Below are positions 1 to 64,000 of a stretch of 64,000 bases of DNA, piece after piece. The stretch is from contig OX359248.1 in assembly GCA_947179485.1 (NCBI GenBank), positions 57,608,386-57,672,385 of the forward strand. The letters run 5' to 3'. The DNA comes from Allacma fusca. Taxonomy: Eukaryota > Arthropoda > Collembola > Symphypleona > Sminthuridae. The notes under the pieces are model-generated. The model was not told where the DNA came from and searched no databases. It saw nothing but the letters and a program-made list of their open reading frames with translations. A program made the position numbers and the translations under genes. Position 1 is the first letter of the stretch, and each line of letters opens with the position of its first letter.

Positions 1-974
1 TATTTCCCGTACTTTATATAGCTATATACATACTAGTCATATTCAGAATTTTTGAGCGTAAAACAACATTTGTTAGAATAAAATATTTTAACTGAAAAAC
101 GTTTAACTCCAGCAATGAAATCTAAGACCCACTCTGGATAAACCGGAAAATCGTGAAAGTTATAGCTCGAGCTATTTGTTTTTTAATACGGTGTTATCCA
201 GTTAAAAATGTTTTAGTAACGATTGACAATTCAAATTGTAAAACTCTTACATTTAATGATTGTATACATGTAGCAAAATTTTTGAGACATAACCTTCAGA
301 CCAGGGCCGAACAAATAATTTCATGGACTTAACGGTTAAAAATATATAAAATGTGAAACAGAATTCGATTGGCAAAGAACGGGTAGACGTTTTAGATTTA
401 ATTTTACAATAAATTCCCAATAAGATGTAACATAAACAACAACGTCTTTGATTCAGACCTTATTTGTTAGTGACAAAAAAATCAAGTTATTTCCCGTACT
501 TTATATAGCTATATACATACTAGTCATATTCAGAATTTTTGAGCGTAAAACAACATTTGTTAGTATATAATATTTGACCTGAAAAACGTTTAACTCCAGC
601 AATGAAATCTAAGACCCACTCTGGATAAACCGGACAATCGTGAAAGTTATAGCTCGAGCTATTTGTTCTTTAATACGGTGTTATCCAGTTAGAAATGTTT
701 TAGTTATAATTGACAATTCAAATTGAAAAACTCTTCCATTAATCGATTGTATACATGTAGCAAAATGTTTGAGACATAACCTTCAGACCAGGGCCGAACA
801 AATAATTTCATGGACTAAACGGTTATAAATATATAAAATGTGAAACAGAATTCGATTGGCAAAGAACGGGTAGACGTTTTAAATTTAAGTTTACAATAAA
901 TCCCCAATAAGATGTAACATAAACAACAACGTCTTTGATTCAGACGTTATTTGTTAGGGACACAAAAATCAAGG

Positions 975-2922
975 TATTTCCCGTACTTTATATAGCTATA
1001 TACATACTAGTCATATTCAGAATTTTTGAGCGTAAAACTACATTTGTTAAAATAAAATATTTTAACTGTAAAACGTTTAACTCCAGCAATAAAATCTAAG
1101 ACCTACTCTGGATAAACCGGACAATCGTGAAAGTTATAGCTCGAGCTATTTGTTTTTTAATACGGTGTTATCCAGTTAGAAATTTTTCAGTAACGATTGA
1201 CAATTCAAATTGTAAAACTCTTACATTTAATGATTGTATACATGTAGCAAAATTTTTGAGACATAACCTTCAGACCAGGGCCGAACTAATAATTTCATGG
1301 ACTAAACGGTTATAAATATAAAAAATGTGAAAAAGAATTCGATTTGCAAAGAACGGGTAGACGTTTTAAATTTAATTTTACAATAAATCCCCAATAAGAT
1401 GTAACATAAACAACAACGTCTTTGATTCAGACCTTATTTGTTAGTGACAAAAAAATCAAGTTATTTCCCGTACTTTATATAGCTATATACATACTAGTCA
1501 TATTCAGAATTTTTGAGCGTAAAACAACATTTGTTAGTATATAATATTTGACCTGAAAAACGTTTAACTCCAGAAATGAAATCTAAGACCCACTCTGGAT
1601 AAACCGGACAATCGTGAAAGTTATAGCTCGAGCTATTTGTTTTTTAATACGGTGTTATCCAGTTAGAAATTTTTCAGTAACGATTGACAATTCAAATTGT
1701 AAAACTCTTACATTTAATGATTGTATACATGTAGCAAAATTTTTGAGACATAACCTTCAGACCAGGGCCGAACAAATAATTTCATGGACTAAACGGTTAT
1801 AAATATATAAAATGTGAAACAGAATTCGATTGGCAAAGAACGGGTAGACGTTTTAAATTTAAGTTTACAATAAATCCCCAATAAGATGTAACATAAACAA
1901 CAACGTCTTTGATTCAGACGTTATTTGTTAGGGACACAAAAATCAAGGTATTTCCCGTACTTTATATAGCTATATACATACTAGTCATATTCAGAATTTT
2001 TGAGCGTAAAACTACATTTGTTAAAATAAAATATTTTAACTGTAAAACGTTTAACTCCAGCAATAAAATCTAAGACCTACTCTGGATAAACCGGACAATC
2101 GTGAAAGTTATAGCTCGAGCTATTTGTTTTTTAATACGGTGTTATCCAGTTAGAAATTTTTCAGTAACGATTGACAATTCAAATTGTAAAACTCTTACAT
2201 TTAATGATTGTATACATGTAGCAAAATTTTTGAGACATAACCTTCAGACCAGGGCCGAACTAATAATTTCATGGACTAAACGGTTATAAATATAAAAAAT
2301 GTGAAAAAGAATTCGATTTGCAAAGAACGGGTAGACGTTTTAAATTTAATTTTACAATAAATCCCCAATAAGATGTAACATAAACAACAACGTCTTTGAT
2401 TCAGACCTTATTTGTTAGTGACAAAAAAATCAAGTTATTTCCCGTACTTTATATAGCTATATACATACTAGTCATATTCAGAATTTTTGAGCGTAAAACA
2501 ACATTTGTTAGTATATAATATTTGACCTGAAAAACGTTTAACTCCAGAAATGAAATCTAAGACCCACTCTGGATAAACCGGACAATCGTGAAAGTTATAG
2601 CTCGAGCTATTTGTTTTTTAATACGGTGTTATCCAGTTAGAAATTTTTCAGTAACGATTGACAATTCAAATTGTAAAACTCTTACATTTAATGATTGTAT
2701 ACATGTAGCAAAATTTTTGAGACATAACCTTCAGACCAGGGCCGAACAAATAATTTCATGGACTAAACGGTTATAAATATATAAAATGTGAAACAGAATT
2801 CGATTGGCAATGAACGGGTAGTCGTTTTAAATTTAAGTTTACAATAAATCCCCAATAAGATGTAACATAAACAACAACGTCTTTGATTCAGACGTTATTT
2901 GTTAGGGACACAAAAATCAAGG
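975..2922. repeat. 974-bp satellite dimer duplicated in tandem (first pair)
   Basis: The dimer at 975-1948 and the next at 1949-2922 are almost identical and share private variants, including 'gccgaactaat' in the first monomer and 'ctccagaaatg' in the second. Shared private variants point to a recent tandem duplication of a whole dimer. A few differences, such as 'ggcaatgaacgggtagtcg' only in the second copy, show they are not an exact assembly copy. Confidence 0.85.
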
Positions 2923-4870
2923 TATTTCCCGTACTTTATATAGCTATATACATACTAGTCATATTCAGAATTTTTGAGCGTAAAACTACATTTGTTAAAA
3001 TAAAATATTTTAACTGTAAAACGTTTAACTCCAGCAATAAAATCTAAGACCTACTCTGGATAAACCGGACAATCGTGAAAGTTATAGCTCGAGCTATTTG
3101 TTTTTTAATACGGTGTTATTCAGTTAGAAATGTTTTAGCTATAATTGACAATTCAAATTGAAAAACTCTTCCATCAATTGATTGTATACATGTAGCAAAA
3201 TGTTTGAGACATAACCTTCAGACAAGGGCCAAACAAATAATTTCATGGACTAAACGGTTATAAATATATAAAATGTGAAACAGAATTCGATTTGCAAAGA
3301 ACGGGTGGACGTTTTAAATTTAATTTTAAAATAAATCCCCAATAAGTTGTAACATAAACAACAACGTCTTTGATTCAGACCTTATTTGTTAGTGACAAAA
3401 AAATCAAGTTATTTCCCGTACTTTATATAGCTATATACATACTAGTCATATTCAGAATTTTTGAGCGTCAAACATAATTTGTTAGAATAAAATATTTTAA
3501 CTGAAAAACGTTTAACTCCAGCAATGAAATCTAAGACCCACTCTGGATAAACCGGAAAATCGTGAAAGTTATAGCTCGAGCTATTTGTTTTTTAATACGG
3601 TGTTATCCAGTTAGAAATTTTTCAGTAACGATTGACAATTCAAATTGTAAAACTCTTACATTTAATGATTGTATACATGTAGCAAAATTTTTGAGACATA
3701 ACCTTCAGACCAGGGCCGAACAAATAATTTCATGGACTAAACGGTTATAAATATATAAAATGTGAAACAGAATTCGATTGGCAATGAACGGGTAGTCGTT
3801 TTAAATTTAAGTTTACAATAAATCCCCAATAAGATGTAACATAAACAACAACGTCTTTGATTCAGACGTTATTTGTTAGGGACACAAAAATCAAGGTATT
3901 TCCCGTACTTTATATAGCTATATACATACTAGTCATATTCAGAATTTTTGAGCGTAAAACTACATTTGTTAAAATAAAATATTTTAACTGTAAAACGTTT
4001 AACTCCAGCAATAAAATCTAAGACCTACTCTGGATAAACCGGACAATCGTGAAAGTTATAGCTCGAGCTATTTGTTTTTTAATACGGTGTTATTCAGTTA
4101 GAAATGTTTTAGCTATAATTGACAATTCAAATTGAAAAACTCTTCCATCAATTGATTGTATACATGTAGCAAAATGTTTGAGACATAACCTTCAGACAAG
4201 GGCCAAACAAATAATTTCATGGACTAAACGGTTATAAATATATAAAATGTGAAACAGAATTCGATTTGCAAAGAACGGGTGGACGTTTTAAATTTAATTT
4301 TAAAATAAATCCCCAATAAGTTGTAACATAAACAACAACGTCTTTGATTCAGACCTTATTTGTTAGTGACAAAAAAATCAAGTTATTTCCCGTACTTTAT
4401 ATAGCTATATACATACTAGTCATATTCAGAATTTTTGAGCGTCAAACATAATTTGTTAGAATAAAATATTTTAACTGAAAAACGTTTAACTCCAGCAATG
4501 AAATCTAAGACCCACTCTGGATAAACCGGAAAATCGTGAAAGTTATAGCTCGAGCTATTTGTTTTTTAATACGGTGTTATCCAGTTAGAAATTTTTCAGT
4601 AACGATTGACAATTCAAATTGTAAAACTCTTACATTTAATGATTCTATACATGTAGCAAAATTTTTGAGACATAACCTTCAGACCAGGGCCGAACAAATA
4701 ATTTCATGGACTAAACGGTTAAAAATATATAAAATGTGAAACAGAATTCGATTGGCAAAGAACGGGTAGACGTTTTAAATTTAAGTTTACAATAAATCCC
4801 CAATAAGATGTAACATAAACAACAACGTATTTGATTCAGACGTTATTTGTTAGGGACACAAAAATCAAGG
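2923..4870. repeat. 974-bp satellite dimer duplicated in tandem (second pair)
   Basis: The dimers at 2923-3896 and 3897-4870 share private variants ('gacaagggccaaac', 'gcgtcaaacataattt'). They differ at a few sites near 4640-4830, for example 'gattctatac' for 'gattgtatac'. This is a second, independent dimer duplication within the same array. Confidence 0.85.
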
Positions 4871-5357
4871 TATTTCCCGTACTTTATATAGCTATATACA
4901 TACTAGTCATATTCAGAATTTTTGAGCGTAAAACTACATTTGTTAAAATAAAATATTTTAACTGTAAAACGTTTAACTCCAGCAATAAAATCTAAGACCT
5001 ACTCTGGATAAACCGGACAATCGTGAAAGTTATAGCTCGAGCTATTTGTTTTTTAATACGGTGTTATCCAGTTAGAATTGTTTTAGTTATAATTGACAAT
5101 TCAAATTGAAAAACTCTTCCATTAATTGATTGTATACATGTAGCAAAATGTTTGAGACATAACCTTCAGACCATGGCCGAACAAATAATTTCATGGATAA
5201 AACGGTTATAAACATATAAAATGTGAAAAAGAATTCGATTTGCAAAGAACGGGTAGACGTTTTAGATTTAATTTTACAATAAATTCCCAATAAGATGTAA
5301 CATAAACAACAACGTCTTTGATTCAGACCTTTTTTGTTAGGGACACAAAAATCAAGG

Positions 5358-7305
5358 TATTTCCCGTACTTTATATAGCTATATACATACTAGTCATATT
5401 CAGAATTTTTGAGCGTAAAACTACATTTGTTAAAATAAAATATTTTAACTGTAAAACGTTTAACTCCAGCAATGAAATCTAAGACCCACTCTGGATAAAC
5501 CGGACAATCGTGAAAGTTATAGCTCGAGCTATTTGTTTTTTAATACGGTGTTATCCAGTTAGAAATTTTTCAGTAACGATTGACAATTCAAATTGTAAAA
5601 CTCTTACATTTAATGATTGTATACATGTAGCAAAATTTTTGAGACATAACCTTCAGACCAGGGCCGAACAAATGATTTCATGGACTAAACGGTTATAAAT
5701 ATATAAAATGTGAAACAGAATTCGATTGGCAATGAATGGGTAGTCGTTTTAAATTTAAGTTTACAATAAATCCCCAATAAGATGTAACATAAACAACAAC
5801 GTCTTTGATTCAGACGTTATTTGTTAGGGACACAAAAATCAAGGTATTTCGCGTACTTTATATAGCTATATACATACTAGTCATATTCAGAATATTTGAG
5901 CGTAAAACTACATTGGTTAAAATAAAATATTTTAACTGTAAAACGTTTAACTCCAGCAATAAAATCTAAGACCTACTCTGGATAAACCGGACAATCGTGA
6001 AAGTTATAGCTCGAGCTATTTGTTTTTTAATACGGTGTTATCCAGTTAGAAATGTTTTAGCTATAATTGACAATTCAAATTGAAAAACTCTTCCATTAAT
6101 TGATTGTATGCATGTAGCAAAATGTTTGAGACATAACCTTCAGACCAGGGCCGAACAAATAATTTCATGGACTAAACGGTTATAAATATATAAAATGTGA
6201 AACAGAATTCGATTTGCAAAGAACGGGTGGACGTTTTAAATTTAATTTTACAATAAATCCCCAATAAGATGTAACATAAACAACAACGTCTTTGATTCAG
6301 ACGTTATTTGTTAGGGACACAAAAATCAAGGTATTTCCCGTACTTTATATAGCTATATACATACCAGTCATATTCAGAATTTTTGAGCGTAAAACTACAT
6401 TGGTTAAAATAAAATATTTTAGCTGTAAAACGTTTAACTCCAGCAATGAAATCTAAGACCCACTCTGGATAAACCGGACAATCGTGAAAGTTATAGCTCG
6501 AGCTATTTGTTTTTTAATACGGTGTTATCCAGTTAGAAATTTTTCAGTAACGATTGACAATTCAAATTGTAAAACTCTTACATTTAATGATTGTATACAT
6601 GTAGCAAAATTTTTGAGACATAACCTTCAGACCAGGGCCGAACAAATGATTTCATGGACTAAACGGTTATAAATATATAAAATGTGAAACAGAATTCGAT
6701 TGGCAATGAATGGGTAGTCGTTTTAAATTTAAGTTTACAATAAATCCCCAATAAGATGTAACATAAACAACAACGTCTTTGATTCAGACGTTATTTGTTA
6801 GGGACACAAAAATCAAGGTATTTCGCGTACTTTATATAGCTATATACATACTAGTCATATTCAGAATATTTGAGCGTAAAACTACATTGGTTAAAATAAA
6901 ATATTTTAACTGTAAAACGTTTAACTCCAGCAATAAAATCTAAGACCTACTCTGGATAAACCGGACAATCGTGAAAGTTATAGCTCGAGCTATTTGTTTT
7001 TTAATACGGTGTTATCCAGTTAGAAATGTTTTAGCTATAATTGACAATTCAAATTGAAAAACTCTTCCATTAATTGATTGTATGCATGTAGCAAAATGTT
7101 TGAGACATAACCTTCAGACCAGGGCCGAACAAATAATTTCATGGACTAAACGGTTATAAATATATAAAATGTGAAACAGAATTCGATTTGCAAAGAACGG
7201 GTGGACGTTTTAAATTTAATTTTACAATAAATCCCCAATAAGATGTAACATAAACAACAACGTCTTTGATTCAGACGTTATTTGTTAGGGACACAAAAAT
7301 CAAGG
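5358..7305. repeat. 974-bp satellite dimer duplicated in tandem (third pair)
   Basis: The dimers at 5358-6331 and 6332-7305 share private variants such as 'acaaatgatttcatgg', 'tttcgcgtac' and 'gtatgcatgtag'. A single unpaired form-b monomer (4871-5357) separates this pair from the preceding one. Confidence 0.85.
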
Positions 7306-7790
7306 TATTTCCCGTACTTTATATAGCTATATACATACCAGTCATATTCAGAATTTTTGAGCGTAAAACTACATTGGTTAAAATAAAATATTTTAGCTGT
7401 AAAACGTTTAACTCCAGCAATGAAATCTAAGACCTACTCTGGATAAACCGGACAATCGTGAAAGTTATAGCTCGAGCTATTTGTTTTTTAATACGGTGTT
7501 ATCCAGTTAGAAATGTTTTAGTAACGATTGACAATTCAAATTGTAAAACTCTTACATTTAATGATTGTATACATGTAGCAGAATTTTTGAGACATAACCT
7601 TCAGACCAGGGCCGAACAAATAATTTCATGGACTAAACGGTTATAAATATATAAAATGTGAAACAGAATTCGATTGGCAAAGAACGGGTAGACGTTTTAA
7701 ATTTAAGTTTACAATAAATCCCCAATAAGATGTAACATAAACAACAACGTCTTTGATTCAGACGTTATTTGTTAGGGACACAAAAATCAA

Positions 7791-8399
7791 AAAGTAGCCC
7801 CTCTCTTTATTCTAGCTTTATTTATTAGAGAAATATTAACAGTTATTATAATTATAAGATCATTAGTCGGTATACTAGGGGGGTTAAACGTTAATTCCAC
7901 AAAAAAACTTCTAGCGTACTCATCTATAGCCCATTCATCATGAATACTAATAAGTTTAATAGTAAATATAAAAGTGTGAGTTAGGTATTTTATAATTTAT
8001 TCAACCATAATTATTATTTTAACCTCATCATTTCATTTTATGAACATCAAAAAAATCTCATCTTTTATGGCCATTAATAATATAAACAGATTAAAAATAA
8101 TTCTTATTATCAATCTAATATCAATAGCAGGATTGCCACCGTTTGTAGGGTTCTTAGCAAAACTTAGGGTTATAAATCAAATTATAGATAAATTTAACCT
8201 AATTATAATTTCAGGAGTAATAATTCTATCGTCAATTGTAACTTTATGATTCTATATAAAAATACTATATACTTCAATTTTCATTAAATCCACCCATCCA
8301 AAAATCAGAAGTATTAAAAATATTTATATATATAAATTAATAATAATATTAATAGTAACAGCTAATATTACCGGACCTATAATTATTTTATTTTTTTAA
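7791..8399 (+). CDS. nad2: NADH dehydrogenase subunit 2, 5'-truncated
   Basis: This is the C-terminal ~202 residues of ND2, a membrane subunit of respiratory complex I. It reads in the mitochondrial code (two TGA read as Trp) and ends at TAA 8397-8399. The first visible residues, KVAPLF, match the conserved internal WQK-APLF region of arthropod ND2. The later GGLN, KLLAYSS, HSSWM and GLPPFVGF motifs are as expected. Roughly the first third of the gene, with its start codon, is missing because the satellite joins here. The protein is hydrophobic throughout, with several membrane helices. It is unlikely to be functional as placed. No frameshift is seen in the remaining part. Confidence 0.93.
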
Positions 8400-8414
8400 G
8401 ACTTAACTTACAAT

Positions 8415-8478
8415 AACAAGAGAGCTATTATGCCCATAATTAAATTTACAGTTTAACACCTTAATCAGACATCTTATT
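8415..8478 (-). tRNA. trnY: tRNA-Tyr (anticodon GTA)
   Basis: On the minus strand the acceptor arms AATAAGA and TCTTGTT pair with G-T wobble, and the anticodon loop is CTGTAAA with GTA. It lies between nad2 and trnW. In the ancestral pancrustacean order it follows trnC just before cox1, so it has moved. Confidence 0.88.
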
Positions 8479-8487
8479 CATGAAGGA

Positions 8488-8555
8488 AAAACTTTAAGTT
8501 AAAAAAACTTTAAACCTTCAAAGTTTAAAATAAAAGTGCCAATCTTTCAAGTTTT
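8488..8555 (+). tRNA. trnW: tRNA-Trp (anticodon TCA)
   Basis: The acceptor stem AAAACTT/AAGTTTT pairs perfectly. The anticodon loop CTTCAAA carries TCA, which reads both TGA and TGG as tryptophan. Confidence 0.92.
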
Positions 8556-8562
8556 AATTATA

Positions 8563-8622
8563 AGGGCTAATGGTTGATTAACCATAATAAAGAATTTGCA
8601 ATTCTTTAGAAAATCTAACCCT
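8563..8622 (-). tRNA. trnC: tRNA-Cys (anticodon GCA)
   Basis: On the minus strand the acceptor AGGGTTA pairs with TAGCCCT (one G-T). The anticodon stem AAGAA/TTCTT encloses loop TTGCAAA with GCA. It now directly precedes cox1, the place usually held by trnY. Confidence 0.92.
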
Positions 8623-8646
8623 ATTAATAATTAATTTTATTAAAAT

Positions 8647-10179
<1,533 letters not shown>

Positions 10180-10181
10180 AT

Positions 10182-10245
10182 TCTATCTTGACAGACAAAT
10201 GTAATGAACTTAAAATTCATCTATAGAAATAAATTTCTAGTTAGA
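10182..10245 (+). tRNA. trnL2: tRNA-Leu(UUR) (anticodon TAA)
   Basis: The acceptor TCTATCT/AGTTAGA pairs at 6 of 7 positions. The anticodon loop CTTAAAA contains TAA. Its position between cox1 and cox2 is the diagnostic pancrustacean (insects plus crustaceans) arrangement. Confidence 0.92.
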
Positions 10246-10246
10246 A

Positions 10247-10935
10247 ATACCAACATGAATAGCACTTGGCTTTCAAAATGCAGCTTCCCCTCTTATAGAA
10301 CAATTAATTTTTTTTCACAACCATGCTTTATCTATTCTTATCCTAGTTATAACCGTAGTTAGATTTAAACTAATTAAGACTATTACTAATAGTAATATTA
10401 ATACACAACTCCTTGAGTCACAATCACTAGAACTATTTTGAACTTTAGCCCCAGCATTAGTTCTTTTATTTATTGGGCTACCTTCTATTCGTATTTTATA
10501 TCTTATTGATGAAGTTTATAATCCTGATATTACCTTAAAAACTATCGGTCACCAATGATATTGGTCTTATGAATATTCAGACTTTACTCAAAACATCGAA
10601 TTTGAATCATTCATAGTACCGTCTCAAGAACTTAAATCAAATCAGTTCCGCCTCCTAGACACTGATAATCGTGTTGTTATTCCTTTTAATACTCAAGTAC
10701 GTAATTTGATTTCGTCAGCGGACGTTATTCATTCATGAGCTGTGCCTTCACTAGGTGTAAAGGCCGACGCAATTCCAGGACGCCTTAACCAAGTAAGATT
10801 CTTAATTAACTACCCAGGACTATTTTATGGACAATGCTCAGAAATTTGTGGGGCAAATCACAGATTTATGCCTATTACGGTAGAAGCAACTTATACCGAA
10901 TTCTTCAAGAAATGAATTAGATCATTTAAAAAATA
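10247..10935 (+). CDS. cox2: Cytochrome c oxidase subunit II
   Basis: COX2 carries the CuA centre that accepts electrons from cytochrome c. The frame is 229 codons, typical length, with two N-terminal membrane helices and then the soluble cupredoxin domain. The CuA ligands are visible: SADVIHSW and [13 protein letters not shown] (two Cys, the Glu, His and Met). The start is ATA at 10247, one base after trnL2. The gene most likely ends with an incomplete TA just before trnK, completed to TAA by polyadenylation. Reading on in frame would reach a TAA at 10952-10954 inside trnK. Confidence 0.95.
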
Positions 10936-11000
10936 CATTAAGTGGCCGAGATAAGGTAATGACCTTTTAAGTCATCCTACGATTGTATTAATCCTTAATG
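10936..11000 (+). tRNA. trnK: tRNA-Lys (anticodon TTT)
   Basis: The acceptor CATTAAG/CTTAATG pairs perfectly. The anticodon loop CTTTTAA holds TTT rather than the CTT common in many insects. The usual neighbour trnD is not found between this gene and atp8; only five bases separate them. Confidence 0.92.
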
Positions 11001-11005
11001 ATAAA

Positions 11006-11170
11006 ATTCCTCAAATAGCACCAATAATATGAAATCTAATTTTTACTATATCTTCTATAGTTAGATTTGTTATTTTAACAAAAGTGTACTTCACAATATT
11101 TAATAAAAAAAAATTAACTAATAATAAAAACTTAATTAACAAAAATTTTAACAAAACATGACTATGATAA
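11006..11170 (+). CDS. atp8: ATP synthase F0 subunit 8
   Basis: A 54-codon frame plus stop, starting at ATT with the conserved IPQMAPMMW N-terminus. It has one membrane helix and a basic, Asn/Lys-rich tail ending in two tryptophans (TGA). The stop overlaps the atp6 start by seven bases in the usual ATGATAA arrangement, consistent with a shared transcript. Subunit 8 is a stator component of mitochondrial ATP synthase. Confidence 0.93.
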
Positions 11171-11841
11171 CTAATCTATTTTCAATTTTTGACCCAGCTA
11201 CATCTAATAGACTTTCACTAAATTGAACATCAATACTAATAATTATAGTTATAATATATCCTATATATTGAGTTATTCCCAATAACTTAAATATATTTTT
11301 AACAAAAACAATAAATATTCTTCATAAAGAAATTAAAATAACATTAGGAAAAAGGTCACCTCTAGGGACTTCTATTTTCATAATTACTCTATTTATATTC
11401 ATTATTACAAATAACTCTTTAGGTATACTTCCTTATATCTTTACGGCATCGAGACACATATCTATAACACTGGCCATAGCTTTACCCCTATGAATCTCTT
11501 TGATAGTGTTTGGCTGGTTTAATAAAACCATTGATATGCTAGCTCACCTAGTTCCACAGGGAACACCAACCCCACTTATAATATTTATAGTATTAATTGA
11601 AACAATTAGTAATCTAATTCGACCTCTAACTTTAGCCGTACGGCTAACAGCAAACATAATTGCAGGCCACCTTCTAATAACATTAGTGGGAAGACAAGCT
11701 GCCGTATCAACCTCAATCTCTCTAATAGGGGTTATAAATGCCTTCATTTTATTGACCATCCTAGAAGTAGCAGTAACAATTATCCAAGCTTACGTATTCG
11801 TTATTTTAATAACTCTCTACATAAGAGAGGTACACCATTAA
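11164..11841 (+). CDS. atp6: ATP synthase F0 subunit 6
   Basis: Subunit a of ATP synthase forms the proton half-channels beside the c-ring. There are 225 codons plus stop, with ATG inside the ATGATAA overlap with atp8. It starts MMTNLFSIFDP. The conserved helix ETISNLIRPLTLAVRLTANM carries the essential Arg, and the C-terminus ends in EVHH. No frame break is seen. Confidence 0.96.
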
Positions 11842-11844
11842 ATT

Positions 11845-12633
11845 ATGATAGTTGTAAAAAAACATCCATTTCATATAGTTGATATAAGACCATGACCTTT
11901 ATCCACATCTATTGGAGCATTGGTAATAACCACTGGCTTAGTAAAATGATTTAATCAATTTAATATTAATTTATTAATTATTGGTTTATTAATCACCGTA
12001 ATTTCATCATTCCAGTGATGACGGGATATCTCACGAGAAAGAACTTACCAAGGCCTTCACACAAAAAAAGTTTTATCAGGTATGAAACTAGGCATAGTAC
12101 TATTTATTATTTCAGAAGTATTTTTCTTTCTATCATTTTTCTGAGCATTTTTTCACAGAAGATTATCACCTAGTATCGAATTAGGTATACAATGACCACC
12201 CATAGGAATTCAGCCATTTAACCCTATACAAATTCCTCTTCTAAACACAATTATCCTTCTATCATCTGGAGTAAGTGTAACCTATGCTCACCACAGAATT
12301 TTAGAAAAAACCATAACTCACTCTAAAAAAAGACTTATGCTAACAGTCATTTTAGGTTTATACTTTTCTTGTCTTCAAGCTCTTGAATATTGAGAAGCAC
12401 CTTTTTCAATAGCTGACTCTGTTTATGGTTCAACATTTTTTATAGCAACAGGATTTCACGGAATTCATGTAATTGTAGGAACAACATTTTTATTTATTTC
12501 ACTAATTCGATTAATAAAAAATCACTTCTCTAGATACCATCACTTCGGATTTGAAGCAGCCGCATGATATTGACATTTTGTTGACGTAGTATGGCTATTC
12601 CTATATATTAATGTATACTGATGAGGTGCATAA
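11845..12633 (+). CDS. cox3: Cytochrome c oxidase subunit III
   Basis: COX3 is a core, non-catalytic complex IV subunit with seven membrane helices. There are 262 codons plus TAA, the normal arthropod length. It starts with ATG three bases after atp6. Conserved motifs include WWRD near residue 57, the GFHGIHV segment and [18 protein letters not shown] at the C-terminus. The frame is intact. Confidence 0.96.
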
Positions 12634-12634
12634 A

Positions 12635-12700
12635 TATACTTCTATTATAAAAAGTAAATTTAATTTCCAATTAAAAAGTCCAATTAAATAGGGAAGTATA
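12635..12700 (+). tRNA. trnG: tRNA-Gly (anticodon TCC)
   Basis: The acceptor TATACTT/AAGTATA pairs, and the anticodon stem AATT encloses a loop with TCC. It sits between cox3 and nad3 as in most arthropods. Confidence 0.92.
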
Positions 12701-13045
12701 ATAATATTAATTATAATATTAACTTTAGTGGTTTCTTCATTTCTAATAATTGTAAACTCATTAATCTCAATTAAGAAAATATTTTCACGAGAAAAATCAT
12801 CAGCATTTGAGTGTGGGTATGACCCTAAATCTTCTTCACGTTTACCCTTCTCTATAAAATTTTTTTTAATTGCAATAATTTTTTTAATCTTTGATGTAGA
12901 AATTACATTAATTTTACCCCTACCATTAATTATGAAGTTTATCTCTACAAAAATTTGACTATTCATCTCAGAATTTTTTATAATTATTTTAATTATAGGG
13001 GTACTTCATGAATGGAAAGAGGGGTCATTAGATTGAGCTAAATAA
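12701..13045 (+). CDS. nad3: NADH dehydrogenase subunit 3
   Basis: 114 codons plus TAA, starting with ATA directly after trnG. Conserved FECGYDP is present at residues ~40-46; its Cys lies on the mobile loop linked to complex I activity changes. LIFDVEI and [10 protein letters not shown] are also present. The stop overlaps trnA by one base. The frame is intact. Confidence 0.95.
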
Positions 13046-13111
13046 GAATAGTAGTTATTTAATAATATTTAAATTGCAATTAAAAGGTGCTCAAAATAAA
13101 GAGTCTATTTT
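13045..13111 (+). tRNA. trnA: tRNA-Ala (anticodon TGC)
   Basis: The acceptor AGAATAG/CTATTTT pairs, and the anticodon loop contains TGC. It is first in the A-R-N-S1-E-F cluster, which keeps the ancestral pancrustacean order. Confidence 0.9.
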
Positions 13112-13180
13112 AAATAAAAAGAAGCAATATTGTATTCAGTTTCGACCTGAAAGAAGAAATTAATCATTTCCTTTTTAATT
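13112..13180 (+). tRNA. trnR: tRNA-Arg (anticodon TCG)
   Basis: The anticodon arm CAG-TTTCGACC-TG contains TCG. The acceptor AAATAAA/TTTAATT has one A-A mismatch. The 3' end appears to overlap trnN by about two bases. Confidence 0.85.
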
Positions 13181-13242
13181 TTAAGAAACTAATTTATAGT
13201 TATTCACTGTTAATGAACATAAGTGTGTTAAGCACCTTAAAA
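13179..13242 (+). tRNA. trnN: tRNA-Asn (anticodon GTT)
   Basis: The acceptor TTTTAAG/CTTAAAA pairs perfectly. The anticodon loop CTGTTAA contains GTT. Confidence 0.92.
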
Positions 13243-13243
13243 T

Positions 13244-13308
13244 AAAGAGAGTTGATACAATTTTAAGCCGCTAACTTAACAATTTATGAGTTAAATTCTC
13301 ATTTCTTT
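13244..13308 (+). tRNA. trnS1: tRNA-Ser(AGN) (anticodon GCT)
   Basis: The acceptor AAAGAGA/TTTCTTT pairs with one G-T, and the anticodon loop contains GCT. The D-arm region is short, as is usual for this metazoan mitochondrial tRNA. It reads AGA as Ser, which fits the conserved protein positions seen here. Confidence 0.87.
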
Positions 13309-13311
13309 TTT

Positions 13312-13374
13312 ATCATCATAGTTTAAAAAAACAAAGTATTTTCAATACTTTAATAGAAATTAATTCTTTTTGAT
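13312..13374 (+). tRNA. trnE: tRNA-Glu (anticodon TTC)
   Basis: The anticodon stem GTATT/AATAC region encloses TTC. The acceptor ATCATCA/TTTTGAT pairs at only 5 of 7 positions, so the ends are approximate. Confidence 0.82.
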
Positions 13375-13376
13375 TT

Positions 13377-13440
13377 ATTTAAAAATCTAAGACTATAATA
13401 GTAACTTCAACACTATGCTTTAAATTTAAGCTATTTAAAT
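13377..13440 (-). tRNA. trnF: tRNA-Phe (anticodon GAA)
   Basis: On the minus strand the acceptor ATTTAAA/TTTAAAT pairs perfectly, and the loop TTGAAGT contains GAA. It lies directly downstream of nad5 and probably marks the processing point for that transcript. Confidence 0.92.
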
Positions 13441-15121
13441 ATAACAATAGAAGAATAATAACTAAAAAATATATAAATATTATTAAATAAGACTTTATAT
13501 TTAATAGATTAAATTTATCAAATAAATAAACAAACTGAACAAAATTACGATAAGAACCTTGAGCACCAATATACTCTAATCAACTTTGATCTAAATGCTT
13601 AGAATAAATCCCCCCCATTTTTAAAGAAGCTCTTAAATAAACAACTCTAATAAAAGGTAAATTTCATATAACCTTTATAAAATACATAAAACTACTTAAA
13701 TAAATAATTTTTTTATTATAATAGCCCCCCCCAAATTATAACTAATTAAGAAAGAAAATATAAGAAATATTATAATAAAAACCTTTATTATTAACCTTAA
13801 AGAAATAAAAAAACAAGGAAAATAAACTCAAGAAAATATAGAGCCCATAAAGACAGAAGAAATAAACAAAACGAATATAGATAAATATATTAGTGTATCT
13901 TCACCCCCCAATGACATTACCCCAGAATTAGAACTTATTAAAAACAAAAGGCTAATTAAGCGAACAGAATAAAATAAAGTAAATATTGTGGAAACAAAAA
14001 TTATAAAAAAAATAAAATAATTCATTTCCCCCATATAGTATATTTCAAGAATTAGATCTTTAGAATAAAACCCAGTGAGAAAAGGAAAACCACATAAAGA
14101 AGCCGAAGCACAATAAAAATAAAAAGAAATAATAGGAGAATTAAAATTTAATCCTGAAAGGCATCGAGAGTCCTGTCAATTTCCATTTGAGTGGATAAAA
14201 AAGCCAGCACACAAAAAAAGAAGAGACTTAAACAAAGCATGTCTAACTAAATGAAAGAAAGCAATTTCATACATACCTAAAGAAACAGATATTATCATTA
14301 TACCCAACTGACTTAAAGTAGATAGCGCAATAATTTTCTTTAGGTCGGTCTCAAAATTAGCCCCCAAACCAGATATAAAAAGAGTTAAAACAGAAAAAAA
14401 AATAAATAATAACTATAAGTAAATAAAGAATGAAATCGAATAAGTAGATAAACCCCAGCAGTTACTAAAGTAGAAGAATGAACTAATGAAGAAACAGGGG
14501 TAGGAGCTGCTATCGCAGCAGGGAGTCAAGCAGAAAAAGGGATCTGTGCACTTTTAGTTATAGCAGCAATAATAACTAAAGTTAAAACTACTATAAGGCT
14601 ATAATCCATAGTTTGCAAATAAAAAAATCTAAAAGAACCATAATTAACTATTCAACTAATACACAACAAAATAGCAATATCTCCTAAACGATTAGAAAGA
14701 ATAGTTAATATGCCAGAATTATAAGATTTAACATTTTGATAATAAATCACTAAACAATAAGAAACTAAACCCAAACCATCTCAACCTAATAAAATACTAA
14801 TTATACTAAGAATTATTAAACCCATTGATAAAACAAACATAAAAATTATATAAATAAACTTATTAATGGAAGGGTCCCCCTTCATATAACTTCTTCTATA
14901 AATTAAAACCATAGAAGAAATAAAAAAACTAGGCCTATAAACATTAAACTTATTCAATCCAATAAAACTAAAAAAATAAAAGAACTTCTATTTAGATCTA
15001 TTAAACTAAATTCTGTAAAAACTACATAAGAAAAGGAATAAAAAACAAAAGAAAAATAAAAAAGAATTAAACTTGAAAATAACAAAAGTAAAGAAAGATA
15101 AGAACGCAACAACAAGACTAT
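13441..15121 (-). CDS. nad5: NADH dehydrogenase subunit 5, with three homopolymer frameshifts
   Basis: ND5 is the large antiporter-like proton-pumping subunit of complex I. The start is ATA at 15121. Conserved blocks follow in order: LLDWMSLMF, the [10 protein letters not shown] core, [53 protein letters not shown] and [18 protein letters not shown]. The frame is broken three times, each explained by one missing base in a run: A7 at 14922-14928, A9 at 14394-14402 and C8 at 13725-13732 (plus-strand coordinates). Homology continues without loss on both sides of each break. Allowing for these, the protein would be about 561 residues, with an incomplete T stop before trnF. Sequencing error is the simplest explanation; early decay of a nuclear copy is the alternative. 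Confidence 0.93.
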
Positions 15122-15180
15122 TCTAAAAATAAATTTATCTCAAGCGCCACAATCTTAAATTTTTAATTAAACTATTAGAA
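15121..15180 (-). tRNA. trnH: tRNA-His (anticodon GTG)
   Basis: It fills the space between nad4 and nad5 exactly. On the minus strand the acceptor TTCTAAT/TTTAGAA pairs at 6 of 7 positions, and the loop TTGTGGC contains GTG. The 3' end overlaps the nad5 start by one base. Confidence 0.85.
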
Positions 15181-16508
15181 TTAAAATAACAATAACCTCC
15201 CAAAAAGAATAAGAAAATTAATAGGAAAAAGATGAAGAACTATCAAATGCAATTCACGGGGAGTACTCAAATAAACCGATGCTATAGATAATCTAAACTT
15301 ACCATGTTGAGAAAAAGAGAATATAAAAATAGAAAAAACCGCCCCAAGGAAAGAACCTAAAGGAAAAACTAATAGGATCATTGACCTATAATCAAGAATT
15401 CTGTATATTAAAAGAATCTCAGACAATAGATTAATCGTAGGTGGGGCCGCTATATTTCTTATTATAAGTAGAAACATTAATAAAGTCAAGGATGGGAGAA
15501 TTAAAGATATCCCTTTAATTAAAAAAATACTTCGTGTTGAAAACCGCTCATAAAATATATTAATTAAACAAAATAACCCAGAAGAACATAAACCATGGGC
15601 TACCATTATAGCAAACCCGCCACTTATCCCCCATAAACTAAATGTAATAACTCCAGCCAATACTAAACCTATATGAGATACTGAAGAATAAGCAACTAAG
15701 GCCTTAAGATCATTTATACGGCAACAAATAAAACCTACCACCACCATACTTATCAAACTTAGGCTTAATAAGTAGTGCGACAACAATTTATAATAATAAA
15801 TGAAATAAAATCTTATTCGATAAATACCATAACCCCCCAACTTAAGTAAAACACCAGCTAAAATTATAGAACCAGCAACAGGAGCTTCTACATGAGCCTT
15901 AGGAAGCCATATATGAAAAATATATAACGGCATTTTAACTAAAAAAGCAAAAATAGTAAAAAATATAAAAATCCCACCAATTAAACCTTCACTTAACACC
16001 ATACAAGGGGCAAGACACAAAGTTAATCTACCCATAATCTTATCTATAAGGATAATAACAACAAGAAGAGGTAAAGAAGCAAATAAAGTATAAAATAATA
16101 AATAAACAGAAGCCTGAAGACGTTCGGGCTGATAACCCCAACCTATAACAATCAAAAATGTAGGAATTAAAGAACACTCAGAAAAAAAAAACTTAACATA
16201 TTATTAACCAAAAAACTTAATAACAAAATATAAACCAGAGACAAAATTAAAAAAGAATATACCCCATTACTTAAGAAAGTTTTATAAATTCCATAACTAG
16301 ATCTAATTATTATTAAGCCCACCCACAAGCTAATAATACATATAAAATAACTCAATGAATCAAAGTAACATATATTAAGATAATAGTTTAACCTTAAAGG
16401 GACAAATGAAAAAAAAAAGACAACAAAAAAAGAAAGTAAAGAAACAATTAATCTTCAACTAAAAAAAAAAGAAGAAGAGAGGTGCCCAAGAAAATTGCCA
16501 TAACTTAT
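15181..16508 (-). CDS. nad4: NADH dehydrogenase subunit 4, with a homopolymer frameshift
   Basis: ND4 is a proton-pumping membrane subunit of complex I. Conserved blocks are [48 protein letters not shown] and [12 protein letters not shown]. The stop is TAA at 15181-15183. A -1 frameshift lies in the A10 run at 16182-16191 (plus strand), between NNMLSFFF and ECSLIPT. The start is uncertain. ATA at 16508 overlaps the nad4L stop and gives ~442 residues. An ATG at 16501 would also work if the A10 run at 16461-16470 had likewise lost a base. Confidence 0.92.
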
Positions 16509-16770
16509 GTAAAATTAAATACCTTAAAGTAATCAGCCCCAAAAACACGTCTTATAGAGACGAGAACCCCCAATCCTAAAGCACCCTCACAGGCGGCGAA
16601 AGTAAGAAAAAGAAGAGAAAAAAAAAATTTCTTACACTTAAAATAAAAAAAAGTCTAAAAAAAAGCCCAAGAATAATAAACTCAATCCTTAGAAGCATTA
16701 AAAGCAAATGTTTACGCTTAGAGCAAAAGGAAATGAGGCCGCCTACAAGTATAGTTGAAAGAATTCAAAT
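16505..16770 (-). CDS. nad4L: NADH dehydrogenase subunit 4L, with a homopolymer frameshift
   Basis: ND4L is a small three-helix complex I subunit of about 88 residues. The probable start is ATT at 16770 (TTG at 16773 also possible); it ends at TAA 16505-16507, overlapping nad4. Conserved CSKRKHLLLMLLSIEF and, after the break, CEGALGLGVLVSM are clear. A -1 shift in the A10 run at 16618-16627 (plus strand) separates the two halves. Confidence 0.9.
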
Positions 16771-16773
16771 CAA

Positions 16774-16840
16774 TCAAAAAAAAGCTACTGAACTTAACTT
16801 GAACTCCCAAAGTTCATATTATAATTTAAATATATTTTGA
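16774..16840 (-). tRNA. trnP: tRNA-Pro (anticodon TGG)
   Basis: On the minus strand the anticodon arm GAACT-TTGGG-AGTTC contains TGG. The acceptor TCAAAAT/TTTTTGA pairs at 6 of 7 positions. It precedes trnT here, whereas the ancestral order is trnT then trnP. The two overlap by two bases on opposite strands. Confidence 0.88.
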
Positions 16841-16900
16841 CTGTTTAGTTTAAAAAATATAAAGGCCTTGTAAGCTTTAGCTCAACTAAGTTGAATAGTC
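16839..16900 (+). tRNA. trnT: tRNA-Thr (anticodon TGT)
   Basis: The acceptor GACTGTT/AATAGTC pairs with one G-T, and the anticodon loop CTTGTAA contains TGT. It lies directly before nad6, in the place usually held by trnP. Confidence 0.9.
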
Positions 16901-16906
16901 TTATAT

Positions 16907-17377
16907 ATAAAATTCATATTAGTCAGATCAGTTATACTGAGAACTTTGGTCCTAGGGGTAACCACCCCCATAATATTAGCCTTACTAATCCTTCTTCAAG
17001 CCTTAATTTTATGTCTTATTTTATTCTTTTTACTTAAAACCTCTTGATTCTCCTATATCCTTTTTTTGATTTTCTTAGGGGGCTTAATAATTATTTTCTC
17101 CTATATGTGCAGACTTGCGTCAAATGAAAAAATGGAAATTAGAATTAACACCCCCCGAACATTATTTATAGTCATATTAAGTATTATACTCTCAATGTTA
17201 TGATCTGAAGAGCATATGATTTTGTCAAACGAAAGTCAAGAAAATATTTTTAAAATAATTAGACCACTAACATTAACCCCCTCAGTTATTTCTATAGTCT
17301 ATCTTCTTCTCACTTTAATTGTAATTGTTAAGATTACAAATAAAAAAATAGGAGCACTCCGTTCAAATAAAAACTAA
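16907..17377 (+). CDS. nad6: NADH dehydrogenase subunit 6
   Basis: 156 codons plus TAA, starting with ATA six bases after trnT and overlapping the cob ATG by one base. The protein is very hydrophobic. The conserved central segment LGGLMIIFSYMCSLASNEK lies near residues 59-77. The frame is intact. ND6 is a membrane-arm complex I subunit that varies strongly between taxa, so identification rests on this motif and its position between trnT and cob. Confidence 0.93.
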
Positions 17378-17673
17378 TGATAGTTCGTAAAAAAAATCCC
17401 CTCTTAAATATCGTTAATAACTCATTAATCGACCTCCCTACACCACTAAATATTTCTTCATGGTGAAATTTTGGATCTCTACTAGGTCTATGTCTAGGCA
17501 CACAAATTATCACAGGACTTTTTTTAGCAATACATTATACTGCTGATGTCACTATCGCTTTTGATAGGGTAATTTATATTATACGAGATGTTAACTATGG
17601 GTGGCTTATCCGAACCCTCCATGCTAATGGAGCTTCATTTTTCTTTATTTGCTTATACATACATGTAGGACGA
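17377..17673 (+). CDS. cob: Cytochrome b, 3'-truncated by the gap
   Basis: Only the first 99 codons are present, from ATG 17377 to the first N. Recognisable cytochrome b features are [21 protein letters not shown], the GLFLAMHYT heme-binding helix with its His, and [21 protein letters not shown] with the second His. It is the Q-cycle subunit of complex III. The frame is open and normal up to the gap, so the truncation is an assembly boundary rather than visible mutation. Confidence 0.95.
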
Positions 17674-17873
17674 NNNNNNNNNNNNNNNNNNNNNNNNNNN
17701 NNNNNNNNNNNNNNNNNNNNNNNNNNNNNNNNNNNNNNNNNNNNNNNNNNNNNNNNNNNNNNNNNNNNNNNNNNNNNNNNNNNNNNNNNNNNNNNNNNNN
17801 NNNNNNNNNNNNNNNNNNNNNNNNNNNNNNNNNNNNNNNNNNNNNNNNNNNNNNNNNNNNNNNNNNNNNNNNN
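17674..17873. other. Scaffold gap of exactly 200 N
   Basis: Exactly 200 ambiguous bases, a placeholder length rather than a measured one. cob is cut on its left and a copia gag gene on its right. Open frames that cross it are artefacts. The order and orientation of the two flanking contigs are not supported by sequence. Confidence 0.99.
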
Positions 17874-18565
17874 CTCTGGGCCTTGGGGTCCTTTGCACCA
17901 TCCTGGCGCCTCCGATCTGGCCGTTTGCTCTGAAAGCGGAATGCTTTGACTCCTTCCTCTTTGCGGTCCGCGTCGTCCTCTTCTCTCCTGCTGTTGAGTT
18001 TAAACTCATGCTTCTTCAGGGAGGACAGTAGATTTGCCTTTGTCTGCATATCTGCCGGCAGCGTGTCCCAGGCCATCTGAAATCCATTGTACTCGTCCGG
18101 GAGGCTGGAGACAATTTTCTCAATTATCATCTCGTCAGACGGCTTGATCCCCATCTCATCCAGGGATTTTACAATGGCTTCGACCTGCTGCATTGCCTTG
18201 ACAGATGACTCATCCGGCTGTACTCGGAAATTCATAAATTTCCTCAGCGTGTACTGCTTGTTGTGGGTACTTGAATCCGAGTTGACTTCCTTCAACTTGT
18301 CGAACATCTCCTTTGCTGTTCGGCAGGCGTAGATGTGGCCCATATTCTCGTCGTTCAGTGTGGCAGAGATTATATACCTGGCCTCCACATCCTTCTTCTT
18401 CCATGCTGGCTGATCCGCAGCATCCCTCAGGCACTTCTCCGTTCCGTTCACTATATCCAATAGTTCATGGGATTCCAGCACCAGGTTGATCTGAAACTCC
18501 CATCTTGAGAAGGAAGCCTGCCCGAGCTTCAATACTGAAGCGTCCAATCGCATTGATTCGGCCAT
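17874..18565 (-). CDS. Copia-type Gag polyprotein, C-terminally truncated
   Basis: About 230 codons starting at ATG 18565 (MAESMRLDASVLKL). The layout matches the copia Gag (UBN2-like) domain: a W at residue ~22 and 'LVLESHELLDIVNGTE', a W-KKD segment followed by the 'ISATL' helix, 'CRTAKEMFDKL' near residue 83, 'HNKQYTLRKFMNFRV', 'EKIVSSLPDEYNGFQMAWDTLP', then a basic, Arg/Lys-rich tail. Gag assembles the virus-like particle that packages element RNA. The zinc knuckle and pol would lie beyond the gap. No stop or frameshift is visible. Confidence 0.88.
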
Positions 18566-18709
18566 GACTCTTGATTTCCGAATTGCTCAAAAAGTTTTCA
18601 AAATTAATTTAACACTGTCCAGAAGTTTCCCTGAGAATACCCTCAATACTTCTAAGTGAATCCAAATTCAAAATTAAAACTGCAAAAACACCTAACGCTC
18701 TAGCTACCA
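18566..18709 (-). other. Copia 5' leader with primer-binding site
   Basis: This untranslated leader lies between the LTR and the gag start. Directly beside the LTR end (18709 downward on the minus strand) is TGGTAGCTAGAGCG. It begins with TGG, the complement of a tRNA CCA end, and resembles the complement of an initiator-Met tRNA 3' end with one extra base. That tRNA assignment is a guess. The remainder is AT-rich with no open frame of note. Confidence 0.7.
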
Positions 18710-18772
18710 TGTGATGAAATATGAATTAATCAACTTAATGAAAAGCTATATTTCAAAAGAGGCTGAAAAGTA

Positions 18773-18778
18773 TTTATT
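18773..18778 (-). terminator. LTR polyadenylation signal
   Basis: AATAAA on the minus strand, about 65 bp downstream of the TATA box and upstream of the LTR end, as expected for the R/U5 boundary region. Confidence 0.6.
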
Positions 18779-18843
18779 TACAAGAGCAAGTTACTAGTAG
18801 AACAGTTGAAATCGAAGTGTGTTGAGAATGGGAAAGGGCTCGG

Positions 18844-18851
18844 TATTTATA
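18844..18851 (-). promoter_or_regulatory. LTR TATA box
   Basis: TATAAATA on the minus strand within the LTR, about 280 bp upstream of the gag ATG. It is the likely promoter for the genomic RNA of the element. Confidence 0.7.
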
Positions 18852-19179
18852 CAGGAAAGCCGAGTAGGAAAAGTGAAAGGCATTCTAAAAGGGTCCGGGG
18901 GAATGCCTTCATATCTGTGACTCATGCCTATAAATACTATAAGCCCTTTTCCAGGAAACTTGCATTAGTCATACCTGATAAGGCTTAAACTTGACAAGGT
19001 ACTTTGAGTCATACAATAAATATACATGCTGAATATGACATTTCAACAATGGGCTGTTACAGACATGACATACCTATATCAATGACATAAAAAGACTATT
19101 AAGGATCATAACAACAGAATCAATAATATATCATAGACAAAACATAAAGATAATGTAGGATTACTAATTTGTCATCACA

Positions 19180-19566
19180 GATTACAAGCTAGTTGGGGAA
19201 AATGCATATCGGGTAAATACAGCTCTGCGTGGCCCGGAAACGTTCCAAGCTCAACCTGAAACTTCGTTTGGTATGTGCTGGGACTGTTAACAGCAAGTTG
19301 GGTCAATTTTCTAAGGTAAATACAGCTCTGTTTGGCGCGGGAACGTTCTAACGTCGACGGCAAACGTCGTTTGGGAGGTTTTGGGACTATTAAAAGCAAC
19401 TGCGCAATTTGGACATCATGTGAATACACGTTGTATGGCCTGGAAACGTTCCAAGCTCATCGTCAAACTTTGTTTGGAAGTTGTTTCGATGGTTTAAAGC
19501 AAGTTGGGGCAATTTTGGAATCAGGTGAATCCAGCTCTCTATGGCCCGGGAACGTTCTAACCTCAC
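19180..19566. repeat. B-monomer block interrupted by the copia insertion
   Basis: Four AACGTTC cores at 19239, 19342, 19445 and 19551 give B-monomer spacings of 103, 103 and 106 bp. The block begins part-way through a monomer because the copia LTR is inserted there. The LTR fragment and first B monomer of this unit would lie on the far side of the element. Confidence 0.85.
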
Positions 19567-21125
19567 CTGACGTTTAGGTCACTTGTCAAGGTGTTTGACG
19601 AACTCGTCCGAATCTCTTTAAACTTTGTGAATACACACGGGCAGTCTGCTAAAGCTCAATTCTCGAATTTAAGACGCATCGAAAAACTAAACATGGCGAT
19701 GAAAATGAGGTCTGGTTGCTATGGTCACTGTTTAACGTGTTTGCTGAGCTCATCCGAATCTCTTTAAACTTTGATATTACACTCAGGCAGTCTTCCAAAG
19801 CTCAATTCTCAAATTTGAGATGAATCTAAAAACTTTAAACAGCGATGAACATAAAGTGGCGTTTAGGACACTTTTTTAGGTGTTTGCCGAACTCTTCCGA
19901 ATCTCCTTAAACTTTGGTGATACACTCGGGCAGTCTGCTAAAGCTCAATTCTCAAATTTGAGATGAATTGATAATTTTTGGAAAAAGCGATAAAAATGAC
20001 GTGATGCTCAGGTCACTTTTTAGGTGTTTACCGAACTCGACCGAATCTCTTCAAGTTTTTCGATTACACTCGGGCAATCTGCCAAAGCTCAATTCTCGAA
20101 TTTGATATTAATCGAGAAACTTTAAACATCGATGAAAATGAGGTCTCGTTGCTGTGGTCACTGTTTAACGTGTTTGCTGAGCTCATCCGAATCTCTTTAA
20201 ACTTTGATATTACACTCAGGCAGTCTTCCAAAGCTCAATTCTCAAATTTGAGATGAATCTAAAAACTTTAAACAGCGATGAACATAAAGTGGCGTTTAGG
20301 ACACTTTTTTAGGTGTTTGCCGAACTCTTCCGAATCTCCTTAAACTTTGGTAATACACTCGGGCAGTCTGCCAAAGCTCAATTCTCAAATTTGAGATGAA
20401 TTGATAATTTTTGGAAAAAACAATGAAAATGACGTGACGCTCAGGTCACTTTTTAAGGTGTTTACCGAACTCGACCGAATCTCCTCAAGTTTTGGAATTA
20501 CACTCGGGCAGGCTGCCAAAGCTCAATTCTCGAATTTGATATTAATCGAGAAACTTTAAACATCGATGAAAATGAGGTCTCGTTGCTGTGGTCACTGTTT
20601 AACGTGTTTGCTAGGCTCGTCCGAATCTCTTTAAACTTTGGTTTTACACTCGGGCAGGCTGCCTAAGCTCAATTCTCGAATTTGAGATGAATCGAGAAAC
20701 TTTAAACAAAGCGATGAAAATGACGTGACGTTTAGGTCACTTTTTAAGGTGTTTGCTGAACTCGTGTGAATCTATTTAAACTGGAAATAAACTCGGGCAT
20801 TCTGCCAAAGCACAATTCTCGAATTTAAAATGAATCGAAAAACTTTCGGAAAAGCGATGAAAATGAATTGACGCCCACGTCACTTTTTAAGGTGTTTGCC
20901 GAACTCGTCCGAATCTCCTCAAGTTTTGGGATTACACTCGGGCAGTCTCCCAAAGCTCAATTCTCGAATTTTATATGAATCAAAAAACTTTAAACAGCGA
21001 TGAAAATGAGGTCTCGTTGCTGTGGTCACTGTTTAACGTTTGCTAAGCTCGTCAGAATCTGTTTAAACTTTGGTTATACACTCGGGCTGGTTGCCTAAGC
21101 TCAATTCTCGAATTTGATATGAATC
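19567..21125. repeat. First A-monomer block, about 10-11 copies
   Basis: Diverged ~145-bp A monomers, with 'aaagctcaattct' recurring at about 19654, 19798, 19944, 20085, 20228 and 20374. Each carries the inverted pair GTGAC/GTCAC or a decayed form. There is no coding potential beyond short chance frames. Confidence 0.9.
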
Positions 21126-21360
21126 CATGAGTCATAGCAGGCAATCCCAAATATTGTACTGCACCTGACAGTCCCTTTCACTTTTGTTACTCGGCCTTTT
21201 GCCATAAATGCAAAGGCCCTTTCTCTTTTCCATACACTTGAATTTTGTCTCTTGAGGAGGTTACTCTGCCCAATTCACTCCTGAATAAACTTTTACTACG
21301 GTTTTTATACTTTGTTGAAATCAATTCATTTTACAAATCATTTCTTGATAATTCATCACA
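21126..21360 (+). repeat. Satellite-embedded copia LTR fragment (first of 25 copies)
   Basis: This 235-bp segment is related to the last ~217 bp of the copia LTR at 18710-18926, in opposite orientation. Shared blocks, in the same order, are CATGAGTCA, CCTTTCACTTTT..TACTCGGC, ATAAAT..C...G.CCCTTTC, ACACTT..ATTT, AATAAA..CTTTT and the terminus TTCATCACA. The TATA box is decayed (ATAAATG) but AATAAA is kept at 21284-21289. The 5' half of the LTR is missing, replaced directly by an A monomer. After the LTR end a B monomer follows, with no primer-binding site. The same fragment occurs in every unit of the array. Confidence 0.82.
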
Positions 21361-24300
21361 AAAAGCAACAGCGCAATTTGCAAATCATATGAGAACAGCG
21401 ATGCATGGCTGGAAACGTTCCAAGCTCATCGTGAAAATTCATTTTAGAGGTGCTGCGACGATTACAAGCTAGTTGGGGAAAATGCATATCGGGTAAATAC
21501 AGCTCTGCGTGTTCCGGAAACGTTCCAAGCTCAACCTGAAACTTCGTTTGGTATGTGCTGGGACTGTTAACAGCAAGTTGGGTCAATTTTCTAATCAGGT
21601 AAATACAGCTCTGTATGGCGCGGGAACGTTCTAACGTCGACGGCAAACGTCGTTTGGGAGGTTTTGGGACTATTAAAAGCAACTGCGCAATTTGGACATC
21701 ATGTGAATACACGTTGTATGGCCTGGAAATGTTCCAAGCTCATCGTCAAACTTTGTTTGGAAGTTGTTTCGATGGTTTAAAGCAAGTTGGGGCAATTTTG
21801 GAATCAGGTGAATCCAGCTCCCTATGGCCCGGGAACGTTCTAACCTCACCTGACGTTTAGGTCACTTGTCAAGGTGTTTGACGAACTCGTCCGAATCTCT
21901 TTAAACTTTGTGAATACACACGGGCAGTCTGCTAAAGCTCAATTCTCGAATTTAAGACGCATCGAAAAACTAAACATGGCGATGAAAATGAGGTCTGGTT
22001 GCTATGGTCACTGTTTAACGTGTTTGCTGAGCTCATCCGAATCTCTTTAAACTTTGATATTACACTCAGGCAGTCTTCCAAAGCTCAATTCTCAAATTTG
22101 AGATGAATCTAAAAACTTTAAACAGCGATGAACATAAAGTGGCGTTTAGGACACTTTTTTAGGTGTTTGCCGAACTCTTCCGAATCTCCTTAAACTTTGG
22201 TGATACACTCGGGCAGTCTGCTAAAGCTCAATTCTCAAATTTGAGATGAATTGATAATTTTTGGAAAAAGCGATAAAAATGACGTGATGCTCAGGTCACT
22301 TTTTAGGTGTTTACCGAACTCGACCGAATCTCCTCAAGTTTTTCGATTACACTCGGGCAATCTGCCAAAGCTCAATTCTCGAATTTGATATTAATCGAGA
22401 AACTTTAAACATCGATGAAAATGAGGTCTCGTTGCTGTGGTCACTGTTTAACGTGTTTGCTGAGCTCATCCGAATCTCTTTAAACTTTGATATTACACTC
22501 AGGCAGTCTTCCAAAGCTCAATTCTCAAATTTGAGATGAATCTAAAAACTTTAAACAGCGATGAACATAAAGTGGCGTTTAGGACACTTTTTTAGGTGTT
22601 TGCCGAACTCTTCCGAATCTCCTTAAACTTTGGTGATACACTCGGGCAGTCTGCTAAATCTCAATTCTCAAATTTGAGATGAATTGATAATTTTTGGAAA
22701 AAGCGATAAAAATGACGTGATGCTCAGGTCACTTTTTAGGTGTTTACCGAACTCGACCGAATCTCCTCAAGTTTTTCGATTACACTCGGGCAATCTGCCA
22801 AAGCTCAATTCTCGAATTTGATATTAATCGAGAAACTTTAAACATCGATGAAAATGAGGTCTCGTTGCTGTGGTCACTGTTTAACGTGTTTGCTATGCTC
22901 GTCCGAATCTCTTTAAACTTTGGTTTTACACTCGGGCAGGCTGCCTAAGCTCAATTCTCTAATTTGAGATGAATCTAAAAACTTTAAACAGCGATGAACA
23001 TGACGTGGCGGTTAGGACACTTTTTTAGGTGTTTGCCGAACTCTTCCGAATCTCCTTAAACTTTGGTAATACACTCGGGCAGTCTGCCAAAGCTCAATTC
23101 TCAAATTTGAGATGAATTGATAATTTTTGGAAAAAACAATGAAAATGACGTGACGCTCAGGTCACTTTTTAAGGTGTTTACCGAACTCGACCGAATCTCC
23201 TCAAGTTTTGGAATTACACTCGGGCAGGCTGCCAAAGCTCAATTCTCGAATTTGATATTAATCGAGAAACTTTAAACATCGATGAAAATGAGGTCTCGTT
23301 GCTGTGGTCACTGTTTAACGTGTTTGCTAGGCTCGTCCGAATCTCTTTAAACTTTGGTTTTACACTCGGGCAGGCTGCCTAAGCTCAATTCTCGAATTTG
23401 AGATGAATCGAGAAACTTTAAACAAAGCGATGAAAATGACGTGACGTTTAGGTCACTTTTTAAGGTGTTTGCTGAACTCGTGTGAATCTATTTAAACTGG
23501 AAATAAACTCGGGCATTCTGCCAAAGCACAATTCTCGAATTTAAAATGAATCGAAAAACTTTCGGAAAAGCGATGAAAATGAATTGACGCCCACGTCACT
23601 TTTTAAGGTGTTTGCCGAACTCGTCCGAATCTCTTCAAGTTTTGGGATTACACTCGTGCAGTCTCCCAAAGCTCAATTCTCGAATTTTATATGAATCAAA
23701 AAACTTTAAACAGCGATGAAAATGAGGTCTCGTTGCTGTGGTCACTGTTTAACGTTTGCTAAGCTCGTCGGAATCTGTTTAAACTTTGGTTATACACTCG
23801 GGCTGGTTGCCTAAGCTCAATTCTCGAATTTGATATGAATCCATGAGTCATAGCAGGCAATCCCAAATATTGTACTGCACCTGACAGTCCCTTTCACTTT
23901 TGTTACTCGGCCTTTTGCCATAAATGCAAAGGCCCTTTCTCTTTTCCATACACTTGAATTTTGTCTCTTGAGGAGGTTACTCTGCCCAATTCACTCCTGA
24001 ATAAACTTTTACTACGGTTTTTATACTTTGTTGAAATCAATTCATTTTACAAATCATTTCTTGATAATTCATCACAAAAAGCAACAGCGCAATTTGCAAA
24101 TCATATGAGAACAGCGATGCATGGCTGGAAACGTTCCAAGCTCATCGTGAAAATTCATTTTAGAGGTGCTGCGACGATTACAAGCTAGTTGGGGAAAATG
24201 CATATCGGGTAAATACAGCTCTGCGTGTTCCGGAAACGTTCCAAGCTCAACCTGAAACTTCGTTTGGTATGTGCTGGGACTGTTAACAGCAAGTTGGGTC

Positions 24301-27300
24301 AATTTTCTAATCAGGTAAATACAGCTCTGTATGGCGCGGGAACGTTCTAACGTCGACGGCAAACGTCGTTTGGGAGGTTTTGGGACTATTAAAAGCAAGT
24401 GCGCAATTTGGACATCATGTGAATACACGTTGTATGGCCTGGAAATGTTCCAAGCTCATCGTCAAACTTTGTTTGGAAGTTGTTTCGATGGTTTAAAGCA
24501 AGTTGGGGCAATTTTGGAATCAGGTGAATCCAGCTCCCTATGGCCCGGGAACGTTCTAACCTCACCTGACGTTTAGGTCACTTGTCAAGGTGTTTGACGA
24601 ACTCGTCCGAATCTCTTTAAACTTTGTGAATACACACGGGCAGTCTGCTAAAGCTCAATTCTCGAATTTAAGACGCATCGAAAAACTAAACATGGCGATG
24701 AAAATGAGGTCTGGTTGCTATGGTCACTGTTTAACGTGTTTGCAGAGCTCATCCGAATCTCTTTAAACTTTGATATTACACTCAGGCAGTCTTCCAAAGC
24801 TCAATTCTCAAATTTGAGATGAATCTAAAAACTTTAAACAGCGATGAACATGAAGTGGCGTTTAGGACACTTTTTTAGGTGTTTGCCGAACTCTTCCGAA
24901 TCTCCTTAAACTTTGGTGATACACTCGGGCAGTCTGCCAAAGCTCAATTCTCAAATTTTAGATGAATTGATAATTTTTGGAAAAAGCAATGAAAATGACG
25001 TGACGCTCAGGTCACTTTTTAAGGTGTTTACCGAACTCGACCGAATCTCCTCAAGTTTTGGAATTACACTCTTGCAGGCTGCCAAAGCTCAATTCTCGAA
25101 TTTCAGATGAATTGAAAAACTTTGGAAAAAGCGATGAAAATGACGTGACGCTCAGGTCACTTCTTAAGGTGTTTGCTGAACTCGTCTGAATCTGCTTAAA
25201 CTTTGGAAATAAACTCGGGCATTCTGCCAAAGCACAATTCTCGAATTTGAGATGAATCGAAAAACTTTCGGAAAAGCGATGAAAATGAATTGACGCCCAC
25301 GTCACTTTTTAAGGTGTTTGCCGAACTCGTCCGAATCTCCTCAAGTTTTGGGATTACACTCGGGCAGTCTCCTAAAGCTCAATTCGCGAATTTTATATGA
25401 ATCAAAAAACTAAACAGCGATGAAAATGAGGTCTCGTTGCTGTAGTCACTGTTTAACGTGTTTGTAAAGCTCGTCCGAATCTGTTTAAACTTTGGTTATA
25501 CACTCGGGCTGGCTGCCTAAGCTCAATTCTCGAATTTGATATGAATCCATGAGTCATAGCAGGCAATCCCAAATATTGTATTGCACCTGACAGTCCCTTT
25601 CACTTTTGTTACTCGGCCTTTTGCCATAAATGCAAAGGCCCTTTCTCTTTTCCATACACTTGAATTTTGTCTCTTGAGGAGGTTACTCTGCCCAATTCAC
25701 TCCTGAATAAACTTTTACTACGGTTTTTATATTTTGTTGAAATCAATTCATTTTACAAATCATTTCTTGATAATTCATCACAAAAAGCAACAGCGCAATT
25801 TGCAAATCATATGAGAACAGCGATGCATGGCTGGAAACGTTCCAAGCTCATCGTGAAAATTCATTTTAGAGGTGCTGCGACGATTACAAGCTAGTTGGGG
25901 AAAATGCATATCGGGTAAATACAGCTCTGCGTGTTCCGGAAACGTTCCAAGCTCAACCTGAAACTTCGTTTGGTATGTGCTGGGACTGTTAACAGCAAGT
26001 TGGGTCAATTTTCTAATCAGGTAAATACAGCTCTGTATGGCGCGGGAACGTTCTAACGTCGACGGCAAACGTCGTTTGGGAGGTTTTGGGACTATTAAAA
26101 GGAACTGCGCAATTTGGACATCATGTGAATACACGTTGTATGGCCTGGAAATGTTCCAAGCTCATCGTCAAACTTTGTTTGGAAGTTGTTTCGATGGTTT
26201 AAAGCAAGTTGGGGCAATTTTGGAATCAGGTGAATCCAGCTCCCTATGGCCCGGGAACGTTCTAACCTCACCTGACGTTTAGGTCACTTGTCAAGGTATT
26301 TGACGAACTCGTCCGAATCTCTTTAAACTTTGTGAATACACACGGGCAGTCTGCTAAAGCTCAATTCTCGAATTTAAGACGCATCGAAAAACTAAACATG
26401 GCGATGAAAATGAGGTCTGGTTGCTATGGTCACTGTTTAACGTGTTTGCTGAGCTCATCCGAATCTCTTTAAACTTTGATATTACACTCAGGCAGTCTTC
26501 CAAAGCTCAATTCTCAAATTTGAGATGAATCTAAAAACTTTAAACAGCGATGAACATGACGTGGCGTTTAGGACACTTTTTTAGGTGTTTGCCGAACTCT
26601 TCCGAATCTCCTTAAACTTTGGTAATACACTCGGGCAGTCTGCTAAAGCTCAATTCTCAAATTTGAGATGAATTGATAATTTTTGGAAAAAGCGATAAAA
26701 ATGACGTGATGCTCAGGTCACTTTTTAGGTGTTTACCGAACTCGACCGAATCTCCTCAAGTTTTTCGATTACACTCGGGCAATCTGCCAAAGCTCAATTC
26801 TCGAATTTGATATTAATCGAGAAACTTTAAACATCGATGAAAATGAGGTCTCGTTGCTGTGGTCACTGTTTAACGTGTTTGCTATGCTCGTCTGAATCTC
26901 TTTAAACTTTGGTTTTACACTCGGGCAGGCTGCCTAAGCTCAATTCTCAAATTTGAGATGAATCTAAAAACTTTAAACAGCGATGAACATGACGTAGCGG
27001 TTAGGACACTTTTTTAGGTGTTTGCCGAACTCTTCCGAATCTCCTTAAACTTTGGTAATACACTCGGGCAGTCTGCCAAAGCTCAATTCTCAAATTTGAG
27101 ATGAATTGATAATTTTTGGAAAAAACAATGAAAATGACGTGACGCTCAGGTCACTTTTTAAGGTGTTTACCGAACTCGACCGAATCTCCTCAAGTTTTGG
27201 AATTACACTCGGGCAGGCTGCCAAAGCTCAATTCTCGAATTTGATATTAATCGAGAAACTTTAAACATCGATGAAAATGAGGTCTCGTTGCTGTGGTCAC

Positions 27301-30300
27301 TGTTTAACGTGTTTGCTAGGATCGTCCGAATCTCTTTAAACTTTGGTTTTACACTCGGGCAGGCTGCCTAAGCTCAATTCTCGAATTTGAGATGAATCGA
27401 GAAACTTTAAACAAAGCGATGAAAATGACGTGACGTTTAGGTCACTTTTTAAGGTGTTTGCTGAACTCGTGTGAATCTATTTAAACTGGAAATAAACTCG
27501 GGCATTCTGCCAAAGCACAATTCTCGAATTTAAAATGAATCGAAAAACTTTCGGAAAAGCGATGAAAATGAATTGACGCCCACGTCACTTTTTAAGGTGT
27601 TTGCCGAACTCGTCCGAATCTCCTCAAGTTTTGGGATTACACTCGGGCAGTCTCCCAAAGCTCAATTCTCGAATTTTATATGAATCAAAAAACTTTAAAC
27701 AGCGATGAAAATGAGGTCTCGTTGCTGTGGTCACTGTTTAACGTTTGCTAAGCTCGTCGGAATCTGTTTAAACTTTGGTTATACACTCGGGCTGGTTGCC
27801 TAAGCTCAATTCTCGAATTTGATATGAATCCATGAGTCATAGCAGGCAATCCCAAATATTGTACTGCACCTGACAGTCCCTTTCACTTTTGTTACTCGGC
27901 CTTTTGCCATAAATGCAAAGGCCCTTTCTCTTTTCCATACACTTGAATTTTGTCTCTTGAGGAGGTTACTCTGCCCAATTCACTCCTGAATAAACTTTTA
28001 CTACGGTTTTTATACTTTGTTGAAATCAATTCATTTTACAAATCATTTCTTGATAATTCATCACAAAAAGCAACAGCGCAATTTGCAAATCATATGAGAA
28101 CAGCGATGCATGGCTGGAAACGTTCCAAGCTCATCGTGAAAATTCATTTTAGAGGTGCTGCGACGATTACAAGCTAGTTGGGTAAAATGCATATCGGGTA
28201 AATACAGCTCTGCGTTTTCCGGAAACGTTCCAAGCTCAACCTGAAACTTCGTTTGGTATGTGCTGGGACTGTTAACAGCAAGTTGGGTCAATTTTCTAAT
28301 CAGGAAAATACAGCTCTGTATGGCGCGGGAACGTTCTAACGTCGACGGCAAACGTCGTTTGGGAGGTTTTGGGACTATTAAAAGCAACTGCGATATTTGG
28401 ACATCATGTGAATACACGTTGTATGGCCTGGAAATGTTCCAAGCTCATCGTCAAACTTTGTTTGGAAGTTGTTTCGATGGTTTAAAGCAAGTTGGGGCAA
28501 TTTTGGAATCAGGTGAATCCAGCTCCCTATGGCCCGGGAACGTTCTAACCTCACCTGACGTTTAGGTCACTTGTCAAGGTGTTTGACGAACTCGTCCGAA
28601 TCTCTTTAAACTTTGTGAATACACACGGGCAGTCTGCTAAAGCTCAATTCTCGAATTTAAGACGCATCGAAAAACTAAACATGGCGATGAAAATGAGGTC
28701 TGGTTGCTATGGTCACTGTTTAACGTGTTTGCTGAGCTCATCCGAATCTCTTTAAACTTTGATATTACACTCAGGCAGTCTTCCAAAGCTCAATTCTCAA
28801 ATTTGAGATGAATCTAAAAACTTTAAACAGCGATGAACATGACGTGGCGTTTAGGACACTTTTTTAGGTGTTTGCCGAACTCTTCCGAATCTCCTTAAAC
28901 TTTGGTGATACACTCGGGCAGTCTGCCAAAGCTCAATTCTCAAATTTTAGATGAATTGATAATTTTTGGAAAAAGCAATGAAAATGACGTGACGCTCAGG
29001 TCACTTTTTAAGGTGTTTACCGAACTCGACCGAATCTCCTCAAGTTTTGGAATTACACTCTTGCAGGCTGCCAAAGCTCAATTCTCGAATTTCAGATGAA
29101 TTGAAAAACTTTGGAAAAAGCGATGAAAATGACGTGACGCTCAGGTCACTTCTTAAGGTGTTTGCTGAACTCGTCCGAATCTGCTTAAACTTTGGAAATA
29201 AACTCGGGCATTCTGCCAAAGCACAATTCTCGAATTTGAGATGAATCGAAAAACTTTCGGAAAAGCGATGAAAATGAATTGACGCCCACGTCACTTTTTA
29301 AGGTGTTTGCCGAACTCGTCCGAATCTCCTCAAGTTTTGGGATTACACTCGGGCAGTCTCCCAAAGCTCAATTCGCGAATTTTATATGAATCAAAAAACT
29401 AAACAGCGATGAAAATGAGGTCTCGTTGCTGTAGTCACTGTTTAACGTGTTTGCTAAGCTCGTCCGAATCTGTTTAAACTTTGGTTATACACTCGGGCTG
29501 GCTGCCTAAGCTCAATTCTCGAATTTGATATGAATCCATGAGTCATAGCAGGCAATCCCAAATATTGTACTGCACCTGACAGTCCCTTTCACCTTTGTTA
29601 CTCGGCCTTTTGCCATAAATGCAAAGGCCCTTTCTCTTTTCCATACACTTGAATTTTGTCTCTTGAGGAGGTTACTCTGCCCAATTCACTCCTGAATAAA
29701 CTTTTACTACGGTTTTTATACTTTGTTGAAATCAATTCATTTTACAAATTTTTTCTTGATAATTCATAACAAAAAGCAACAGCGCAATTTGCAAATCATA
29801 TGAGAACAGCGATGCATGGCCCGGAAACGTTCCAAGCTCATCGTGAAAATTCATTTTAGAGGTGCTGCGACGATTACAAGCTAGTTGGGGAAAATGCATA
29901 TCGGGTAAATACAGCTCTGCGTGGCCCGGAAACGTTCCAAGCTCAACCTGAAACTTCGTTTGGTATGTGCTGGGACTGTTAACAGCAAGTTGGGTCAATT
30001 TTCTAATCAGGTAAATCCAGCTCCGTATGGCCCGGGAACGTTCTAACCTCACCTGACGTTTAGGTCACTTGTCAAGGTGTTTGACGAACTCGTCCGAATC
30101 TCTAAACTTTGTGAATACACACGGGCAGTCTGCTAAAGCTCAATTCTCGAATTTAAGACGCATCGAAAAACTAAACATGGCGATGAAAATGAGGTCTGGT
30201 TGCTATGGTCACTGTTTAACGTGTTTGCTGAGCTCATCCGAATCTCTTTAAACTTTGATATTACACTCAGGCAGTCTTCCAAAGCTCAATTCTCGAATTT

Positions 30301-33300
30301 GAGATGAATCTAAAAACTTTAAACAGCGATGAAAATGACGTGGCGTTTAGGACACTTTTTTAGGTGTTTGACGAACTCTTCCGAATCTCCTTAAACTTTG
30401 GTAATACACTCGGGCAGTCTGCCAAAGCTCAATTCTCAAATTTTAGATGAATTGATAATTTTTGGAAAAAGCAATGAAAATGACGTGACGCTCAGGTCAC
30501 TTTTTAAGGTGTTTACCGAACTCGACCGAATCTCCTCAAGTTTTGGTTTTACACTCGGGCAGGCTGCCAAAGCTCAATTCTCGAATTTGATATTAATCGA
30601 GAAACTTTAAACATCGATGAAAATGAGGTCTCGTTGCTGTGGTCACTGTTTAACGTGTTTGCTAGGCTCGTCCGGATCTCTTTAAACTTTGGTTTTACAC
30701 TCTTGCAGGCTGCCTAAGCTCAATTCTCGAATTTGAGATGAATCGAGAAACTTTAAACAAAGCGATGAACATGACGTGACGTTTAGGTCACTTTTTAAGG
30801 TGTTTGCTGAACTCGTCCGAATCTATTTAAACTGGAAAAAAACTCGGGCATTCTGCCAAAGCACAATTCTCGAATTTGAGATGAATCGAAAAACTTTCGG
30901 AAAAGCGATGAAAATGAATTGACGCCCACGTCACTTTTTAAGGTGTTTGCCGAACTCGTCCGAATCTCCTCAAGTTTTTGGATTACACTCGGGCAGTCTC
31001 CCAAAGCTCAATTCGCGAATTTTATATGAATCAAAAAACTAAACAGCGATGAAAATGAGGTCTCGTTGCTGTAGTCACTGTTTAACGTGTTTGCTAAGCT
31101 CGTCGGAATCTGTTTAAACTTTGGTTATACACTCGGGCTGGTTGCCTAAGCTCAATTCTCGAATTTGATATGAATCCATGAGTCATAGCAGGCAATCCCA
31201 AATATTGTACTGCACCTGACAGTCCCTTTCACTTTTGTTACTCGGCCTTTTGCCATAAATGCAAAGGCCCTTTCTCTTTTCCATACACTTGAATTTTGTC
31301 TCTTGAGGAGGTTACTCTGCCCAATTCACTCCTGAATAAACTTTTACTACGGTTTTTATACTTTGTTGAAATCAATTCATTTTACAAATTATTTCTTGAT
31401 AATTCATCACAAAAAGCAACAGCGCAATTTGCAAATCATATGAGAACAGCGATGCATGGCTGGAAACGTTCCAAGCTCATCGTGAAAATTCATTTTAGAG
31501 GTGCTGCGACGATTACAAGCTAGTTGGGGAAAATGCATATCGGGTAAATACAGCTCTGCGTGGCCCGGAAACGTTCCAAGCTCAACCTGAAACTTCGTTT
31601 GGTATGTGCTGGGACTGTTAACAGCAAGTTGGGTCAATTTTCTAATCAGGTAAATACAGCTCTGTATGGCGCGGGAACGTTCTAACGTCGACGGCAAACG
31701 TCGTTTGGGAGGTTTTGGGACTATTAAAAGCAACTGCACAATTTGGACATCATGTGAATACACGTTGTATGGCCTGGAAACGTTCTAAGCTCATCGTCAA
31801 ACTTCGTTTGGAAGTTGTTTCGATGGTTTAAAGCAAGTTGGGGCAATTTTGGAATCAGGTGAATCCAGCTCCCTATGGCCCGGGAACGTTCTAACCTCAC
31901 CTGACGTTTAGGTCACTTGTCAAGGTGTTCGACGAACTCGTCCGAATCTCTTTAAACTTTGTGAATACACACGGGCAGTCTGCTAAAGCTCAATTCTCGA
32001 ATTTAAGACGCATCGAAAAACTAAACATGGCGATGAAAATGAGGTCTGGTTGCTATGGTCACTGTTTAACGTGTTTGCTGAGCTCATCCGAATCTCTTTA
32101 AACTTTGATATTACACTCAGACAGTCTTCCAAAGCTCAATTCTCAAACTTGAGATGAATCTAAAAACTTTAAACAGCGATGAACATGACGTGGCGTTTAG
32201 GACACTTTTTTAGGTGTTTGCCAAACTCTTCCGAATCTCCTTAAATTTTGGTAATACACTCGGGCAGTCTGCCAAAGCTCAATTCTCAAATTTTAGATGA
32301 ATTGATAATTTTTGGAAAAAGCAATGAAAATGACGTGACGCTCAGGTCACTTTTTAAGGTGTTTACCGAACTCGACCGAATCTCCTCAAGTTTTGGAATT
32401 ACACTCGGACAGGCTGCCAAAGCTATATTCTCGAATTTCAGATGAATTGAAAAACTGGAAAAAGCGATGAAAATGACGTGACGCTCAGGTCACTTTTTAA
32501 GGTGTTTACCGAACTCGACCGAATCTCCTCAAGTTTTGGAAATAAACTCGGGCATTCTGCCAAAGCACAATTCTCGAATTTGAGATGAATCGAAAAACTT
32601 TCGGAAAAGCGATGAAAATGAATTGACGCCCACGTCACTTTTTAAGGTGTTTGCCGAACTCGTCCGAATCTCCTCAAGTTTTGGGATTACACTCGGGCAG
32701 TCTCCCAAAGCTCAATTCGCGAATTTTATATGAATCAAAAAACTAAACAGCGATGAAAATGAGGTCTCGTTGCTGTAGTCACTGTTTAACGTGTTTGCTA
32801 AGCTCGTCCGAATCTGTTTAAACTTTGGATGTACACTCGGGCTGGCTGCCTAAGCTCAATTCTCGAATTTGATATGAATCCATGAGTCATGGCAGGCAAT
32901 CCCAAATATTGTACTGCACCTGACAGTCCCTTTCACTTTTGTTACTCGGCCTTTTGCCATAACTGCAAAGGCCCTTTCTCTTTTCCATACACTTGAATTT
33001 TGTCTCTTGAGGAGGTTACTCTGCCCAATTCACTCCTGAATAAACTTTTACTACGGTTTTTATACTTTGTTGAAATCAATTCATTTTACAAATCATTTCT
33101 TGATAATTCATCACAAAAAGCAACAGCGCAATTTGCAAATCATATGAGAACAGCGCTGCATGGCCCAGGAACGTTCCAAGCTCATCGTGAAAATTCATTT
33201 TAGAGGTGCTGCGACGATTACAAGCTAGTTGGGGAAAATGCATATCGGGTAAATACAGCTCTGCGTGGCCCGGAAACGTTCCAAGCTCAACCTGAAACTT

Positions 33301-34140
33301 CGTTTGGTATGTGCTGGGACTGTTAACAGCAAGTTGGGTCAATTTTCTAATCAGGTAAATACATCTCTGTATGGCGCGGGAACGTTCTAACGTCGACGGC
33401 AAACGTCGTTTGGGAGGTTTTGGGACTATTAAAAGCAACTGCGCAATTTGGACATCATGTGAATACACGTTGTATGGCCTGGAAACGTTCTATGCTCATC
33501 GTCAAACTTCGTTTGGAAGTTGTTTCGATGGTTTAAAGCAAGTGGGGGCAATTTTGGAATCAGGTGAATCCAGCTCCTTATGGCCCGGGAACGTTCTAAC
33601 CTCACCTGACGTTTAGGTCACTTGTCAAGGTGTTTGACGAACTCGTTCGAATCTCTTTAAACTTTGTGAATACACACGGGCAGTCTGCTAAAGCTCAATT
33701 CTCGAATTTAAGACGCATCGAAAAACTAAACATGGCGATGAAAATGAGGTCTGGTTGCTATGGTCACTGTTTAACGTGTTTGCTGAGCTCATCCGAATCT
33801 CTTTAAACTTTGATATTACACTCAGGCAGTCTTCCAAAGCTCAATTCTCAAATTTGAGATGAATCTAAAAACTTTAAACAGCGATGAACATGACGTGGCG
33901 TTTAGGACACTTTTTTAGGTGTTTGCCGAACTCTTCCGAATCTCCTTAAACTTTGGTAATACACTCGGGCAGTCTGCCAAAGCTCAATTCTCAAATTTTA
34001 GATGAATTGATAATTTTTGGAAAAAGCAATGAAAATGACGTGACGCTCAGGTCACTTTTTAAGGTGTTTACCGAACTCGACCGAATCTCCTCAAGTTTTG
34101 GAATTACACTCTTGCAGGCTGCCAAAGCTCAATTCTCGAA

Positions 34141-34210
34141 TTTCAGATGAATTCAATTTTGGTCAATTTTCTAATCAGGTAAATCCAGCTCCCTATGGCC
34201 CGGGAACGTT
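34141..34210. repeat. Aberrant A-to-B junction inside an A block
   Basis: An A monomer is cut at 'gatgaattca' and joins straight into a B monomer ('ttggtcaattttctaatcagg'), with no LTR fragment between. The B piece then runs back into A monomers. The insertion explains why this unit is 2032 bp instead of about 1705 bp. Confidence 0.8.
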
Positions 34211-37200
34211 CTAACCTCACCTGACGTTTAGGTCACTTGTCAAGGTGTTTGACGAACTCGTCCGAAACTCTTTAAACTTTGTGAATACACACGGGCAGTA
34301 TGCTAAAGCTCAATTCTCGAATTTAAGACGCATCGAAAAACTAAACATGGCGATGAAAATGAGGTCTGGTTGCTATGGTCACTGTTTAACGTGTTTGCTG
34401 AGCTCATCCGAATCTCTTTAAACTTTGATATTACACTCAGGCAGTCTTCCAAAGCTCAATTCTCAAATTTGAGATGAATCTAAAAACTTTAAACAGCGAT
34501 GAAAATGACGTGACGCTCAGGTCACTTTTTAAGGTGTTTGCTGAACTCGTCTGAATCTGCTTAAACTTTGGAAATAAACTCGGGCATTCTGCCAAAGCAC
34601 AATTCTCGAATTTGAGATGAATCGAAAAACTTTCGGAAAAGCGATGAAAATGAATTGACGCCCACGTCACTTTTTAAGGTGTTTGCCGAACTCGTCCGAA
34701 TCTCCTCAAGTTTTGGGATTACACTCGGGCAGTCTCCCAAAGCTCAATTCGCGAATTTTATATGAATCAAAAAACTAAACAGCGATGAAAATGAGGTCTC
34801 GTTGCTGTAGTCACTGTTTAACGTGTTTGCTAAGCTCGTCCGAATCTGTTTAAACTTTGGATGTACACTCGGGCTGGCTGCCTAAGCTCAATTCTCGAAT
34901 TTGATATGAATCCATGAGTCATGGCAGGCAATCCCAAATATTGTACTGCACCTGACAGTCCCTTTCACTTTTGTTACTCGGCCTTTTGCCATAACTGCAA
35001 AGGCCCTTTCTCTTTTCCATACACTTGAATTTTGTCTCTTGAGGAGGTTACTCTGCCCAATTCACTCCTGAATAAACTTTTACTACGGTTTTTATACTTT
35101 GTTGAAATCAATTCATTTTACAAATCATTTCTTGATAATTCATCACAAAAAGCAACAGCGCAATTTGCAAATCATATGAGAACAGCGCTGCATGGCCCAG
35201 GAACGTTCCAAGCTCATCGTGAAAATTCATTTTAGAGGTGCTGCGACGATTACAAGCTAGTTGGGGAAAATGCATATCGGGTAAATACAGCTCTGCGTGG
35301 CCCGGAAACGTTCCAAGCTCAACCTGAAACTTCGTTTGGTATGTGCTGGGACTGTTAACAGCAAGTTGGGTCAATTTTCTAATCAGGTAAATACATCTCT
35401 GTATGGCGCGGGAACGTTCTAACGTCGACGGCAAACGTCGTTTGGGAGGTTTTGGGACTATTAAAAGCAACTGCGCAATTTGGACATCATGTGAATACAC
35501 GTTGTATGGCCTGGAAACGTTCTATGCTCATCGTCAAACTTCGTTTGGAAGTTGTTTCGATGGTTTAAAGCAAGTGGGGGCAATTTTGGAATCAGGTGAA
35601 TCCAGCTCCTTATGGCCCGGGAACGTTCTAACCTCACCTGACGTTTAGGTCACTTGTCAAGGTGTTTGACGAACTCGTCCGAATCTCTTTAAACTTTGTG
35701 AATACACACGGGCAGTCTGCTAAAGCTCAATTCTCGAATTTAAGACGCATCGAAAAACTAAACATGGCGATGAAAATGAGGTCTGGTTGCTATGGTCACT
35801 GTTTAACGTGTTTGCTGAGCTCATCCGAATCTCTTTAAACTTTGATATTACACTCAGGCAGTCTTCCAAAGCTCAATTCTCAAATTTGAGATGAATCTAA
35901 AAACTTTAAACAGCGATGAACATGACGTGGCGTTTAGGACACTTTTTTAGGTGTTTGCCGAACTCTTCCGAATCTCCTTAAACTTTGGTAATACACTCGG
36001 GCAGTCTGCCAAAGCTCAATTCTCAAATTTTAGATGAATTGATAATTTTTGGAAAAAGCAATGAAAATGACGTGACGCTCAGGTCACTTTTTAAGGTGTT
36101 TACCGAACTCGACCGAATCTCCTCAAGTTTTGGAATTACACTCTTGCAGGCTGCCAAAGCTCAATTCTCGAATTTCAGATGAATTGAAAAACTGGAAAAA
36201 GCGATGAAAATGACGTGACGCTCAGGTCACTTTTTAAGGTGTTTGCTGAACTCGTCTGAATCTGCTTAAACTTTGGAAATAAACTCGGGCATTCTGCCAA
36301 AGCACAATTCTCGAATTTGAGATGAATCGAAAAACTTTCGGAAAAGCGATGAAAATGAATTGACGCCCACGTCACTTTTTAAGGTGTTTGCCGAACTCGT
36401 CCGAATCTCCTCAAGTTTTGGGATTACACTCGGGCAGTCTCCCAAAGCTCAATTCGCGAATTTTATATGAATCAAAAAACTAAACAGCGATGAAAATGAG
36501 GTCTCGTTGCTGTAGTCACTGTTTAACGTGTTTGCTAAGCTCGTCCGAATCTGTTTAAACTTTGGTTATACACTCGGGCTGGCTGCCTAAGCTCAATTCT
36601 CGAATTTGATATGAATCCATGAGTCATAGCAGGCAATCCCAAATATTGTACTGCACCTGACAGTCCCTTTCACTTTTGTTACTCGGCCTTTTGCCATAAA
36701 TGCAAAGGCCCTTTCTCTTTTCCATACACTTGAATTTTGTCTCTTGAGGAGGTTACTCTGCCCAATTCACTCCTGAATAAACTTTTACTACGGATTTTAT
36801 ACTTTGTTGAAATCAATTCATTTTACAAATTATTTCTTGATAATTCATCACAAAAAGCAACAGCGCAATTTGCAAATCATATGAGAACAGCGATGCATGG
36901 CCCGGAAACGTTCCAAGCTCATCGTGAAAATTCATTTTAGAGGTGCTGCGACGATTACAAGCTAGTTGGGGAAAATGCATATCGGGTAAATACAGCTCTG
37001 CGTGGCCCGGAAACGTTCCAAGCTCAACCTGAAACTTCGTTTGGTATGTGCTGGGACTGTTAACCGCAAGTTGGGTCAATTTTCTAATCAGGTAAATCCA
37101 GCTCCCTATGGCCCGGGAACGTTCTAACCTCACCTGACGTTTAGGTCACTTGTCAAGGTGTTTGACGAACTCGTCCGAAACTCTTTAAACTTTGTGAATA

Positions 37201-40200
37201 CACACGGGCAGTATGCTAAAGCTCAATTCTCGAATTTAAGACGCATCGAAAAACTAAACATGGCGATGAAAATGAGGTCTGGTTGCTATGGTCACTGTTT
37301 AACGTGTTTGCTGAGCTCATCCGAATCTCTTTAAACTTTGATATTACACTCAGGCAGTCTTCCAAAGCTCAATTCTCAAATTTGAGATGAATCTAAAAAC
37401 TTTAAACAGCGATGAACATGACGTGGCGTTTAGGACACTTTTTTAGGTGTTTGCCGAACTCTTCCGAATCTCCTTAAACTTTGGTAATACACTCGGGCAG
37501 TCTGCCAAAGCTCAATTCTCAAATTTTAGATGAATTGATAATTTTTGGAAAAAGCAATGAAAATGACGTGACGCTCAGGTCACTTTTTAAGGTGTTTACC
37601 GAACTCGACCGAATCTCCTCAAGTTTTGGAATTACACTCTTGCAGGCTGCCAAAGCTCAATTCTCGAATTTCAGATGAATTAAAAAACTTTGGAAAAAGC
37701 GATGAAAATGACGTGACGCTCAGGTCACTTTTTAAGGTGTTTGCTGAACTCGTCTGAATCTGCTTAAACTTTGGAAATAAACTCGGGCATTCTGCCAAAG
37801 CTCAATTCTCGAATTTGAGATGAATCGAAAAACTTTCGGAAAAGCGATGAAAATGAATTGACGCCCACGTCACTTTTTAAGGTGTTTGCCGAACTCTTCC
37901 GAATCTCCTTAAACTTTGGTAATACACTCGGGCAGTCTGCTAAAGCTCAATTCTCAAATTTTAGATGAATTGATAATTTTTGGAAAAAGCAATGAAAATG
38001 ACGTGACGCTCAGGTCACTTTTTAAGGTGTTTACCGAACTCGACCGAATCTCCTCAAGTTTTGGAATTACACTCTTGCAGGCTGCCAAAGCTCAATTCTC
38101 GAATTTCAGATGAATTGAAAAACTGGAAAAAGCGATGAAAATGACGTGACGCTCAGGTCACTTTTTAAGGTGTTTGCTGAACTCGTCTGAATCTGCTTAA
38201 ACTTTGGAAATAAACTCGGGCATTCTGCCAAAGCACAATTCTCGAATTTGAGATGAATCGAAAAACTTTCGGAAAAGCGATGAAAATGAATTGACGCCCA
38301 CGTCACTTTTTAAGGTGTTTGCCGAACTCGTCCGAATCTCCTCAAGTTTTGGGATTACACGGGCAGTCTCCCAAAGCTCAATTCTCGAATTTTATATGAA
38401 TCAAAAAACTAAACAGCGATGAAAATGAGGTCTCGTTGCTGTGGTCACTGTTTAACGTGTTTGCTAAGCTCGTCCGAATCTGTTTAAACTTTGGTTATAC
38501 ACTCGGACTGGCTGCCTAAGTTCAATTCTCGAATTTGATATGAATCCATGAGTCATAGCAGGCAATCCCAAATATTGTACTGCACCTGACAGTCCCTTTC
38601 ACTTTTGTTACTCGGCCTTTTGCCATAAATGCAAAGGCCCTTTCTCTTTTCCATACACTTGAATTTTGTCTCTTGAGGAGGTTACTCTGCCCAATTCACT
38701 CCTGAATAAACTTTTACTACGGTTTTTATACTTTGTTGAAATCAATTCATTTTACAAATTATTTCTTGATAATTCATCACAAAAAGCAACAGCGCAATTT
38801 GCAAATCATATGAGAACAGCGATGCATGGCCCGGAAACGTTCCAAGCTCATCGTGAAAATTCATTTTAGAGGTGCTGCGACGATTACAAGCTAGTTGGGG
38901 AAAATGCATATCGGGTAAATACAGCTCTGCGTGGCCCGGAAACGTTCCAAGCTCAACCTGAAACTTCGTTTGGTATGTGCTGGGACTGTTAACCGCAAGT
39001 TGGGTCAATTTTCTAATCAGGTAAATCCAGCTCCCTATGGCCCGGGAACGTTCTAACCTCACCTGACGTTTAGGTCACTTGTCAAGGTGTTTGACGAACT
39101 CGTCCGAAACTCTTTAAACTTTGTGAATACACACGGGCAGTCTGCTAAAGCTCAATTCTCGAATTTAAGACGCATCGAAAAACTAAACATGGCGATGAAA
39201 ATGAGGTCTGGTTGCTATGGTCACTGTTTAACGTGTTTGCTGAGCTCATCCGAATCTCTTTAAACTTTGATATTACACTCAGGCAGTCTTCCAAAGCTCA
39301 ATTCTCAAATTTGAGATGAATCTAAAAACTTTAAACAGCGATGAACATGACGTGGCGTTTAGGACACTTTTTTAGGTGTTTGCCGAACTCTTCCGAATCT
39401 CCTTAAACTTTGGTAATACACTCGGGCAGTCTGCCAAAGCTCAATTCTCAAATTTTAGATGAATTGATAATTTTTGGAAAAAGCAATGAAAATGACGTGA
39501 CGCTCAGGTCACTTTTTAAGGTGTTTACCGAACTCGACCGAATCTCCTCAAGTTTTGGAATTACACTCTTGCAGGCTGCCAAAGCTCAATTCTCGAATTT
39601 CAGATGAATTGAAAAACTTTGGAAAAAGCGATGAAAATGACGTGACGCTCAGGTCACTTTTTAAGGTGTTTGCTGAACTCGTCTGAATCTGCTTAAACTT
39701 TGGAAATAAACTCGGGCATTCTGCCAAAGCACAATTCTCGAATTTGAGATGAATCGAAAAACTTTCGGAAAAGCGATGAAAATGAATTGACGCCCACGTC
39801 ACTTTTTAAGGTGTTTGCCGAACTCTTCCGAATCTCCTTAAACTTTGGTAATACACTCGGGCAGTCTGCCAAAGCTCAATTCTCAAATTTTAGATGAATT
39901 GATAATTTTTGGAAAAAGCAATGAAAATGACGTGACGCTCAGGTCACTTTTTAAGGTGTTTACCGAACTCGACCGAATCTCCTCAAGTTTTGGAATTACA
40001 CTCTTGCAGGCTGCCAAAGCTCAATTCTCGAATTTCAGATGAATTGAAAAACTGGAAAAAGCGATGAAAATGACGTGACGCTCAGGTCACTTTTTAAGGT
40101 GTTTGCTGAACTCGTCTGAATCTGCTTAAACTTTGGGAAATAAACTCGGGCATTCTGCCAAAGCACAATTCTCGAATTTGAGATGAATCGAAAAACTTTC

Positions 40201-43182
40201 GGAAAAGCGATGAAAATGAATTGACGCCCACGTCACTTTTTAAGGTGTTTGCCGAACTCGTCCGAATCTCCTCAAGTTTTGGGATTACACTCGGGCAGTC
40301 TCCCAAAGCTCAATTCGCGAATTTTATATGAATCAAAAAACTAAACAGCGATGAAAATGAGGTCTCGTTGCTGTAGTCACTGTTAAACGTGTTTGCTAAG
40401 CTCGTCCGAATCTGTTTAAACTTTGGTTATACACTCGGGCTGGCTGCCTAAGCTCAATTCTCGAATTTGATATGAATCCATGAGTCATAGCAGGCAATCC
40501 CAAATATTGAACTGCACCTGACAGTCCCTTTCACTTTTGTTACTCGGCCTTTTGCCATAACTGCCATGGCCCTTTCTCTTTTCCATACACTTGAATTTTG
40601 TCTCTTGAGGAGGTTACTCTGCCCAATTCACTCCTGAATAAACTTTTACTACGGTTTTTATACTTTGTTGAAATCAATTCATTTTACAAATTATTTCTTG
40701 ATAATTCATCACAAAAAGCAACAGCGCAATTTGCAAATCATATGAGAACAGCGATGCATGGCCCGGAAACGTTCCAAGCTCATCGTGAAAATTCATTTTA
40801 GAGGTGCTGCGACGATTACAAGCTAGTTGGGGAAAATGCATATCGGGTAAATACAGCTCTGCGTGGCCCGGAAACGTTCCAAGCTCAACCTGAAACTTCG
40901 TTTGGTATGTGCTGGGACTGTTAACCGCAAGTTGGGTCAATTTTCTAATCAGGTAAATCCAGCTCCCTATGGCCCGGGAACGTTCTAACCTCACCTGACG
41001 TTTAGGTCACTTGTCAAGGTGTTTGACGAACTCGTCCGAAACTCTTTAAACTTTGTGAATACACACGGGCAGTCTGCTAAAGCTCAATTCTCGAATTTAA
41101 GACGCATCGAAAAACTAAACATGGCGATGAAAATGAGGTCTGGTTGCTATGGTCACTGTTTAACGTGTTTGCTGAGCTCATCCGAATCTCTTTAAACTTT
41201 GATATTACACTCAGGCAGTCTTCCAAAGCTCAATTCTCAAATTTGAGATGAATCTAAAAACTTTAAAGAGCGATGAACATGACGTGGCGTTTAGGACACT
41301 TTTTTAGGTGTTTGCCGAACTCTTCCGAATCTCCTTAAACTTTGGTAATACACTCGGGCAGTCTGCCAAAGCTCAATTCTCAAATTTTAGATGAATTGAT
41401 AATTTTTGGAAAAAGCAATGAAAATGACGTGACGCTCAGGTCACTTTTTAAGGTGTTTACCGAACTCGACCGAATCTCCTCAAGTTTTGGAATTACACTC
41501 TTGCAGGCTGCCAAAGCTCAATTCTCGAATTTCAGATGAATTGAAAAACTAAACAGCGATGAAAATGAGGTCTCGTTGCTGTGGTCACTGTTTAACGTGT
41601 TTGCTAAGCTCGTCCGAATCTGTTTAAACTTTGGTTATACACTCGGACTGGCTGCCTAAGCTCAATTCTCGAATTTGATATGAATCCATGAGTCATAGCA
41701 GGCAATCCCAAATATTGTACTGCACCTGACAGTCCCTTTCACTTTTGTTACTCGGCCTTTTGCCATAAATGCAAAGGCCCTTTCTCTTTTCCATACACTT
41801 GAATTTTGTCTCTTGAGGAGGTTACTCTGCCCAATTCACTCCTGAATAAACTTTTACTACGGTTTTTATACTTTGTTGAAATCAATTCATTTTACAAATT
41901 ATTTCTTGATAATTCATCACAAAAAGCAACAGCGCAATTTGCAAATCATATGAGAACAGCGATGCATGGCCCGGAAACGTTCCAAGCTCATCGTGAAAAT
42001 TCATTTTAGAGGTGCTGCGACGATTACAAGCTAGTTGGGGAAAATGCATATCGGGTAAATACAGCTCTGCGTGGCCCGGAAACGTTCCAAGCTCAACCTG
42101 AAACTTCGTTTGGTATGTGCTGGGACTGTTAACCGCAAGTTGGGTCAATTTTCTAATCAGGTAAATCCAGCTCCCTATGGCCCGGGAACGTTCTAACCTC
42201 ACCTGACGTTTAGGTCACTTGTCAAGGTGTTTGACGAACTCGTCCGAAACTCTTTAAACTTTGTGAATACACACGGGCAGTCTGCTAAAGCTCAATTCTC
42301 GAATTTAAGACGCATCGAAAAACTAAACATGGCGATGAAAATGAGGTCTGGTTGCTATGGTCACTGTTTAACGTGTTTGCTGAGCTCATCCGAATCTCTT
42401 TAAACTTTGATATTACACTCAGGCAGTCTTCCAAAGCTCAATTCTCAAATTTGAGATGAATCTAAAAACTTTAAACAGCGATGAACATGACGTGGCGTTT
42501 AGGACACTTTTTTAGGTGTTTGCCGAACTCTTCCGAATCTCCTTAAACTTTGGTAATACACTCGGGCAGTCTGCCAAAGCTCAATTCTCAAATTTTAGAT
42601 GAATTGATAATTTTTGGAAAAAGCAATGAAAATGACGTGACGCTCAGGTCACTTTTTAAGGTGTTTACCGAACTCGACCGAATCTCCTCAAGTTTTGGAA
42701 TTACACTCTTGCAGGCTGCCAAAGCTCAATTCTCGAATTTCAGATGAATTGAAAAACTGGAAAAAGCGATGAAAATGACGTGACGCTCAGGTCACTTTTT
42801 AAGGTGTTTGCTGAACTCGTCTGAATCTGCTTAAACTTTGGAAATAAACTCGGGCATTCTGCCAAAGCACAATTCTCGAATTTGAGATGAATCGAAAAAC
42901 TTTCGGAAAAGCGATGAAAATGAATTGACGCCCACGTCACTTTTTAAGGTGTTTGCCGAACTCGTCCGAATCTCCTCAAGTTTTGGGATTACACTCGGGC
43001 AGTCTCCCAAAGCTCAATTCGCGAATTTTATATGAATCAAAAAACTAAACAGCGATGAAAATGAGGTCTCGTTGCTGTAGTCACTGTTAAACGTGTTTGC
43101 TAAGCTCGTCCGAATCTGTTTAAACTTTGGTTATACACTCGGGCTGGCTGCCTAAGCTCAATTCTCGAATTTGATATGAATC

Positions 43183-43812
43183 CATGAGTCATAGCAGGCA
43201 ATCCCAAATATTGTACTGCACCTGACAGTCCCTTTCACTTTTGTTACTCGGCCTTTTGCCATAACTGCAAAGGCCCTTTCTCTTTTCCATACACTTGAAT
43301 TTTGTCTCTTGAGGAGGTTACTCTGCCCAATTCACTCCTGAATAAACTTTTACTACGGTTTTTATACTTTGTTGAAATCAATTCATTTTACAAATTATTT
43401 CTTGATAATTCATCACAAAAAGCAACAGCGCAATTTGCAAATCATATGAGAACAGCGATGCATGGCCCGGAAACGTTCCAAGCTCATCGTGAAAATTCAT
43501 TTTAGAGGTGCTGCGACGATTACAAGCTAGTTGGGGAAAATGCATATCGGGTAAATACAGCTCTGCGTGGCCCGGAAACGTTCCAAGCTCAACCTGAAAC
43601 TTCGTTTGGTATGTGCTGGGACTGTTAACCGCAAGTTGGGTCAATTTTCTAATCAGGTAAATCCAGCTCCCTATGGCCCGGGAACGTTCTAACCTCACCT
43701 GACGTTTAGGTCACTTGTCAAGGTGTTTGACGAACTCGTCCGAAACTCTTTAAACTTTGTGAATACACACGGGCAGTCTGCTAAAGCTCAATTCTCGAAT
43801 TTGATATGAATC
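43183..43812. repeat. Minimal 630-bp unit
   Basis: The shortest unit has the LTR fragment, three B cores and less than one A monomer (~112 bp) before the next LTR fragment. The junction 'aaagctcaattctcgaatt' to 'tgatatgaatccatgag' lies inside the A monomer, so the unit looks like an out-of-register crossover product between the first and last A monomers of a block. Confidence 0.85.
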
Positions 43813-46800
43813 CATGAGTCATAGCAGGCAATCCCAAATATTGTACTGCACCTGACAGTCCCTTTCACTTTTGTTACTCGGCCTTTTGCCATAACTGGCA
43901 TGGCCCTTTCTCTTTTCCATACACTTGAATTTTGTCTCTTGAGGAGGTTACTCTGCCCAATTCACTCCTGAATAAACTTTTACTACGGTTTTTATACTTT
44001 GTTGAAATCAATTCATTTTACAAATTATTTCTTGATAATTCATCACAAAAAGCAACAGCGCAATTTGCAAATCATATGAGAACAGCGATGCATGGCCCGG
44101 AAACGTTCCAAGCTCATCGTGAAAATTCATTTTAGAGGTGCTGCGACGATTACAAGCTAGTTGGGGAAAATGCATATCGGGTAAATACAGCTCTGCGTGG
44201 CCCGGAAACGTTCCAAGCTCAACCTGAAACTTCGTTTGGTATGTGCTGGGACTGTTAACCGCAAGTTGGGTCAATTTTCTAATCAGGTAAATCCAGCTCC
44301 CTATGGCCCGGGAACGTTCTAACCTCACCTGACGTTTAGGTCACTTGTCAAGGTGTTTGACGAACTCGTCCGAAACTCTTTAAACTTTGTGAATACACAC
44401 GGGCAGTCTGCTAAAGCTCAATTCTCGAATTTAAGACGCATCGAAAAACTAAACATGGCGATGAAAATGAGGTCTGGTTGCTATGGTCACTGTTTAACGT
44501 GTTTGCTGAGCTCATCCGAATCTCTTTAAACTTTGATATTACACTCAGGCAGTCTTCCAAAGCTCAATTCTCAAATTTGAGATGAATCTAAAAACTTTAA
44601 ACAGCGATGAACATGACGTGGCGTTTAGGACACTTTTTTAGGTGTTTGCCGAACTCTTCCGAATCTCCTTAAACTTTGGTAATACACTCGGGCAGTCTGC
44701 CAAAGCTCAATTCTCAAATTTTAGATGAATTGATAATTTTTGGAAAAAGCAATGAAAATGACGTGACGCTCAGGTCACTTTTTAAGGTGTTTACCGAACT
44801 CGACCGAATCTCCTCAAGTTTTGGAATTACACTCTTGCAGGCTGCCAAAGCTCAATTCTCGAATTTCAGATGAATTGAAAAACTAAACAGCGATGAAAAT
44901 GAGGTCTCGTTGCTGTGGTCACTGTTTAACGTGTTTGCTAAGCTCGTCCGAATCTGTTTAAACTTTGGTTATACACTCGGACTGGCTGCCTAAGCTCAAT
45001 TCTCGAATTTGATATGAATCCATGAGTCATAGCAGGCAATCCCAAATATTGTACTGCACCTGACAGTCCCTTTCACTTTTGTTACTCGGCCTTTTGCCAT
45101 AACTGCAAAGGCCCTTTCTCTTTTCCATACACATGAATTTTGTCTCTTGAGGAGGTTACTCTGCCCAATTCACTCCTGAATAAACTTTTACTACGGTTTT
45201 TATACTTTGTTGAAATCAATTCATTTTACAAATTATTTCTTGATAATTCATCACAAAAAGCAACAGCGCAATTTGCAAATCATATGAGAACAGCGATGCA
45301 TGGCCCGGAAACGTTCCAAGCTCATCGTGAAAATTCATTTTAGAGGTGCTGCGACGATTACAAGCTAGTTGGGGAAAATGCATATCGGGTAAATACAGCT
45401 CTGCGTGGCCCGGAAACGTTCCAAGCTCAACCTGAAACTTCGTTTGGTATGTGCTGGGACTGTTAACCGCAAGTTGGGTCAATTTTCTAATCAGGTAAAT
45501 CCAGCTCCCTATGGCCCGGGAACGTTCTAACCTCACCTGACGTTTAGGTCACTTGTCAAGGTGTTTGACGAACTCGTCCGAAACTCTTTAAACTTTGTGA
45601 ATACACACGGGCAGTCTGCTAAAGCTCAATTCTCGAATTTAAGACGCATCGAAAAACTAAACATGGCGATGAAAATGAGGTCTGGTTGCTATGGTCACTG
45701 TTTAACGTGTTTGCTGAGCTCATCCGAATCTCTTTAAACTTTGATATTACACTCAGGCAGTCTTCCAAAGCTCAATTCTCAAATTTGAGATGAATCTAAA
45801 AACTTTAAACAGCGATGAACATGACGTGGCGTTTAGGACACTTTTTTAGGTGTTTGCCGAACTCTTCCGAATCTCCTTAAACTTTGGTAATACACTCGGG
45901 CAGTCTGCCAAAGCTCAATTCTCAAATTTTAGATGAATTGATAATTTTTGGAAAAAGCAATGAAAATGACGTGACGCTCAGGTCACTTTTTAAGGTGTTT
46001 ACCGAACTCGACCGAATCTCCTCAAGTTTTGGAATTACACTCTTGCAGGCTGCCAAAGCTCAATTCTCGAATTTCAGATGAATTGAAAAACTTTGGAAAA
46101 AGCGATGAAAATGACGTGACGCTCAGGTCACTTTTTAAGGTGTTTGCTGAACTCGTCTGAATCTGCTTAAACTTTGGAAATAAACTCGGGCATTCTGCCA
46201 AAGCACAATTCTCGAATTTGAGATGAATCGAAAAACTTTCGGAAAAGCGATGAAAATGAATTGACGCCCACGTCACTTTTTAAGGTGTTTGCCGAACTCT
46301 TCCGAATCTCCTTAAACTTTGGTAATACACTCGGGCAGTCTGCCAAAGCTCAATTCTCAAATTTTAGATGAATTGATAATTTTTGGAAAAAGCAATGAAA
46401 ATGACGTGACGCTCAGGTCACTTTTTAAGGTGTTTACCGAACTCGACCGAATCTCCTCAAGTTTTGGAATTACACTCTTGCAGGCTGCCAAAGCTCAATT
46501 CTCGAATTTCAGATGAATTGAAAAACTGGAAAAAGCGATGAAAATGACGTGACGCTCAGGTCACTTTTTAAGGTGTTTGCTGAACTCGTCTGAATCTGCT
46601 TAAACTTTGGAAATAAACTCGGGCATTCTGCCAAAGCACAATTCTCGAATTTGAGATGAATCGAAAAACTTTCGGAAAAGCGATGAAAATGAATTGACGC
46701 CCACGTCACTTTTTAAGGTGTTTGCCGAACTCGTCCGAATCTCCTCAAGTTTTGGGATTACACTCGGGCAGTCTCCCAAAGCTCAATTCTCGAATTTTAT

Positions 46801-49800
46801 ATGAATCAAAAAACTAAACAGCGATGAAAATGAGGTCTCGTTGCTGTGGTCACTGTTTAACGTGTTTGCTAAGCTCGTCCGAATCTGTTTAAACTTTGGT
46901 TATACACTCGGACTGGCTGCCTAAGCTCAATTCTCGAATTTGATATGAATCCATGAGTCATAGCAGGCAATCCCAAATATTGTACTGCACCTGACAGTCC
47001 CTTTCACTTTTGTTACTCGGCCTTTTGCCATAACTGCAAAGGCCCTTTCTCTTTTCCATACACTTGAATTTTGTCTCTTGAGGAGGTTACTCTGCCCAAT
47101 TCACTCCTGAATAAACTTTTACTACGGTTTTTATACTTTGTTGAAATCAATTCATTTTACAAATTATTTCTTGATAATTCATCACAAAAAGCAACAGCGC
47201 AATTTGCAAATCATATGAGAACAGCGATGCATGGCCCGGAAACGTTCCAAGCTCATCGTGAAAATTCATTTTAGAGGTGCTGCGACGATTACAAGCTAGT
47301 TGGGGAAAATGCATATCGGGTAAATACAGCTCTGCGTGGCCCGGAAACGTTCCAAGCTCAACCTGAAACTTCGTTTGGTATGTGCTGGGACTGTTAACCG
47401 CAAGTTGGGTCAATTTTCTAATCAGGTAAATCCAGCTCCCTATGGCCCGGGAACGTTCTAACCTCACCTGACGTTTAGGTCACTTGTCAAGGTGTTTGAC
47501 GAACTCGTCCGAAACTCTTTAAACTTTGTGAATACACACGGGCAGTCTGCTAAAGCTCAATTCTCGAATTTAAGACGCATCGAAAAACTAAACATGGCGA
47601 TGAAAATGAGGTCTGGTTGCTATGGTCACTGTTTAACGTGTTTGCTGAGCTCATCCGAATCTCTTTAAACTTTGATATTACACTCAGGCAGTCTTCCAAA
47701 GCTCAATTCTCAAATTTGAGATGAATCTAAAAACTTTAAACAGCGATGAACATGACGTGGCGTTTAGGACACTTTTTTAGGTGTTTGCCGAACTCTTCCG
47801 AATCTCCTTAAACTTTGGTAATACACTCGGGCAGTCTGCCAAAGCTCAATTCTCAAATTTTAGATGAATTGATAATTTTTGGAAAAAGCAATGAAAATGA
47901 CGTGACGCTCAGGTCACTTTTTAAGGTGTTTACCGAACTCGACCGAATCTCCTCAAGTTTTGGAATTACACTCTTGCAGGCTGCCAAAGCTCAATTCTCG
48001 AATTTCAGATGAATTGAAAAACTTTGGAAAAAGCGATGAAAATGACGTGACGCTCAGGTCACTTTTTAAGGTGTTTGCTGAACTCGTCTGAATCTGCTTA
48101 AACTTTGGAAATAAACTCGGGCATTCTGCCAAAGCACAATTCTCGAATTTGAGATGAATCGAAAAACTTTCGGAAAAGCGATGAAAATGAATTGACGCCC
48201 ACGTCACTTTTTAAGGTGTTTGCCGAACTCGTCCGAATCTCCTCAAGTTTTGGGATTACACTCGGGCAGTCTCCCAAAGCTCAATTCTCGAATTTTATAT
48301 GAATCAAGAAACTAAACAGCGATGAAAATGAGGTCTCGTTGCTGTGGTCACTGTTTAACGTGTTTGCTAAGCTCGTCCGAATCTGTTTAAACTTTGGTTA
48401 TACACTCGGACTGGCTGCCTAAGCTCAATTCTCGAATTTGATATGAATCCATGAGTCATAGCAGGCAATCCCAAATATTGTACTGCACCTGACAGTCCCT
48501 TTCACTTTTGTTACTCGGCCTTTTGCCATAAATGCAAAGGCCCTTTCTCTTTTCCATACACTTGAATTTTGTCTCTTGAGGAGGTTACTCTGCCCAATTC
48601 ACTCCTGAATAAACTTTTACTACGGTTTTTATACTTTGTTGAAATCAATTCATTTTACAAATTATTTCTTGATAATTCATCACAAAAAGCAACAGCGCAA
48701 TTTGCAAATCATATGAGAACAGCGATGCATGGCCCGGAAACGTTCCAAGCTCATCGTGAAAATTCATTTTAGAGGTGCTGCGACGATTACAAGCTAGTTG
48801 GGGAAAATGCATATCGGGTAAATACAGCTCTGCGTGGCCCGGAAACGTTCCAAGCTCAACCTGAAACTTCGTTTGGTATGTGCTGGGACTGTTAACCGCA
48901 AGTTGGGTCAATTTTCTAATCAGGTAAATCCAGCTCCCTATGGCCCGGGAACGTTCTAACCTCACCTGACGTTTAGGTCACTTGTCAAGGTGTTTGACGA
49001 ACTCGTCCGAAACTCTTTAAACTTTGTGAATACACACGGGCAGTCTGCTAAAGCTCAATTCTCGAATTTAAGACGCATCGAAAAACTAAACATGGCGATG
49101 AAAATGAGGTCTGGTTGCTATGGTCACTGTTTAACGTGTTTGCTGAGCTCATCCGAATCTCTTTAAACTTTGATATTACACTCAGGCAGTCTTCCAAAGC
49201 TCAATTCTCAAATTTGAGATGAATCTAAAAACTTTAAACAGCGATGAACATGACGTGGCGTTTAAGACACTTTTTTAGGTGTTTGCCGAACTCTTCCGAA
49301 TCTCCTTAAACTTTGGTAATACACTCGGGCAGTCTGCCAAAGCTCAATTCTCAAATTTTAGATGAATTGATAATTTTTGGAAAAAGCAATGAAAATGACG
49401 TGACGCTCAGGTCACTTTTTAAGGTGTTTACCGAACTCGACCGAATCTCCTCAAGTTTTGGAATTACACTCGGGCAGGCTGCCAAAGCTCAATTCTCGAA
49501 TTTCAGATGAATTGAAAAACTGGAAAAAGCGATGAAAATGACGTGACGCTCAGGTCACTTTTTAAGGTGTTTGCTGAACTCGTCTGAATCTGCTTAAACT
49601 TTGGAAATAAACTCGGGCATTCTGCCAAAGCACAATTCTCGAATTTGAGATGAATCGAAAAACTTTCGGAAAAGCGATGAAAATGAATTGACGCCCACGT
49701 CACTTTTTAACGTGTTTGCCGAACTCGTCCGAATCTCCTCAAGTTTTGGGATTACACTCGGGCAGTCTCCCAAAGCTCAATTCTCGAATTTTATATGAAT

Positions 49801-52800
49801 CAAAAAACTAAACAGCGATGAAAATGAGGTCTCGTTGCTGTGGTCACTGTTTAACGTGTTTGCTAAGCTCGTCCGAATCTGTTTAAACTTTGGTTATACA
49901 CTCGGACTGGCTGCTTAAGCTCAGTTCTCGAATTTGATATGAATCCATGAGTCATAGCAGGCAATCCCAAATATTGTACTGCACCTGACAGTCCCTTTCA
50001 CTTTTGTTACTCGGCCTTTTGCCATAAATGCAAAGGCCCTTTCTCTTTTCCATACACTTGAATTTTGTCTCTTGAGGAGGTTACTCTGCCCGATTCACTC
50101 CTGAATAAACTTTTACTACGGTTTTTATACTTTGTTGAAATCAATTCATTTTACAAATTATTTCTTGATAATTCATCACAAAAAGCAACAGCGCAATTTG
50201 CAAATCATATGAGAACAGCGATGCATGGCCCGGAAACGTTCCAAGCTCATCGTGAAAATTCATTTTAGAGGTGCTGCGACGATTACAAGCTAGTTGGGGA
50301 AAATGCATATCGGGTAAATACAGCTCTGCGTGGCCCGGAAACGTTCCAAGCTCTACCTGAAACTTCGTTTGGTATGTGCTGGGACTGCTAACCGCAAGTT
50401 GGGTCAATTTTCTAATCAGGTAAATCCAGCTCCCTATGGCCCGGGAACGTTCTAACCTCACCTGACGTTTAGGTCACTTGTCAAGGTGTTTGACGAACTC
50501 GTCCCAATCTCTAAACTTTGTGAATACACACGGGCAGTCTGCTAAAGCTCAATTCTCGAATTTAAGACGCATCGAAAAACTAAACATGGCGATGAAAATG
50601 AGGTCTGGTTGCTATGGTCACTGTTTAACGTGTTTGCTGAGCTCATCCGAATCTCTTTAAACTTTGATATTACACTCAGGCAGTCTTCCAAAGCTCAATT
50701 CTCAAATTTGAGATGAATCTAAAAACTTTAAACAGCGATGAACATGAAGTGGCGTTTAGGACACTTTTTTTGGTGTTTGCCGAACTCTTCCGAATCTCCT
50801 TAAACTTTGGTAATACACTCGGGCAGTCTGCCAAAGCTCAATTCTCAAATTTTAGATGAATTAATAATTTTTGGAAAAAGCAATGAAAATGACGTGACGC
50901 TCAGGTCACTTTTTAAGGTGTTTACCGAACTCGACCGAATCTCCTCAAGTTTTGGAATTACACTCGGGCAGGCTGCCAAAGCTCAATTCTCGAATTTCAG
51001 ATGAATTGAAAAACTGGAAAAAGCGATGAAAATGACGTGACGCTCAGGTCACTTTTTAAGGTGTTTGCTGAACTCGTCTGAATCTGCTTAAACTTTGGAA
51101 ATAAACTCGGGCATTCTGCCAAAGCACAATTCTCGAATTTGAGATGAATCGAAAAACTTTCGGAAAAGCGATGAAAATGAATTGACGCCCACGTCACTTT
51201 TTAAGGTGTTTGCCGAACTCGTCCGAATCTCCTCAAGTTTTGGGATTACACTCGGGCAGTCTCCCAAAGCTCAATTCTCGAATTTTATATGAATCAAAAA
51301 ACTAAACAGCGATGAAAATGAGGTCTCGTTGCTGTGGTCACTGTTTAACGTGTTTGCTAAGCTCGTCCGAATCTGTTTAAACTTTGGTTATACACTCGGA
51401 CTGGCTGCTTAAGCTCAATTCTCGAATTTGATATGAATCCATGAGTCATAGCAGGCAATCCCAAATATTGTACTGCACCTGACAGTCCCTTTCACTTTTG
51501 TTACTCGGCCTTTTGCCATAAATGCAAAGGCCCTTTCTCTTTTCCATACACTTGAATTTTGTCTCTTGAGGAGGTTACTCTGCCCGATTCACTCCTGAAT
51601 AAACTTTTACTACGGTTTTTATACTTTGTTGAAATCAATTCATTTTACAAATTATTTCTTGATAATTCATCACAAAAAGCAACAGCGCAATTTGCAAATC
51701 ATATGAGAACAGCGATGCATGGCCCGGAAACGTTCCAAGCTCATCGTGAAAATTCATTTTAGAGGTGCTGCGACGATTACAAGCTAGTTGGGGAAAATGC
51801 ATATCGGGTAAATACAGCTCTGCGTGGCCCGGAAACGTTCCAAGCTCAACCTGAAACTTCGTTTGGTATGTGCTGGGACTGCTAACCGCAAGTTGGGTCA
51901 ATTTTCTAATCAGGTAAATCCAGCTCCCTATGGCCCGGGAACGTTCTAACCTCACCTGACGTTTAGGTCACTTGTCAAGGTGTTTGACGAACTCGTCCCA
52001 ATCTCTAAACTTTGTGAATACACACGGGCAGTCTGCTAAAGCTCAATTCTCGAATTTAAGACGCATCGAAAAACTAAACATGGCGATGAAAATGAGGTCT
52101 GGTTGCTATGGTCACTGTTTAGCGTGTTTGCTGAGCTCATCCGAATCTCTTTAAACTTTGATATTACACTCAGGCAGTCTTCCAAAGCTCAATTCTCAAA
52201 TTTGAGATGAATCTAAAAACTTTAAACAGCGATGAACATGACGTGGCGTTTAGGACACTTTTTTAGGTGTTTGCCGAACTCTTCCGAATCTCCTTAAACT
52301 TTGGTAATACACTCGGGCAGTCTGCCAAAGCTCAATTCTCAAATTTTAGATGAATTGATAATTTTTGGAAAAAGCAATGAAAATGACGTGACGCTCAGGT
52401 CACTTTTTAAGGTGTTTACCGAACTCGACCGAATCTCCTCAAGTTTTGGAATTACACTCTTGCAGGCTGCCAAAGCTCAATTCTCGAATTTCAGATGAAT
52501 TGAAAAACTTTGGAAAAAGCGATGAAAATGACGTGACGCTCAGGTCACTTTTTAAGGTGTTTGCTGAACTCGTCTGAATCTGCTTAAACTTTGGAAATAA
52601 ACTCGGGCATTCTGCCAAAGCACAATTCTCGAATTTGAGATGAATCGAAAAACTTTCGGAAAAGCGATGAAAATGAATTGACGCCCACGTCACTTTTTAA
52701 GGTGTTTGCCGAACTCTTCCGAATCTCCTTAAACTTTGGTAATACACTCGGGCAGTCTGCCAAAGCTCAATTCTCAAATTTTAGATGAATTGATAATTTT

Positions 52801-55800
52801 TGGAAAAAGCAATGAAAATGACGTGACGCTCAGGTCACTTTTTAAGGTGTTTACCGAACTCGACCGAATCTCCTCAAGTTTTGGAATTACACTCGGGCAG
52901 GCTGCCAAAGCTCAATTCTCGAATTTCAGATGAATTGAAAAACTGGAAAAAGCGATGAAAATGACGTGACGCTCAGGTCACTTTTTAAGGTGTTTGCTGA
53001 ACTCGTCTGAATCTGCTTAAACTTTGGAAATAAACTCGGGCATTCTGCCAAAGCACAATTCTCGAATTTGAGAGGAATCGAAAAACTTTCGGAAAAGCGA
53101 TGAAAATGAATTGACGCCCACGTCACTTTTTAAGGTGTTTGCCGAACTCGTCCGAATCTCCTCAAGTTTTGGGATTACACTCGGGCAGTCTCCCAAAGCT
53201 CAATTCTCGAATTTTATATGAATCAAAAAACTAAACAGCGATGAAAATGAGGTCTCGTTGCTGTGGTCACTGTTTAACGTGTTTGCTAAGCTCGTCCGAA
53301 TCTGTTTAAACTTTGGTTATACACTCGGACTGGCTGCCTAAGCTCAATTCTCGAATTTGATATGAATCCATGAGTCATAGCAGGCAATCCCAAATATTGT
53401 ACTGCACCTGACAGTCCCTTTCACTTTTGTTACTCGGCCTTTTGCCATAAATGCAAAGGCCCTTTCTCTTTTCCATACACTTGAATTTTGTCTCTTGAGG
53501 AGGTTACTCTGCCCGATTCACTCCTGAATAAACTTTTACTACGGTTTTTATACTTTGTTGAAATCAATTCATTTTACAAATTATTTCTTGATAATTCATC
53601 ACAAAAAGCAACAGCGCAATTTGCAAATCATATGAGAACAGCGATGCATGGCCCGGAAACGTTCCAAGCTCATCGTGAAAATTCATTTTAGAGGTGCTGC
53701 GACGATTACAAGCTAGTTGGGGAAAATGCATATCGGGTAAATACAGCTCTGCGTGGCCCGGAAACGTTCCAAGCTCAACCTGAAACTTCGTTTGGTATGT
53801 GCTGGGACTGTTAACCGCAAGTTGGGTCAATTTTCTAATCAGGTAAATCCAGCTCCCTATGGCCCGGGAACGTTCTAACCTCACCTGACGTTTAGGTCAC
53901 TTGTCAAGGTGTTTGACGAACTCGTCCCAATCTCTAAACTTTGTGAATACACACGGGCAGTCTGCTAAAGCTCAATTCTCGAATTTAAGACGCATCGAAA
54001 AACTAAACATGGCGATGAAAATGAGGTCTGGTTGCTATGGTCACTGTTTAACGTGTTTGCTGAGCTCATCCGAATCTCTTTAAACTTTGATATTACACTC
54101 AGGCAGTCTTCCAAAGCTCAATTCTCAAATTTGAGATGAATCTAAAAACTTTAAACAGCGATGAACATGAAGTGGCGTTTAGGACACTTTTTTTGGTGTT
54201 TGCCGAACTCTTCCGAATCTCCTTAAACTTTGGTAATACACTCGGGCAGTCTGCCAAAGCTCAATTCTCAAATTTTAGATGAATTGATAATTTTTGGAAA
54301 AAGCAATGAAAATGACGTGACGCTCAGGTCACTTTTTAAGGTGTTTAACGAACTCGACCGAATCTCCTCAAGTTTTGGAATTACACTCTTGCAGGCTGCC
54401 AAAGCTCAATTCTCGAATTTCAGATGAATTGAAAAACTTTGGAAAAAGCGATGAAAATGACGTGACGCTCAGGTCACTTTTTAAGGTGTTTGCTGAACTC
54501 GTCTGAATCTGCTTAAACTTTGGAAATAAACTCGGGCATTCTGCCAAAGCACAATTCTCGAATTTGAGATGAATCGAAAAACTTTCGGAAAAGCGATGAA
54601 AATGAATTGACGCCCACGTCACTTTTTAAGGTGTTTGCCGAACTCTTCCGAATCTCCTTAAACTTTGGTAATACACTCGGGCAGTCTGCCAAAGCTCAAT
54701 TCTCAAATTTTAGATGAATTGATAATTTTTGGAAAAAGCAATGAAAATGACGTGACGCTCAGGTCACTTTTTAAGGTGTTTACCGAACTCGACCGAATCT
54801 CCTCAAGTTTTGGAATTACACTCGGGCAGGCTGCCAAAGCTCAATTCTCGAATTTCAGATGAATTGAAAAACTGGAAAAAGCGATGAAAATGACGTGACG
54901 CTCAGTTCACTTTTTAAGGTGTTTGCTGAACTCGTCTGAATCTGCTTAAACTTTGGAAATAAACTCGGGCATTCTGCCAAAGCACAATTCTCGAATTTGA
55001 GATGAATCGAAAAACTTTTGGAAAAGCGATGAAAATGAATTGACGCCCACGTCACTTTTTAAGGTGTTTGCCGAACTCGTCCGAATCTCCTCAAGTTTTG
55101 GGATTACACTCGGGCAGTCTCCCAAAGCTCAATTCTCGAATTTTATATGAATCAAAAAACTAAACAGCGATGAAAATGAGGTCTCGTTGCTGTGGTCACT
55201 GTTTAACGTGTTTGCTAAGCTCGTCCGAATCTGTTTAAACTTTGGTTATACACTCGGGCTGGCTGCCTAAGCTCAATTCTCGAATTTGATATGAATCCAT
55301 GAGTCATAGCAGGCAATCCCAAATATTGTACTGCACCTGACAGTCCCTTTCACTTTTGTTACTCGGCCTTTTGTCATAAATGCAAAGGCCCTTTCTCTTT
55401 TCCATACACTTGAATTTTGTCTCTTGAGGAGGTTACTCTGCCCAATTCACTCCTGAATAAACTTTTACTACGGTTTTTATACTTTGTTGAAATCAATTCA
55501 TTTTACAAATTATTTCTTGATAATTCATCACAAAAAGCAACAGCGCAATTTGCAAATCATATGAGAACAGCGATGCATGGCCCGGAAACGTTCCAAGCTC
55601 ATCGTGAAAATTCATTTTAGAGGTGCTGCGACGATTACAAGCTAGTTGGGGAAAATGCATATCGGGTAAATACAGCTCTGCGTGGCCCGGAAACGTTCCA
55701 AGCTCAACCTGAAACTTCGTTTGGTATGTGCTGGGACTGTTAACCGCAAGTTGGGTCAATTTTCTAATCAGGTAAATCCAGCTCCCTATGGCCCGGGAAC

Positions 55801-58800
55801 GTTCTAACCTCACCTGACGTTTAGGTCACTTGTCAAGGTGTTTGACGAACTCGTCCCAATCTCTAAACTTTGTGAATACACACGGGCAGTCTGCTAAAGC
55901 TCAATTCTCGAATTTAAGACGCATCGAAAAACTAAACATGGCGATGAAAATGAGGTCTGGTTGCTATGGTCACTGTTTAACGTGTTTGCTGAGCTCATCC
56001 GAATCTCTTTAAACTTTGATATTACACTCAGGCAGTCTTCCAAAGCTCAATTCTCGAATTTGAGATGAATCTAAAAACTTTAAACAGCGATGAACATGAA
56101 GTGGCGTTTAGGACACTTTTTTTGGTGTTTGCCGAACTCTTCCGAATCTCCTTAAACTTTGGTAATACACTCGGGCAGTCTGCCAAAGCTCAATTCTCAA
56201 ATTTTAGATGAATTGATAATTTTTGGAAAAAGCAATGAAAATGACGTGACGCTCAGGTCACTTTTTAAGGTGTTTACCGAACTCGACCGAATCTCCTCAA
56301 GTTTTGGAATTACACTCGGGCAGTCTGCCAAAGCTCAATTCTCGAATTTCAGATGAATTGAAAAACTGGAAAAAGCGATGAAAATGACGTGACGCTCAGG
56401 TCACTTTTTAAGGTGTTTGCTGAACTCGTCTGAATCTGCTTAAACTTTGGAAATAAACTCGGGCATTCTGCCAAAGCACAATTCTCGAATTTGAGATGAA
56501 TCGAAAAACTTTCGGAAAAGCGATGAAAATGAATTGACGCCCACGTCACTTTTTAAGGTGTTTGCCGAACTCGTCCGAATCTCCTCAAGTTTTGGGATTA
56601 CACTCGGGCAGTCTCCCAAAGCTCAATTCTCGAATTTTATATGAATCAAAAAACTAAACAGCGATGAAAATGAGGTCTCGTTGCTGTGGTCACTGTTTAA
56701 CGTGTTTGCTAAGCTCGTCCGAATCTGTTTAAACTTTGGTTATACACTCGGACTGGCTGCCTAAGCTCAATTCTCGAATTTGATATGAATCCATGAGTCA
56801 TAGCAGGCAATCCCAAATATTGTACTGCACCTGACAGTCCCTTTCACTTTTGTTACTCGGCCTTTTGCCATAAATGCAAAGGCCCTTTCTCTTTTCCATA
56901 CACTTGAATTTTGTCTCTTGAGGAGGTTACTCTGCCCAATTCACTCCTGAATAAACTTTTACTACGGTTTTTATACTTTGTTGAAATCAATTCATTTTAC
57001 AAATTATTTCTTGATAATTCATCACAAAAAGCAACAGCGCAATTTGCAAATCATATGAGAACAGCGATGCATGGCCCGGAAACGTTCCAAGCTCATCGTG
57101 AAAATTCATTTTAGAGGTGCTGCGACGATTACAAGCTAGTTGGGGAAAATGCATATCGGGTAAATACAGCTCTGCGTGGCCCGGAAACGTTCCAAGCTCA
57201 ACCTGAAACTTCGTTTGGTATGTGCTGGGACTGTTAACCGCAAGTTGGGTCAATTTTCTAATCAGGTAAATCCAGCTCCCTATGGCCCGGGAACGTTCTA
57301 ACCTCACCTGACGTTTAGGTCACTTGTCAAGGTGTTTGACGAACTCGTCCCAATCTCTAAACTTTGTGAATACACACGGGCAGTCTGCTAAAGCTCAATT
57401 CTCGAATTTAAGACGCATCGAAAAACTAAACATGGCGATGAAAATGAGGTCTGGTTGCTATGGTCACTGTTTAACGTGTTTGCTGAGCTCATCCGAATCT
57501 CTTTAAACTTTGATATTACACTCAGGCAGTCTTCCAAAGCTCAATTCTCAAATTTGAGATGAATCTAAAAACTTTAAACAGCGATGAACATGAAGTGGCG
57601 TTTAGGACACTTTTTTAGGTGTTTGCCGAACTCTTCCGAATCTCCTTAAACTTTGGTAATACACTCGGGCAGTCTGCCAAAGCTCAATTCTCAAATTTTA
57701 GATGAATTGATAATTTTTGGAAAAAGCAATGAAAATGACGTGACGCTCAGGTCACTTTTTAAGGTGTTTACCGAACTCGACCGAATCTCCTCAAGTTTTG
57801 GAATTACACTCTTGCAGGCTGCCAAAGCTCAATTCTCGAATTTCAGATGAATTGAAAAACTTTGGGAAAAGCGATGAAAATGACGTGACGCTCAGGTCAC
57901 TTTTTAAGGTGTTTGCTGAACTCGTCTGAATCTGCTTAAACTTTGGAAATAAACTCGGGCATTCTGCCAAAGCACAATTCTCGAATTTGAGATGAATCGA
58001 AAAACTTTCGGAAAAGCGATGAAAATGAATTGACGCCCACGTCACTTTTTAAGGTGTTTGCCGAACTCTTCCGAATCTCCTTAAACTTTGGTTATACACT
58101 CGGGCAGTCTGCCAAAGCTCAATTCTCAAATTTTAGATGAATTGATAATTTTTGGAAAAAGCAATGAAAATGACGTGACGCTCAGGTCACTTTTTAAGGT
58201 GTTTACCGAACTCGACCGAATCTCCTCAAGTTTTGGAATTACACTCGGGCAGTCTGCCAAAGCTCAATTCTCGAATTTCAGATGAATTGAAAAACTGGAA
58301 AAAGCGATGAAAATGACGTGACGCTCAGGTCACTTTTTAAGGTGTTTGCTGAACTCGTCTGAATCTGCTTAAACTTTGGAAATAAACTCGGGCATTCTGC
58401 CAAAGCACAATTCTCGAATTTGAGATGAATCGAAAAACTTTCGGAAAAGCGATGAAAATGAATTGACGCCCACGTCACTTTTTAAGGTGTTTGCCGAACT
58501 CGTCCGAATCTCCTCAAGTTTTGGGATTACACTCGGGCAGTCTCCCAAAGCTCAATTCTCGAATTTTATATGAATCAAAAAACTAAACAGCGATGAAAAT
58601 GAGGTCTCGTTGCTGTGGTCACTGTTTAACGTGTTTGCTAAGCTCGTCCGAATCTGTTTAAACTTTGGTTATACACTCGGACTGGCTGCCTAAGCTCAAT
58701 TCTCGAATTTGATATGAATCCATGAGTCATAGCAGGCAATCCCAAATATTGTACTGCACCTGACAGTCCCTTTCACTTTTGTTACTCGGCCTTTTGCCAT

Positions 58801-59462
58801 AAATGCAAAGGCCCTTTCTCTTTTCCATACACTTGAATTTTGTCTCTTGAGGAGGTTACTCTGCCCAATTCACTCCTGAATAAACTTTTACTACGGTTTT
58901 TATACTTTGTTGAAATCAATTCATTTTACAAATTATTTCTTGATAATTCATCACAAAAAGCAACAGCGCAATTTGCAAATCATATGAGAACAGCGATGCA
59001 TGGCCCGGAAACGTTCCAAGCTCATCGTGAAAATTCATTTTAGAGGTGCTGCGACGATTACAAGCTAGTTGGGGAAAATGCATATCGGGTAAATACAGCT
59101 CTGCGTGGCCCGGAAACGTTCCAAGCTCAACCTGAAACTTCGTTTGGTATGTGCTGGGACTGTTAACCGCAAGTTGGGTCAATTTTCTAATCAGGTAAAT
59201 CCAGCTCCCTATGGCCCGGGAACGTTCTAACCTCACCTGACGTTTAGGTCACTTGTCAAGGTGTTTGACGAACTCGTCCCAATCTCTAAACTTTGTGAAT
59301 ACACACGGGCAGTCTGCTAAAGCTCAATTCTCGAATTTAAGACGCATCGAAAAACTAAACATGGCGATGAAAATGAGGTCTGGTTGCTATGGTCACTGTT
59401 TAACGTGTTTGCTGAGCTCATCCGAATCTCTTTAAACTTTGATATTACACTCAGGCAGTCTT

Positions 59463-60720
59463 CCAAAGCTCAATTCTCAAATTTGAGATGAATCTAAAAA
59501 CTTTAAACAGCGATGAACATGAAGTGGCGTTTAGGACACTTTTTTTGGTGTTTGCCGAACTCTTCCGAATCTCCTTAAACTTTGGTAATACACTCGGGCA
59601 GTCTGCCAAAGCTCAATTCTCAAATTTTAGATGAATTGATAATTTTTGGAAAAAGCAATGAAAATGACGTGACGCTCAGGTCACTTTTTAAGGTGTTTAC
59701 CGAACTCGACCGAATCTCCTCAAGTTTTGGAATTACACTCGGGCAGTCTGCCAAAGCTCAATTCTCGAATTTCAGATGAATTGAAAAACTGGAAAAAGCG
59801 ATGAAAATGACGTGACGCTCAGGTCACTTTTTAAGGTGTTTGCTGAACTCGTCTGAATCTGCTTAAACTTTGGAAATAAACTCGGGCATTCTGCCAAAGC
59901 ACAATTCTCGAATTTGAGATGAATCGCAAAACTTTCGGAAAAGCGATGAAAATGAATTGACGCCCACGTCACTTTTTAAGGTGTTTGCCGAACTCGTCCG
60001 AATCTCCTCAAGTTTTGGGATTACACTCGGGCAGTCTCCCAAAGCTCAATTCTCGAATTTTATATGAATCAAAAAACTAAACAGCGATGAAAATGAGGTC
60101 TCGTTGCTGTGGTCACTGTTTAACGTGTTTGCTGAGCTCATCCGAATCTCTTTAAACTTTGATATTACACTCAGGCAGTCTTCCAAAGCTCAATTCTCAA
60201 ATTTGAGATGAATCTAAAAACTTTAAACAGCGATGAACATGAAGTGGCGTTTAGGACACTTTTTTTGGTGTTTGCCGAACTCTTCCGAATCTCCTTAAAC
60301 TTTGGTAATACACTCGGGCAGTCTGCCAAAGCTCAATTCTCAAATTTTAGATGAATTGATAATTTTTGGAAAAAGCAATGAAAATGACGTGACGCTCAGG
60401 TCACTTTTTAAGGTGTTTACCGAACTCGACCGAATCTCCTCAAGTTTTGGAATTACACTCGGGCAGGCTGCCAAAGCTCAATTCTCGAATTTCAGATGAA
60501 TTGAAAAACTGGAAAAAGCGATGAAAATGACGTGACGCTCAGGTCACTTTTTAAGGTGTTTGCTGAACTCGTCTGAATCTGCTTAAACTTTGGAAATAAA
60601 CTCGGGCATTCTGCCAAAGCACAATTCTCGAATTTGAGAGGAATCGAAAAACTTTCGGAAAAGCGATGAAAATGAATTGACGCCCACGTCACTTTTTAAG
60701 GTGTTTGCCGAACTCGTCCG
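59463..60720. repeat. Partly duplicated A block
   Basis: About 720 bp of A monomers is present twice in succession: the segments around 59582 and 60302 match closely. The join is near 60120, where an end-type monomer ('tcgttgctgtggtcactg') passes into a start-type one ('gtttgctgagctcatcc'). This makes the unit 2212 bp long. Confidence 0.78.
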
Positions 60721-63700
60721 AATCTCCTCAAGTTTTGGGATTACACGGGCAGTCTCCCAAAGCTCAATTCTCGAATTTTATATGAATCAAAAAACTAAAC
60801 AGCGATGAAAATGAGGTCTCGTTGCTGTGGTCACTGTTTAACGTGTTTGCTAAGCTCGTCCGAATCTGTTTAAACTTTGGTTATACACTCGGACTGGCTG
60901 CCTAAGCTCAATTCTCGAATTTGATATGAATCCATGAGTCATAGCAGGCAATCCCAAATATTGTACTGCACCTGACAGTCCCTTTCACTTTTGTTACTCG
61001 GCCTTTTGCCATAAATGCAAAGGCCCTTTCTCTTTTCCATACACTTGAATTTTGTCTCTTGAGGAGGTTACTCTGCCCAATTCACTCCTGAATAAACTTT
61101 TACTACGGTTTTTATACTTTGTTGAAATCAATTCATTTTACAAATTATTTCTTGATAATTCATCACAAAAAGCAACAGCGCAATTTGCAAATCATATGAG
61201 AACAGCGATGCATGGCCCGGAAACGTTCCAAGCTCATCGTGAAAATTCATTTTAGAGGTGCTGCGACGATTACAAGCTAGTTGGGGAAAATGCATATCGG
61301 GTAAATACAGCTCTGCGTGGCCCGGAAACGTTCCAAGCTCAACCTGAAACTTCGTTTGGTATGTGCTGGGACTGTTAACCGCAAGTTGGGTCAATTTTCT
61401 AATCAGGTAAATCCAGCTCCCTATGGCCCGGGAACGTTCTAACCTCACCTGACGTTTAGGTCACTTGTCAAGGTGTTTGACGAACTCGTCCCAATCTCTA
61501 AACTTTGTGAATACACACGGGCAGTCTGCTAAAGCTCAATTCTCGAATTTAAGACGCATCGAAAAACTAAACATGGCGATGAAAATGAGGTCTGGTTGCT
61601 ATGGTCACTGTTTAACGTGTTTGCTGAGCTCATCCGAATCTCTTTAAACTTTGATATTACACTCAGGCAGTCTTCCAAAGCTCAATTCTCAAATTTGAGA
61701 TGAATCTAAAAACTTTAAACAGCGATGAACATGAAGTGGCGTTTAGGACACTTTTTTTGGTGTTTGCCGAACTCTTCCGAATCTCCTTAAACTTTGGTAA
61801 TACACTCGGGCAGTCTGCCAAAGCTCAATTCTCAAATTTTAGATGAATTGATAATTTTTGGAAAAAGCAATGAAAATGACGTGACGCTCAGGTCACTTTT
61901 TAAGGTGTTTACCGAACTCGACCGAATCTCCTCAAGTTTTGGAATTACACTCTTGCAGGCTGCCAAAGCTCAATTCTCGAATTTCAGATGAATTGAAAAA
62001 CTTTGGGAAAAGCAAAGAAAATGACGTGACGCTCAGGTCACTTTTTAAGGTGTTTGCTGAACTCGTCTGAATCTGCTTAAACTTTGGAAATAAACTCGGG
62101 CATTCTGCCAAAGCACAATTCTCGAATTTGAGATGAATCGAAAAACTTTCGGAAAAGCGATGAAAATGAATTGACGCCCACGTCACTTTTTAAGGTGTTT
62201 ACCGAACTCGACCGAATCTCCTCAAGTTTTGGAATTACACTCTTGCAGGCTGCCAAAGCTCAATTCTCGAATTTCAGATGAATTGAAAAACTTTGGAAAA
62301 AGCGATGAAAATGAATTGACGCCCACGTCACTTTTTAAGGTGTTTGCCGAACTCTTCCGAATCTCCTTAAACTTTGGTAATAAACTCGGGCAGTCTGCCA
62401 AAGCTCAATACTCAAATTTTAGATGAATTGATAATTTTTGGAAAAAGCAATGAAAATGACGTGACGCTCAGGTCACTTTTTAAGGTGTTTACCGAACTCG
62501 ACCGAATCTCCTCAAGTTTTCGAATTACACTCGGGCAGTCTGCTAAAGCTCAATTCTCGAATTTCAGATTAATTGAAAAACTGGAAAAAGCGATGAAAAT
62601 GACGTGACGCTCAGGTCACTTTTTAAGGTGTTTGCTGAACTCGTCTGAATCTGCTTAAACTTTGGAAATAAACTCGGGCATTCTGCCAAAGCACAATTCT
62701 CGAATTTGAGATGAATCGAAAAACTTTCGGAAAAGCGATGAAAATGAATTGACGCCCACGTCACTTTTTAAGGTGTTTGCCGAACTCGTCCGAATCTCCT
62801 CAAGTTTTGGGATTACACTCGGGCAGTCTCCCAAAGCTCAATTCTCGAATTTTATATGAATCAAAAAACTAAACAGCGATGAAAATGAGGTCTCGTTGCT
62901 GTGGTCACTGTTTAACGTGTTTGCTAAGCTCGTCCGAATCTGTTTAAACTTTGGTTATACACTCGGACTGGCTGCCTAAGCTCAATTCTCGAATTTGATA
63001 TGAATCCATGAGTCATAGCAGGCAATCCCAAATATTGTACTGCACCTGACAGTCCCTTTCACTTTTGTTACTCGGCCTTTTGCCATAAATGCAAAGGCCC
63101 TTTCTCTTTTCCATACACTTGAATTTTGTCTCTTGAGGAGGTTACTCTGCCCAATTCACTCCTGAATAAACTTTTACTACGGTTTTTATACTTTGTTGAA
63201 ATCAATTCATTTTACAAATTATTTCTTGATAATTCATCACAAAAAGCAACAGCGCAATTTGCAAATCATATGAGAACAGCGATGCATGGCCCGGAAACGT
63301 TCCAAGCTCATCGTGAAAATTCATTTTAGAGGTGCTGCGACGATTACAAGCTAGTTGGGGAAAATGCATATCGGGTAAATACAGCTCTGCGTGGCCCGGA
63401 AACGTTCCAAGCTCAACCTGAAACTTCGTTTGGTATGTGCTGGGACTGTTAACCGCAAGTTGGGTCAATTTTCTAATCAGGTAAATCCAGCTCCCTATGG
63501 CCCGGGAACGTTCTAACCTCACCTGACGTTTAGGTCACTTGTCAAGGTGTTTGACGAACTCGTCCCAATCTCTAAACTTTGTGAATACACACGGGCAGTC
63601 TGCTAAAGCTCAATTCTCGAATTTAAGACGCATCGAAAAACTAAACATGGCGATGAAAATGAGGTCTGGTTGCTATGGTCACTGTTTAACGTGTTTGCTG

Positions 63701-64000
63701 AGCTCATCCGAATCTCTTTAAACTTTGATATTACACTCAGGCAGTCTTCCAAAGCTCAATTCTCAAATTTGAGATGAATCTAAAAACTTTAAACAGCGAT
63801 GAACACGAAGTGGCGTTTAGGACACTTTTTTTGGTGTTTGCCGAACTCTTCCGAATCTCCTTAAACTTTGGTAATACACTCGGGCAGTCTGCCAAAGCTC
63901 AATTCTCAAATTTTAGATGAATTGATAATTTTTGGAAAAAGCAATGAAAATGACGTGACGCTCAGGTCACTTTTTAAGGTGTTTACCGAACTCGACCGAA

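Follow-up and report, generated by a model that had tools for sequence, protein, structure and literature searches.

A 64-kb window of the Allacma fusca genome, by which we mean the whole stretch of DNA analysed, contains a satellite array whose units carry a segment resembling the long terminal repeat (LTR) of a copia element that adjoins the array. How did this segment come to be there, and is it a fragment of an LTR, a complete one, or a chance likeness? We refer to the 235-bp LTR-derived segment as L, to the ~106-bp satellite monomer as b and to the ~145-bp satellite monomer as a. Copies of L were counted by BLAST of 21126-21360 against the 64-kb window, units were decomposed by a greedy reading of profile matches, and the order of events proposed below is inferred from this one window.

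A copia element interrupts the array

The copia element adjoining the array (17874-19179) lies on the minus strand. Its gag fragment (17874-18565) matches Pfam Retrotran_gag_2 (PF14223) with E 3.2e-29 and 102 bits against a cut-off of 27, and its open frame is interrupted by a scaffold gap of 200 N (17674-17873), into which the element runs and beyond which its other end lies. YaHS inserts gaps of 200 N. The A. fusca assembly (GCA_947179485.1) is described as scaffolded with this program (PMC10427803). Upstream of gag stand the primer-like TGGTAGCTAGAGC and an LTR ending in ATTTCATCACA; at 19179 the LTR starts with TGTGATGACA, the inverse of its end across 8 bases. Because this 8-bp inverted terminus is located at 19179, we set the length of the LTR at 470 bp. 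This 5′ LTR (18710-19179, minus strand) has the inverted termini TGTGATGA / TCATCACA, TATAAA at LTR position 329 and AATAAA at LTR position 402, and directly after its end comes the primer-binding site TGGTAGCTAGAGCG... (18690-18709, minus strand), which we take to resemble the 3′ end of initiator tRNA-Met. The element therefore shows both a copia-type gag and an LTR with TG...CA inverted termini and an adjacent primer site. The stretch that the earlier note had compared with L, 18710-18926 (minus strand), is the last 217 bp of this longer repeat and the part that the alignments and shuffle tests below find homologous to L. A pattern search with the gag protein in viral contigs gave four matches, none of them confirmed as a relative.

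The right flank of the LTR resumes the b satellite in mid-monomer and continues as a partial unit (19180-21125, plus strand) of four b monomers, the first of them cut, and eleven a monomers. Compared over 700-bp stretches, this flank matched the sequence from 21458 onward with 690 identities, 5 mismatches and 10 gap positions, and a second unit with 686 identities, 9 mismatches and 10 gap positions. As the interrupted unit matches an intact one nearly base for base, the copia element at 18710-19179 entered a unit that was already complete, in the orientation opposite to that of L.

Twenty-five copies of L recur in a unit of variable length

The BLAST search gave 26 matches within the window, one of them partial and on the LTR itself and the others full-length copies of L. 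This agrees with the earlier note, which had counted twenty-five copies between 21126 and 63241. All lie on the plus strand, starting at 21126, 23842, 25548, 27831, 29537, 31177, 32881, 34913, 36618, 38547, 40479, 41687 and 43183 (copies 1-13) and at 43813, 45021, 46952, 48450, 49946, 51440, 53369, 55298, 56792, 58721, 60933 and 63007 (copies 14-25), so that the first occupies 21126-21360 and the last 63007-63241. Each is 235 bp long, free of indels and 97.9-100% identical to copy 1; when the copies were aligned, 16 of the 235 columns were variable, and pairs of copies differed by 0.97% on average and by 3.0% at most.

The unit consists of L, followed by two or four b monomers and then by one to fourteen a monomers. 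In the first full unit (plus strand) the b block (21361-21850) comprises a partial b, four b monomers of ~106 bp and a 20-bp partial b, and the a block (21851-23841) comprises 14 a monomers of ~145 bp, the last of which ends ...GATATGAATC where the next L begins. The 24 intervals from one L to the next measure 630-2716 bp and include classes of 1494-1498 (five intervals), 1704-1706 (four) and 1929-1932 bp (six), a clustering that unequal exchange by whole a blocks is expected to give. According to the earlier note, every higher-order unit carries the segment. The leftmost partial unit (19180-21125) shows none, presumably because the copia insertion cuts that unit to the right of the expected L site. 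One further departure lies inside a unit, where the decomposition placed a b remnant (approximately 34153-34221, plus strand) joined to a on both sides without an L.

L is homologous to the 3′ half of the copia LTR

The earlier note had proposed aligning 21126-21360 with the reverse complement of 18710-18926 against shuffled controls. This alignment scored 51 under strict scoring, against a maximum of 36 in 1,000 dinucleotide shuffles, and 59 under looser scoring, against a maximum of 34; on the opposite strand the two scorings gave 19 and 10.5, respectively. Aligned to the full LTR, the L consensus scored 60.5, compared with 35.5 for the best of 2,000 dinucleotide shuffles and with maxima of 21.0 in control windows from the satellite (n=564), 21.5 in those from gag (n=42) and 36.5 in those from mitochondrial sequence and a 487-bp repeat (n=300). 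The alignment holds 159 identities, 38 mismatches and 58 gap columns, that is, identity at 81% of aligned bases and 62% of columns.

The match is confined to one half of the LTR. Positions 1-253 showed no match to L (z -0.9), while positions 254-330, 331-400 and 401-470 gave z 8.1, 4.2 and 4.6 (500 shuffles each). In a finer split, with 5,000 mononucleotide shuffles per stretch, a score as good as the observed one was reached once for LTR 254-299, never for 254-285 or 300-371, ten times for 372-470 and 13 times for 430-470. The sixth stretch tried, LTR 372-440, was unsupported, as 504 of 5,000 mononucleotide shuffles did equally well, and within it the AATAAA of L and that of the LTR are out of register. 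The earlier note had listed shared blocks running through ACTCGGC and AATAAA to the LTR terminus, and most of that description stands, since the first and last nine bases of L are identical to those of LTR 254-470 and five of the six stretches are separately supported; the AATAAA block drops out as independent evidence because so many shuffles score as well.

The uneven support bears on the suggestion that the similarity reflects chance or the composition of AT-rich sequence with LTR-like motifs. Part of the 3′ half is indeed AT-rich and weak, and one test (200 mononucleotide shuffles) gave the opposite strand z 3.6 beside 13.9 for the true strand, yet all shuffles and control windows fell far below the observed score and the common end is the exact LTR terminus. 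On these three grounds we ruled out chance and composition as the origin of the similarity, a reading to which we assign a negligible likelihood. What was found is significant collinear homology with an LTR, in the order that the earlier note had given, and by this standard L is LTR-derived.

Differing from L at ~19% of aligned bases and by 58 gap columns, the neighbouring copia copy was not its direct source. Judged from these sequences, the parent LTR of L is a diverged relative, separate from the adjoining copy.

Both ends of L point to a truncated LTR

The limits of L were placed by the junction sequence and by tests of the flanks, because permissive scoring extended the alignment with the LTR beyond both ends, whereas the strictest scoring tried aligned only LTR 300-371 locally. 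On the left, an a monomer is interrupted after GATATGAATC; on the right, L ends at the exact 3′ terminus of the LTR and b satellite follows. All 25 copies have the exact left junction and 24 the exact right one; the exception, at 29537, has one substitution in the LTR end. Since both junctions are common to the copies, a single fusion probably underlies them all. Neither flank of L resembles the corresponding copia sequence. When the 253 bp to the left of L were compared with the first 253 bp of the LTR, 864 of 1,000 mononucleotide shuffles scored as well, and when the 150 bp beyond its 3′ end were compared with the internal region of copia, 378 of 1,000 did. By eye, we saw no target-site duplication around L (left ...GAATC, right AAAAG).

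These ends were weighed against the view that L is a solo LTR from a different copia family, short but complete at 233 bp (TGAGTCA...ATTCATCACA). L does have TG two bases from its start, where the homology begins, and CA at its end. However, its start lacks an inverted terminus (CATGAGTCATAG against TGTGATGAATTA from the end), while the related LTR has perfect ones of 8 bp, and the homology begins at position 254 of that 470-bp relative. In addition, two different satellites, with no target-site duplication visible by eye, flank L. With the 3′ terminus present, the 5′ terminus absent and the flanks unmatched (the flanks by eye), we consider a complete solo LTR unlikely.

A further alternative takes the whole L-b-a unit for a tandem non-autonomous element, LTR-internal-LTR-internal, spread by LTR recombination, which would agree with the single LTR-like block per unit and its constant orientation. 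It is contradicted by the surroundings of L, where by eye neither a primer-binding site follows (AAAAGCAACAGCG comes next) nor a polypurine tract precedes within 40 bases (GAATTTGATATGAATC stands before L). The 5′ end of L is cut as well, and the supposed internal part consists of two satellites of variable copy number without strong similarity to the LTR or gag region. In comparisons of the LTR or gag region with a, b and the 487-bp repeat, each judged by 200 mononucleotide shuffles, z was highest for the internal region against a, at 2.9 on the plus strand and 3.0 on the minus strand, and we take them to reflect composition because the two strands are about equal. We regard a tandem element as highly improbable.

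The reading of L as a 5′-truncated LTR is supported, the truncation being judged against a diverged relative. The earlier note's statement that a truncated LTR and no whole element was involved is thus borne out, as L lacks LTR 1-253, extends no further than the 3′ terminus of the LTR and has flanks dissimilar to copia. Its statement that the piece was amplified as a fixed part of the repeat unit is likewise upheld by the 25 copies and their common junctions.

In the same series of comparisons, b gave z 3.2 against the 487-bp repeat (1 of 200 shuffles as good) and z 3.4 against L (2 of 200). A 26-base pattern from the a monomer had no match in the viral contigs.

Variation in L compared with its neighbours

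At column 214, picked from the 16 variable columns of L, C occurs in six of the seven four-b units, whereas every one of the 18 two-b units has T (Fisher p 4e-5), so that at this column the L variants go with the class of unit. When L was compared with its neighbours by Mantel tests, the results were no more than suggestive (r 0.24, p 0.10; r 0.28, p 0.06). Among 17 of the 18 two-b units, leaving out the one at 43813, whose upstream a is of another phase, the mean difference was 0.74% in L, 0.21% in b and 1.4, 2.2 and 7.0% in three a stretches; among the seven four-b units it was 0.77% in L, 1.8% in b and 0.6-3.6% in a. The neighbouring a and b sequences span 0.2-7.0%, which includes the divergence of L (0.74-0.77%), and L shows no sign of special constraint.

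This bears on whether L might be more than a passenger, namely a copia core-promoter block placed in one orientation before every b-a block. The best-conserved stretch of L, LTR 300-371, does lie around the TATA site. If such a role were real, repeated capture of copia ends at one spot of the b monomer may supply regularly spaced transcription starts, and satellite transcription from L might feed heterochromatin formation. The TATAAAT of the LTR, however, reads CATAAAT in L, and the absence of special constraint relative to the neighbours weakens the idea further, which we hold to be improbable on the sequence evidence. Most likely, L is a passive passenger.

Mitochondrial genes in the left part of the window

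Mitochondrial genes lie on the left contig of the window. By eye we read, between nad2 and cox1, the anticodons GTA (minus strand), TCA (plus) and GCA (minus), corresponding to trnY-trnW-trnC; the Rfam tRNA model, searched over 8380-8660, gave one tRNA at 8488-8556, the middle one and the sole model-confirmed member of the three. ARAGORN found no tRNA in 7700-17673, and the Rfam tRNA model had no match in 10170-11030. By eye, a trnL2-like loop lies between cox1 and cox2, and a trnK-like fold between cox2 and atp8. We did not see trnD in the latter interval by eye, as its sole GTC (10971) sits in the stem of the trnK-like fold. In a published comparison of Sminthuridae, Allacma fusca is the one species reported to have the order nad2-trnY-trnW-trnC-cox1, and trnD is described as translocated in this family (PMC7782307). 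The gene order read in the window thus points to A. fusca or a close relative.

Proposed origin of the L-b-a unit

We consider it very probable that L represents the 3′ half of an old copia LTR that was truncated, fused and amplified as an L-b-a composite. The first step would have been the insertion of an old copia element, related to that at 17874-19179, into a b monomer; consistent with this, L runs directly into b with no primer site in between, which is how an integrated LTR looks at its outer end. Deletion or illegitimate exchange would then have taken away all sequence before the middle of the LTR and joined what was left to an array of a, so that a single L-b-a composite arose as founder. 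This composite may have been amplified and homogenised by unequal crossing-over or gene conversion, while the numbers of a (1-14) and b (2 or 4) would have kept changing during its spread. The second copia element would have entered the finished unit later, in the opposite orientation.

The two copia junctions in b are 4 bp apart in the monomer alignment, and the two insertions are best read as independent because of their opposite orientation and the 19% difference at aligned bases. The chance of two junctions falling within 4 bp is ~9/106, for a coincidence noticed after the fact in two events. A copia target preference for that site in the b monomer is possible; two events do not show it.

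Comparison with known LTR-derived satellites

Among the matches listed from the open-access springtail literature, no title or abstract opening names an LTR-derived satellite, and in a word search of the main texts of two A. fusca papers (PMC9630974, PMC10427803) the words 'satellite' and 'repeat' were absent. The process itself is known in other animals and in plants, and the springtail array is a clear new example of it. In the MALREP satellite of Monopterus albus, the RPCS satellite of Ctenomys and the Sobo satellite of Solanum bulbocastanum, as in the L array, LTR sequence is found inside a tandemly repeated satellite; the rows of a published table, on which this comparison is based, give the source region as the LTR of a gypsy element, a retroviral LTR and the LTR of SORE-1, respectively (PMC9659126). 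Set beside these entries, the Allacma unit has the LTR piece as one of three blocks, together with two unrelated satellites. Composite satellite monomers have also been attributed, as a hypothesis, to 'TE graveyards' (PMC12628747). Like L-b-a, those are units stitched together from different pieces and then amplified, but they are described there as short stretches resembling several transposons, whereas L-b-a joins one LTR half with an exact terminus to two satellite families. Satellites of Lathyrus sativus share with L an origin from LTR elements, as they are reported to derive from tandem repeats inside Ogre elements (PMC7004042); there internal tandem arrays were the source, while in Allacma a single LTR end was captured. 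The Allacma case is sharply resolved, as the sequence shows both where the transposon ends and where a break joined it to a second satellite, and the later insertion of a related copia element adjoining the array allows comparison. With it, an early-branching hexapod would probably join the organisms in which LTR sequence has entered a satellite.

Copia ends in the satellite array

Two copia ends, at 19180 and 21361, adjoin the b monomer (the ~106-bp satellite monomer) at points 4 bp apart, and the LTRs that provide these ends are oppositely oriented. From these two ends, a target preference of copia within the b monomer is possible. Among the higher-order units with four b monomers sits one with two (29537-31176). 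The truncated LTR segment of this unit carries three private variants, which include an altered LTR terminus, TTCATAACA.

Sequences at the left of the window

A 487-bp tandem repeat occupies 1-7790 (16 copies, 94% matches, 30% GC). Its similarity to the copia LTR was not significant in shuffle-tested alignment, and its alignment with the b monomer gave a z value of 3.2, on one strand. Within the interior of nad2 the repeat is joined to a series of mitochondrial genes on the same contig (7776-17673), which we named by eye as nad2, cox1, cox2, atp8, atp6, cox3, nad3, nad5, nad4, nad6 and cytb. A scaffold gap of 200 N (17674-17873) separates this contig from the one with copia and the satellite, and no sequence supporting the join across it was seen in the window. 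In the mitochondrial stretch nad2 lacks its 5′ part, and homopolymer tracts (C8 at 13725, A9 at 14394 and A10 at 16182) coincide with, or lie close to, the breaks in the reading frames of nad5 and nad4. These genes may represent a nuclear copy of mitochondrial DNA or an assembly chimera.
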